In this document: piece after piece, positions 1 through 64,000 of the stretch
Numbering within the stretch: position 1 is the stretch's first letter
How the letters are laid out: every line of letters starts with the position of its first letter
Assembly (NCBI GenBank): GCA_001692895.1
Contig: KV748178.1
Span: 5,620,867 to 5,684,866 of the forward strand
Reading direction: 5' to 3'
DNA: 64,000 nt
Source of the DNA: Cenococcum geophilum 1.58
Lineage: Eukaryota > Ascomycota > Dothideomycetes > Gloniales > Gloniaceae
Program-made: the position numbers and the translations under genes
Notes under the pieces: generated by a model
Databases searched by the model: none
The model's input: the letters and a program-made list of their open reading frames with translations, nothing else
What the model was told of the DNA's origin: nothing

Positions 1-324
1 TCAATAAATAGCTCAATATAAGTTATCTAACAACTCTAAATTCTGCCGACCCCTTTATATTCGCGTTAACCCCCAACGGCAATCTTCTTCTTCTTCTTCT
101 TCTTCTCTTCAGCTTAGTATCTTTGTATAGTAAAGAGTAACCACAAAAGAAGAGTTACCAGTGTTAGGAATAAGACAAGTAGTCGTCACGTGTCGCCGCG
201 GCACTAGCGTGGCGAGGAGCCTTAAGCTCCTCGCCCTCCCTCATTCATCATACAATTAAAAGAATAACAATCATCATACTATCTACGAACCGTAGCTACG
301 TAATATCACCTTGTGTAACCAACA
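1..324 (+). mobile_element. 3' end of a Ty1/copia-type element (fossil), running off the left edge
   Basis: The stretch ends in an LTR at 162-324. The sequence just before it (pyrimidine-rich tract, then AAAAGAAGAG and TTACCAG) matches the region just before the 3' LTR of the copia element ending at 9,328, and the same region of the reversed copia copy at 18,367-18,470. I therefore read this as the 3' end of a relative whose body lies left of the window. It sits inside gypsy A: the sequence from 325 onward aligns with gypsy B from about 24,270. AGTAA at 325-329 would be one copy of its TSD; the partner is outside the window. Confidence 0.75.
162..324 (+). repeat. 3' LTR of the left-edge copia element (163 bp)
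   Basis: It starts TGTTAGGAATAAG and ends TAACCAACA. It has the block GTCGCCGCGGCACTAGCG and the pair GGAGCCTTAAGCTCC that mark this copia LTR family. It is closer to the LTRs at 18,201 and 20,570 (shared block ACGAACCGTAGCTACGTAAT, seen there on the other strand) than to the LTRs at 2,029 and 9,121, so two LTR subfamilies are present. Confidence 0.8.
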
Positions 325-2028
325 AGTAATATACCTATTTCTTTTTGTGGTGTTATATTATATATAAACTATATAACTAGTAATAATAATACCCAATTAT
401 TCTATATATAATTAATATAGTATCTTAAATACTACTCTAGTGTTTAATTTAGTCTTTCCGTTTAACTGTCTATCTGCAGATAATATATAGTAGAAGTTAC
501 TACCCTAACTCTTTACTCCGCTAAGAATACCTCCTAAAATACTGCTATAAATCTTAAATCTCTATCTAATATAATCTTGCTTAATACTCCATGTTTTATA
601 AACACTTCTTTAATATAGATTCTAGCAATATCTTCTACTAATATTTCTTCTATATATACTATAAAGTATCCCCACTTCATAAGCTTATCTATTATTACTA
701 AAATTATATTATAATCTTATCTAGTAATAGGATCTCTTAACTTTAGTAACTTAATAATAAAGTCCTATAATATAACCTCCTATAGTCTTTCTAGTATTTT
801 AATAGGTTATAGCCCTCTATATAGCTTATGCCTTATTAGTTTATTCCTTTAATAATTTAAATATTCCTTTATAACTTTTCGCGCTAAGCCCTAGATTCTA
901 TTAATAATATACTCCTCTTAGAGTCTTAATACTAAGCCTATGGCTCTATTATATCCTTAAGTTATTCCTCTATAGAAATCTTCTATAAAGTGTTCTGCTA
1001 TACTTCTTAGGATATACTTTACTTCTTAATTCTTATATATATCCATCTATAGATCTTTTAGCTGTATTTTTAGAATTCTTTATACCTAAAAGCTTTTTAG
1101 TAACTTATAAACTCTTTCTAGTTCTTCTTAAGTTGCTATAATTTTTAGATAATTATACCTAATTAATCTATCTATATCTTTTTATAGTAAAGCCCCTAAT
1201 AGCTTCTTATTATTTTATAGTTTAGCCTTTTAACTTAGAGTATCTGCCCTTATATTATCTATTCCTTTAATATACTAAATCTTAAAATAGTATTTTATAA
1301 GTATCTCTGCCCATCTAACCTATCTTTAGTTAAGTTCCTTTATCGTTAGGAATCCTATTAGGTTTTTATAATCTATCTTAACTATAAATAGTTTCTCTAT
1401 GCCTTGTAAAAATGCTCTTTATTTTTTTTAGTGCTATAACTATACCTAATAACTCCTTATTATAGATGTTATAGTTTAACTCTAGTAGTATTATCTTCCG
1501 ACTATAATATGCCACTAAGTGCCATCTATCTTAATATTTCTATATAAAGTATACCCTTAGTATATAGTCTAATACATTTATCTTTACAATCATCTCTAGT
1601 TTTAGTTAATAGATCTTAAGAACTGGCTCTTAGGTAAACAACTCTTTAACCCTTTTAAATAATTTTTACTGTTCCTCTCCCTATGCCTATAGTTCTTCTT
1701 TCTTTATTAGTCGCGTAAATAGTTTAATATCTTTTAACCACTACGCTATAAACCGTCTATAGTAATTACAAAACCCTAAAAATAATCTTAATTGCGTAAT
1801 GTTCTCTAGTTCCTACCAATTTACTATAGCCTTAATCTTTTTTAGATATATACTAAGTTGGCCTAGTTTAATAATAAATCTAACAAAATTGGTCTTCCTA
1901 GTAAAGAACTTATATTTCTTAATTGCTACTAGCATCTATTCCTCCTATAGTCTCTTTAAGACCTATTTAACGTATTCTCCGTGTTCTTCCTTAGTTATTA
2001 AGTAGATAATAATAATATTAAGATATAC
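325..2028 (-). mobile_element. Gypsy A, piece 1: integrase to RNase H part of a Ty3/gypsy chromovirus (fossil)
   Basis: This aligns almost without gaps to gypsy B from about 24,270 to 25,972. On the minus strand the right part resembles the RNase H region and the left part the integrase core. The reading frame is heavily broken and the piece is strongly TA-rich, as expected after RIP. The copia 3' end interrupts it at 324/325 and the 7.3-kb copia at 2,028/2,029. Its 3' LTR is outside the window. Confidence 0.8.
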
Positions 2029-2236
2029 TGTCGGGAATAAGGCAAGTTGCCGTCACGTACGGCAAACTGCCGTCACGTAATGGCAAGTTGCCATTACGTG
2101 TCGCCGCGGCACTAGCGTGGCGAGAAGCCTTAGGTTCCTCGCCCTCCCTTATTCCAATTAATAAGCTTTATTAACCAACATCACTGTAACCCTACTCGAG
2201 TAGTCGTTATTGGTAAGTCACCCTATGTAACTAATA
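2029..2236 (+). repeat. 5' LTR of the 7.3-kb copia (208 bp)
   Basis: It begins TGTCGGGAATAAGGCAAG and ends at the position matching the 3' LTR terminus. It carries a three-fold repeat of the type GGCAARYTGCCRTYACGT and the hairpin-like AAGCCTTAGGTTCC. Its length equals that of the partner at 9,121-9,328. Confidence 0.88.
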
Positions 2237-5200
2237 CTGACTAGTAGTTGAATATATAGTTAACTATAAAGCAGCTAGGTTTTTAAACAGAAGAGACAGT
2301 CTCGTATAGAGGTGCTATATGCGCTTATATAGAATGGATCCCGGCAATATTATGCTACCTTAGACTTGCGGAAAACTAGTAATAGAAGTATCACTAAGTA
2401 CTAGGAGATACTAAGTTGCGTCTATTATATAGAACAACCGCGTTTACGAAGATTTGGTTAAGTACTTTAGGTTAGAAGTGTTACTAAACCTAGGGTCCCA
2501 AGTTAACGTCCAAAACGCGTTAAACGACGTCTAAAACGCGTTAAATAACATCTTAAATTGCCTACCTCTTAACAGTAAACCTACGAGATCCTATAAAACC
2601 AAAAATCCTACCTACCTTTGACGTACGACACCCCGTCAATTCTATACCTACTATGGCGTTAACCTACCCAAAGAAGTATAAGGAAGATATTAACCCAAAG
2701 ATATAAAATAAAGCTATAATTAACCTTGCAAACGCTAATAAATAAGACTTAAATGGATTTTTATTATACCGTATAGCATATTATAAGGACACTAAATATA
2801 ATAATACCGCGCTATAGGAATATATAAAGGAGGACTTTATTAGATAAATAAAGGAAATATAGGCCCCTATAAATAAGGATATTATATAGGACTTTCGTAA
2901 CTTCCTTTAGGAGAATAGAGTATTTATCCCTAAGGATAGGGGTATTATTAGAGATAATATTTAGGAGCAGGTTATTAACGCAAAAGAAGAGTATAAATGG
3001 ACTCTATAAGAGATTAAGTACTAACTACGCACTATAAGAAAGCTTAACTTATAATAGAACCTAAGTAATATACCTCTAAAGACGAACCTACCTCCGCCTT
3101 TAACTCCTCTATATCCAATTTAACCCGTAACCTTAATGTTGGATACTATACCCCAATAAGAGCAGGCATAGGATCCCATTACTTCGCAATTTAACGACCT
3201 TTAGACTCCACCGACTAGACCTACGTCCCTACTATAGCCGGCAATGCAACCCCTACCTCCTCCATCCTAATCTTAAATTGGAGGTAGTTTAAAATTACTT
3301 ATAGAGCTTACGAAGCTCTATTTAGATTAGGAGAAGAAGTTTAGTAGGGAATTATATAATATTCTTAATTTGAAACTATATATCTTTTATAACTGTTACT
3401 AAAAGGTAGGAATAGAGTCTGATTAATATTATAATACCTATTCCGTTATACTTAAGGGCCAAGTTAGTACCTTCTATTATAATTATTTGGTAGGAAAAAG
3501 ATATAATTTTAACCGTATAATATATAAGTTAAGATACCACTTTAAAATAGAAGAGAATAAGTAGTAGTATATATTAGAATAGAGAGAGACTACCTTTCTA
3601 AGAATTATTGCTATAAACCTAGGTATCCCTCGGCTTAATTGTTTTTAAAAGCTCTTTAATTAACTTTAGATAATTTAGCGTGGTTTATCCAAATTATATT
3701 AAGAGGACTTTAGCCTATATAATTAAGTTATTAGCGTATATTAAGGTGTTAAAGAATATAACCTTACTCTCTTTAATCCTATAAATACTTATAAAGGAGT
3801 ATATACTTAATTAAGATCTTCTATTAGCACCGCTTTACGCTTTTAAGAAGTATAGCAATTTAACGCCTAACTCTAACCTACTTTAATTAACTTGCCCGAC
3901 TAATACGATTATAACTAAACTAATTAAATATATAGTGGCCGGGGTAGGTAATATAGTAGAGGGTATAATTAACGACTATAAGGTAAAGGTAAAGGTCCTT
4001 ATAGAGGTTTATTTTAAAGTAATCGCTAAAAGAAGTGCTACGTTTATAAGAAACCGAATTACTAGTTAACTAGGCATTCTCTTAATAAGTAAAAGGAGGT
4101 ATATAATAAGTTTCGCCAGAGTATAAGAAATATTAGAAATTATAAGGTTACTATAGCCTACTTCTAAAGCTTCCTGGTTTAATATAAAGACGTAAAAGAT
4201 CTTAAGGGTAAAGTTAATAAGGCTAAACAGCTCCTTATAGATATAGAAATTAAGGACTACTTACCTAACTAATACTTTACTAAGTATGGTAAGGTAGATA
4301 GTATATAAACCGTTACCATTCTTAATAACTAATCTACGCTCCACTCTATTACGAAGTTAGATATCTTTAATAAGCCATAGAAGAGTTTTACGTTCTCCTT
4401 TAATAATAGATACTCGGCGAATATCTTCTATAGTATTATACTAGATACTAGAGCCGCAGGAGTATCTATAGTAGGAGAACCTTAAGTTTAAGCCCTTTAG
4501 TAGCTTAATAGCTCTATTTAGATTAACTATTTAACAGCAGGCTAATACATAATTCGTTTTAGTAAGGGTACTGTAATCTCTTTTAGCACAATTAGGGTCC
4601 AAACCCCCTTAGGGTGCATTACTTTCTATATTATTCCCACGAATACCCTATTTCTATTTTGCATTAGAGATATAAATAAATTAGGCATTAAGCTTAATAA
4701 CCTTAAGAATATACTTGTTTAGGGAGATAATTGGGTACCTATTGTGCGCAAGTGGGGTTACCCCTAGTTGCTCCTTTATTAACTAGAAAAGAGTGTTACT
4801 TAAAGCCACTTAACTAAGTTAGAGTTACGTTAACTATACCGTTACTTTAGCCACCTATCTATTTACTAACTGCTTAGGGTCCTTTAGCAAGTAGGCTATA
4901 AAGTTAAGGTTAAGGCAATTAAGTATCTTATAAAGTACTGCTATTACTACTAAATAAACTAGAAGTCCCCTAGCCGATTTAAGTTTAGTCTTAAAGATAA
5001 CTACAACTTTAACTTCTATATTATTATTAACGTTATATACCTTAACGGCAAGCTAGTACTCTAAGTTATTAACTCCTTAACCTCCTTTTAAGCCGCACGT
5101 TTCTTAAAGAATATATTAGCTAGAAACGTATAGGATACCCTATAATTATACTAAATTAATGTCTACCTAGGACCCCCTAATTAAATCGTCTATAACGTAG

Positions 5201-7141
5201 AAAAGAACTTCTTATCTATAGAGTTTTAATAATAAATAAAGGTAATGGCAATTAAGGTTAAGGAAGTCCCTATTAAGGCATATAATAATATTAGAAAAGT
5301 AGAATAATATTACGCGCTATTACGCCGCGTATATAAGATTATCTCTTTAAAACTAGAAAACGCTAGCAAAGAACTTACCTTATAAATAGCTATTAAAGCC
5401 GTTAATAATTCCGCTAGCCCGGATAGACTTATACCCATATTGCTCATCTTTAGCGCCTACCCTTAAATAACTAATAATTCTCTACTATCTCCCTCTATTA
5501 TATAATAAGCTAAGGCTATTTATAAGGCAATAAAGGAGGTATAACGTCTCTATGCTATACGCTAGGTTAACAACGTACTAGAAATAAGAAATGGCCTAAA
5601 TACCTTAACTACGCTTAATCTACTACTCTAGTCTAAGGTACGCGTATAGCGTAAAAAGGGAGGATAGTTAGGCCTATATTAACTTATTATAATTAATAGT
5701 TAAACTTATACTATTTAGATGCCTTACAAACCTACTTAATTCCGTTTAACCGTTATTAAGCCTTACTATAAAAATAATAGTTTTAAGCCTTTATAGGATA
5801 CCCTAAAAAATACCTTAGAGGAGAACTATAATTAATATACTCTAGAAGACGACTATAATCCTAATATAATTATAGTAGATATGCCGCAACTATAACGCGG
5901 TAGAGGTCGCCTAAAGGGATCACAAAATCGCTAATATCTTATTAATTTTAAAGAGCAATTTATTACTACCATTAAGAATAGAGTCGAGTTATTAATAGCC
6001 TTTATAATAGCTAAGGAGAAGGCTAACTTTAAGCTCGCAAAACAGCTCTAAAAGGAAGGTTATATTATAACTCCTAAAGCTCCTTTCTAAGCATTTAATA
6101 AGTAGGAGATCGATAGTCTTATTACAAGAGAAGTCTTTAAGTTTAAGAAGTATAACCCTACTAAGTTTAATGGAGTTCGTATCTTTAAGTTAAGAATAGT
6201 TAACGAGATTAAGGGCAAAGCTACTAATGCCCTATTTAAGAAATTAAGGCTTGTTATCTAAGGCTATAACGACAATAGTAAGGAGGTAATTCTTACGTAG
6301 TTTTCTACAATTTAACAAGCTAGTTAGTAAGTCATTATTGCATTAGCTCCCTCCTTAATAAAGAATAGAATAGCGGTTTATTTGCGAGATATTACTTAAG
6401 CCTATACCTAATTAGAGACGCACCTTTAGCGCTTAATATTAGTATACCTTTTAGAGCAAATTCGCCACTAGTACCCTAAAGATACGATTATAGTTATACT
6501 TAAGCCATTATATGAAATCGCAGAGGCAGGAACTTACTAGTAGGCTACCTATAGCAAGCACTATAAAGAGAAGCTTTTAATAACTACTTCTATATTTAAT
6601 CCCTGCTTCCTTATTACAACCATAAGAACTCCATTTAGAATTGTTGGTATATAAACTAACGATATAATTATCTTAGGAGACAACTAGTTTTTAGCTCTTA
6701 AAGAAGACAAGCTAATAAAGGCAAATCTTATAGCAAAGCCAAAGGAAAAGCTTAATTTAATAACACTATTACTCTTTAATAAATGCATCCTCTCCCTAAA
6801 CAAGGATTCTATTGCTTTACGCCAGAAGGGTTAAGGTAAAAAGATTAACGTTATTAACGTTAATTCTCTAAAGCAAGGATATATAGAGTAACGCGCTTAT
6901 AAAGCTTATATTGCTTTTATCTATTAACCTAAGGCTTTATTTAATCTCTCTGTTACCGCTTAACACTAGAAACTAACTAAGAATAACGTTCTTGCCCTAA
7001 ATAAGCGTCTTTTTTAGTAAATAAACTATCTTAATTAGGGACTACTCTACGTACCTATTAATCTTCCTACCGCCAAGCTCTTTATATTTATTAATAGATC
7101 GTTTATAAATAATAAAGATTTTAGCTCCTAGCTAGAATCTA

Positions 7142-8252
7142 TTCACTTGCTCGCAGAGATAGAGATATATTCTAAATGTATTGTATTGGGGGGTGTAGGC
7201 CCGAGGAGAGAGTAATCATCTCAGCCTGCTGTATTGCATAGTAGGTTCCCTACTGTCTTAAGCAGTGGTAGATGATTACACACTCATTACCCCCCTCAGG
7301 CCTACCGCAAGCCTAAGGCTGCAAAATCTATCTATAGGGTGGAGGGTAGGAAAGCAAAAAGCCGAAAGGCTGATTGTGATAGATATTGATATTACTGTTT
7401 GGAGGGAAGGCGTGACTTCGCTTTAAATAGACATTTTTATTTATTTACTTGCTCGCAGAGATAGAGATATATTCTAAATATATTATATTAGGGGGTATAG
7501 GCCCAAGGAGAGGGTAATCATCTCAGTCTGCTATATTGCATAGTAGGTTCCCTACTATCTTAAGCAGTGGTAGATAATTACACACTTATTACCCCAAACA
7601 ACGCGTACCACCAGAAGGTAGCGGTACGAGGCCTGCGCCTAATAACCAATATAGAAGGAATATATCGTCTCTTTGCGCCTATAGGGTATTAAAGACCGTT
7701 GTAATCTCGCCTCAGCCTGCCATATAGTGGTAGATAATTACTTATATACCGCCAGAACCTAGCGGTATAAGGCCTATACCTAATAACTAATATAGAAGTA
7801 GGAATATATATCGTCTCTTTACGCCCATAGGGCATCGTTAAAAACCGTTTAGGTAGGTAATATTGAAGGCTATTAACAACAACGTAGAAAGGAGAAGGAA
7901 GCTAAAAAGCATCAATTCAAAACCTGTTAAAAAACCCAGTGGGAAAAATTATCAGGAAAGACTACTTATTAATAGCTACAAATCGCGAAACTGTTATAAA
8001 ACTGTTCGCGATTCTCCAAGGGCTGTGGAAAGACGCGAAACTTATTCGCGATCCTCCAGGTAAGACGTTTTATCGCGACAACAACACAGCGCCGTACGGC
8101 ATAGTATTATTAAGGCTATAAAACGAATGAACAACAAAATCTCTATCAAATAAGCCTTATTTCAAAGCGAAAAGCCAAAAGGCTAATTGTAATAGATATT
8201 AATGTTGCTGTTTAGAGGGAAGGCGTGACTTCGCTTTAAATAGACATTTTTA
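7142..8252. repeat. Tandem pair of an unidentified short mobile repeat nested in the copia element
   Basis: Two head-to-tail copies share a start (ACTTGCTCGCAGAGATAGAG at about 7,145 and 7,446) and an end (GACTTCGCTTTAAATAGACA, ending about 7,440 and 8,252). Copy 1 is about 300 bp. Copy 2 is about 810 bp because of an extra middle section that itself holds a diverged duplication (units near 7,606-7,700 and 7,745-7,850, each with CCTAATAACYAATATAGAAG). There are no terminal inverted repeats and no clear coding region; the short open frames at 7,863-8,121 look accidental. It interrupts the copia reverse transcriptase/RNase H region. It could be a SINE, a MITE-like element, or an LTR-type repeat of unknown family. 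Confidence 0.6.
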
Positions 8253-9120
8253 TATAAGATTATTATCGCGAACGAATCTACTAAAGAGAATAACTTCACG
8301 ATCTACGGTAATCTTATCTATTAGAGCTTAACTAAGAGTAAACGCGTTACTTAAAGCGTTCTAGCGTTAGAGATATATAGAATAGTTAGCGGAGTTAATA
8401 TAGTAATTATAATTGGAACTACTCTAAAGATAATTATAGATCGACTTAAAGTTCCTATTATCCCTATAATTGTATACACTAACTTATATTCCCTCTACGA
8501 GTATTTAGTTAAGCTTAGTACTATAAAGGAGAAGCGCCTTATAATTAATATTATAGTACTTTAGTAATCCTATAAGCGTTAAGAACTCTTTAAGATTTAA
8601 TAGATTAATAGCTAAGATAACCTAGTAGATGCGATAATAAAGGCGAACCTAAATAAGGCACTAGAGACGTTTATTAATATAAATACTCTATATATATAAG
8701 TTAAAGGTTAGGTTAAAAGGGAGTCCCTAGAAATTTCTTAGTTATGTAAGGTCTTAAGATGTCCAGAAACTTTAACCGGCGGTTAAAGTTATCTAATTAG
8801 TTAGATTCTCTTACCAAGACTTTTTAAGAGGGGGGAGTATAATATTCTATAGACCCTAACTTAACCTAGCTAATTAGGATTTTCCATCCCTAGGATGGAA
8901 AATCGCTATTAGCTTACTTACTACTAGCGCCTTAGCGGCCCTTTAAATAAGATACCTACCTATAACTCCTAAGTAAGAAAGTACTATATACTAAGAGGCA
9001 AATTTTAGAACAGCGAGACTTATATTATAATAGCAATAGTAAGTAAAGAGGATTTATATTTGTTATAATAGTTAAGCAGTATTTATATATAAATAGCAAC
9101 TATAAAAGAAGAGTTGCTAG

Positions 9121-9328
9121 TATTAGGAATAAGGCAAGTTGCCGTTACGTACGGCAAACTGCCGTCACGTGATGGCAAGTTACCATCACGTGTTGCCGCG
9201 GCACTAGCGTAGCGAGGAGCCTTAGGTTCCTCGCCCTCCCTCATTCTAATCAATAAGCTTTATTAACCAATATCACTGTAACCCTATTCAAGTAGTCGTT
9301 ATTGGTGAGTCACCCTATGTGACCAACA
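9121..9328 (+). repeat. 3' LTR of the 7.3-kb copia (208 bp)
   Basis: It aligns end to end with 2,029-2,236. Differences are mostly transitions, as RIP would give. AAAAGAAGAGTTGCTAG lies just upstream and TSD copy TATAC just downstream. Confidence 0.88.
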
Positions 9329-12017
9329 TATACTATAATAAATTCATTTAAGTACTCTCCTAATATATTATTAATACGCTTTTAGAACATTACTAGTGCG
9401 TTTATAAGCCTAAATTATATAACTAATAGTTTATATAGTCTTTCCTTTAACCTAAAGGCTGCCTTTTATTTGTCGCCTTCCTTAATCCTAATTTAATAGT
9501 ATGCCTATCTTAGATCTATCTTCGTAAAGATTTGCGCATTACCTATCCTATTTTAAATTTCGCTAATTAAGGGTAAAGGATACCTATCCTTTTTAGTAAT
9601 ACTATTTAACTATCTATAGTCGATATATAGTCTTAGTTTGCTGTTTTTCTTTAGTATAAACAGTACTAGATATCCTACTAATAACTGCGATGGCCTAATA
9701 TATCCCTTTTGTAGATTTTCCTAGATAAACTCTTTTAATGCTCTACCTTCCTCTTCAGTAAGCTTATAGATTGAAAAGAACTTTAAACTTATTCTAGGTT
9801 CTAAATTCTATCTTATAGTCCTATACTGCGTGCTTTAATAGCCTTTTACTTTCTAGTAACTATAGTTTCTTGCTATACTTATAGTATCTCTTTAGTACGT
9901 AACTTAAGCCTTACTTAGTCTCTTTATATATCACTCTAACTTAGTACTATACTAACTTAGTTTGTTATCGCATCTTATAGCGTTAAGTATTCTTAATATC
10001 GACTTAACCTATAACCCAATTAATCTTTAAATTATATTCCTATAACTAAGGCATTCCTAATACTACCTTATTATTCCCTAATGGTAATATATTAAAAGAT
10101 ATCTCGATTTATCTTTATTTAATAGTTAACTAAATAGGTCCTGTTTTAAGATTAATAATACCTCCTCTATAGGCTATTAGATCTCCTAAAATTATTACTA
10201 ATAGATAAAGGTGCTTCTTTTTCCTATGTGGTAACCCTATTCTTTTAACTGCTACTAGTAAGATATGGTTCCTTATTACTCTACTATCTATTAATACTTT
10301 AAACTGTTAATCTTACTACTTAACTTATAGGTTTAGGTATTGTCCTTAAATTCCTTTAAGGGTCTAAGGCTCTACTACTAGTTCCCTTTAGTCNTATAGG
10401 CCTCTACTTTTCCTAACTATTAACTGCTTAATCCTGTTTATACTTAGTCTAACTTTAGCTAATACTTAATTCGCTTTTTATCTTTAATATACTATAAACA
10501 CGTATTCTCTAAGTATTCCTACCACTATTGTCCGTCTAGGTATTCTTCCGTAAAAAATCTTTCTAGTTAAAGTATTAAGTCCTCTAGGCTCTGTACTTCT
10601 ACTAGGTGCTAACTATATATATACTTAGCGTTTCTATATTTCGCCTTATCTAATAACTAATATATCCTTACTAGGTACTTTTAGTTCTTATCCTTTAGTG
10701 CTCTATATATATTGTATGTATTATCTATATATATAATCTATACTAACGTGTAATATACTTAGTGTCTTAGGTTAACTCTTAGCTTGTCTTTATCCTTAAG
10801 TTTAAACCTCTTTCGCGTTAATCTAAGCGTTATAACTTCTTTTATAGGTACTATAATTTACCTCTTACTTCTCTAGTCCTTTAATTACTCCTCTAGATCT
10901 TTTAACGTTATAATTAAGGCCCCTTTAATATAACTTATAGCCTTTTCTATAATTAGGTAGTCTTAAACAACTTTTTCGTCTAACCACATATAAAAATCTT
11001 CCTACTTATCATTGTGTCGTTGTCTATACTACTTTTAATACAGCCCTTAAGTATATACGGCTTATCTATAAGGAAGTATCTTCTTATTACTACGTCGTAA
11101 TAGCCTTTAGTATATTATTTCTTGAACCTAGTTAAAATCCCTAGATTCTCTTCTTATTCTAGTTTAGTAAGCTATTTAGCTCTTAATATACCTGCTCTAA
11201 GCCTATTAGTAATCCTTTATATAGGTACTCTATCCCTTATATAACCTAGTATACTAAATCTCTTATCTAGTTTCTAATCTTGCTATAAGGTAATTCTTAC
11301 TCTAAATTCCTTTATAGTTTCTTTCTTTTCGCGTCTTACAAGCGGATCCTTAAAGTCTTCCTACTTCTTAATTTTATTAATAGTCCTTATTTATATTTTA
11401 AAATCTTAGTCCTATAGGATTCTTAATCCTAAGCTTACTTTAGTCTTAAGCCTTACTCCTGCCTTAGTCTAACTAGGCTTAGGTATTCTTATCTTATCTT
11501 AAAAATCTTAAATCTTACTTATTTTATTTTAAGAATCTTATGCCTATAGGAAACTCTATCCCAAGCTTATTTATATATTTTTAAACTAAGCTATTGCTCT
11601 GCTCTATTAGTTATTATCCGTTATAGGTCCTTAAGCTTACCTTATCTTATTTTAAGAATCTTAGTCGTCTCTTATCTTATCTTAAGAATCTTAAGCCTTT
11701 AGCCTTTTGCCTTTATTAAGTGCCGAAGTAGTTCTCTACCCTACTTCTCTTGCGTCTTATAAAGTGATAGATATTATATCTAGTGGGGTCTTAATCCCTA
11801 CTAATGTTCCCTATTCTATAGTGGAATTATCCTCTACCTCTTATATAACATCTCTAAGGTCTATATACTTTTAGTAAGCTGCCTTTATCGCCTTATTATT
11901 ATAGAATATTTCGCCTATATTAAATTTATTATCTTTAATATCCGATCTATAAACTAGTTTATTAATCCCTCTATATTTTAAGGATTTTAGCTCCTATAGC
12001 TAAAAGCTTGCGCTATA
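9329..12017 (-). mobile_element. Gypsy A, piece 2: RT, protease and Gag-side region (fossil)
   Basis: On the minus strand, about 9,750-9,500 gives a clear Ty3/gypsy RT (short motif LRLYIDYRQLN), and about 10,300-10,000 a protease C-terminal-like region. The rest toward 12,017 is the poorly conserved Gag/protease side. It aligns with gypsy B 25,968-29,905, apart from the 1-kb insertion in B and about 0.2 kb present only in B. Many breaks; strongly RIP-like. The segment 10,098-12,017 occurs again at 12,798-14,717, probably through an assembly duplication. The hAT insertion follows at GCGCTATA (12,010-12,017). Confidence 0.8.
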
Positions 12018-12175
12018 CAGTGTGTCTAACAGTCAGCTTAGCTGCGAGCTTGAGAAAAATAGCTGACTGACTGCGTCAATTGGATCGCTCGCTGTCCGCT
12101 CGCTGTTGGACAACGTAAGCTGACTGTCAAGCTGTCAGCTAGCTGTCCCAATTAGGAAATTTGTATAGACTTTAT
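12018..12175. mobile_element. Cut-off left end of the hAT element (duplicate ending at an assembly gap)
   Basis: This is identical to the first 158 bases of the hAT at 14,718 and is followed directly by Ns. It most likely represents the same genomic hAT end assembled twice rather than a second insertion. Confidence 0.8.
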
Positions 12176-12200
12176 NNNNNNNNNNNNNNNNNNNNNNNNN
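12176..12200. other. Assembly gap (25 N)
   Basis: There are twenty-five Ns. Sequence before the gap (10,098-12,175) recurs after it (12,798-14,875) at a constant offset of 2,700. Scattered single Ns also occur at about 10,394 and 19,447. Confidence 0.95.
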
Positions 12201-12797
12201 AAAATATATAAATGGTAATCCCCTTATTATTTCCATCATAATCCTTACGGAATCAAATCCTATATTAATTTCTAATTAACCCAATATCCAATTCAGCTAA
12301 ATTCTTTATGAATTGCGATATTGCTACGCTAGTTGATTCAATCATATCATGATTCAATCACTATATATTCTCTGGATTCATTCGCGAATTCAATGCATGA
12401 TTTCTCTATGAATTCATATCGTCTTTGATATCAAATTGGATCTTTCATTTTCCGATAATTTCGTGCGTCATATCCTATATCTATCTTAATCTTGGATCTT
12501 ATCAAATTTCAAGAAAAGTTAAATTCGAATGACTTCTCCTTCCACTCGTAATTCTCAAATAGTCTTTAAATGTTTCCCTATATAATCCCGTAGCGTCAAT
12601 AATCACCTATAGATCATGACAAATATGATTTTTTTTGTCGTTGATTCTGATATATAGCTGATATCTATCAATTATCATAATATTTTTCCTATCCAGTAGG
12701 AAATGGGAATTAATCGCTTTAAATTTATCCTATTCCAGTACCGCGTTAGAAAGCTTCTATCTAGATTCTTCGTTATGATAATTAATCCTAATTCCTT
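12201..12797. other. About 600 bp of compositionally foreign sequence beside the gap
   Basis: No gene was recognised. Unlike everything around it, this stretch has abundant TGA, CAT, ATG and GAATTC/GATATC-type words, so it is AT-rich without the CA/TG depletion of the neighbouring RIP-altered DNA. It lies exactly between the N gap and the start of the duplicated segment. Candidates are a contaminating or organellar read, an end of another contig, or a young insertion that escaped RIP. Confidence 0.6.
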
Positions 12798-14717
12798 GAT
12801 ATCTCGATTTATCTTTATTTAATAGTTAACTAAATAGGTCCTGTTTTAAGATTAATAATACCTCCTCTATAGGCTATTAGATCTCCTAAAATTATTACTA
12901 ATAGATAAAGGTGCTTCTTTTTCCTATGTGGTAACCCTATTCTTTTAACTGCTACTAGTAAGATATGGTTCCTTATTACTCTACTATCTATTAATACTTT
13001 AAACTGTTAATCTTACTACTTAACTTATAGGTTTAGGTATTGTCCTTAAATTCCTTTAAGGGTCTAAGGCTCTACTACTAGTTCCCTTTAGTCTTATAGG
13101 CCTCTACTTTTCCTAACTATTAACTGCTTAATCCTGTTTATACTTAGTCTAACTTTAGCTAATACTTAATTCGCTTTTTATCTTTAATATACTATAAACA
13201 CGTATTCTCTAAGTATTCCTACCACTATTGTCCGTCTAGGTATTCTTCCGTAAAAAATCTTTCTAGTTAAAGTATTAAGTCCTCTAGGCTCTGTACTTCT
13301 ACTAGGTGCTAACTATATATATACTTAGCGTTTCTATATTTCGCCTTATCTAATAACTAATATATCCTTACTAGGTACTTTTAGTTCTTATCCTTTAGTG
13401 CTCTATATATATTGTATGTATTATCTATATATATAATCTATACTAACGTGTAATATACTTAGTGTCTTAGGTTAACTCTTAGCTTGTCTTTATCCTTAAG
13501 TTTAAACCTCTTTCGCGTTAATCTAAGCGTTATAACTTCTTTTATAGGTACTATAATTTACCTCTTACTTCTCTAGTCCTTTAATTACTCCTCTAGATCT
13601 TTTAACGTTATAATTAAGGCCCCTTTAATATAACTTATAGCCTTTTCTATAATTAGGTAGTCTTAAACAACTTTTTCGTCTAACCACATATAAAAATCTT
13701 CCTACTTATCATTGTGTCGTTGTCTATACTACTTTTAATACAGCCCTTAAGTATATACGGCTTATCTATAAGGAAGTATCTTCTTATTACTACGTCGTAA
13801 TAGCCTTTAGTATATTATTTCTTGAACCTAGTTAAAATCCCTAGATTCTCTTCTTATTCTAGTTTAGTAAGCTATTTAGCTCTTAATATACCTGCTCTAA
13901 GCCTATTAGTAATCCTTTATATAGGTACTCTATCCCTTATATAACCTAGTATACTAAATCTCTTATCTAGTTTCTAATCTTGCTATAAGGTAATTCTTAC
14001 TCTAAATTCCTTTATAGTTTCTTTCTTTTCGCGTCTTACAAGCGGATCCTTAAAGTCTTCCTACTTCTTAATTTTATTAATAGTCCTTATTTATATTTTA
14101 AAATCTTAGTCCTATAGGATTCTTAATCCTAAGCTTACTTTAGTCTTAAGCCTTACTCCTGCCTTAGTCTAACTAGGCTTAGGTATTCTTATCTTATCTT
14201 AAAAATCTTAAATCTTACTTATTTTATTTTAAGAATCTTATGCCTATAGGAAACTCTATCCCAAGCTTATTTATATATTTTTAAACTAAGCTATTGCTCT
14301 GCTCTATTAGTTATTATCCGTTATAGGTCCTTAAGCTTACCTTATCTTATTTTAAGAATCTTAGTCGTCTCTTATCTTATCTTAAGAATCTTAAGCCTTT
14401 AGCCTTTTGCCTTTATTAAGTGCCGAAGTAGTTCTCTACCCTACTTCTCTTGCGTCTTATAAAGTGATAGATATTATATCTAGTGGGGTCTTAATCCCTA
14501 CTAATGTTCCCTATTCTATAGTGGAATTATCCTCTACCTCTTATATAACATCTCTAAGGTCTATATACTTTTAGTAAGCTGCCTTTATCGCCTTATTATT
14601 ATAGAATATTTCGCCTATATTAAATTTATTATCTTTAATATCCGATCTATAAACTAGTTTATTAATCCCTCTATATTTTAAGGATTTTAGCTCCTATAGC
14701 TAAAAGCTTGCGCTATA
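12798..14717 (-). mobile_element. Second copy of gypsy A piece 2 (probable assembly duplicate)
   Basis: By eye this is base-for-base identical to 10,098-12,017, except for one N in the first copy at about 10,394. Transposon copies this old should differ at many sites, as gypsy A and B do, so identity argues for an uncollapsed overlap rather than a biological duplication. This copy continues into the complete hAT. Confidence 0.75.
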
Positions 14718-14737
14718 CAGTGTGTCTAACAGTCAGC
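14718..14737 (+). repeat. hAT left terminal inverted repeat
   Basis: CAGTGTGTCTAACAGTCAGC. It pairs with the reverse complement of 17,928-17,947 with two mismatches and is preceded by the TSD GCGCTATA. Confidence 0.92.
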
Positions 14738-15168
14738 TTAGCTGCGAGCTTGAGAAAAATAGCTGACTGACTGCGTCAATTGGATCGCTCGCTGTCCGCT
14801 CGCTGTTGGACAACGTAAGCTGACTGTCAAGCTGTCAGCTAGCTGTCCCAATTAGGAAATTTGTATAGACTTTATGGTGTTTTATTTCGGATTTTTGGCA
14901 GCACCTCTCTATATACAAATATCAACATTGCCCGATGAAAATTTAGCCCTAATTTACCTAATATAGTATCCAAATATAGCTAAATTCGTCCCGTACTCGC
15001 AGAGGCTTAAAAGGTAGGTAGAATGGTTAGTGGTGAGGACTCCGGAGGCTCTATTTTTATGTCAGATTTGGTTAAATATAAAGCTCTATTGAGTTTACCT
15101 TACTAAGCTGGCTTTTCTGCCTCTGTAGTTGGCTTATAGCTAGTAAGATTAACATTTAAGCTCGTTAA

Positions 15169-17688
15169 CTAGGGTGTAGTTGAAGCTCTATTGGAGTTAA
15201 TGCAGTCGATTAAACTGCTTAATAAAAGGCCTTTGATTAACCACCACTTCTGACATTAATCTGCTTTAATCGTGTCGGCCGAGAGTCTATTACGCTTATT
15301 AGTAACGATCTTTTTAGCTTAACTAAAGGCTCGTTCGCATGCAGAGCTTATCGCCGGTATAGAGAATATATTAAGAGCAATCTTAGCAAGCGTTGGATAA
15401 AGGATTTGACCGATTTTAAGCCACTAGTTGAGAGGATCAGGAATGACGTCGTTCTGCTCGTTGCCGTCGTTGGAACGGATCTTGATAAACTTAAGGCCTG
15501 TGTTGTAGTAGCGGTTAAGCTCACTAGCGAGCTTAATACGCTTTTAATTGCGCTTTAAGGAAGTAAGGCTCTTATCTACGACTAAGGACTGTGTATATTT
15601 ATCAGCTGAATCGTCATTAGATTTATAAGGAACCTTCCTGCGTTGTGGCTTAACTAGTTCCTTATCTTCCTTATCTACTTGCTTATTAATATAGTTATTA
15701 AATAGAGTCTCTATGCACCGCTTGGCGTGCTTCCACCACTGGGGCTACCGTTTCCACTTATCGCGAAAGTAGGCGCGTTTAAGAGACGGATGAAGGATTA
15801 CTGCGGCAAAATAGTGAGGGCTCTCGGCCTTTATTTTATTAAAATATTTGTTGATTTTTTCGATAGCCATGTTAACGCCTAATTTAAGGAAGGAGTTGCA
15901 TTCGTTCTTAAGGCTTAGCTGAGTTCGCTGGAGGATTTGATGGAGGAGCTCTATATTAGTGATCGACTCCTATAGAGCGCTATACGAGCCTTTAACACTA
16001 GGACTGTTGGCGTCGCCTTTTATGCGCTTGGTAGCTGATATAAAAGGCTTTAGGATCTTAACGAGCTGCTCTGCCTGCTGCCAATCTTCGTTAGTAAGCG
16101 CGTCCTGAGATAGATCGTAGCTATCGTTGGCGGGCTTCCTTTAAGCCAGTAGATATTTGTTAATCGCTTTGCGAAGAAGCAATACACAGCGGAGTATAAA
16201 GTAGGTTGAATTCCACCGAACGCCTCCGTCCTTAATAAGCAGAAGCTCTGCTTGATTAAAAAGATCGTCCTTAATGTAGGCCTCAGTCTAGTTCTCAGCA
16301 AAGTCCTCACGGCGTCTTGTTGATCGCATAATATATTTAACGATATTGTGAAGCTTGCCTACGAAGCCTCTTTGCCGCATAAGATTAAATTTAATGTGGT
16401 TGCTCGCGCTAATTATCAAGCGTTCGAGCTTGCTTACGCCTTTGCCGTATATTAAAGCCTTAACGATAAGGTTAATGATATGGCTAACGCACCAAAGCCG
16501 CTCCTTTTTGGCCACTAAGAGGCTTTGTAAGAGGTAGTCGTAGAGCTCGTTATTATTACTGGCGTTATCGGTTATTAAGGAGCCAAGCTTATAATTAAAT
16601 TGATACTTTTAAATCACCGATACCAGGGCCGTTGCTATATTCTCAGTAGAGTGTAATCCTCGTAGTCGCGGAAGGCCTAAAAGCACCAATTGAAGCCTTC
16701 TACCTTTGTTAATGAAATGAGCTACTATACTAAGCAGTGACATTCCGTTTGTAGATGTCTAGATATTGTAGGTAAGATTGATTTTACTGAGTGCGGTAAG
16801 GAGGAGGTCTTTGATATTAACGCGTCGCTGTTTAAATGCGGTTTTGATCCAATCGCTTAGTGATGTAGGCGCCTTTGTAAGACAGTCTTGGATCTAAGGA
16901 CGGTTAAATGTCAGCAGAGCGCGCGTAGAAGGACTTGTAGCTTGACGAAAGGTAATATCTTGTAGAATTATCCAATTAACATAGGCTTAAACGTAGCCAG
17001 CTACCCAGAACGGCTGGCGTTTATAACTGCTAGCGGAAGCAGAAGCAGAAGCTTCTACGGCTGGTAGTCGTATTCTACTACTGTGACTTTTGGGGTTAAT
17101 AGTAAGGTCGTGCTTTGATTTCAAATGGCTGTTAATATAATTGTTGCCGTTAATTGTAAGTAGAGCACCTGGTCTTTAAGCCAGATGGCAGAGCTTATAT
17201 AGCCAGAGCCTCTTTTTGCCTAAAGGACCGTCCTAAAAAAGGTCTGCCCTATGCTTCCATATTGGTGATATAGGAGCTTTACTTAATAGCAACCGCTTAT
17301 TGGTAACTCGGTATCTATATTTGCCAGTAAGCTTACCGTATATTGTTAGGTAGAGATTGCCCCAGTCGATAGGAAAGATACAGCCGTAGTTCTAGTTAGC
17401 TGGAGGAGGCTCTTGCGATACAGAATTATCTTGATCGCCCAATTCGGTATCATCGTCAATTGGAAAAGGGGAGGAAGCAGTTAATCTACGAACCCTATGT
17501 GGTACTGGAGTTGAGTAACGCGTTGATTGTGGATTTAATAAAGAAGTAGAGGAAGAAGCAGAGGAAGAAGTAGAGGAAGAAGCTCTACTGCCTGGTTGAC
17601 GCGTGAAATGTAATGTACGTTGTATTTTATATAGGTGGTATAGGAGAACGGGCTTACGGCGCGTAATGGAGATATTGGGGAAAATGCT
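15169..17688 (-). pseudogene. hAT transposase, one frame of about 840 codons with nonsense codons
   Basis: Cut-and-paste transposase of the hAT superfamily. A single minus-strand frame runs from about 17,688 to a TAG at 15,169-15,171 without frame change. In order it holds a Ser-rich N-terminal tail (about 17,600-17,540), a BED-type zinc-finger-like region (about 17,340-17,110, ending HLKSKH), the catalytic RNase H-like core with SLITDNASNNN near 16,570, the hAT block RLWCVSHIINLIVKAL (about 16,450-16,500) followed by GKLHNIVKYI, and the C-terminal dimerisation region with SSACERAFS then VTNKRNRLSADTIKA (about 15,260-15,350). About a dozen in-frame stops are present, all TAA or TAG and mostly where glutamine (CAA/CAG) would fit, as RIP predicts. 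I could not fix the start: no ATG lies between the upstream in-frame TAA (17,689-17,691) and the conserved part. The Met at 17,720 is in another frame. Length is normal for hAT (about 600-900 aa). Confidence 0.88.
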
Positions 17689-17927
17689 TTATTTACTATG
17701 GCTAAGCGAGAGATTCCCATGGGTTTCTCATTGCTTGGCGTATAATCTCAGTCGAAGATTTGAATATCCTTAACTTCTACTAAAAGCTTCAACTTACCAC
17801 TAAATCTTACTACTAAGGCAGCGAGCTGTTAGCTAGCTGCAGTCTTATAGCTGACTGACTGTCACGACTCTATAAGCTCGCTAACTGCTTACGTTATCAG
17901 CCTCTTGGCAGCGACGCTGGCAGCGAC

Positions 17928-17947
17928 GCTGACTCTTGGACACACTG
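17928..17947 (-). repeat. hAT right terminal inverted repeat
   Basis: It ends CTCTTGGACACACTG and is followed by the second TSD copy GCGCTATA at 17,948-17,955. Confidence 0.92.
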
Positions 17948-17955
17948 GCGCTATA

Positions 17956-18200
17956 TTTAGCGTCTTTATAAACTTAGTATACATTATTATAACAAAACGC
18001 AAAACTTCTAATTAAACATTTTTTTGTTCCTTATAGTACACTATTATCCCTCTATATATATATATCTCCTACTAATAGTCTAGTTCCCTTTATTATATAG
18101 TAACTCTAACTATTTTTATAATCCCTTGCAAAGTGACCTTATTTTCCGCAATTTATATAAGCTCTATCTTTAAACCACTAACTTTGCTATAAAGTCCGCC
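17956..18200 (-). mobile_element. Gypsy A, piece 3: Gag zinc-knuckle region (fossil)
   Basis: It continues gypsy A after the hAT. TTATAAACTTAGTATAC and the following 90 bases match gypsy B at about 29,915-29,994. The minus strand near 18,150-18,125 resembles a Gag CCHC zinc knuckle. It ends at the CCGCC duplicated by the next copia insertion. Broken. Confidence 0.72.
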
Positions 18201-18366
18201 TATTAGACTCACAAGGGGATATCACGTAGCTACGGTTCGTAGATAGTATAATGGTTATTCTTCTTGTTTTAATTCTTAGGAATAAGGAAAGGGGTAAGGA
18301 ACTTAAGGTTCCTCACCACGCTAGGGCCACGTTGACACGTAACGACCGCTTGCCTCATTCCCGACA
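18201..18366 (-). repeat. 3' LTR of the deleted copia (166 bp)
   Basis: It has the same length as, and aligns throughout with, 20,570-20,735. Shared blocks are CACGTAGCTACGGTTCGTAG and GGAACTTAAGGTTCC. Read on the minus strand it belongs with the LTR at 162-324. Confidence 0.87.
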
Positions 18367-18779
18367 CTGGCAACTCTTCTTTTATGGTTGCCATCTATAT
18401 ACACTTATAGATTGCCACTATATAAAGATATAAAGCTAAGGAGAAGAAGATAAAGAAGGACGTTAGGTTTAACGAGAATATAAAGGGAGTTGCTAAGGCG
18501 CTAGTAGTAAGCGAGCTAATAGCGATTTTCTATACCGGGCATGGAAAATCCTAATTGGCTAGCAGAAGTTAGGGTCGGTAAAGTATAGTAGGAATTTAGC
18601 AGGTAGTACGCCCTAGGAAACTGTGTCGTTAAAATAGGGTTGCGGAGCTAGCGGAGCGTAACTGGATACGGCTAGCTTAAGCAAATGGGAACGACAGTTG
18701 ACCAATAGGAATGCTCTTAAATTGCCTTTGTCATCGCATCTGCCGGGTTGTCTTGGCCACTAATCCATCGAATCCCAAA

Positions 18780-19350
18780 GAGTTCTTGATGCTCTACGAG
18801 GACTTCCACGAGGACCTCCACGAGAACCTCTGCGAGGACCTCCATGAGGACCTCCACGAGGACCTCCATGAGGACCTCCACGAGGACCTCCATGAGGACC
18901 TCCACGAGGACCTCTACCAGGACCTCTACCAGGACCTCCACGAGGACCTCCACGAGGACCTCTACCAGGACCTCTACCAGGACCTCCACGAGGACCTCTA
19001 CGAGAATCTCCACGAGGATCTCTACGAGGACCTCCACGAGGACCTCCACGAGAGCCTCCACGAGGACCTCCACGAGGATCTCCACGAGGACCTCTACGAG
19101 AACCTCTGCGAGGACCTCCACGAGAACCTCTGCGAGGACCTCCATGAGGACCTCCACGAGGACCTCTACCAGGACCTCTACCAGGACCTCCACGAGGACC
19201 TCTACGAGAATCTCCACGAGGATCTCTACGAGGACCTCTACGAGGACCTCCACGAGAACCTCCATGAGGACCTCTACTAGGACCTCCACGAGAGCCTCTG
19301 CGAGGACCTCTACGAGAACCTCTGCGAGGACCTCCACGAGAACCTCCATC
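18780..19350. repeat. 12-bp minisatellite, unit GAGGACCTCCAC, about 47 copies
   Basis: Nearly uninterrupted 12-mers with variants such as GAGGACCTCTAC, CAGGACCTCTAC, GAGAACCTCTGC and GAGGATCTCTAC. The unit is divisible by three and lacks stops in most frames, so long open frames appear on both strands (EDLH, RTST, EVLV and RGGP-type repeats). Only the minus-strand EVLV frame joins known coding sequence, the RNase H C-terminal end. Higher-order copies of several units (about 120-190 bp) suggest growth by block duplication. Confidence 0.9.
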
Positions 19351-19439
19351 AGTGCTTTGTAGCCGATATTGATCGTACCCTCTGCCGTATTCCAATTCCC
19401 TGCTAAACTTCTCCTGATCTTGCGGTGGTAACGTAGATC

Positions 19440-19650
19440 TGGGTTGTNGCGGAGGTTGTTGCGGAGATTGCTGCGGAGGTTGCTGCGGAGATTGCTGCGG
19501 AGGCTCTTCCAGAAGTTCTTGCGGACGTTGCTGCGGACGTTGTGGTTGCTGCGGAGGTTGCTGCGGATATTGCTGCGGAGGTTGTTGCGGATATTGCTGC
19601 GGAGGTTGTGGTTGCTGTGGAGGTTGCTTCGGAGCTTGTTGCGGAGCTTA
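19440..19650. repeat. GTTGCTGCGGAG-type repeat encoding a Pro/Gln linker
   Basis: Imperfect 12-15-bp repeats of GTTGCTGCGGA. On the minus strand they read as PPQQ-type repeats that follow a Gag-like region, as in the proline-rich Gag linker of the intact copia. The plus-strand open frame here is incidental. One N lies at about 19,447. Confidence 0.75.
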
Positions 19651-20286
19651 ATGCACGGGTTAAGATACGGCAGCCTGAGGAACTTGAGGTGTTTAATAGC
19701 CTAAGGTTGTCTATAGTGTTGCTTATAGCTGTCCGTTATTAGGATTCCCTTAAGAGTTAAACTTCTTTTGGTGCTTAATCTCTTATAGAGTCTATTTATG
19801 CTCTTCTTCTGCGTTAAGGACTTGCTAAATATTATCTCTAATAGTACCCCCGTTTATAGGGACAAATACTCCTTTCTCTTAAAGGAAGTCTTAAAAATCT
19901 TAAATAATATAAATATTACCAAGTGCCTAGGTGTTGGCAGTCTATCCTATAAAATCCTCCCTAAAATATTCCTATAGCTATAAATCGGTGTAGTATCTAC
20001 TTTGGTAAAATAAAATACGGTATAGGAGAAAGCTGTTAACTTGTTTTATAGTATAAGTTATTATATTAAGGGTAAATTCATCCCAATTTTCGTTGATAAG
20101 TTTTGCGTATATAGCTACCCCTAGTGGTAAGGAGTTTCTCTAGTTGTTTAGAATAGCCATAGTTATATCTTCGGAGGGAGGGAGATGTTATTAGTATAGG
20201 GATTATCGTCTAGTACGCGTTCGTGATGTATATTTATTGTTTGGTACGCGTTTATCATTTAGTACGCGTTTAGACGTATATTTGCG

Positions 20287-20465
20287 ATTATAGGGCTTAG
20301 GACCAGTTCTAGCCTTAAATCGCGAAGACTTATAAAGCGTGTTATTCTGCGTAATAGACGCAAGAATCTATAATCTTAGAAAGGCTTAGGACCAGTTCTA
20401 GCCTTTTAGATCCTTAGATTCGTAGAAGAGTTCTATTTAAGGTTTAGGACCAGTTCTAACCTTAA
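20287..20465. repeat. Three spaced copies of GGCTTAGGACCAGTTCTAGC
   Basis: Copies lie near 20,288, 20,383 and 20,440 in the 5' untranslated part of the deleted copia. Each is an imperfect palindrome (GGCTTAGGA / TTCTAGCC). No function can be assigned; a role in RNA structure or packaging is conceivable. Confidence 0.6.
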
Positions 20466-20569
20466 AAGACAGCTTCCTCTAGCACGAGTAGCACTGGTAT
20501 AGTGGCTCGTCTCTTCTTAGTAATACCTAGCTGTTCTGTAGTATAACAGTGAAGTTAATCACTAATTAG

Positions 20570-20735
20570 TGTTGGACTTATAAGGGGATATTACGTAGCT
20601 ACGGTTCGTAGATAGTATAATAGTTGTTTTTCTTGTTTTAATTCTTAGGAATAAGGAAAGGGGTGAGGAACTTAAGGTTCCTCACCATGCTAGGGCCACG
20701 TCAACACGTGACAACCGCTTACCTCATTCCCAACA
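20570..20735 (-). repeat. 5' LTR of the deleted copia (166 bp)
   Basis: It runs TGTTGGACTTATAAGGGG to CTCATTCCCAACA as read on the plus strand, followed by TSD copy CCGCC. Confidence 0.88.
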
Positions 20736-20740
20736 CCGCC

Positions 20741-21746
20741 TAAACGTCTTTTACTACTAAGATCCCTAGTTTAGCCTTCGCTCCTTAGTCCTATAATTAC
20801 TAGATCCTTAACCTCTAGGTTTTTATAATTATTTCTTAAACTATTTCTTTTCTTTAGTACTACTTAGGTTTATTAGCTCTGCGCTATACTATAGTTTCTA
20901 ATTTAGCTTTAGTTATTACGTACTTTATACCTTATATAACTATAAAACTCTATCCTAGCCTCTCTTAGCCTATTCCCTTTAATAGATCTAATTATTAATC
21001 TTAATTACTTAATCTATTAACTCCCTTAGGGTATCCGCATCTTCCATTAGGATAATTACGTCCTAAACTTTAGCCTTAAGTCCTTGCTTATACTATACTA
21101 TAAGCGCCTTATTATTCCACTTAACTTATATAGCTAGCGTCTAGAACTGCGTTATATACTTAATCGCTAAGGTTTATTATATAATATCTTAGAGTTTTCT
21201 TTCCGCTATAGTTACTGCCTCTAGGTCTCTAAACATTTGTATAAGTCGCTCCGTAAACCCTTTTTAGCTTAAGAATATAAACCGCACCTCTTAATTAGTG
21301 GTTATTATTCCGTTTGCCTATATCTTTATAAGGTAAAATTTAAATTACTTAAGTGCCCTTCCTAATAGGAATAATCCCGTATATGCTATTCGATCTATAG
21401 GTATTAGCAGTTTCGCCCCCTCTTACGTAACTTTAAAGTGCATTTGGGTAAGAAACCCCTTAAGCTTTAACCTCTCTCCTAAGTACCTCTTAATTAATAG
21501 TAACTTAATCTTTACTACTTTAATCCTATTAACCCTTTCTTCTAATACTATATTGTTTATTATTAACTAGTTAACTATCTTTTATAGTTATCTAACCGTC
21601 ACAGGTTGCTATAAGTTAGTATTTACTATACCAGTATTACCCCTTAACCTTAAAGTAGTTGCCGCCGTTAATAGCATTATAGTGGTTGCTTTTGGTAGCA
21701 TATTGTTTAACTTTTTATATTTAATACTATAACTAGGTAGTGATTA
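20741..21746 (-). mobile_element. Gypsy A, piece 4: 5' part of Gag (fossil)
   Basis: It is contiguous with piece 3 once the copia is removed. The minus strand carries a Ty3/gypsy Gag-like region starting next to the 5' LTR, and the piece aligns with gypsy B at 53,814-54,628. Broken by many changes; the short plus-strand open frames have no support. Confidence 0.75.
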
Positions 21747-22169
21747 TATAACGGAACCTTGTAGTAGGTACTATAATAGGCTTATTATTAAGCTAGGTGT
21801 GTAGGTAATGCAAATTAAAGTTAACAATGTAATAATAACTGGTAGAGTGGTTGCTTAATAGATTAACTTTAATTATATTCTAAGAATTACTATAAGGAAG
21901 GAACTATCTAGGTAGGGACTAAGGGTCCTTAAATACACAACCGTACTCCTATAAAATCCTTTTTATATATAACGTACGTCTTATACATAAGGTACGTAAG
22001 TTCCTCTTATTCCTCTTATTTAATACGTAGCATATTATATAACCTTGGTTACTATTCCTCATTACATAGTTCTATCGGCTCCATTCTAGACCATGCCTAA
22101 ATTAACCAACTAGCTTCTTCCGACCCTTCTCTAAGTAGTTATAATATTGTACTTAAAGCGTCTGTAATA
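21747..22169 (-). repeat. 5' LTR of gypsy A (423 bp)
   Basis: The length matches the two LTRs of gypsy B exactly, but it differs from them at clearly more sites than they differ from each other, so A is not the same insertion and may be older. TATAT (22,170-22,174) would be one TSD copy; the partner lies left of the window. Confidence 0.85.
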
Positions 22170-22526
22170 TATATAACACCCCTATTAACCTATTACTATA
22201 TTAACTTATTGCCGTAAAGACCGCTAGCGTCTATATGCTGCCTATTAACCTCTAAAGCTTAGGCTAGATTAATATAGTAGCCTTAAAAGTAAAAGAGAAT
22301 AGGCTCTATTATAAAGGTTGCCTATTTATCCCTAACTTAGAAAATCTATAACGGCAACTAATCTAAATAGCCTATAACCTCCGATTAAGCGGCTACCTAG
22401 GTAGAAAAGAAACCTATAAGCTTCTTAGCTAATACTACTTCTGGCCAAAAATAATAGACTTAGTTAAACGCTTTATAGGCGCCTGCTATAGTTATAAGCG
22501 CGCTAAGGCCTTTAATATAAAGTACT
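22170..22526 (+). mobile_element. Gypsy C, piece 1: zinc-binding and N-terminal integrase region (fossil)
   Basis: On the plus strand the short motifs LLSQYYFWPKIIDLVKRF and CYSYKRAKAF match the HHCC domain of gypsy integrases. The sequence continues at 55,057 after gypsy B and its contents. C is therefore the host into which B (and probably A) inserted, and it lies opposite in orientation to both. GTACT at 22,522-22,526 is the left TSD of B. Confidence 0.78.
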
Positions 22527-22949
22527 TGTAACGGAACCTTGTAGTAAGAACTATAATAGGTTCTGTTAATAGGCTAGGTATATAGGTATTGTAAGTAAGT
22601 CAACAACAAATAATAACTAGTGGAGTGGTTGCCTAATAGATTAACTCCAATTATATTCTGAGAATTATTATAAGGAAAGGAACTATCTAGGTAGGGACTA
22701 AGGGTCCTTAAATACATAACCGTACTCTTATAAAATCCTTTTTTATATATGATGTACGTATTATATATAAGGTATATAAGTTCCTTTTATTCCTTATGTA
22801 TACTATATAGCATATTATATAACCTTAGTTACTATTTCTCGTTATATAGTTCTACCAGATCCATTTTAAACTGTGCTTATATTAACTAACTAGCTTCTTT
22901 TAACTCCTCTTTAAGTAGTTATAATATTATACTTAAAGCGTCCGTAATA
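22527..22949 (-). repeat. 3' LTR of gypsy B (423 bp)
   Basis: It starts TGTAACGGAACC and ends at the position matching ...CCGTGACA of the partner. The purine-rich stretch GATAAAGAGGAGGGAGATAG (minus strand) directly abuts it. Confidence 0.9.
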
Positions 22950-25900
22950 CTATCTCCCTCCTCTTTATCTTCGTCCTTAAAGATCCTTAATATCTCTAAG
23001 TTGTTTACTAGAGGTATAATACCCATCTAATTAATTTAGTTAATATTATTACTTATTATACCTAAAGCATCTTCTTCTTTATACGCGTAATGTTGTGCTT
23101 ACACTATTACTGCCATATTGTCGCTTAGTGAAATTATATTATCTCTATATTCTTATTATGCGAAAGAGGGGTTGGTTTACGTTGCGCTAATAAGTCCCTT
23201 ATCTTGGCAACCTTTTTTTTGCTTAGAGTACACTAAAGTAAACATTTAATTATCCTGTAATATTTACTTTACTTTTAATGCTAAATATACGCGTCCTATA
23301 ACTCTTAATAGTCTTTAAGTTCCCTAAGTAATTTGTTATAAGGTTTTGTATTTAATCTACTGCTGTAAAGCTTAATGGTAACCTATCGTAGGCTTTTACT
23401 AAGCTTAAGTGTTCCTATAATACTAAATAGAAGGCTCTAAATACCTATATTACGGCGTCTACTTAGCTGCTTTATCTTAAAAAGGTCTATAAAAAGGTTT
23501 ATTTTAAGAAGTAGAAACTTATAGAATAAGGTCTATAGGAACTTAGTAATAAGAGAATTAACTCTCCTTCTGTAGTAAAGGGAACAACTTTAAGTAGTTT
23601 GGTAGTCGCTTTTTCTAGGTCCCCCTTAGGTAACTTATTCTTTAGCGATCCTTCTTTATTAATATTGCCTAACCTATTTTCTTCCGATACTCCTATACCT
23701 TTTCTATAGCGTTCTTTAAATTCTCTAGTAGCTCCTAGGTAGTCTTATTATAGCCTATCCACTTTACTTTATACTATATTTTATTATTAATATCCTTATA
23801 ACTAATGATCTTCGAAACTTACTATTTGTTCTCTTTTTAGCCTCTATATATATCTGCCTTATAGATTAGTAGCTTAATATCCCTATATACTAGTTCTAGC
23901 ATCGCGATATGCTATATAGGGTAGATCTTTATTTTAGCTGGTAGGTTTAATTTAAACATAACCAGTAAAATCCTTTACTTAATTTTAAAAGGTCCTAGTT
24001 TAACATAATCTAAATTTTTACTTAGTTGTTAACTCTTAAAAATTTTATATAGTAGCTATACTTTATCTCCCTCCTTAAGATCTGGTCCCTTAGATCTCTT
24101 AGCATTATAGTATTTTTTTATTCTCTGCTATACTACCTTAGCTGTTTCTATAAGGTTTATATAAAGATTTATTAAAGTCTCCGTTCTCTGCTTAGCTATA
24201 CTACTTATTTTCTTTACTTAGCGTAGTAATAACAATGTTCTTAGTTTATATCCGTAATTTGCCTTAAATAGTAATATACCTATTTCTTTTTATGGTATTG
24301 CATTACATATAAATTGTATAACTAGTAATAGCGATACCTAATTATTCTGTACGTAATTAATATAATGTCTTAAATACTGTTCTAGTGTCTAATTTAATCT
24401 TTCTATTTAACCGTCTGTCTGCGGATAATATGCGGTAGAAGTTACTGCTCTAACTCCTTACTCCGCCAAAAATACCTCCTAGAATGCTGCTATAAATCTT
24501 AGATCTCTATCTAATATAATTTTACTTAGTGCTCTATATCTTACGAACACTTCTTTAATATAGATTCTAGTAATATCCTCCGCTAAGATTTCCTTGGTGT
24601 ATGCTATAAAGTATCCCTACTTTATAAGCTTGTCTACTATTACTAAGATTATATTATAATCTTATCCGGTAATAGGATCTCTTAACTTTAGTAACTTAAT
24701 AATAAAGTCTTATAATATGACTTCCTATAGTCTCTCTAGTATTTTAATAGGTTATAGCCCCCTATATAGCTTATGCCTTATTAGTTTATTTCTTTAGCAA
24801 TTTAGATACTCCTTTATAACTTTTTATACTATACCCTAGATTCTGTTAATAATGTACTCCTTTTAGAGTCTTAACACTAAGCCTATGGCTCTATTGTGTC
24901 CTTAAGTTAATTTCTTATAGAATTCTTCTATAAAGTGTTCTGCTATGCTTCTTAGGATATACCTTACTTCTTAGTTTTCGTATATATCCGACTATAGATC
25001 TTCTAGCTATACCTCTAAAATTCTTTATGCCTAAAAGCTTTTTAGTAGCTTATAAACTTTCTCTAGTTCCTCCTAAGTTATTATAATCTTTAGGTAATTA
25101 TACCTAATTAATCTATCTATGTCTTTTTGCAGTAAAGCCCCTAATAACTTTTTATTATATTATAGTTTAGCCTTTTAACTTAAAGTATTGGCTTATATAT
25201 TATCTATACCCTTAGTGTGCTAAATCTTAAAATAGTATTCTATAAGCATCTCCGCCTATCTAACCTACCTTTAGTTAAGTTCCTTTATTATTAGGAATCC
25301 TATTAGGTTTTTATAATCCGTCTTAATTATAAATAGTTTCTCTATACCTTATAAGAATGCTCTCTATTTCTTTAATGCTATAACTATACCTAATAACTCC
25401 TTATTATAAATATTATAGTTTAACTCTAGTGGTGTTATCTTTTAACTATAGTATGCTACTAGATGCTATCTATCTTTATATATCTATATAAAGTATACTC
25501 CTAGTATAAAGTCTAATATATCTATTTCCATAATTGTCTCTAGTTTAGGTTAATAAATCTTAAGGATTGGTTCTTAGGTAAATAGTTCTTTAAGTTCCTT
25601 AAATAGTTTCTTATGTTTATCTCCCTATACCTATAGTTCCTCCTTCTTTATTAACCGCGTTAATAGCTTAATGTTCTTTAACCATTGTACTATAAACCTT
25701 TTATAGTAATTATAAAACCTAAGGAATAATCTTAACTGTATAACGTTCTCTAGTTCCTACTAGTTTACTATAGCCTTAATCTTCTTTAGATCTATACTAA
25801 GTTGGCCTAGTTTAATAATAAACCTAATAAAATTAGTCTTCCTTATAAAGAACTTGTATTTCTTAATTGCTACTAGTATCTATTCTTCTTATAGCCTCTT

Positions 25901-28900
25901 TAAGACCTATTTAATGTGTTCTCTATATTCTTCCTCTATTATTAAGTAGATAATAATATTATTAAGGTATACTATAATAAATTCATCTAAGTGTTCTCCT
26001 AATATATTATTAATACGCTTTTAGAATGTTGCTAATGCGTTTATAAGCCTAAATTATATAACTAATGGCTTATATAGTTCTTCCTTTAACCTAAAGGCTG
26101 CCTTTTATTTATTGCCTTCCTTAATTCTAATCTAATAGTACACCTATCTTAGATCTATCTTTATAAAGATTTGCGCATTACCTATCCTATTTTAGATTTC
26201 ACTAATTAAGGGTAAAGGATACCTATCCTTTCTTATAATACTGTTTAACTATCTATAGTTAATATATAGCCTTAGCTTGCTATTTTTCTTTAGTATAAAT
26301 AGTACTAGATAACCCGCTAATGACTGTAATAGTCTAATGTATCCCTTTTATAGATTTTCTTAGATAAACTCTTTTAATGCTCTACCTTCTTCTTTAGTAA
26401 GCTTGTAGATTAAAAAGAACCTTAGACTTATTTCTAGTTCTAATTCTATCTTATAGTCCTATGCTATATACTTTAACAGCTTCTTACTTTTTAGTGACTA
26501 TAGTTTCTTACTATACTTATGGTATCTCTTTAATATATAGCTTAATCCTTTTTTTATTTCTTTATAGGTTGCCCCTACTTAGTACTATACTAACTTGGCT
26601 TATTATTACATCTTACGGCGTTAAGTATCTTTAATATTAACCTAACCTATAATCTAATTAATCTTTAGATTATATTCCTATAACTAAGGTATTCCTAATA
26701 CTGCCTTGTTATTCCCTAATAGTAATATATTAAAAGACATCTTAATCTGTCTTCCTTTAATGGTTAACTAAATAGGTCCTATCTTAAGGTTAATAATGCC
26801 TCCTCTATAGGCTATCGGATCCCCTAAAATTATTACTAATAGGTAAGAATGTTCTTTTTTCCTATATAGTAGTCCTATTCTTTTAACTGCTATTAGTAAT
26901 ATATAGTTCCTTATTGCTTTACTATCTATTAGTGCTTCGAACTACTAATCTTACTACTTAATTTGTAAATTTAGGTATTGTCCTTAAATTCCTTCAAGGG
27001 TCTAAGGCTTTACTACTAGCTCCCTCTAGTCCTATAGGCCTCTATTTTTCCTAACTATTAGCTACTAGATCCTATTTATACTTAGTCTAACTTAGGCCAA
27101 TACTTAGTTCGCTTTTTGTTTTTAATATACTATAGATAGGTATTCTCTAGACATTCCTACCATTGTTATCTATCTAGGTATTTTTTTATAAGGAATCTTC
27201 CTGGTTAAAGTATTAAGTCCCCTTATTCTTAAACTTCTATAGGGTGCTAATTATATATATACTTAGCGTTTCTATACTTTGCTTTATCCGTTATTTAATA
27301 TATCCTTATTAGATACTTCCAATGTTTATCTTTTAGTGCCCTATATATATTGTACACATTATCTATATATACTATTTATACTAAAGTGTAATATACCTAG
27401 TGTTTTAGGTTAACTCTTAGCTTGTCTTCGTCCTTAAGTTTAAACCTCTCTTATATTAATCTAAGCGGGCCGTTAAAACCGGACTCTGCACCTGTACGTG
27501 GTGACGGCTACGAACCTAGTCTTCGAAGTTTAGATCCAGAGCCAACGCAGAGACGTCGCACAGCGTGCGGACAGGACCTAGTGGTGGTTGTAGGCGTTAA
27601 GGGCGGTGGTGAAAAGTTTTCGGATGGTGAGATCTTAAAAACCACTACTGTTGGCTCTCTATAATACGACGACTACTACGCTATTCTCCTATCTAGGGCA
27701 CCTATACGATCCAATATAGATATGCAGTTTTTGATAACATCCCCCAACCCCTAGTAGAAGGTATTAATGACCTTATATTAACGAATAAATAAACGCGAAT
27801 AAATAAACAAATGAGCAAATATACAGCCCCTCCTAACCCCTAGGGCGATTGCCTGTAGAGCATGCGGTCACTTACCGTACTGCTATAATACTACTAAAAT
27901 CAATAGCCGGATAACCCCGTACGGTTTTCCTTGTCTTCTCTTAATGGAGTGGTGCCCTTAGAGAGGGCCTAGTGACTAGGGCCTAGGTATAAAAAATACC
28001 CAGATATATACATCCCGCTTTTGTCTTTTAGTATTAGGATAGTAGAACGGATAAATCCCCCTTACGCCTTTAATAGGCCTTAGGGGGGGGGGGAGGCATA
28101 GCGTATATGGCAATGGTTAACAAGAGATAGTATATAGGGGGTGGTTAACATATAGGACATAACTATAAGCATATAGCAATCGATCGGCAAGGCCTAGCTA
28201 GGACGTAGTAAACCCTAGCTTTGGATAAGCTAGAGAAGGAAGTAGTGGTTCCTAAGAAGTTCAAAACATCCAAGGAGGAGGACGAGCAGTAGGCCCGTAG
28301 GGCCGCTGTTACGTGCAGGCATAGTAATTCGGGGTTTTTCATCCTACTGAGGTGGCTTATAGGGTTTTTCCTCCCCCCTAATAGCAAGGGGTTTTTCCTA
28401 TTAATATTACTTTCCCCTTGTGTACGGAGTAGTCTGCGTAGGCCTAGATAGGATCCGTATTAGACGTTAATTAAAGAATCTACTACTATTAATCTAAGCG
28501 TTATAACTTTATTTACTAGTACTAAGATTTACCTTTTACTTCTCTAGTCCTCTAATTACTCCTCTAAATCCTTTAACGTTATAATTAAGGCTCCTTTAAT
28601 GTAAGTTATAGCCTTCTCTATAATTAGGTGGTCTTAGATAACTTTCTTATCTATCTATATATGGAAATCTTCTTACTTATTATTATGTCGTTGCCTATAC
28701 CACCTTTAGTACAGCTACTAGAGTGTATATAGTTTGTCTGTAAGGAAGTATCTTCTTATTACTACGTTATAATAGCCTTTTATATACCGTTCTTTAAATC
28801 TAGTTAAAATCCCTAGATCCTCTTCTTGTTCCAATTTAGTAAGCTACTTAGCTTTTAGTATGCCTACTTTTAGCCTATTAGTAATTCCTTATATAGGTGC

Positions 28901-29994
28901 TTTGTCCTTTATACGTCCTAATATACTAAACCTCTTATCTAGTTTCTGCTCTTACTATATAGTAATTTTCGCTCTAAATTCCGCTATAGTTTCTTTCTTT
29001 TTACGCCTTATAAGTAGATTCTTAAAGTCTTCTTACTTCTTAATTCCTATATCGACTTTTTAATCTTTAGGCTAAACACCGTGTTTACCTAGTAAGTCCT
29101 TTAGGTCTATATATCTGTCTTTTAGCCTAACTACTGTTTATATTATAAATTCTCTAATCTATAAAGAAGCTCCTTACCTCTTACTTATAGGTGTCCTAAT
29201 TTACGCTCCAAATTCTTAGTCCCTTAGGATTCTTAATTCTAAGCTTGCTTCTTTCTTAAGCTTAGCCCCTACCTTGGTCTAACTAGGCGTCTATAGTGTC
29301 CTTATCTTGTCTTAAGAGTTTTATATCTTACTTACCTTATCTTAAGAGTCTTGTGCCTCTAGGAAACTTTATCCTAAGCTTATTTATATATCTCTAAACT
29401 AAGCTATTACCCTACTCTATTGGTTTTCGTCCATTATAGGTCCTTAGGTATGCCTTATCTTATCTTAAGAATTTTAGTTATCTCTTATCTCATCTTAAAA
29501 ATCTTAAGCCTTTAGCCTTTTGCCTTTATTAAGTAGTAAGCTAGTACTAGTAGTTATCTACTTGCTTAATTATTTTTAGATATTACTTCTTCTGTTTTAT
29601 AAAACGACGGATGTCGTATCTAACGGTATTATAATGCCCGTTACTAAACCTTACTCTATAGCGGTCTTAGTCTTTACTTCTATTGCGCTATTAAGGTTTA
29701 GATACCCCCAGTTAGTTCCCTTATTTTCCTTATCGCTATTGGTTAATAAGTACTCTAACTCCATTACTATTATTACTAATCTTTATCTATATATTGCTAT
29801 AATATCTTAATCTAGCTTATAGAGTTAATCTTATTCTTTATCTAACTCTTTAGTTCCTTTAAGTCCTCTTAACTCTAGCTTTTATAGCTAATAGCTTACG
29901 CTATACTTAGCGTCCTTATAAATTCGGTATACGTTATTATAATAAAACGCGAAACTTCTAATTAAATATTCTTTTATTTCTTGTAGTACACTAT
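22950..29994 (-). mobile_element. Gypsy B, main body: 3' region, chromodomain, integrase, RNase H, RT, protease (fossil)
   Basis: The minus strand shows a chromodomain-like segment (short motif YKVKWIGYN, near 23,760), integrase catalytic region (near 24,500), RNase H (about 25,150-25,800), RT (near 26,260) and protease C-terminal part (near 26,650). 22,950-23,600 is a 3' untranslated stretch without recognisable coding. Short open frames here (28,860-29,063 plus and 28,163-28,387 minus) have no support. It stops at ...AGTACACTAT (29,994), where the large insertion begins. Confidence 0.82.
27468..28486. mobile_element. 1,019-bp insertion with a 14-bp TSD (non-LTR-like)
   Basis: TATTAATCTAAGCG is duplicated exactly on both sides (27,454-27,467 and 28,487-28,500). 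The empty site is seen in gypsy A (TTAATCTAAGCGTTATAAC, near 10,818). There are no terminal inverted repeats and no LTRs. A long TSD of this size is typical of target-primed reverse transcription, so a truncated LINE or a SINE is likeliest. The right end finishes CTACTAC. GC is higher and RIP damage lighter than in the host. No domain recognised; open frames at 27,422-27,664 (which starts outside the element) and 28,163-28,387 are not convincing. Confidence 0.65.
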
Positions 29995-30670
29995 AAGCCG
30001 TAAGCTAGCAGACTTCTATTACTAAGCGCGAAACTGCTGTATATTACCTAGCACATTACCCAGTTCTTTAAGCGGCAAGCTAGTAGACTTCCACCACTAA
30101 GCACGAAGTTGCCGCATATTGCTAGGCACATTGCCCAATTCTTTGAATTGTAAGCTAGTAGGCGTCGCCTATTAGTAGAGTATTTTGATATATTAGCTCG
30201 TATATTGCCCGGTTCCTACATTATAAGCTAGTAGACTTGTTATATTAATAGAGCACCACAACATATTGCCTAGCGCATTACTTAGGTCCTTAAATAGTAA
30301 GCTAGTAATTATCGCTTATTACTAGAGCACTACAATATATCCAGTCGCTTATTGCCTAGTTCCTTAAATAGTAAGATAGTAAACTTCTCTTATTAATACA
30401 AGAATTGCGGCATATTGCCAACATATCGCCCTATTCTATAAAAAACAACCTAATATACCTTCCATTAACTGTAAGAATGCGGTACATTGCTAAGAAACAT
30501 TGCTTACTCTATTAAAAAAAAACCCTAGTATATGCCTTCCATTAGCTATAAGACTACGGTATATTGCCTACTATATTACCTAATTCTTAAAACAATAGCC
30601 TAGTATACTTCTTCTACTAGATAAGACTTTACGGCAAATTGCCTAGCATATTACTTAATTCTACGCTAAA
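29995..30670. repeat. 75-bp tandem array 1, about 9 units
   Basis: Diverged units of the type GCGGCAAGCTAGCAGACTTC...AAATTGCCGCATATTGCC...CAGTTCCTTAA. The first two are close to consensus and the last four are degenerate and A-rich. The array lies directly 3' of SNF2 copy 1. The order of degenerate units at the SNF2 end is the same as in array 2, so array and gene were duplicated together. Confidence 0.85.
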
Positions 30671-30739
30671 ATATTAAAAACACTTCGCTAGAACACTTCT
30701 ACTAGCTGCTCCTTCGAACTCCCTAGCTTATTTATGTCT

Positions 30740-33700
30740 ACGTCTAGTATCTTATCTACAGCGGTCTTTTTTAATTTATACTTATTTAGAATTCCAACCT
30801 TAATACGGGAAGCCGTATTATATAAAATATATACTATTATAAGAGGGTTTTCTTGGCCAATTTGGTAGATATGGTATATAAACTGTTCCTATTTACTAAA
30901 GGACGGATTGAGCTCTATAAGCACAATAAAGTATACCTTATTAAGGGTAATACCCTCTATAATAGCCTTTAGAGATAATAAAAGAATCTATAGTCCGCTT
31001 AGCTGCTTCTACAAGTTATAGATAATATAGTTCTTTTACTTTAGTGATATTCCTCTAGGGAGATATATAACAGCGTTCTTACTATATTTAGCAACTAAGG
31101 CCTAAAATAAGTATTAACTTAGAGTTCTGGTTAAGCAAGCTGCTGTTAAGAGGTAAAAAGATAGAGTATTTTGTTACTTACTGCTATATATACCGCCCTA
31201 ATAGTTAGGAAATCAGTGCTAATAACAACCTTACTATAATACCCCCCGACGTTTTTTAATTGTATAACTTCTTTATAGATAGCTAAAAGCGCCTTAAACT
31301 TTATATTACCGCAAAGAATTTCCTCCTTATTCTTATTTAAGATACTTCTAATAGGAGATTTAATTAATTTTACGTGAAATTTCGCTTATATATCGATTTT
31401 GTCGTCATCTAGCAGATCCTTATTATATCTATCCTTCTATAAAAGTAACCTAGGCGTTATCGCTGCAACACAGCACATAAAGTAGGTGCTTAAGGAGGTA
31501 CCGGCTATTTATACTAGTTGGTTCCCATTAGAAGAACCATCTTCTTTCTATTTAACTATTTTCTGCTAAAATGCCTTTTCTATTTCTAACGCCATTGCAC
31601 TTTCTATACCCTATAGTAATTTAATTTCTATAGTTCTATACTTATAGTTTAGGTAGTAAATTTAGAGCTCGCCTAAAACAACTTTCAATTTTCTTCTATT
31701 AAAGCCGATGGTATTTAAGGTACGGCGAATTTCAAAGTTTATAAGTATTTCTCCACTAACCTAAACTGATTCTTTATATGCCGTAGACTATAAGACCCCT
31801 TTAAGGTTACTCTTTCCTTGTTTTAAAAAATAACTCTATAGTTTTGCTATTTTTTTTAACTTCGACGGATGTGCATTTTTTAAGAATGCTATTATCTTAA
31901 GCGCTTACCTAATCTAGATCTAAAAGGCCACTTATAATAAACTAATATATATCTACGATACTATTCTCTATTAGAGTCCCTAATATAGCCTAGATAAAGA
32001 ATCTAAGGCGTTTTAGTATAGTACTTTTATAGAAACAAAGAAATTGGTTAACTATAGTCTCTTTATTCTTCTTATTATAAAACTTATCCCATAAAACCCT
32101 ACCAAAAAACGTGGTCTTAACTAACTGCTAACCTTTATCCTCTTGCTTACCATTAAATAAAAAGCAGTAGACTCTTTTAGTGATTATAAAGTTGTCAATA
32201 ACACGCTGTTTTAGGCATTTAGATATTATAATTACAACAAATCTTATTACTAAGGCAGCCGGGGTACTAACTAAAGGATTACCCTTTCTAAGTGGTAGAA
32301 CACTATTGGAGAACCATAGGTAAGGGGTCTTTACTTTATCTATAAGAGCCTAATAAGTATTTAAAGCATTATAGGCGGTCTAGTTTCCCAATATTCCTAT
32401 TTCTAGCTACTTATCTAAAGTCGGCTGCTCCATACCTAGAGAAATATCCGCTGTTAAATAGTATATTACAACTCTTAGCGGTACCTACGCTTGCGTTATA
32501 AGTAGTAAGTCTTTAAATAATAAGATATAATTATCTCTCTAGGCAGTAATAATATATAGAACTGCGATAACTAGGCTGGCACTATACTGTTTATGTATTA
32601 TAGATATAGCGTTATAATTTACGCACGAGTATAGTAGAGGCACTCTATCCTAGCTAGGATACTTAACGCTATTAGCCTAGTGGCCCTCCGGTAGATATTA
32701 AGTAGCATTTTTAGCCGCTTAATTAGTAGCTACTTCGTCCAGGTTTATAGTATAGTAGTAATTAAGGACAATAGTTAAGTATGCGGTTACTATTTTGCCG
32801 GTCCCTATACTATCTATAAGAACCCCATTATTTAGCTCTATATATTCCTAATAGAACATCTTAGATATACTATGCAGCTAGTATAGGAACGCTCTAAACT
32901 CTAGATTTAGACCCTATCTACGGGGAATAGGAACTATATTATTCCCTAGGAGGGCCCCTTTAGAAACCCCCTATAGCTTAGCTAAGTGTTTATATATCTA
33001 CTACTCCATTCTCTTAACCTTACCACCTACTTTTACCGTAGCGGCTTTTTGAAATCTAAAAAAAGCTAACGTTAGTCTAATTTAAGATATACTCTATATG
33101 CTTATATGCCCATACCTCCCTATTGGCTTCGTTTATTATATCTTCAAAGGCCTCTTCTTCTAGGTTGTCGTCTTCTGTAGAAACTTATATGGTGTTACTA
33201 GCCAGATTGTCTACGGTTATAACCTATAGTTAAGCTAGTTTGGGATCCGGAGCGGTTACGCTTTAAAGAGCATTATAATTGTCTTTATTCTCCTCTATAC
33301 TATTAGGACCCCCTATAGGCTAAATAGCTGGACCGCCGCGGCCGTCCTTAGCAGCTTACCGTAATTTGCCTTTAGATGCTCTAGCAGGTTACTCCCTTTT
33401 ATAACTACGTTTCTTCCAACCTAATAAACTTAGAATGCTACTATACACTAATAAGGTTAATAAAGCATCGCTCTCACTTTCGATATCTTTATTAACGAAC
33501 TTATTATCTAAGTACTCTAAGTGCTTACGGATCTACTTAGACGCAGTCTTCCGCCGTTTCTTATATATAGGCTTACCGCGTAAAGACTGGCGAATTAGGG
33601 TATTGGCGATACTGGGAGGGTTTATACTCTACTTACGCGGTATTTAGTACGGTATTTCTATAATTAAATGCTCGGCTACAATTATTAGTATATAGATAGC

Positions 33701-34340
33701 CAGATATTGTTAAAAGAACTTATAATTAGTACTCTTAAGTATAAATTCCACTTTACTTCTGTGGTATAGTATACATTACTAAAACGCGGCTTATAATGCC
33801 CCTTACTGGGTAATGCAAGCCTCCTTATAGGATTCAATATTAACCTATATAATTTAATCCTTATCTAAGTTAAACCCTACTAATACTGCAACCTCTTAAA
33901 ATAGCAAAAAACTAATTTCTTTAATTATTAGAGTTTCTGTATTAGCTTCTATAATGTTATAAATTATACAAAGCTCTATAATATTTTAGGTAGTTAAGTT
34001 TATTCTTTAAAATTAGAAGGTTATATTTTTAAGCAAAAGCGGCTTACCTAATAATGTAGGGCCTAGTAATTCTAAGATTTGCTTAGGAGTAAATATAGGC
34101 GCTAGCGTTATTATAGATTCGAATTTGGGTTAAGTCTAACTTCTAAGTTCTAACTTATTTTGCTATTTTATGGCATTAGTTCTCTAAGATATTATTAAAG
34201 CAATAATGGTATCTTTAGACTAGCTTTCTAAAATACCTTCCCTTTTAGGCAAGTTGCTAAGGACCTTCTAGACAAAGTTATCGCGTAGTACTTTATCTTT
34301 AGCAGTATAAAACGCGACTTTATTAAGCCCGGCCTTTACT
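30740..34340 (-). pseudogene. SNF2-family helicase-like gene, copy 1
   Basis: SNF2/SWI2-type ATPases remodel chromatin or move on DNA. On the minus strand, a Walker A-like motif (VLIDSIGTGKIVTAYL) lies near 32,800-32,835 and a SNF2 C-terminal helicase motif VI-like segment (SK, EQFIYHIYQIGQENP) near 30,870-30,905, preceded by a segment that fits motif V (AIIEGITLNKVYFIVLIELNPS). Spacing of about 640 codons is plausible for a SNF2 core with insertions. The upstream region 33,050-34,340 also reads as coding on this strand, with a basic stretch near 33,560, and may be its N-terminal extension. Many stops, mostly TAA/TAG as RIP gives. A DEAD/SF2 helicase of another subfamily remains possible. Confidence 0.65.
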
Positions 34341-34869
34341 ATATTATCCAAAATTGTCTTCTTAATTTCCTTAAGGCGACGAGTATTAATTTCCCATCTA
34401 TTTATAATATCTAAGTCCTTTATAATAATGCGTAAAGATACCAAGATAGGACAAAGGAGAAGTAGAGCGTTGCTATATAAGAGCGGAAGAATCTAGTTAG
34501 TATTTAGTAAAGGTACAAGTCTAAAGTAGGTGGGTAAGATAAACCAATTATAAGAATTAATTAACTAGGCAGATTGCCGCAGTTTTAAGGTATAAGTTAC
34601 GGCTTAAAGTAGTAATTAGCGGTTAAACTAATTAATTAACTAATTAATATCGCGTAGAGGTGCCGTACAAGAGTTGGTTAAGGTAGTAGAGGTAAAAAGT
34701 TAGGCGAAGTGGATATTAAAGTTAAATACTTCCGCAGTAACGCTAGTAGGCAAATTGCCGTTATCTAATGCTTATTAATGGTAAGGTGAATTAAGAAGTT
34801 CTAGTGAATATATAAAATGCCGAGTCTAGCGGCATTTTGCGGCAGATTGCCTTAGGTAGTATAAGTTTT
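34341..34869. other. Non-coding spacer upstream of SNF2 copy 1
   Basis: No gene seen. It holds AACTAATTAATTAACTAATTAATATCGCG near 34,630, which recurs almost unchanged upstream of SNF2 copy 2 (near 41,875), so this is probably the shared promoter or 5' region of the module. Confidence 0.5.
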
Positions 34870-35836
34870 ATATAGTTATAATTTTTAGGATTTAAGAACT
34901 AAACTAACTTATTAGTTTATTAAAACTTGTAAATCCTGCCTTAACTACTAATATAAAAAGGTAATAACTTAGCTAAGTATAGAATTTACGTATTATTGTT
35001 AATTATTTTTTAATAGGAGACTAGGTAAAGCTAATTAAGCCTTTACTATAGCCTCCTTTAAGCCCTCCTATACTGCCCTTAATTAATCCTCTATATTAAA
35101 TAGCCGCTAGTTAAACCATTTAACCACTTATAGCACTTAATATACCTTATTTGGTGTATATAGTACGTCCTCCCTTATAACCTTAAGCTGGTCCTTTACT
35201 AAAAGCTCTTAAAATATTACCTTTCTTTAATTTATATTATGCGCTTTAGTTAGTTACGAATATAGTTTTATAACCTTAGAGATAATCCTACTTTATTACT
35301 TAGGCGTCCCGGATTAGATTAATAATAGATATATTTTAAGCCTTCTTAGCTTTTTAAAGTTCCTTAATTTCCGTTTTTAAACTCTCTATTCTGGTAATTA
35401 GCGGATAATATAGTCTACAAAGTATCCTATCCCTCCTTTATGCGACTGATTATCTAACTTACAACATTAAAGAGGTCCCTCTTTGTGGTTTTCTAGTTTC
35501 TATAATAGCCATCTCCGCGGCGCTGTTTTTATTTAACTCGGTTCTCTCTAGACTATATATAGCGGCATTTTTAGTAGCTAGTAGGACAGAATGGGTTAGC
35601 GGAGGCTTCTTAATAGGTAGCTAAGCTGTCTTCGTGGCTTTAGCTACCTTACTATTCTTCTCCTACTTAATCAGAAACCCTTTAATCTCCTTTTAGCAAC
35701 TATTCGCCGCTTTCTTCTTTCGCGGCTTTAGAGCTAGCTTAGTAGTCCCATCTCTATTCTTTAGTAACGCCTTTTTAACGTAGGGACGCTTAGTATACTT
35801 AGCTAGGGTGGTTGCATGCCTAGGGTTTTCATTCAT
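34870..35836 (-). pseudogene. Unidentified basic protein gene
   Basis: From the ATG at 35,834-35,836 the minus strand reads MNENPRHATTLAKYTKRPYV and continues with a lysine/arginine-rich N-terminus (PRKKK near 35,715). It is then coding-like to about 34,900 with several stops. I do not recognise a family. The basic tail suggests a DNA-binding or nuclear protein. It diverges from the SNF2 module's upstream region and has no second copy next to SNF2 copy 2. Confidence 0.4.
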
Positions 35837-36199
35837 CTATAATAGCCGATTAGCATAAAATATCTATAACTCCTCATTAGCATACATACTATTGCGATAT
35901 TTACTTTAAAAATAGGTTAAGGGCTAGTATATAGTTAAGTTAAGGGAAAATTGGTTTTAATATAGAGAGTAGGTAATAGATAGATGGATAGTATTTAGCA
36001 GTAAGATCTAAGAGAGAAGCTTATCCTTATTAACGTTAAGAATGCGTATAAAGCAGATAGGTAGTAGTAATTTAGGGGAAGACTTTAATAGAGGATTATC
36101 CTATATAATTGGCAGCTGGTTAATAGAGGAAGGGCAGAAACCTACAGTTGTGATATTATATATTACGACATTTTGCCCAACTTCCTTAAATATATATAT

Positions 36200-37127
36200 A
36201 GGTGGTGGCCTTCTATAGCATTTTATCGGCATTATAAGTTAACGCGTTTTAATAAGGCTTACTAATAAAATTACGCTAGCTAGGGTGCCTATAGTATGCT
36301 AACCTAGGTAGGAGCGCCTAAAGCGCCCAATATAAAAAGTCTCTTTTACTAGACGAAGGGATATAGAGCTTAAAGCTCCTCACTATTCGGTTACAAATCG
36401 CCTCTATATTATAACTATTTAATCTATACACCTTTTAGTGTTACCCGTTTTATAATTAGTGGCGGCTACTACTATAGCTTATTTAAATCTATAATTAAGT
36501 TAATTATTTAGTAAGGCTCCAGAATAAGGCTCTAGATTTAACTTCGTATATTAATATATAATTAACGTCAGTAAACAATTTAAAAGAGCCCCTCTCTACC
36601 ACCAGGCCTCTATCGCGACTTCTTACTTTAATATAGTAATAGAGCCTCCTCCTTAACCAACATCCTCTTTACAATCGGCGTTTCCTATATCTTTACCCAC
36701 CTCCTATACGAACCCCCCAGAAACAAGCTTATTGCGATTAAGAAGGTTAAGATAATAACATTATATAAGGCATGTAAACGCGACTATAGTATCGCGATTA
36801 GGGCATATATCTAGAATAAGCTATATACTAGTATAAAGAGAACAGTAGTGGAATAAGTGGGTGTTCTAGATTCTATGGCTAATACGCCCCTTAATAGACA
36901 CTAAGTTAGTAGCAGAGCTTTAGGAGTTACTAATTAGCCTTATATTAAGCACGGAGTTACCAGTAATCTATTCTTCCTTAGCCGTATTTTAAATTAGGTA
37001 TAGATCTAAAGCTCTAAGAGCTATATTAACTTTATATTCACTTCACTCTACTAATTAAATGGTTAGATTTAAAGTCTATATTAATTATAACTTTAGCCAG
37101 GAGCTCTAATTTAACAAGATCACTACC
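36200..37127. other. Coding-like stretch of unknown identity, probably plus strand
   Basis: From about 36,650 to 37,120 a plus-strand frame is coding-like with stops of the RIP type (for example LLRLRRLR, HISRISYILVQREQQWNK). No domain recognised. The rest (36,200-36,650) shows nothing I can support. It lies between the 34,870-35,836 gene and array 2. Confidence 0.3.
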
Positions 37128-38185
37128 TTAAAGAGTAAACCAGCAGACTTCAATCACTAAGCGCGAAATTGCTGTATATTGCCTAGTATACGCCCAGTTT
37201 CTTAAGCGGCAAGCTAGCAGACTTCTATTACTAAGCGAGAAATTATCGCATATTGTCTAGTATATTGCCTAGTTCCTTAAGCGGCAAGCTAGCAGACTTC
37301 TATTACTAAGCGCGAAATTGCCGCATATTACCTAGCATACCGCCTAGTTCCTTAAGCGGCAAGCTAGTAAACTTCCATTACTAAGCGCGAAATTGCTATA
37401 TATTGCCTAGCACACCGCCCAGTTCCTTAAGCGGCAAGCTAGTAGACTTCTATTACTAAGTACAAAGTTACCGCATATTGCTAGGCATATTGCCCAATTC
37501 TTTAAATTATAAGCTAGCAGGTGTCGTCTATTAGCAGAGTATTCCGATATATTAGCTCGTATATTACCTGGCTCCTACGCCGCAAGCTAGCAGACTTACT
37601 ATATTAATAGAGCACCACAATATATAGCCTAGCGCATTACTTAAGTCCTTAAATAGTAAACTAGTAGGCGCTACTTATTAATAGAGTACTGTAATATACC
37701 TAATTATGCGTTACCTAGTTCCTATATTATAAGCTAGTAGGCTCCTCTTATAAGCAGAGTATTCCAAATATTAGCTTATATATTACCCGGTTCCCGCGTC
37801 ATAAGCTAGCAGCTTCTTTTATTAACGGAGCACTGCGATATATTACCCGCGCATTACCCGGTTCCTTAAATAGTAAGATAGTACACTTCTCTTATTAATA
37901 AAAGAATTGTGGTATATTACTAATATATCGCCTAGTTTTACAAAAAACAACTTAGTATATGCCTTCTATTAGCCGTAAGACTGCTATATATTGCCAAATA
38001 CATTACTTAATTCTATAAAAAAAACAATTTAGCATTTGCCTTTTACTAACCATAAGACTGCGGAATACTGCCTACTATTGCCTAATTCTAAAAATAATAG
38101 TCTGTTATACTTCTTCTACTAGAGAAGAATTTACGGCAAACTACCTAGCATATTGCCTAATTCCGCGCTAAAAGGATTAAAAACA
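37128..38185. repeat. 75-bp tandem array 2, about 14 units
   Basis: Same unit and same order of degenerate end units as array 1, but with more near-consensus units at its left (37,135-37,500). It is directly 3' of SNF2 copy 2. Confidence 0.85.
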
Positions 38186-38229
38186 TATCGCTACTATAAT
38201 CTATAACATTTATATTAGCTACTTCTTTA

Positions 38230-41200
38230 AATTTCCGGGCTTATTTATATCTATGTTTTTTTTTAAACTTAAGCTTATTTAGAATTCCACTTTTAATACG
38301 GGAAGCCGTTAATAGTAACACCCTCCGTAATAGCCTTTAGAAATAATAAGAGAATTTACGGTCCATTTAGCTGCTTCTACGAGTTATAGATTATATAGTC
38401 TTTTTGCTTTAGTAGTATTCCTTTAGGGAGGCATACAACGGCATCCTTACTATATTTAGCAACTAAGGCTTAAAATAAGTGTTAGCTTAGAGTTCTAGTT
38501 AAGCGTGCTGCTATTAAGAGGTAAAAAGATAGAGTGTTTTGCTACTTACTAGTATATATACCGCCCTAATAAATAAAAAATTAGTACTAATAAAAAATTT
38601 ACTACGATAGCCTTTAATATATAGTGCTGCTGTAATTTCTTTATAGATAGCTAAAAGCGTCTTAAACTTCGCGTCGTTGTAAAGAATTTCCTCCTTATTC
38701 TAATCTAAGATACTTTTAATAGGATTTTTGACTGCGTTAGTATAGTATTAAACTGGACGTTTATTTTTTTATTATCTAGAAGATCCTTATTAAATCTATC
38801 CTTCTATAAAAGTAACCTGGGCGTTATTACTGCATCACAGTATATAAAGTAGCTGCTTAAAAAGCTGCTGGCTATTTATACTAGTTTTTTCCTAGTAGGA
38901 GAACTATCTTCTTTCTATTTAACCATTTTCTGCTAAAATGCCTCTTCTATTTCTAACACTATTACACCTTCTATACTATATAGGAATTTAAGATCTTTAG
39001 TTTTATAATTACACTTTATGTGTTAAATTTAGAGCTAGCCTAGGACAGCTTTTAGTTTTTGGTTATTAAAGTTAATAGTATCCCAGTTACGGCGAATAAG
39101 AAAATTTATAAGAATTAGGCCGCCGACCTTAACCGATTTTTTATATATCGCAGACTATAAGGCACTTTTAGGGTTACTCCTTCCCTGCTTTAAAAATTGG
39201 GTCTATAGTTTAGCTATTTTATTAACTTCCGCGGATATATATTTTCTAAGAATGCTAGGTCAGCTTAAGCGGTTGCCTAATCTATATCTTTAAGGGCGCT
39301 TATAATAAACCAGCATATATTTATAATACTATTCTCTATTACTATACTAGAAATAGCCTAGGTAAAGAATCTTAGGTATAGCGGTACTATATTTTTTTTA
39401 AGAACGAAGGAATTAGTTAATATAAGTTTTGTATTTTTTTTTTATTATAAAACTCATCCTATAAGATTCTGCTAAAGAGCGTAGTTATAACGGTCTATGT
39501 ACTTCTATAAAGGGCCGTTAGAGAACTATAAATAGGGCGTTTTCTTTTTACCTATAAGAGTCCGACTATTATTTATCGCATTATAATCTAACTAGTCCCC
39601 TAAAGTCCCCATTTAAAGCTATTCCTAAGGGTTTAGTCGCGCCATTCCTTTAAATACACCTTCTGTCTTATAGCATATTACAAACCATAGTAGCGTCTAC
39701 TCTTTTATTATAAGCGTAGAGTCCTTAAATAATAAGATATAATTGTCTCTCTAGCTAGTAATTATACTTAGAATTATAATAACTAAATTTGCACTATACT
39801 GTCTTTATATTATAGATATAGCGTTTCGATTTATATATAAGTATAGAAAAGGCATCTTGTTTTAGCTAGGACACTCGGCGTCTTTAGCCTAGTTGTCCTT
39901 CTATAGATACTAATTTATATTCCTAGCCGCTTAATTAGCAGCCGCTTTATCTAGGTTTATAGCATAGTAGTAACTAAGGACAATAGTTAAGTACGCGGTT
40001 ATAATTTTTCTAGTTCCTACACTATTAGCAAAAACCCCACTATTTAGTTGCGTGCGCTCTTAGTGGAACATCTTAGATATGCTATACAGCTAGTATAGGA
40101 ATGATTTAAACTTTAGATTTAGACCCTATTTACTAGGAACGGGGACCGGGTTCTTCGCTAAAACGGCCTTTTTAGGAACTCTATATAGCTTAGCCAAACG
40201 TTTATATATCTACTACTCTATTTATTAAACCTTACCTCCTACTTTAGCTATAGCGGCCTCTTAAAATCTAAAAAGAGCTAATATTAGTCTAATTTAAGAT
40301 ATACTCCATATAACTATATGCTTATACCTTTACGTAATAGGTATTATAGCCTATATCTCCTTAGCTTAGGTTATATTATTTTTAGGCGCATTTTCACCTA
40401 AGGTATCTTAGATCGCATTAGTTTCTATAATTTTACTAAAAAAAGCTTTTGCGGGTATAGTATTAAATTATTATATAGAGTCTAAGCTAATTAGGGATAT
40501 AAAGCAGTTTTACTCTAGGGAGTATTATAATTATTCTTACCGTGCTCTATATTATTGGGATTATCCATAGGCTAAATAACTAGATTATTGCGGCTGTTCC
40601 TAGCAGCTTGCCACAGTTTACTATAGTTTACCCGTGGATGCCTCTAGTAGGTTACTCCCTTTTATAATTACGTTTCTTCGGACTTAATAAACTTAGAATG
40701 CCGCTGCGTATTAATAAAATAGATAAAGCATCGCTCTTATTCTCGCTATCTTTATTAATAAACTTAACATCTAAGTGCTTACGGATTAGCTTAGGCGTAA
40801 TCTTCTACCATTTCTTAAGTGCGGCTTTAGCGCGCGAATACTATAGGTTAGAGTATCGGCAATTCTAGGAGGGTTTATACCCTACTTATTTAGTAATTAG
40901 TACGGTACTTTTACAATTAAATACTTAGCTGTAATTATTAGCATATAGATAGCTAGATGTTATTAAAGGGACTTATAATCCATACTCTTAAGTAGAAATT
41001 CCACTCTACTCCTATTATATAGCATACACTACTAAAACAAGACTTATAATAGCCCTCGCTAGGTAATACAAACCTCCTCATTGGTAACCACGTTAAGCCA
41101 AGTAATTTTATTCTTATCTAAAATAAAACCTACTAATACTAAAACCTCTTAAAATAGCAAAAAACTAATTTCTTTAACTATTGGAGTTTCTATATTACCT

Positions 41201-41560
41201 TCTAAAATTTATAAACTATATAAAGCTCTATAGTGCTTTAGGTAATTAGGTTTATTCTTTAAAACTAGAAGGTTATATTTTTAAGTAAGAATAGCTTATT
41301 TAGTAATATAAAACCGTATAATTTAGAGATTGGCTTAGAAGTAAATATACATACTAGCGTTATTATAGGTTTAAATTAGGTTTAACTTCCAACTTTATAT
41401 TATTTTACCGTTTAGTGGCATTAGTTCTCTAGGATAATATAAAAGAAATAATAGCCTATCTAAACTAGCTATTTAAAGCACATTCCTTCTTAGTTAAGTC
41501 GCTAAGAATCTTCTAAATAAACTAATCGCATGGCACTTTATCTTTAGCAGTACAAAACAT
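38230..41560 (-). pseudogene. SNF2-family helicase-like gene, copy 2
   Basis: Aligns with 30,740-34,340 over its length. The Walker A-like region lies near 39,990-40,030. Compared with copy 1 it lacks about 120 bp that include the C-terminal motif VI region (near 38,308) and about 150 bp near 39,500, so it is the more decayed copy. Substitutions between the two copies are mostly transitions. The duplication therefore predates much of the RIP, or both copies were mutated independently afterwards. It is followed by array 2 and preceded by the same AATTAATTAACTAATTAATA spacer as copy 1. Confidence 0.65.
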
Positions 41561-41942
41561 GGGTTTTTTAAGCCTGGCCTCTTATATATCATCCAAAATT
41601 ATATCTCTTAATTTCCTTAAGGCAATAAGCATTAATATCCTATCCCTTTATAATATCTAAGTCCTTTATTATAATGCGTAAAGATACTAAAACAAAATAA
41701 AGAAGAAGTGGAGCGTTATTATATAAAAGTGGAAGAATCTAATTAGTAATTAGTAAAGGTGCGAGTTTAAAGTAGGTAAGTAAGACAAACCGATTATAAA
41801 AGTTAATCTACTAGGCAAATTACCATAGTTTTAGGGAGTGAGTCACAGCTTAAAGCAGCAATTAGCGGTTAAACTAATTAATTAACTAATTAATATCGCG
41901 TAGAGGCGCCATGTAAGAGTTAGTTAAGGTAGTAGAGGTAAA

Positions 41943-42013
41943 NAGTAAAGTAAAGTNGATAAGCNTAAGGTAAATNCTCTNGCTAANNGAATNTAATACA
42001 CGNNAGTTAAAGG
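41943..42013. other. Cluster of ambiguous bases
   Basis: About eleven single or double Ns lie within 71 bases, at the upstream end of SNF2 module 2. This is a low-quality consensus, so the module boundary here is uncertain. Confidence 0.9.
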
Positions 42014-42039
42014 GCAATTTGCTATAGCAGATTGCCGCT

Positions 42040-43080
42040 AAATACGCTTCCTCTAGTTATAGAAAATATTCTTTATAAAACTAGCATAATAGGCGGAGCC
42101 AGAAGTACATTAGAATATATAACCTAAGAATAAGGGTTAATGCGCCTAGGACGTTTTACCTATCTAGGATTAATATTTTAGCTTAATTAAAACCGCTTTA
42201 ATATATCCTTTTAAGTAGGGCTCCTAGTAAATAATTAAAACTCTAAATAGTATTAGATTTAAAGCTATAAGGACTAATACTATATACCGCGTATATTCGT
42301 AACCACAAAAACAATTATATCCTTAGAGGCTTTAAGCGTTTATCATATTACATACTTTAAAAGTCCCACATTCTAAACTAGCATAATTATTAGTATATCT
42401 GCCCATAACTCCTCCATCTCTAGGTTAACTCTAGCGTCCTAGGCAATATTAAGAAATTTAGGGAAATCTAGAAGACTCGTCTATCCTTTTACTAAGTTAG
42501 TTTAAAGTAAACTAGCACCTAAGTCCATATAAATTATAGACCGTGGTATATTCTCTAAATCTTGGCATATACAGATTACAAGACCCTAAACGTCATATTT
42601 ATTAATATATTTAGGTAAAAGAGATTAATATACGTCCTAAGGCTCTATACAAGGGTACCCTATAGTAGAATTTATAGCTCTATACCAAAGTCCCAATTCA
42701 GCACTAGCCCGGCTAGCTTTCTTACACATATTTAACTGCGTGCGAGTAAGGAGATATTAGGCCACTTTCTTAGTCCACTTAACCAGAGCATTACTAGACT
42801 CTAGGATTTAATTAACGATTTTAGCTATAATCTCACTTTAAATAGCGTAATTTATTCAGTCTCGGAAGCGTATAAATATTATATTACTCTTATTTATAAT
42901 ATCCTCAACTACCCCTTTAATCTTATATAAACGAGCGCTACTAATACTAAACCTAGATATAATCTGCTTATCCTTCCTAGGAGTTTTACTGGTAGACTTA
43001 TACTATACCTCCTCTATAGTATATACACTATTTAATTGTATTATTGCTATGCTAGGTATATATAGTATTAGCGAGGGATA
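42040..43080 (-). pseudogene. Unidentified gene
   Basis: The minus strand is coding-like from about 43,000 to 42,370, with a run MCKKASRASAELGLWYRAIN (near 42,680-42,740) and LPKYINKYDVQGLVICICQD shortly after. No family recognised. It stands head-to-head with the Plavaka-type transposase gene, so the two could share a promoter region in 43,080-43,340. Few stops compared with its neighbours. Confidence 0.45.
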
Positions 43081-43339
43081 TAGGATTAAAGGTTTATAAA
43101 TATTTAGTAGTTGTAAATTAATTATAATAGGTACTGTAGGATACAATACTACTTTATATATTATTAGCGCTTAGGATAATATACTACTTAGTGTATTTAA
43201 CTTATAATTTAAAAGGAGCAAGCCATTATAGTTATTAGGATAGCTGGCAGATCGCCGCAGATTACAGCTATTAGATTAGTTATATAATACTCTACCCTTT
43301 TTAGGCACAAACCTACCTATCTAATCTTAATAACAACGT

Positions 43340-46300
43340 AAGGAGCCGCATTTATCGCTATTATAATAGGCTTAATAAATCGCCAGTGCCCTAAATATAA
43401 GCGCACGATTTCTACTATAGGTAGATTGGCGCGATATAAGCTGTACTACAAAGCTATGGGCATAGACTATCTTAACCAACAGGATAATATCCATCCTATA
43501 ATTTAGGCTCGAGTAAATATATATAAAGACGACAAATTTACTATAGAATAATAGGTACACAACCTTATAGCAACTAACACCGCTATTAATAATACTTTAC
43601 TAACTATTATAGGAAATACCGGCTTAATATTAGTAGAGGAGCTAAGTAATACAGCACTAGTAGAATAACTAACTAGTACTGAAACGCATAGTTACGCGGC
43701 AACAAGCCTCTTTACCTTAAATATTTATTATACCCAAATTTATTATAAAGTAACTAGCCACTATATAGGAACCCCACTTAGCCACCCAGAGGGGAACTCT
43801 AATCAGCAGTTTACCATAAATCACGACCACCCACTAAGGCCTAGCCAGCCAGCAGATAGAATAAATAAAGGCAATAATATATTCTACCCTTTTACAAGCT
43901 CTATAGAATGGGCGTAAGTTACCTAGTAGGTACGTAATAGTACGTTAGTAAAAGAAATAGACATATAGCTATAAGACCCCCGTATTAAAAATATAAGGGA
44001 TAGATATATATTATACCGAAATATAAAAGAAGTTAAGATAAAACTACATTCTATTTCTAAAGGTGTAAGCAATAAAAGCTGGCGAATTACAGAACTTAAT
44101 ATATACGGCAAAAACCTAAAGATATACCACTATAATATACTTAGCGTGGTAGCCTTCCTAATCGGTCATTTCCCATTTAAAGATAATATAGTTTATTCTC
44201 CTATTCGTTAGTTTAACGTAAAAGGTAATAGAGTGTATAACAAGGCATATACGGCTAACCGTTAGTAGGAGATCTAAGATTAATTACCTAATAGTACAAC
44301 GGCTATTATGGTAATACCTAGTAGCGACTAAACTAAGCTAACTACACTATCTGGAGACAAAAAGGCGTATTTGGTTTACATTATAATACTTAATATCCTG
44401 TTAAAGACTTAACGTATAGCTAGTAGGCCAGTAATACTTCTTCTAGGTTATATACCTACGGACTTACTAAGTAACCGGATGAATAAGCTGGATGTATACT
44501 ATTAAGTAATAAGCATTATATTTAAACGTAAGTATTTACCTTAGCAGTGTGTAGGTACTTAAGTTAATATAAAAACTAGCCCTTAAACGCGCTGCTAGGC
44601 GCGGCATACCAATGCGATGCGCGGATGGGTTTATCTAGCAATACTACCCTATACTTGTTAGGTTTATAGCAGACTATAAGGAGCAGGTTATGTTAATAGG
44701 AGTGAAATTAGGGCAATACTGCACGATATATTATGTACCGCCTTATAAACAAGGTAACCTACTAAGCACTATATCCGGTAAATGGCCGCGATAGACACAA
44801 ATTAACTATTAAGCAACTTAAACGATAGTAAAACTTGCAGCTAGATCGCAGCGACCCTAAGTATATTAGGCCAATTTAAAATTTTGCCTAGTCCTATTAT
44901 ATAGCGGATATACACGCTATAATGGCCCCTAATTTACTATACTAGCTATATAAAGGCGTTACGGAGTATTTAATAAGCTGGCTTTAAGCACTACTACTTA
45001 ATATTAAGAAAGGGAAAGGGAAGGTTCTAATAACTAATTAAAGTAGTATAAAAACCCTATTATCTGCTAAGGATAGGGTAGAACGTCTTCTAACTATATA
45101 ATTTGCCGAGGTTAAACCCTTTTAGGGTATAATTAGATAGGATAACTTCGTAGAGTTAAGCCAATAGACTGGAAAGATATATAAGTCCCTTCTTTATCAG
45201 ATTGTACCAGTTGTGGTACCGTTACTATATAGGTACGAGGGGGCAATGCTATTTATTCGTGCTATAGTTAACTTTATATTATTAGCCGAATATAAATTAT
45301 ATAATAAAGATACGATTAAATATCTTAAAGCTGCATTATATCAAATAGATAAGACTAAGGAGGCGTTTTTACCGTATTAACCTGACGACAAAAACCCACC
45401 CAATTTTAACATACCTAAACTTTATGCAATTTCCCACTATTTAGAGATAATTTGTGTATTCGGCGCCCTAATAGGAACTATAACAGAGTATAGCGAAAGG
45501 GCATATATTCCTTAGAAGAATTTCTATTAAAGATTAAATAAGCGTGAAGGGTATAAAGAGTAAATAATTTATCTTAATATGGAATTAATAAACACTATAG
45601 TAATATAAGAGATGGAGCTATAGGAAAACATAAGGCTAATATTAGCAGCTAATACTATAGAAGATTTATACATTATATTATTATTAGGCATAGTTAACCT
45701 AATAGACGAGCCGTATAGATAGGATTACTGCTAGTTAACTAACTAAATATTTTTAATATGCGGAATAAACCTAAATTTATAGCGCAGAGCCTACAAAATT
45801 TAGACTAGGCTAGGTATTAATAAATTTGTTATAAAACTAGCTTCGTTTATACGGGAATATTATAAGCGAGTTAATAGTATATAAGTAACGGATTTAGACA
45901 TTAAGCGCCTTAAAAGGGATACAGCCTGGGCATAAGATTTACCTATTAGTATTTATCACTTTATAATATACTATATTTAACGCGGTAAAGACTTTTATAA
46001 TCTTAATCGACTATATAAAGTACGGGCACGCTATAATCTAGTCTAGATACGGACCACTACCCTATAAAGGGACTAAGTTTTTATACAAGAATATAAGAAT
46101 ATAATAGATAGAATAAAGGGAACGCGGGCTACCTATCTAGAATTGCTGGTATCGGTATAGGACTTAAATCGTATAGGCGAGAATAGTAGATACTAAGTAT
46201 ACTATAGAGCACTTCTTAAGCTATTCCGTCCATGTAATAGAGGTAAGGTAGATCCTTTTAATGGGATAATTAAAGTGGAACGATTTCCTATAAATATAGC

Positions 46301-46780
46301 GCAAAATAGATAAAACCTAGACGGCCACCAAATATACAACATTTCCTATATTAAGAGACCCATATGACTAATACTAACTTCGCTAAATAAAAGAAGAACG
46401 TTTTAGATCAACTTATACACAGATTGGGACATATACAATCGATTCTATAATAATAATTTTCTTCGGATTAACAGTATACGCGCAAATAAGTTTATAAAGA
46501 AACAAAAATCTAAAACTAAGCTTCTAATTAAATTATAGGAGGCCTTAGAACGAAAACGAAAACGGCCAATATAATGGGGAATCCGGTATATTTAATCCCT
46601 AGGAATCTAGGCAAATTAGCTATAAGATAAGGCAAGATAGAAAGAAGTTAAGAAAGCTGTTAGTTAGCTTAAAGGTAGAGGCGGCGTGTCTAATATATGG
46701 GTAAATTAAGTAGTAAAGGGGCTCGTTAGAGTGAGAGGCTGGTTAGCTATACGTATTTTTACGGATTTTATATTAGCAGA
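43340..46780 (+). pseudogene. Plavaka-type DNA transposase
   Basis: A long plus-strand frame of about 1,100 codons with RIP-type stops. Recognisable blocks in order: an N-terminal segment with STIGRLARYKLYYKAMGIDY (near 43,410); NNIFYPFTSSIEWA (near 43,880); VVAFLIGHFPFKDNIVYSPI (near 44,150-44,205); VIPSSD then LSGDKKAYLVYI (near 44,310-44,380); LLGYIPTDLLS (near 44,455); MAPNLLY...LYKGVTEYLISW (near 44,930); QTGKIYKSLLYQIVPV (near 45,170); and ITEYSERAYIPQKNFYQ (near 45,490). These match, in order, the Plavaka transposases known to me (SD-T-LS-GDK, MPPDLLHQL-KG, SITE-HI-VK-PW). Plavaka is grouped with CACTA/KDZ-type cut-and-paste transposases. It is probably the transposase that moved the 24-kb block. 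Confidence 0.72.
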
Positions 46781-46799
46781 GTAGTATAATAACCCCCCC

Positions 46800-47390
46800 T
46801 CTTCTACCTTTCTCTTCCGATTTACCGTATGTTTTTCTTTAACAGGCTTTATTTTTATAATAATCTCTACCTTTATAGTCTAAGCTTCTTCTAACTATTT
46901 ATAATTAAGTATATCAACTCTATTAACACTTAGGGCTAAATTAATAGCTAATCTTTACAATCGCCGCTTCTTAATATATAAAATAGCCTTATATTGCTCC
47001 TTTATAAAGGCTCTCCTTAAGTTTTAAATATAAAACGACTTTATTAGCTTATTGCCTAAGCTAATACGCTTTAAGGGAGATTTTAGGTAGAAAAAGGCGG
47101 AAATAGCGCGATTAAATTGACTCTACGTCTTAGGTGTATCTATAGGCTAACTAGGTATAAAGGGGAGCTCCAGAGTACGTCTTAATAAGGGAGGAGAATA
47201 AGGACAACCGTTAAGCACTTACTACTTAGGTAGTGTTAACCTACCAAACCGCCAGAAAAGGTTAGCCATATCTATATAAATTAGTTAAATTCTTACATTT
47301 TTATAGGCAGTTATAACGCTCTTGCCCATAAAGATTAGCTCTAGTACTTACTTATTAGTAGGAATTCTTAATATTACGTAGCTAACGGCA
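46800..47390 (-). pseudogene. Possible C-terminal remnant of a pogo/Fot-type DDE transposase
   Basis: The minus strand reads PIDTPKTQSQFNRAISAF near 47,110-47,160, then a helical basic region (KSPLKRISLGNKLIK, REQ-rich, ending NRKRKVEEGG near 46,800). The layout (a TPKT motif, then helices, then a basic tail) resembles the C-terminal region of fungal pogo-family DDE_1 transposases. The catalytic domain is not seen upstream, so this is a fragment at best. It lies tail-to-tail with the Plavaka-type gene. Confidence 0.35.
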
Positions 47391-47569
47391 AGATATACGG
47401 CAATCTACCACAATTTGCCCTAAGTAGGCTAGTAATAGGTCTAAGCTCCCCAGCAGAACATTAAAATCTCCCCCTTTACTCCTCTATTTTATTAACTGTA
47501 TCCACACTAGTAAATATATAATTTAAAAGTATTATACTTTATCTTTATATCTTTATTAACTTCTTTAAC

Positions 47570-48420
47570 TTCTTTTACGTTAGTTATACCGAAGGTTTAC
47601 TAACCTCTACCATCCTAAAAGAATATAACTATAGCTTCCAAAAAAAATAAGGTATAGACTACCCTCTATATAACTACTTAAAATACTAATATATACCTAC
47701 CACTAAGGTAAAGGTAAAAGAAATAGCACTACTAGTGCGAGAAGAATCTAGAAATGTATACGCGAACAGTAGTCGGGCTAAAGTACTATAAATAGTATAT
47801 GCACGGTAGTATGCAGCTAACTTTAGCAGACGGCTATATATGGCGATAGAATATCTAGGGATAGTATCCTAAAATATTAGTTAGATATAAATAGCGATTC
47901 TAAAGAAAATAGAGGCTTAATGCCCTAGGGAAGAGTATATTATTAACAACTCCAGTAGAGTTTAAACAAAGAATCTCTAGATCTATATATACAGAATTTA
48001 ACTATAGTATCTATTATATAGACTCTATTCCTTTATACCCGCTTATACTTTAATAGCGGTTATAAGTCCTAAATCGCCCTAATAAGCGGCTCCAATGCTA
48101 CTATCCCTTTACTAAAGAGCTTATCTCTAGTGCCGAAGATAACTCTATAGCCGAGTCGTTTTATATAGCGCCTATACGCAGTAATAAACCACAGAAGTCT
48201 TAATACGGTATATATACAGTTAGAAGATAGCAAGGAATAAAACGTAGCAGTAAACCTAAATTAAAACTTACGGATAAACTAATATCAAAAGCTACTATAC
48301 GCTTCTTTTTAATGTTTATAATATCGGGCAAGGCTCCTAAAGGTCTTTCTTTTACGCTATAGCTAAAAGGGAACGTAAAAACTCTAGAAAAGACGATGGA
48401 CTTAATATAGGATAAAGTAG
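47570..48420 (+). pseudogene. Unidentified coding-like stretch
   Basis: Plus strand, coding-like between about 47,700 and 48,100 (ALLVREESRNVYANSSRAKV near 47,735; FSRRLYMAIEYLGIVS near 47,835; ILKKIEAQCPREEYIINNSS near 47,900). No family recognised. Cut at its right by the LINE. Confidence 0.35.
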
Positions 48421-48439
48421 TAGAGTATAATAATAATTC

Positions 48440-50345
48440 ATTGCTTAACGTCCGATTTGGATCCCTATTGGGCCCACGCGGACTACTCCTTATTTACATG
48501 TGGGGAGAAAACTCTATTTAAAAAAAATAAGAAAACCCCGTAATCCATCTCCCCGCCTTTTAGGACTCGCCTACTTAGCGCCTATAAGTCGCCTATAGTG
48601 CTCTACTACCTTACTGTTTAACCTTTTTAGGAACTACTGCTGCCGTAATAAGCCTACGGACGCGCTAGTATTACAAACTATTACTCTACTACTGTAGAGT
48701 TACTAGGGGGCACCTACTACTCGCCCCCTTACCTTTTATTACTATTTCCCTTGTAACCTAGAACTAATTTAGCACATTTTAACTAATAAGCCACTGGGTG
48801 ACCGCCTTAAGGCCTTTTTATATTAAGAGTAGTGTATTATAGTTCTCTATGCTAGCTGCTAAGAGCATTATTTCTTAATTAGTGCGTAGGGGGCATAGCA
48901 GTATTACGTGTTTTAGTGTCTGTTTTAGCTAGCCATATTTATATCTTGGGCTACCTACTAGGACACCTACCTAGTAAAGCCAATCTTTTAGTCCTATTAT
49001 TCCTATTCTTAAGAGTGTTACTATTATATTTTCTGCCTTTATTAGGCCTTCTCGGAGCCCTTAGGTATTTACCCCCTATAGTGTTAACTATGCTATAGCT
49101 TGGGTTCGTCTTGCCTAAGTTAGCCTCTATACCTTTAACTCCCATTTACCTCTCTAGCGTTAGTCTAACCAGTATTATATTGCGGTAGATGGTTTTCTAG
49201 CGTTCTTATATGTTCTACTTTAGCTCCTTTCTCTATCTTGCTATTGTCTTTACTAACCTCTTACGCGTCTCCCTTCCTTCTCTATATAGGCTTGGGCCCT
49301 AAAGCGGCACTATTCTTCTTTTGCTTTCTTTACCTGTTTCTCTAATATCTCTTCCCTACTTTAGGGTTATTGGTTTATTCTCTTACGGGGCACCCTAAGG
49401 TCCCTCTATAGTTTACTTAGGCGTGTCTTAATATACTTTATAACATTAGAGTTATATTTATTTTGCGTCCTTTATATTATAGCGGCTTTAATATATAACT
49501 ATAGGGGGGGAATATTAGATTCCTTCTTAAGTAGTGCTGTGGCCGTTTACTTATACCTACCTATAATACTCTAGAGGCAGGCTGTTTGGACCTTTTAAAG
49601 TGGTTTAAGAAGTAATTTAGAGGGGCCCTTTTTAGTTTCTCTAATGGCCCAAATACTGGATCTATATATTATGGTTAGCCGGACAACTGCTATATATAGT
49701 AGGTGTGACCTCTAGAAGCATAGACCCTATATAGAATTAACAATCCTGGATAAAGCGATAAACTATGCTTGGCCTTTATAGGCCGCTTGCGTTGTATATA
49801 CGCTCCACCGGAGCTTACTGTTTACCTATACTCCTAATACCCTTAGGCCCTGAACTGGTTAACCCCTAAAGCCTTAAATGCGAATTATATGCTAGAGATC
49901 TATAGATTAGTTGTGTTTTCTTATGAAATAGATTAGCTGGTATTTCTCTAGTGAGAATTAGACTCTATAACGTTTTGCCTATTCTATATAAGTATTATAG
50001 GCTTTCTCTAGTGTTCTGCAATTCTCTACGGCTATTGGCCCGTATATAATTAGGTTTATGTCGTTAACGAAGCCTATTCCCTAGGTTGCCCCTTCCTTAA
50101 AGGAGTTAAGCAGGTTGCTTATAAAGAAAAGGAAGAGTATAGGCGAGAGGGGTGATCCTTGTGGTATTCCTGTTGCAACTGCAATAGGGGGGCTCTGGTA
50201 TCCGCTGAAGACCAGTGATGTTTCTTTCTGGCCTGTAAACCCTTGGACAAATTGTATAATCCATTCTGGGAAGCCCTTTGCCCTAAGGATATGCAGGTAG
50301 GTAGTTATATATTAGCTATAATACAGTAGAGTTCGACATGCCTGC
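48440..50345 (-). mobile_element. 5'-truncated LINE (Tad/I-like non-LTR retrotransposon)
   Basis: On the minus strand the reverse transcriptase shows WIIQFVQGFTGQ (near 50,240) and GIPQGSPLSPILFLF followed by a FVNDINLIIYG active-site region (near 50,010-50,180), where the usual F/YxDD reads FVND. Downstream, near 48,780-48,930, LLCPLRT and GLKAVTQWLISQNVLNQF fit the C-terminal segment of Tad-like LINEs. ORF1 and the N-terminal RT are missing, so it is 5'-truncated at about 50,345. A plus-strand open frame at 48,916-49,098 is a shadow. RIP is moderate at the RT end and stronger toward the 3' end. Confidence 0.75.
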
Positions 50346-51420
50346 TTATCTAGGCCTCTACCCCAGTTTTCAGTGGCTTATTCCCACCTTTGGGCGTCAC
50401 CACCTCTACGGTCAAGGCTGGGCCAAAACCTCTCCCGCCTGAGTAACTCCTGTTTGCTCCTTAAGTGTACCTTACTAGCATACTGCCCTAGTAAGCAGCC
50501 GTACTGCCCTGGTGAGCAGCCGTACTGCCCTAGCGAGCAGTCCTATTTATTGGTACACCGACACGCGCATCCGTTCTCTCGAGCTACGTAGTAGTCTCTC
50601 CGGCCAGGACGTGATCCTGCCTGCCTACTAGGTGCACTAGGGGTCAGAGCCTAGCTAAGGGGTAAGGTCCTTAGAGCCAGCAGTGGCTACTACGCACTAC
50701 GCCCTATGGGGGCTAGTAGTAATATAGGGGCGCAACACCCTATATATACTACTAGCTCCCGTTTCGCGTTGCCTATAAGAGTCTCCTTATGATAGGCCGA
50801 CCGTGTCTTGCAGGAGGGGGCTATAGACCAGGTCCCGTGCTAGGCGACCTACTCCCCCCTCTCCTACTAACCAAGCTTGTGTCCCCCCTTCCTATAAGCT
50901 GGCCTGTGTCTCTAACTGTCGAGACCTCGTCCGACTAGCCTGTGTTTCCCCTACAGCCTCCCCCATATATATGCATCAGGTTGCGTGCACCACGCCTATT
51001 AAGACCCTCCTATGAGTTACCTTTTGACGCCACGGGGCCGTCGAAGCTGGCCTGTGTTTCCGCTGCCTAGAGCTTTGCCCGTGTTTCCACCTCGTTGAGC
51101 CGTCTGGTCGCCGTCCGGTCGCCGTCGCGTTGCCGTCGCGTCGCCGGCGCGTCGCCGTCGTCCAGGTCGCGCGCACCACGCCTATTAAGACCCTCTTCTG
51201 AGTCACCTGGGTGTACCGGATACCAGATAGGCCCTTATGGAGGGGCCTTAACGAGTTCTCTAGGTAGGGCCTTAACAAGTTCTTCGCGGTGGCCTTGGGA
51301 TAGTAGAGTATAATAGGGTTTCCAAAGGCGACGGTTCTAGCGAGGCTATATAAAAACTGTCGCCATTAATATATCGCATAGTAAGCTACCTCTTATTACT
51401 TCTATATATACTAACATAAA
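50346..51420. other. GC-rich, un-RIPed island without recognisable gene
   Basis: It contains three tandem copies of a 21-bp repeat (TACTGCCCTAGYRAGCAGCCG, 50,480-50,550), a hairpin (50,708-50,760), a pair of 44-bp direct repeats sharing GCACCACGCCTATTAAGACC (50,980-51,020 and 51,168-51,210), and a GTCGCCGTC-type simple repeat (51,105-51,160). The open frame on the minus strand at 50,976-51,278 is produced by these repeats and is not a gene. CA and TG are normal here, so it was inserted after RIP or escaped it. It may be the 5' region of the LINE or an independent element. Confidence 0.5.
50708..50760. repeat. Long hairpin (about 20-bp arms)
   Basis: GGGGGCTAGTAGTA...TATAGGG pairs with CCCTATATATACTACTAGCTCCC across the loop GCGCAACA, with one or two mismatches. 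Confidence 0.75.
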
Positions 51421-51462
51421 ATAGATATATAATAGTATTAGCCAGTTCTAGTCTTACCTATT

Positions 51463-51832
51463 TGTCACGGAGTGAGCACAAGCGGTGATAATATATAGCG
51501 AAGTAGGTATTATTAAGCTATGTACATGAACTGCGTAATGAAGTCAAGACGTTGCGTAAGGAAAGAAGGTAGGAAAACGGGAAGAAAGGGCATATATCGT
51601 TGGCTTGGTTGCTTGGTCAACACGTGCATGGGCAGAATAGGGTTCAGGTCGTGGTCCTGGCAGAACTTGGCAGAATTCGGTGGAACTTGGCAGAATATGG
51701 CAGAATGCCGTAGATTGCCGTTAGATTGCCATCAGATTGCCGTCAGATTGCCATTTCGCGGTTGGTCTCTAATTGCTAAGTCGGTGGAAACAGGTGGACG
51801 TGTGCAAGGTGTCACGGGGGTGTCCCGTGACA
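51463..51832. repeat. Solo LTR (370 bp) with 5-bp TSD
   Basis: It starts TGTCACGGAGTG and ends CCCGTGACA, and CTATT is duplicated at 51,458-51,462 and 51,833-51,837. No internal element remains, so it arose by recombination between two LTRs. The last 23 bases form a perfect hairpin (TGTCACGGG/CCCGTGACA). Inside are GGCAGAA repeats (51,657-51,706) and GATTGCCRTYA repeats (51,712-51,750). It is little affected by RIP, so young. The open frame at 51,520-51,867 runs through it and is not a gene. Confidence 0.87.
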
Positions 51833-51837
51833 CTATT

Positions 51838-53240
51838 AAAACGCATACGAGATTGCGTAAAGGCTAAGTACTTATTTAGAAAGCTCTCTAAGCAGGAAAT
51901 AATTGCTAGAGTGGAAGAGCTACTCTATATAGATAACTTTTAATACTTTAAAACAGTACGCATAGCTATACTACCTTAGTACTCTCCTAACTATTTATAG
52001 GGCGAGTAATCCCGCTTTATAGCACCGGTTATTATAATTAATCTCTCCAAGTCATTCTTTAAAGGAAGGTAGTAATTTAGGTTTAGTATAGATACGCAGC
52101 ACTTTCTGCGCCTAATTAGCCCTAGGGCTGTTATACTAATTTATATAATAATCCGCCACGTTATTAATAAATAGAAAAGTGGTAGTTTTACCTAACAAAA
52201 GTTTAAAGTAGGTGCCAATCTTAATAGTAATTTATTCTTTCTCTACCCTTATTCTAACTACCTAGGCTACACCGTAACTAACTTTAATATTAGCTATATA
52301 GGAACGGACAAAGGCTATGTAGGCGGATTAGTTAACAGAGCGCTAGAACCGGATTTTAGGGCTTCTGCAATAGGGCGTCTTAAAAAGACATTAAGTAACT
52401 ATATATAGCAATAACCCTGCTATACAAGCAATTCCAAATCCATTTAAATATAGTCTTAATAATCTTTCTAACCTAGATTCCGACTATAACGCAGGATTTA
52501 ATAAGCAGCGCTTTAATATACTTCCACCGGTATATAACTACTTATAATAACAGTTTTAGACTAATACTTATATCTAGGTACTTAATGCGTCCCTTTCCTT
52601 AAACCCAGACACCTCCCGCCCTTTCGGCACTATTACTTAGCCTAATATACCCTATGATATGTCGCCTAATTAGACCAACTACAGTACTAATTACTAAGGC
52701 GGTAGGCCTGACGATATTAGCGACCCTAACAGCGGTATAAATAGCGGGACTAATACAAACAAGTGTTATAACGGATATAGTGGAGTTAATATAGATAAAG
52801 ATGGCAATGCGGATAATAGAACGGATATAGCTTTAGGTGGAAATATAAATAATTAGAATAGTGCGAGAAAGGGGGGCAACGAATATAATAGAGTGGACAT
52901 AGGCAATAATGCCGGCGTAAATAGTGGAGAAGATATAGATAAGGATAGTAGCGCTAGTAACAATTTCGGAAATAATACCTATAAGCTTATCTTTAAAGGT
53001 ATAAAATCGTAGAATTGGAAACGTACTATTAATATACTATATCGCTAGAATTACGAACAGTTAATGGCTGTAGTTAAGCTATTTAGAAAGACGCTTGGGG
53101 CTGAACCCAATATAAGTCTTTAGTATACTATTGGGGGAGGGGTTAAGTCTATACTATTTAATAATAAGGATCTAGATATCTTTAGAACAAGGGTAGAGAA
53201 GGGGCTAGGCAAGGTAAATGCTTCGTAGTCTATAATAGGT
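51838..53240 (+). pseudogene. Unidentified gene with Asn/Gly/Asp-rich linker
   Basis: Plus strand, coding-like with RIP-type stops. It has a segment SYIGTDKGYVGGLVNRALEP (near 52,300). A long low-complexity region follows (about 52,680-52,970) rich in Asn, Gly, Asp and Ser, with repeated GVN, GNN, NNAG and DKD motifs. After it comes a compact C-terminal domain including YEQLMAVVKLFRKTLGAEPN (near 53,050-53,110). No family recognised. A flexible linker before a small folded C-terminal domain is typical of accessory transposon or DNA-binding proteins, but this is inference. The solo LTR interrupts it or its promoter. Confidence 0.45.
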
Positions 53241-53299
53241 TTAGAGGAGTAGCTATTTTATATAGTAGTTATAATATAAATATATTTTTAAAGGCATAT

Positions 53300-53525
53300 T
53301 ATAGCAATCTATGGCAATCTACAGCAATCTATAGCAATCTATAGCAGTATATTATAATTTATATAGTTTATACAGTTTATATAGTTCGTATAATTTATAT
53401 AGTTCGTACAGTTTGTACAGTTCGTACAGTTCGTATAGTTCGTACAGTTCGTATAGTTTGTACGGTTCGTATAGTTCGTACAGTTTATACGGTTCGTACA
53501 GTTCGTATAGTTTATACAGTTTGCG
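53300..53525. repeat. Subterminal arrays: TAGCAATCTA-type and 9-bp GTTCGTACA repeats
   Basis: About four copies of AGCAATCTATR are followed by about 20 copies of the 9-mer GTTCGTACA (variants GTTTGTACA, GTTCGTATA, GTTTATACA). A diverged form of the same pattern is at 59,780-59,840, in the matching position of the related element. Confidence 0.8.
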
Positions 53526-53813
53526 CGCTATTTATTTATAGGGTAGCAAAAAGCTAGCATTAGTTTGGTAGTTAAGCGTTTTACTATAATTTACTATTAG
53601 ATACTACAAACTTGTTACAAAACGCGCAGTTTGCTATTAGATGCTATAAACTTGTTACAAAACGCACGGTTTGCTATTAGGGTGCTGCAAACTTATTATA
53701 AAACGCACGGTTTGTACAATTCGCTAACGACTATATCCACCTGCCGCAACCGTATAGTTTGCGGTAATTTGCTGCAAACCGCAACAACTAGCCTAAAAAA
53801 AAATTTCCTAATG
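53526..53813. repeat. Right terminal region of the giant element
   Basis: TTTGCGCGCTATTTATTTATAGGGTAGC begins a block shared with 59,850-60,030. It contains three copies of a 50-60-bp unit with GTTTGCTATTAG and TTACAAAACGC (53,590-53,720), then CATATCCACCTGCCGCAA-like sequence, and ends GCAACAACTAGCC + A-run + TTTCCTAATG. An open frame at 53,631-53,846 crosses the terminus and is accidental. Confidence 0.75.
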
Positions 53814-54628
53814 TACGCCTTATATAACTATAGAACTCTATCCTAACCCTTCTTAGTCTATTCCCTTTAGTAGATCTAATTATTAATCTTAATTACCTAA
53901 TCTATTAGTTCCCTTAGGGTGTTCGCATCTTCTATTAGGATAATCGCGTCCTAGACTTTAGCCTTAAGTCCCTGTTTATATTATACTATAAGCGCCCTAT
54001 TATTCTACTCTACTTATATTGCTAACGTCTAGAACTATATTATATACTTAATTACTAAGGTCTATTACGTAATATTCTAGAGTTTTCTTTCCGCTATAGT
54101 TGCTGCCTCTAGGTCTTTAAATATCTACATAAGTCGTTTTATAAATCCTTCCTAGCTTAAAAACATAAACCGTATTTCTTAGTTAGTGGTCGTTATTCCA
54201 TTTATCTATATCTCCGTAAGATAAGGCTTAAACTATTTAAGTGCCTTTCCTAATAAGAATAGTCCTGCGTAGGCTATTCGATCTATAGGTGTTAGCAGTT
54301 TTACTCCTTCTTATATAACCTTAAAGTGTATTTGCGTAAGGAATCCTTTAAGTTTTAATCTCTTGCCTAAGAATCTCTTAATTAAAGGTAACTTGATCTT
54401 TGCTGCTTCTATTCTATTAACCCTTTTTTCTAACGCTGCATTGTTTATTATTAGCTAGTTAACTATCTCTTATAGTTATTTAACCGTTACAGGTTGCTAT
54501 AAGTTAGTATCTATTATACTGGTATTACCTTCTAACCTTAAAGTAGTTGCCGCCGTCAATGGCGTCGTGGTAGCTGCTTTTAGTAGTATGTTATTTAACT
54601 TATTAAAACTATAACTAGGTAGTAATTA
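53814..54628 (-). mobile_element. Gypsy B, 5' part of Gag (fossil)
   Basis: Aligns with gypsy A at about 20,922-21,746. It ends at the 5' LTR. Together with 22,950-29,994 it makes one gypsy element, lacking about 0.3 kb at the insertion point relative to gypsy A. Confidence 0.8.
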
Positions 54629-55051
54629 TGTAACGGAACCTTATAGTAAGAACTATAATAGGTTCTGTTAATAGGCTAGGTGTATAGGTATTATAAATAA
54701 GTTAACAACAAATAATAACTAGTGGAGTGGTTGCCTAATAGATTAACTCTAATTATATTCTAAGAATTACTATAAAGAAAGGAACTATCTAGGTAGGGAT
54801 TAAGGGTCCTTAAATATATAACCGTACTCCTATGAAATCCTTTCTTATACGTGATGTACGTATTATATATAAGGTATATAAGTTCCTCTCATTCCTTACG
54901 TATACTACGTAGCATATTATATAACCTTGGTTACTATTCCTCGTTATATAGTTCTACTAGATCTATCCTAGACTGTGCTCGTATTAACTAACTAGCTTCT
55001 TCCGACTCCTCTTTAAGTAGTTGTAATATTGTACTTAAAGCGTCCGTGACA
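54629..55051 (-). repeat. 5' LTR of gypsy B (423 bp)
   Basis: Starts TGTAACGGAACC and ends GCGTCCGTGACA, followed by GTACT (55,052-55,056). It is nearly identical to 22,527-22,949, with almost all differences transitions. Confidence 0.9.
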
Positions 55052-55056
55052 GTACT

Positions 55057-55879
55057 AAGGATTACTATACCCTCTACTAGTACCTATATAACGATAGGCA
55101 GATATCGCTATAGATTTTGTTGTTAACCTACTACCCTATAAATGATATGGCCGTACCTATAAGAATATCCTTATAATAATATGCCGACTTATAAAAGAGC
55201 GCTACTACGTCCTAACTAAAGGCGTAGCCGTTAACGACGTTACTGATGCCTTTTTTTTATAAAGTTTACTAACTATATGGGTTACTTAACTTAATTATAT
55301 CCGACTAAGGTATATAATTTAACTCTAATGTATAGAGACGAATCTATTAACGTCTTAGCATCTCCGTTAAGATATTTATATCCTTTTATTATAAAATTAC
55401 TAGGTAACTGGAAAATGCTAATGCTAGTATAAAAGCGTACCTATAATAGGTAGTCGCCTATAGTTAAGATAACTAGGTAAATTACCTCCTACTAGGTAAA
55501 TTTATAGCGAATAACTACGTCTTAACTACTATAGAACTTACCCCGTTCTTTATAAATAAGGGTTATTACCCTTAATCTAGTATAGAGCCACTAGAACCTA
55601 TTAATAAGAAACTGCTATATAGAAAACGCCTTAAGATGCTACTTATTAACTAGTATGCAGACCGTATAAAAAATCTACTTAACTACTGTAAGGGAGAAAT
55701 GGCCTAGGCTTAAGTAAAGTAGGCTTACTTTACTAACTACTATAGAACGCCACTACTAGAGATATGTGTTGGCGACTAGGTATAGCTAAATATACATAAT
55801 ATCTCTACATAGAGGCCTATAAAGTTACTTAATTATAAGAACCTTAGCCCCTATCTAATTAAATAAGTTATTAATAGGG
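55057..55879 (+). mobile_element. Gypsy C, piece 2: integrase core to C-terminal region (fossil)
   Basis: On the plus strand ADIAIDFVVNLLP (near 55,090) continues the integrase begun at 22,170-22,526. The later motifs TPFFINKGYYP (near 55,545) and SPYLIKQVINR (near 55,850) fit the integrase C-terminal part of fungal chromoviruses. Many breaks. The piece ends at TAGGG, the TSD of the solo LTR that follows. Confidence 0.8.
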
Positions 55880-56090
55880 TGTAACGGCGCTATCGTACGT
55901 TACCTGCCAAATTCTGCCAAATTCTGCCGACCTGCGATTGGCCCGCCTAAAGCTAGCGCCTTGGCGGCTCACCCTATATATTTGTTTACATCGGTCCTAA
56001 TGACCCCTTTTCCTTCTCTTTAGCTTAGTATCTTCGCAATACAGCATTTGTTCAAGCTTTGGTTTAAAGGTATTTATTTAAGCCGTGATA
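55880..56090. repeat. Solo LTR (211 bp) with 5-bp TSD
   Basis: It begins TGTAACGGCGC and ends GCCGTGATA, flanked by TAGGG (55,875-55,879 and 56,091-56,095), and sits within the gypsy C integrase-to-chromodomain linker. It includes a doubled AATTCTGCCA(AR) motif and the sequence TTCTCTTTAGCTTAGTATCTT, which also occurs near 110 in the left-edge copia. No internal element remains. Confidence 0.78.
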
Positions 56091-56095
56091 TAGGG

Positions 56096-56560
56096 GAGCT
56101 GTATATAAGCTAGAACTCCTACTTACCCTAGCTACCTATAGGATATAGCCTATATTTTACCTATAGCTACTATACCTCTATTAGCCTAACCCCTTATTAG
56201 GGCAGATATAGCCTAAACCCCTATTAGTATTAATCTAAGATAAGAACAAAGATAAGAACTATAAGGAGTGGACTATTAAACGAATTATTAACTCTAAATA
56301 CTTTGGTAAAAGTAGAGGACAATAGCTTTACTATAGAGCTATATATACAGGATTTGATATAGATTAGCTAGAATAGCAACTATAGAAAGACTTTAAAAAT
56401 GTAAAGGATTTAATTAGCGACTTTTATTACGCAAACCTATAGAAACCAGGCCTAAGTAGAGATTTTATACCTAATCCTCTATGGGAGCCCTTATAGAGTT
56501 AAACCGTTATACATTACTATGTAAGGGTAAATTGCTATTAAATTGTGGTAAAGTGTAATT
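56096..56560 (+). mobile_element. Gypsy C, piece 3: integrase tail and chromodomain (fossil)
   Basis: After the solo LTR the plus strand continues with an integrase tail region (PNPLLGQ near 56,195). A chromodomain-like segment follows (WTIKRIINSKYFG near 56,270, LYYRAIYTGFD near 56,335, LISDFYYANL near 56,415). It confirms C as a chromovirus. The 3' LTR was not found. Confidence 0.72.
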
Positions 56561-58195
56561 ACGTGACCGTAATATTGTTAAGATATCTAGGAACTTTAAC
56601 CGGCGGTTAAAGTTATTTAATTAGTTAGATTTTTAGATGCTAAGCCTTATTATATAACGTTGTTTTAAACCTTTAATAATACCCCCCTTTTTTCTTTTCT
56701 ATACCTTAAGTGCCCCTTTTATATATATATAGTAACTATAGCGTCGCCAGAGCTCCGCCTTTATAGGAGGGGGAGTAATATTATAAAACCCTACCGTAGG
56801 GGCCTCTATAGGAGAGCCCTGTGCTCTTGCGTATACCTTATATATAGCTTATATCAGCTACGCGTAGGTATATTACCTCCTTACGCCCTTGACCCTTATG
56901 ATCAATCGCGTAATGTTTTGTAGACTCCTTAAATATATACGCTCTGTAGCTACTGCCCTTATTCTATAACAATTAGCTGCTATATATATAGGTATTCTAC
57001 TTCCTTATTTAGCGGATAGAGCTCTGCGTGCTTATTTATCTACTCTATAGGCTTATCTATAATCTTATCCGTAAAGGATTGTATATATTAATATTAGAAG
57101 GGAGGTTTAATAAGCTATCCCTTAACCTATCGATTTGGGTCCGTAGCTTATTAATAAGCGTCAGCTAATTAGATTAACTAGATTTGATAGTCGTGGTTAG
57201 ATATTTAGAGCCTTTAGATATTGCTTATTTCTTATATAAAATCTCTATATAAGCTTATTCTTTAGAGTTGAGTTGCTTAATATAAAGCTGCTAGCAGGCG
57301 TCGTTCCCGTATAATTGCGGGGCATAATAGTAGTGTAATTAATGGTTAAATTCTACAGTTTTGATTCTGGTGTTCGCGTATAGACTACGTACTCTACGGA
57401 CCCTGATGGGTTAAGGGATAGTTATCCTAATTGTTAATATAGAGAGGTTTAAATTTGGGTAATAGCTAGGGTTTAGGGGGAGCTGTTTTCGCCATCTTAT
57501 TTAGGGGAACGTTATATTAAGTCTTTTAAATAGGGTCTATATCAATTCTAATATAATTGGAAAGTATGGTAGCAATGTAATTGATAATTGAATTCTATAT
57601 AGATATTCCGCACAGACCACTTACTCTAAGGACCCTAATGTGCTAAGGAACAGAAGTTAGTAAGTTTTGTTAGGGTAGTGATTAGGCTGGTATAGAATAT
57701 ATAAATAAGAGGCTCTATGGGGAAGAATTAAAGGGGCTTAATCGCCTGAGAAGATATTTTAATGTGGCCGGTATAGTGTCGCGTGGCCTATTACGTGCAC
57801 GTCGCGAGGTTAAAGAGACTAACGTACTCTACATTTATCTTAGGTGCCTCAGCCGCTTCTCTGAGGAATTTGTGGCATTGTATGGCCCCACTCTCCCGCT
57901 ACAGCCCCACTCCGCTAACTCGTGCGAACTCCTGAGCTAATAGAACGTCGCGCTACCCCCTAGCCCCCCTATAACCCCAAAATTCCTTTATAAAGCGTCT
58001 AAGAGATTATAGGCGCGCGTTTGCTGTAAACTAGGCGCGATTCTTAATATATACTAACTTTAAGTAACTATAACAGGGTTAATATAGCGGCTATAGCTAC
58101 AGTTCCTAATATAATTAAATTGTAATATCCTCTATTAGTATATTCTAGTAAATTTAACTAGCTAATTAACGTATTAGGGGGCGAAGTACAGCCTT
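56561..58195. other. RIP-affected stretch without recognised gene
   Basis: It contains the palindrome AACTTTAACCGGCGGTTAAAGTT (about 56,591-56,613) shared with the copia 3' end, and a pair of diverged direct repeats about 100 bp long and 238 bp apart (57,316-57,415 and 57,554-57,652). A weak minus-strand coding-like stretch lies at 57,300-56,880, with no recognisable family. 57,780-58,000 is more GC-rich. Nothing else can be supported. Confidence 0.4.
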
Positions 58196-58461
58196 CACCA
58201 GGAAATTTTTTTTGGGCGCGTTGTTGCAAACGAAAATCGGGGTCTGCAAAACCTGCGTAAGTCGCAATTTTGGCAATTTGCGGCGATTTGCAGCAATTTG
58301 CTATAAACACGTAGGCTACCTATGCACGCGCCTACCCTATCTATGTGTTTATAGCAAATTGCTGCAAATTGCCGCAAATGCTAAAATTGCGACTTACGCC
58401 TGCAGGTTTTGCAGACCCCGATTTTCGCTTGCAACAACGTGCCTAAAAAAAAATCCTGATG
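58196..58461. repeat. Foldback (hairpin) element, about 116-bp arms
   Basis: The left arm (58,199-58,314) and right arm (58,341-58,458) are inverted copies with only a few mismatches and one short indel, separated by a loop of about 26 bp. Outer ends are CAGGAAATTTTTTTT and the complement. This is a MITE-like structure. Both arms contain GCAATTTGC-type repeats. The open frames across it (58,195-58,377 minus and 58,212-58,670 plus) are structural by-products. Confidence 0.88.
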
Positions 58462-58990
58462 CAGAGCCTCTGCACGGGCTCTACACAAGCTCTGCACGAA
58501 GCTCTGCACGAATTCGTGCACGAAGCTCTACACGAAGCTCTACACGAAGCTTTGCACGAGGCTCCACACGAGGCTCTACACGAAGCTCTGCGTACAGAGG
58601 CTCTGCACGAGGCTCTGCACGAGGCTCTACACGAAGCTCTGTACGAAGCTCTGCACGAAGCTCTACATAAAGCTCTGCACGAAGCTCTACACGAAGCTCT
58701 ACACGAAGCTTTGCACGAGGCTCTACACGAGGCTCTACACAAAGCTCTGCATATAGAGGCTCTGCACGGAGCTCTGCACGAAGCTCTACACGAAGCTCTA
58801 CACAAGGCTCTGCACGAAGCTCTACACGAAGCTCTGCACAAAGCTCTATATAAAGCTCTACACGAAGCTCTGCACAAAGCTCTACGAAGCTCTTACACGA
58901 AGCTCTTACATATGGAGGGCTCTGCCACGAGGCTCTTGCGCGAAGCTCTGCGTACGGAGGCTCTACACTGAAGCTCTACACAAAGCCTTT
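58462..58990. repeat. 12-bp minisatellite, unit GAAGCTCTGCAC, about 43 copies
   Basis: Variants are GAAGCTCTACAC, GAGGCTCTACAC and AAAGCTCTACAT, with occasional GTACAGAGGCTCTG interruptions. It is open in several frames (EALH, RASC and similar). No conserved gene flanks it, so these are not treated as proteins. The unit has the same length and GARRMYCTSCAC layout as the array at 18,780-19,350. Confidence 0.88.
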
Positions 58991-59159
58991 GTGTGTTGCG
59001 CGCGACACCATTACTATCGGGTCTCGCAATCGCCCTATATTCGCTTACGATAGACCTCTACACGCGTGCTCTGCTGCCAAGTATATCTATACACCGCTAT
59101 ATACACGCTAGGTTAGCTCGCCTTAGCCTTTTTTATCCCTCTACCTTTTCTTCCTTATC

Positions 59160-59640
59160 TCCTAGGAAGACACCAGAACGACAGCCAGCAGACGACCCGT
59201 CGCCGGAGCCAGACGACCATCGCCGGAGCCAGGTTGACCAGTCGTCAGAGCTAGACGACCGTCAGAGCCAGACGACCGTCGTCAGAGCTAGACTGACCGT
59301 CTGTCAGAGCTGAGACGACCGTCGCCGGAGCCAGATGACCGTCGCCAGAGCTAGGGACGACCGTCAGAGCCTAGACGACCGTCGTCGTATCGCCACACGA
59401 CCGTCGCCAGAGCCACACGACAACCGTTCGAACGGACCAAGCCAGCGAACACGATAAACGATTCGATCGATCGATCGAATCAAGGTGACATAGACAGGTA
59501 GCGTAGACGGGTAGGCACAGACAGGTAGGCATAGACGGGTAGGTATAGACGGACGGACAGACAGGTAGGCAGGCAGTCAGGCAGGCAAGGCAGGCAGGTA
59601 GGTAGGTAGATAATTTAGAGCCTCTGCGAGAGGGCTTTCC
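59160..59640. repeat. Minisatellites GACGACCGTCGCCAGAGCCA and GGTAGGCATAGACG
   Basis: 59,190-59,420 holds 15-24-bp repeats of CGTCGYCRGAGCYAGACGAC. 59,490-59,615 holds 10-14-bp repeats of RGACRGGTAGGCA, fading into CAGGCAGG. GATCGATCGATCGA lies at 59,466. The open frames here (58,993-59,313 plus and 59,371-59,655 minus) come from the repeats. 58,991-59,160 holds nothing I recognise. Confidence 0.8.
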
Positions 59641-60030
59641 CCCTTGACGCCCCAAAGTAGATAGCTCTATATTTTTATGTTGTTATAATATAAATATATT
59701 TAAAGAGTATATTATAGAAATCTATGGGAATATGTGATAATTTGGTTATTATATAATATAATTATTATTTATATAGTTACAATTTAAACAGTTTTTACAA
59801 TTCGTACAGTTTTTACAATTCGTACAGTTTTTACAATTTGTATAGTTTGCGCGCTATTTATTTATAGGGTAGCGTTTTACTGCAATTTATTTATAGGGGT
59901 AGCATTTTGCCGCAATTTGCTATTAGGTGCTGCGATTTTGTTGCAAAACGTGCGTTTTGCGCAAATTGCTATCGACCATATCCACCTGCCGCAAACCGCA
60001 ACAACGAGCCCCAAAAAAAATTTCCTGATG

Positions 60031-60539
60031 TTAAAGTTTAAAGACTTGTTTTTAAACCTAGTTATACCCAACTAGCCTTATTAACATAGCGACTATACTT
60101 CACTACTATAACTCTATTTACTATTAAACTTTATAAGGTACCTCTTATACCCTATTATAAACAGCTCGCCTAATTACACTATACCTATGCAATATTCGTG
60201 GCGCGTTATTAGTTAGGTACACTCTTTTAGGGACTTTTACAAGCTTCTGCAAACTCCTAGGCTAATTAAAAGAGCTTTTACAAACTTTTATAAACTTCTA
60301 GGCTAATTAGAAGAGTTTTTACAAACTTTTACAAACCTCTAAGCTAATTAAAAAAGCTTTTACAAACTTTTACAAACTTTTAGGCTAATTAGAAGAGCTT
60401 TTATAAATTTTTATAAACTCTTAGGCTAATTAGATAAGCTTATATAAGCCCCTAAGCTAAGCTAAGTAAATGCTAAGATAAGGGCCTAAACTAAAGAAGA
60501 AGAAGAAGGGCGCTAACCGTTAGGGTTAATAGTATAGAT
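60031..60539. repeat. Spacer with 41-bp tandem repeats, about 5 units
   Basis: Units of GCTAATTARAAGAGCTTTTA + CAAACTTTTAYAAACTYCTAG run from about 60,225 to 60,450, immediately before the helicase relic. The repeat may be its 5' region. 60,031-60,224 holds nothing recognisable. Confidence 0.78.
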
Positions 60540-62400
60540 CTTAGGGTAGGGTAGTAGGGTTACCTATACTATAACCGTTAGCTAATTATAGTTTTATCCT
60601 AAAGACTTTATAGTTAATTTGGAGTCTAAGCGTAAAGTAATTACTATTAGTTATTTAATAAATAGGGTATATAGAGAATATACCATTCTAGTATAAGGTT
60701 ATTAGCCTTTACCTTTAGCGAATTCTTCTTTAAACCTGTTTATGGCTTAAAGACTTTAAGCCGCGCAATAAGTAGGTGCGTACTTTACGTCAGCTTATAT
60801 TTAGGAAAGATAATACTCTTCTTATTGCCTATATAGGCTTTAGTAAAAGTCTAATCTTCTATATATATTCTATTCTTACTAGTAAGATTATTATTTAAAT
60901 AATACTATTAAACAAGCTTAGCGATAAGCAGTTAGATAATATTAAGAAAATAAATAAGTTTAATCCGGTTCTTATTAATACTAAGATAAGAAGTTAAGAG
61001 AAGGATCTAATTATAAAGATTTAGGAAGGGATATATACGCATATACTTCTTAGACCTAAGTAGGTGTTAATAAAGTTATTTTAGGACGCCTTAAAGGGGC
61101 TAAAGCTATAGTCTTAAATTAGGCTAGTTGTAATTAATAAATATTATCTAGTAAAGGATTAGGAAAGCTTCTAACTAGCCTACTTAATACTAGGCGAGCT
61201 GCGGATAATTTCCCATCTAAGTATTATCTAGTTTGCCTATTCTACAACACTTAATAAGGAGGTAGGGAGATTAGTCTTATTATACGCTAGATTCTAAGTA
61301 GTTAGCGTTTATCTATACTAGACTAAGGTTATAAGAACATCTATTAATTATCTAGACGTATTTATATATATACAGCTAATTTCTAGGCGAAAGGTAAACC
61401 TATAAAAGAACCTATATTTTCTATTAAATAACTATATAGACGGTAATAGAATACCTATACCTATATATATACCACAGATAATAGTCTTTATTAATAGTCG
61501 AATTTCTATTTAGGATATAGTAGAGTACCTTTAAAATATGCTACTTTAGAAGTCCAAGGCGTATATAAAAGGGGCTAACAATAATAATAAGGCCTTTTAT
61601 ATTAGTAGCGTAATCTAAAAGTTTACCGCTACTATATAGGAGTATAATCGCAACTAACGGTATATAGAGTTTAAGAAGCCTTCTTCTATTATCCGTATTA
61701 TAATAGCTATAACCTTCCTTAGTATAGGCGTAAATATCGCTAATATTAAGCGCGTAATTATTTGGGGGTTTTTAATTATAAAGAGCCTAGGTAACACGTA
61801 GTAGCGTATTAGTTAAGGCGGATAAGAGAAGAATTGTACTAGTATAGGCTTTATCTTCTTACTATACTAGGTATTTAATATAGAGGGAGTAAATAGGCCA
61901 GGATAAAAGCCATCACTATTATATATAAAGCCGCGGCCTACTTAAGCGCCTTAAAGAGGATGTAATAGCCTACCTGCTAGATATAGATGGAGTTAACTTA
62001 TCCAGAGTTATACGCCTAGCGATATTAGTAATGTAGAGAGTATCGCCTTAGAGAAATTAGCTATAAGTTATAATTCTATAGCTAATAGCAACCTTCTATT
62101 CTAGTTAAAGGCTAAGATAACTAGTTATAAGAAGATATTAACTAAATAGAAGAAAATAGTAAACGGTAAATATTATTAAAAGGCCTTCCTATAACGGAAT
62201 CCCCTGGGAGGTATATATTTAATAAGACGGTAGGAGGTTTTATCTATATCCTATCTATATTCTAGAAGACACAGTTAGACAGGTTAGGGGCGAAAGGTTT
62301 TACTAGCGTCTTAGAAGGAATATATAGGAAGCTAGTTCCCCTCTAAAGAAGAACTAGTAATTAGTCTCTAAATAGAAGTGGTTAGAAGCATTTATCCTTT
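60540..62400 (+). pseudogene. RecQ-like DEAD/DEAH helicase relic
   Basis: ATP-dependent DNA helicase core of the RecQ-like type. Plus-strand blocks, in order: motif I region GFSKSLIFYIYSIL (near 60,832-60,875; canonical would be GxGKS), motif II region VVINKYYLV (near 61,125-61,150; canonical DEXH), FAYSTTL (near 61,230, motif III SAT position), the C-terminal RecA domain with SISSV/RYIEFKKP (near 61,600-61,670), ITFLSIGVNIANIKRVIIWG (near 61,710-61,770, motif V region) and QRISQGGQ (near 61,806, motif VI). Key acidic and arginine residues are changed in a way RIP would cause. Similar RecQ helicases are known as telomere-linked (TLH) genes and as passengers in repeat-rich fungal DNA. Which it is cannot be decided here. 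Downstream end uncertain. Confidence 0.65.
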
Positions 62401-64000
62401 AATACGTGAAACTTATTATACCTTTAACTTACCTTTAACTTACCTTCTACTTACCGGTGATACTGTTAATTAGATAATTATACATTCCGGTTAAGCTGGC
62501 CTCTTATAATTCTAATTACTTATAATCCGTTAGGAACGTACGGCTATTAATTAACAATAACAGACCATACTCCTGTACCCTATAAAGCAACGCCCTCACT
62601 ATAGGAGGCTTAGGGAGTCTCCTTAGAGGAGCGTATTTCCTCTACTTATAAAAGAGTAGACCAAGAAGCCACGGCTAGTCCGTTTAACTTTATAAGACCC
62701 TTAAAAACAATTACCGCTAGGGAATTATTAAAGAGGTCGCTACATAAGACCCTATAAAAAAATAAAAGAGTTAGAGATACGATTAAGATAAGTATATTAA
62801 AACTACTAAGAATAATTATAAGGATAGTTAGGAGAAGTATAGACACCCTAGACACAAAGCGGACTTAAAGGGGCAACGCTATACTACGCTATAATATTAG
62901 AAAAACCTAAATTCCGTATAAAGGAGCCTAATAAGTATAATGGTAATAGTCTCCGGAACTATAATCGTTTTATCCGTTAATGCAAAACTAAGTTTTAGCT
63001 AAATCTAAAACGTTACTCCAATAAGTATAATTAGACATTAATTACTTCTACCTTCCTACGTAGCACTGTTAAGAGTTCATAGACGCGCTATAAGAAGAAA
63101 CTTACCATATTCCTTAAATTTAGCGAACTTAGAATCTAGTTAGTTAATTAGGTCTAAGACCCTACTAATTAAGAGATGGACTATAACTAGCAATACTATA
63201 ACGCCAAACAGCGAGATAGTTAGACTGTAGTCTAGTTTATAAACTACTTAGAAGAACTAGAAGACAATATACCCTACTCGGATCTATAGGATAACGCTAT
63301 ATAACTTTACTAGCTACTCGCTAAGCTATAACCTAAGATTTAATAGGCCATATAAGAGAAGGGCGAAATTCCTACCTCTTAAGAAAAGCTTATCTCTAAA
63401 GCTACTTAGATTAAAAATACTAAAAGAGACCATCTAGGCAAGTAAAAGGAATAAGACGCCAATAATAAAGAGCGTAGGACTAGACCTAGCTTTAATAATA
63501 GGGGCAGATTCCGACCTAACCGCTCTATAGAAGAATAATATAAGTAGGCCTTATAGCCCCAAAGCAACGCTGGTTAACCCTAAAATAATAATAGGTAGAG
63601 ACCTAATCTATAGGAGGGGAACTAGGAGACACGCACCTATTATAACTGTGGTAAAAAGGGCTATATAAGCTGCTTCTACTAGCAGAAGAAGTAAGAGTCG
63701 GCCTAATTAGGAAAAGAGACAGCCTAGTAGATCTTTACTCCCTTATACTAGGCTAGTAAGAGAAGGAGGGAGTAAACTACCGCATGGTTATTCCTGTCTC
63801 TATTTAAGTTAATAATAAATAGGTAACGCGAGACTGCCTTATAGACAGCGGCGCAAGTATAGGGTTCATTTCTTAATTACTAGTAAAAGAATTAGATTTA
63901 GACCTTAGCGGCTTATAGGTGCGCGCCGTTTAAAGTATTAGAGGCTACTAAATTCCGTACTATAGGGAATAGACATTTCCTGTTGCTAGCTAGGACTATA
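62401..64000 (+). mobile_element. 5' part of a Ty3/gypsy element: Gag and protease (fossil), running off the right edge
   Basis: The plus strand shows a Gag region (about 62,640-63,600), a CCHC-type zinc-knuckle region (YYNCGKKGYISCFY, near 63,637-63,680), and the start of an aspartic protease (LIDSGASIGFIS, near 63,840-63,875). Broken, RIP-affected. RT and beyond are outside the window. I did not find its 5' LTR; the stretch 62,401-62,640 between helicase and Gag holds nothing definite. Confidence 0.72.

Follow-up and report, generated by a model that had tools for sequence, protein, structure and literature searches.

Starships are giant fungal mobile elements with cargo, and their captain is a tyrosine recombinase (DUF3435). 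The PlavakaB elements have published termini that read 5'-CATCA..TGATG-3' (PMC12730594). X3X3R8 of Stagonospora nodorum, a 26-kb dispersed repeat, was published as an "endogenous gene cluster" composed of a full X3, a second, incomplete X3 and then an R8 of 9143 bp; it encodes tandem Rad5/SNF2-like helicases as well as a Rad6-like ubiquitin-conjugating enzyme (PMC3017866). Here we analyse a block at positions 29995-53813 of a 64,000-nucleotide stretch of DNA (the window). It has a Plavaka transposase, subterminal repeats and a right terminus like that of PlavakaB, and the LTR that it splits has an unoccupied copy nearby. We lean towards reading it as a RIP-decayed, left-truncated giant PlavakaB-type transposon in a gypsy LTR, with a tandem helicase cargo.

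The gypsy target and the right terminus

The block is real, and the core idea of the original prediction largely holds, with the corrections given below. It does interrupt a single gypsy element, as had been proposed: the LTR can be recognized as one gypsy LTR split by the block because an unoccupied copy of the site is present in gypsy copy 1. This unoccupied LTR region (17949-22168, minus strand) survives as two pieces, 17949-18200 and 20741-22168, because copy 1 was in turn interrupted by another LTR element of 2.5 kb (18201-20735), whose target duplication, CCGCC, is present on both sides. To the left of the block, gypsy copy 2 (29899-29994, minus strand, 86% identity to 17949-18044 of copy 1) runs to the junction, with clear homology ending at 29994, or at 29999 under a more lenient search. 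To the right, 53814-55051 (minus strand) is part of the gypsy LTR, with 84% identity to the LTR copy at 20930-22165, and by reading its counterpart in copy 1 extends from 20926 to 22168. An empty site, which had been suggested as a check, is present within the window, where the unoccupied LTR of gypsy copy 1 matches the right junction to within a few bases: by reading, the homology starts one base past the right terminus, and the alignments place its start between 53803 and 53818. The internal region of copy 2 (22949-29994, minus strand) contains a reverse transcriptase (25835-26296), an RNase H (25235-25621) and an SH3_Tf2-1 match that is below its cut-off (23894-24070), and its purine tract adjoins the LTR at 22948. 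An initial reading of 29994 as the outer limit of a gypsy LTR was abandoned, since copy 1 can be followed beyond 18044 and continues in the LTR at 20741-22168. On the left side of the block ~341 bp of LTR are missing, together with the left terminus.

The right terminus, CATTAGGAAATTTTTTTT (53796-53813, minus strand), corresponds to the PlavakaB 5'-CATCA with a C-to-T change; it reads CATTA, which is what RIP would make from CATCA. That this end is well defined, as had been claimed, is supported by two measures. The terminal 18-mer has four matches at up to three mismatches within the window (0.09 expected), and 53201-53813 has k-mers in common with the ends of an element at 58196-60030 (z 8.6). 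The right subterminal repeats (9/18-mers and 40-mers, 53254-53749) are likewise common to 59670-59994. The element at 58196-60030 is non-autonomous and carries such a terminus at each end, and TT on both of its outer sides resembles a target duplication, a match that chance would give once in 16 for unbiased bases. Its left end reads CACCA.

The transposase part of the block

The predicted Plavaka-type transposase is indeed present, as a pseudogene on the plus strand (43301-45700, the extent beyond the domain being judged by eye). Pieces of the Pfam domain PF18759 are distributed over three plus frames between 44086 and 44984: 44086-44478 (the best, E 5.5e-19), 44579-44758 (E 5e-8) and 44838-44984 (E 0.009, below the family cut-off). 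Between its second D and the E, the Plavaka family consensus has the motifs C(2)C and H(3-4)H. Read by eye, one C and one H of these motifs seem to have been replaced by Y, changes of the kind that RIP would cause.

Further to the right, composition and RIP indices set off a LINE-like stretch (49300-51750, minus strand, borders approximate) that is GC-richer and has fewer RIP mutations; it contains a reverse transcriptase (49829-50269, PF00078, E 5.2e-7, with the LINE assignment made by eye) and is probably a nested later insertion. Without this stretch, the putative element would be at least ~21 kb long. A DUF6532 match on the plus strand (PF20149, 51839-52210) scores 24.3 bits, just above the cut-off of 24. 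The "at least three further" coding-like genes of the original prediction are not confirmed: this match was found, and a LINE-like reverse transcriptase that resembles a later insertion.

The tandem units and the missing left end

The left half of the block consists of two direct repeats, units A and B, which have 72.7-77.6% identity over their longest alignments. Unit A (29995-37120) is left-truncated and comprises a 75-bp satellite array, an SNF2-like gene and a 2.4-kb tail from ~34740, whereas unit B (37121-42000, right border approximate) starts with a satellite array and is incomplete, without the tail. Homology between the units ends at 34730 in A and at 41978 in B, and no copy of the tail of A was found in unit B or in 41900-53813. 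The satellite arrays noted earlier are confirmed as 75-bp arrays at 30.0 and 37.1 kb, the first of which is cut short by the left border of the block relative to unit B.

A complete element is not confirmed. A scan of 29995-53813 that forgives RIP changes, over 18 and 32 bases, revealed no left terminus; its single 18-base match, at 45815, has 3 non-RIP mismatches (1.2 expected), and there was none over 32 bases. The left-side target duplication is absent as well, the left flank having been lost. A purine/pyrimidine scan gave, among the matches listed, one at 12744 (plus strand, outside the block, 3/34 mismatches), in-block matches to the 53813 end at only 6-7/34 mismatches, and four in-block 18-base matches with 1 mismatch (31564, 35465, 38931 and 48110); all were taken as chance, because none recurs in the scan forgiving only RIP changes. 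The idea that the satellite arrays are left subterminal repeats was dropped after an unbiased k-mer test. Two motifs chosen post hoc had seemed enriched in the helicase units, occurring 8 times in their 12.0 kb versus 3 times in the remaining 38.3 kb, and not at all in the 11.2-kb Plavaka part. In the k-mer test of 20 segments, which marked the right end (z 8.6), the five from the helicase units had no excess sharing with the element ends (z -0.8 to 1.6), and the noise level is indicated by two unrelated segments at z 3.4 (2034-9326) and 2.7 (325-2029).

The position of the SNF2-like genes, the lack of a Plavaka left end inside the block and the X3X3R8 layout all suggest that these genes are cargo of the Plavaka element. 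One element is favoured because no Plavaka left end was found to separate the helicase units from the transposase; with the left terminus and its target duplication absent, movement of the helicases together with Plavaka is inferred. What stands of the predicted large transposon with SNF2 genes of its own is a RIP-decayed Plavaka insertion into one gypsy element with SNF2-like genes inside it, which we presume to be its cargo. The single block likewise stands in that one LTR is split, with the amendments that a LINE-like stretch lies inside it and that the left end is lost along with ~341 bp of flank. Perhaps, instead, a Plavaka of ordinary size entered the gypsy element and a separate helicase-bearing repeat was inserted into, or joined to, its left part. 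The block does already contain another insertion-like stretch, the LINE-like one, its left border truncates a satellite array that is longer in unit B, and the helicase units have no k-mer link to the element ends. We nevertheless regard such a patchwork as rather unlikely: the space between unit B and the transposase yielded no Plavaka left end, and X3X3R8 is described as a recurrent association of tandem helicases with a third part, which counts against a patchwork provided that its third part is that of the block.

It seems distinctly improbable that the junction of the helicase tandem with the Plavaka part, in low-quality sequence near 42.0 kb, is an artefact of assembly or recombination. 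Ten N do lie within 41943-42004, at the border between B and the Plavaka part, B and A are weakly homologous beyond them (5/200 shuffles score as high), and elsewhere in the window a probable misassembly has 10098-12175 a second time at 12798-14875, next to a 25-N gap. However, the N at the border occur singly or in pairs, dispersed through sequence that can otherwise be read, and form no gap, and a similar layout is reported for X3X3R8 (PMC3017866).

Modest evidence, from motifs for unit A and from homology to A for unit B, points to a Rad5/SNF2-like helicase encoded by the minus strand of both units. The frame of unit A (30844-33549, minus strand) has many stops, with motif V-VI at 30844-30978 and a motif-I-like stretch at 32794-32832; its motif I-, III- and V-VI-like stretches share one frame and stand in order. 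The second SNF2-like frame, in unit B (38250-40854, minus strand), is identified by homology to A only, and B has nothing that corresponds to the 124 bp (30817-30940) in which motif VI of A lies. In a PDB search with the C-terminal piece (E up to 10), RAD5 was the sole match (E 0.68). A motif profile made from RAD5 and two relatives, which was built after this hint, scores 16.1 bits on unit A (E 1.5e-4) versus 6.8 bits for the best of 20 resampled controls and 2.8 for the reversed window. The differences between A and B by codon position of the helicase frame give p 0.031 for 32306-33300 and 0.13 for the whole unit. A six-frame Pfam scan, and scans of further pieces, had no SNF2 or helicase match, and PDB searches with the whole frames or the A/B alignment had no helicase match; PDB matches to 3lml and CorB were judged spurious, and the AlphaFold model of the helicase frames failed (mean pLDDT 29.8). 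The two SNF2 copies of the original prediction are hence kept in modest form, A through its profile and RAD5 matches and B through A, and Pfam and whole-frame PDB searches lend them nothing. That both frames are chance motifs in RIP-mutated DNA would agree with those empty searches and with the non-significant whole-unit p value, but the profile score far above its controls and the ordered, in-frame motifs make this very improbable indeed.

Comparison with known systems

If the block is a giant PlavakaB-type transposon, as we prefer, its history might be as follows. Such an element would have landed in a gypsy retrotransposon, within its LTR, bringing two tandem helicase genes placed between its left end and the transposase, on the strand opposite to the latter, in the X3X3R8 layout. 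Cut-and-paste movement of the entire unit would depend on binding of the transposase to the subterminal repeats, and the helicases could either be passengers or assist, by acting on chromatin or in repairing the gaps that excision and insertion leave. Subsequently a LINE would have inserted, RIP would have mutated the repeats and a deletion would have removed the left end with ~341 bp of LTR.

As a giant fungal mobile element with cargo the block resembles the Starships, but it differs from them in that its six frames have no tyrosine-recombinase Pfam match at E 0.1, although decay could hide a captain. The likeness to the PlavakaB lineage (CMCT clade, PMC12730594) extends to the transposase domain, the CATCA terminus and the TT, resembling a duplication, that flanks the related non-autonomous element. 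PlavakaB elements have termini at both ends and a target duplication of 2-3 bp; the block has its right end, CATTA, the left end and left flank being lost, and the TT is seen at 58196-60030. Moreover, the families described there come from Agaricomycotina, with a TET/JBP dioxygenase as the cargo reported for them, whereas the block contains helicase units and satellite arrays. An SNF2 helicase inside a DNA transposon has a parallel in Inton and Enton, transposons mentioned as having one (PMC3627910). Our literature search found no paper naming both Plavaka and SNF2. Searches for relatives in non-fungal collections, with Plavaka, SNF2 and DUF6532 pieces against viral contigs and with the Plavaka piece against genome contigs, had no match, which carries no weight for a fungal element.

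In described layout the block resembles X3X3R8, which is about 26 kb long: both have a full and then an incomplete tandem Rad5/SNF2-like unit and both are RIP-mutated. The second unit is incomplete in the block too, the helicase identity itself being modestly supported, and the third part of the block measures 11.8 kb, or ~9.4 kb without the LINE-like stretch (borders approximate), versus 9143 bp for R8. In the available part of its description X3X3R8 has neither transposase nor termini, whereas the block has both a transposase and a right terminus; conversely, the Rad6-like ubiquitin-conjugating enzyme reported there was not found in the block, either as a six-frame Pfam match or in a bait search (best E 2.3, versus 0.098 in the reversed control). 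Decay could hide such a gene, given that the SNF2 units, too, went undetected in that Pfam scan. Tentatively, and by analogy of layout, X3X3R8 and the block might both be giant PlavakaB transposons of a single, self-mobile kind with a post-replication-repair module, the transposase and terminus of the former having been overlooked through RIP decay. The module would comprise two Rad5/SNF2-like helicases, plus the Rad6-like enzyme in S. nodorum. Were the two the same, the S. nodorum cluster would be a giant Plavaka transposon and the block might explain its spread, which would provide a mechanism for a large dispersed repeat so far interpreted as a host gene cluster that had undergone duplication. 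The question would also arise of whether such elements carry enzymes that ease passage through chromatin or the repair of gaps, and DNA-repair-type helicases would then join the TET/JBP dioxygenase as Plavaka cargo.

Insertion site and termini

The best reading of the block at 29995-53813, and one that we modestly favor, is a single giant Plavaka-type insertion carrying helicase cargo: helicase unit A (29995-37120), the incomplete unit B (37121 to ~42000) and, to the right, a Plavaka part. The main rival, a patchwork formed by separate insertions, seems less likely.

The original prediction that the block splits a single gypsy element was borne out, and the break lies within the LTR region. 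The internal sequence of this element (gypsy copy 2; 22949-29994, minus strand) has reverse transcriptase and RNase H matches and an SH3_Tf2-1 match under the cut-off. Its LTR was recognised through the purine tract adjoining the LTR copy that ends at 22948 and through three LTR copies that, by reading, have a common end (22168, 22948 and 55051). Further left is gypsy copy 1, itself split by several insertions, including a hAT transposon and a 2.5-kb LTR element. Read past these, it supplies the unoccupied site, an LTR region without the block: in alignment its 17949-18044 matches 29899-29994 of copy 2, and by alignment and reading its 20926-22168 matches 53814-55051, right of the block.

At the right terminus the minus strand starts CATTAGGAAATTTTTTTT at 53813 and, by reading, the unoccupied LTR picks up at the following base; in alignment the LTR homology begins at 53818, or at 53803 with lenient gaps. 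PlavakaB elements, according to PMC12730594, have termini 5'-CATCA..TGATG-3' and duplications of 2-3 bp; judged from its sequence, the CATTA of the right end would be CATCA altered by one C-to-T change. The same terminus recurs at 60030, in a 1.8-kb non-autonomous Plavaka-type element (58196-60030) that has this end on both sides and TT at both outer flanks, and that has subterminal repeats in common with the block (53.25-53.75 kb). The left end of the small element is a 266-bp hairpin that resembles a MITE in its entirety; next to it comes a GC-rich 12-bp minisatellite.

At the left border (29994/29995) a satellite array is cut short; the corresponding array of unit B is longer. A purine/pyrimidine scan of the block's plus strand gave no convincing left terminus, with weak hits only among the matches listed, and a scan forgiving only C-to-T and G-to-A changes gave one chance-level match in the block, at 45815. 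Some 341 bp of gypsy copy 1 (18045-18200 plus 20741-20925) are absent from copy 2 and have no clear copy inside the block (best plus-strand score 79.5 against at most 71 in 20 controls); a bigger excess, 100 compared with no more than 86.5, came from an unrelated position. We infer that the left terminus and these ~341 bp of LTR were removed by deletion.

Of the insertions in gypsy copy 1, the hAT transposon (14718-17947; Dimer_Tnp_hAT on the minus strand, E 2.7e-12) has ends CAGTGTGTC and a perfect 8-bp duplication, GCGCTATA. The LTR element (18201-20735) has ends TGTTGG..CCAACA, LTRs of ~166 bp, a duplication CCGCC and 46 copies of a GC-rich 12-bp minisatellite; such minisatellites thus occur in two unrelated elements of the window (18201-20735 and 58196-60030). 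A 7.3-kb element (2034-9326), also inserted in gypsy copy 1, has 201-bp direct terminal repeats (92%); its three plus frames gave no match to Pfam at a threshold of E 0.01. A 2078-bp repeat (10098-12175 and 12798-14875; 99.95% identity), adjoining a 25-N gap (12176-12200), is probably an assembly duplication; because of it the hAT left end is present twice (12018 and 14718).

Coding remnants of the block

The 64-kb window is AT-rich for the most part, with a RIP signature (TpA/ApT 1.31-1.88 in 2-kb steps, and depletion of CpA and TpG). Since most reading frames abound in stop codons, frames were translated with stops written X.

Pieces of the Plavaka domain follow one another at 44086-44984, spread over three plus frames, so the transposase gene is a frameshifted pseudogene. 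By eye, sequence of similar look extends over ~43.3-45.7 kb, judged against the family consensus. Elements of this clade move by cut and paste, using a CACTA-like transposase. The clade classification is that of PMC12730594.

A reverse transcriptase match (49829-50269, minus strand, E 5.2e-7), LINE-like by eye, is enclosed by a stretch (~49.3-51.75 kb) that is probably younger because it has fewer RIP mutations. A DUF6532 match (51839-52210) scored barely over the cut-off; this domain is listed alongside KDZ and Plavaka domains for two Ganoderma species in PMC8955403.

Units A and B, which with fair but not full confidence we regard from their sequences as Rad5/SNF2-like helicase pseudogenes, are direct copies (29994-34730 and 37203-41978; 72.7-77.6% identity over the longest alignments). 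Unit A has an extra 2.4-kb tail missing from unit B, and B is without the 124 bp that carry motif VI in A. One minus-strand frame of unit A contains, in order, sequences like motif I (32832) and motif III (32328) and motifs V-VI (30978, 30867), as judged by the known motif patterns. Pfam gave no helicase match in the block frames or in further pieces, nor did PDB searches with the three whole minus frames of unit A and with the A/B alignment. With the piece 31200-30700, RAD5 was the sole PDB match up to E 10, at the corresponding place (E 0.68); in the reverse query of the RAD5 fragment against all six window frames, this piece came top (E 0.003; next 0.24). A profile built, after that PDB hint, from RAD5 plus two relatives scored unit A at 16.1 bits (E 1.5e-4); 20 resampled windows reached no more than 6.8 bits, and the reversed window 2.8. 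In five uncorrected tests, A/B differences in the helicase frame were in excess at third codon positions in 32306-33300 (117 against 85 and 86, p 0.031) and in 32306-34740 (p 0.02), and such an excess was absent in 30851-32120 (p 0.91), in 33300-34740 (p 0.41) and in the whole (p 0.13). The helicases may have a role in the element. At the border of unit B and the Plavaka part, 41943-42004 contains ten scattered ambiguous bases.

Comparison with X3X3R8

X3X3R8, a 26-kb dispersed repeat of Stagonospora nodorum, consists, according to PMC3017866, of a full X3, a second incomplete X3 and then R8 (X3 family 9364 bp, R8 9143 bp, second X3 10-20% divergent). That paper lists for it Rad5/SNF2-like helicases in tandem, along with a Rad6-like ubiquitin-conjugating enzyme and some unknown genes; its authors name the repeat an endogenous gene cluster, and their table puts the copy number of X3 at 213 and that of R8 at 48. 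Compared by description only, the order in the block is identical: a unit with a tail, a shorter second unit and a third part, the last being 11.8 kb, or ~9.4 kb minus the LINE-like stretch, beside the 9143 bp of R8. A bait search did not find the ubiquitin-conjugating enzyme in the block. Because the likeness consists of layout and one gene and this enzyme was not found, we would not assign the block to X3X3R8. If the two were elements of one type, X3X3R8 would owe its dispersal to a transposase and terminus such as those described here.
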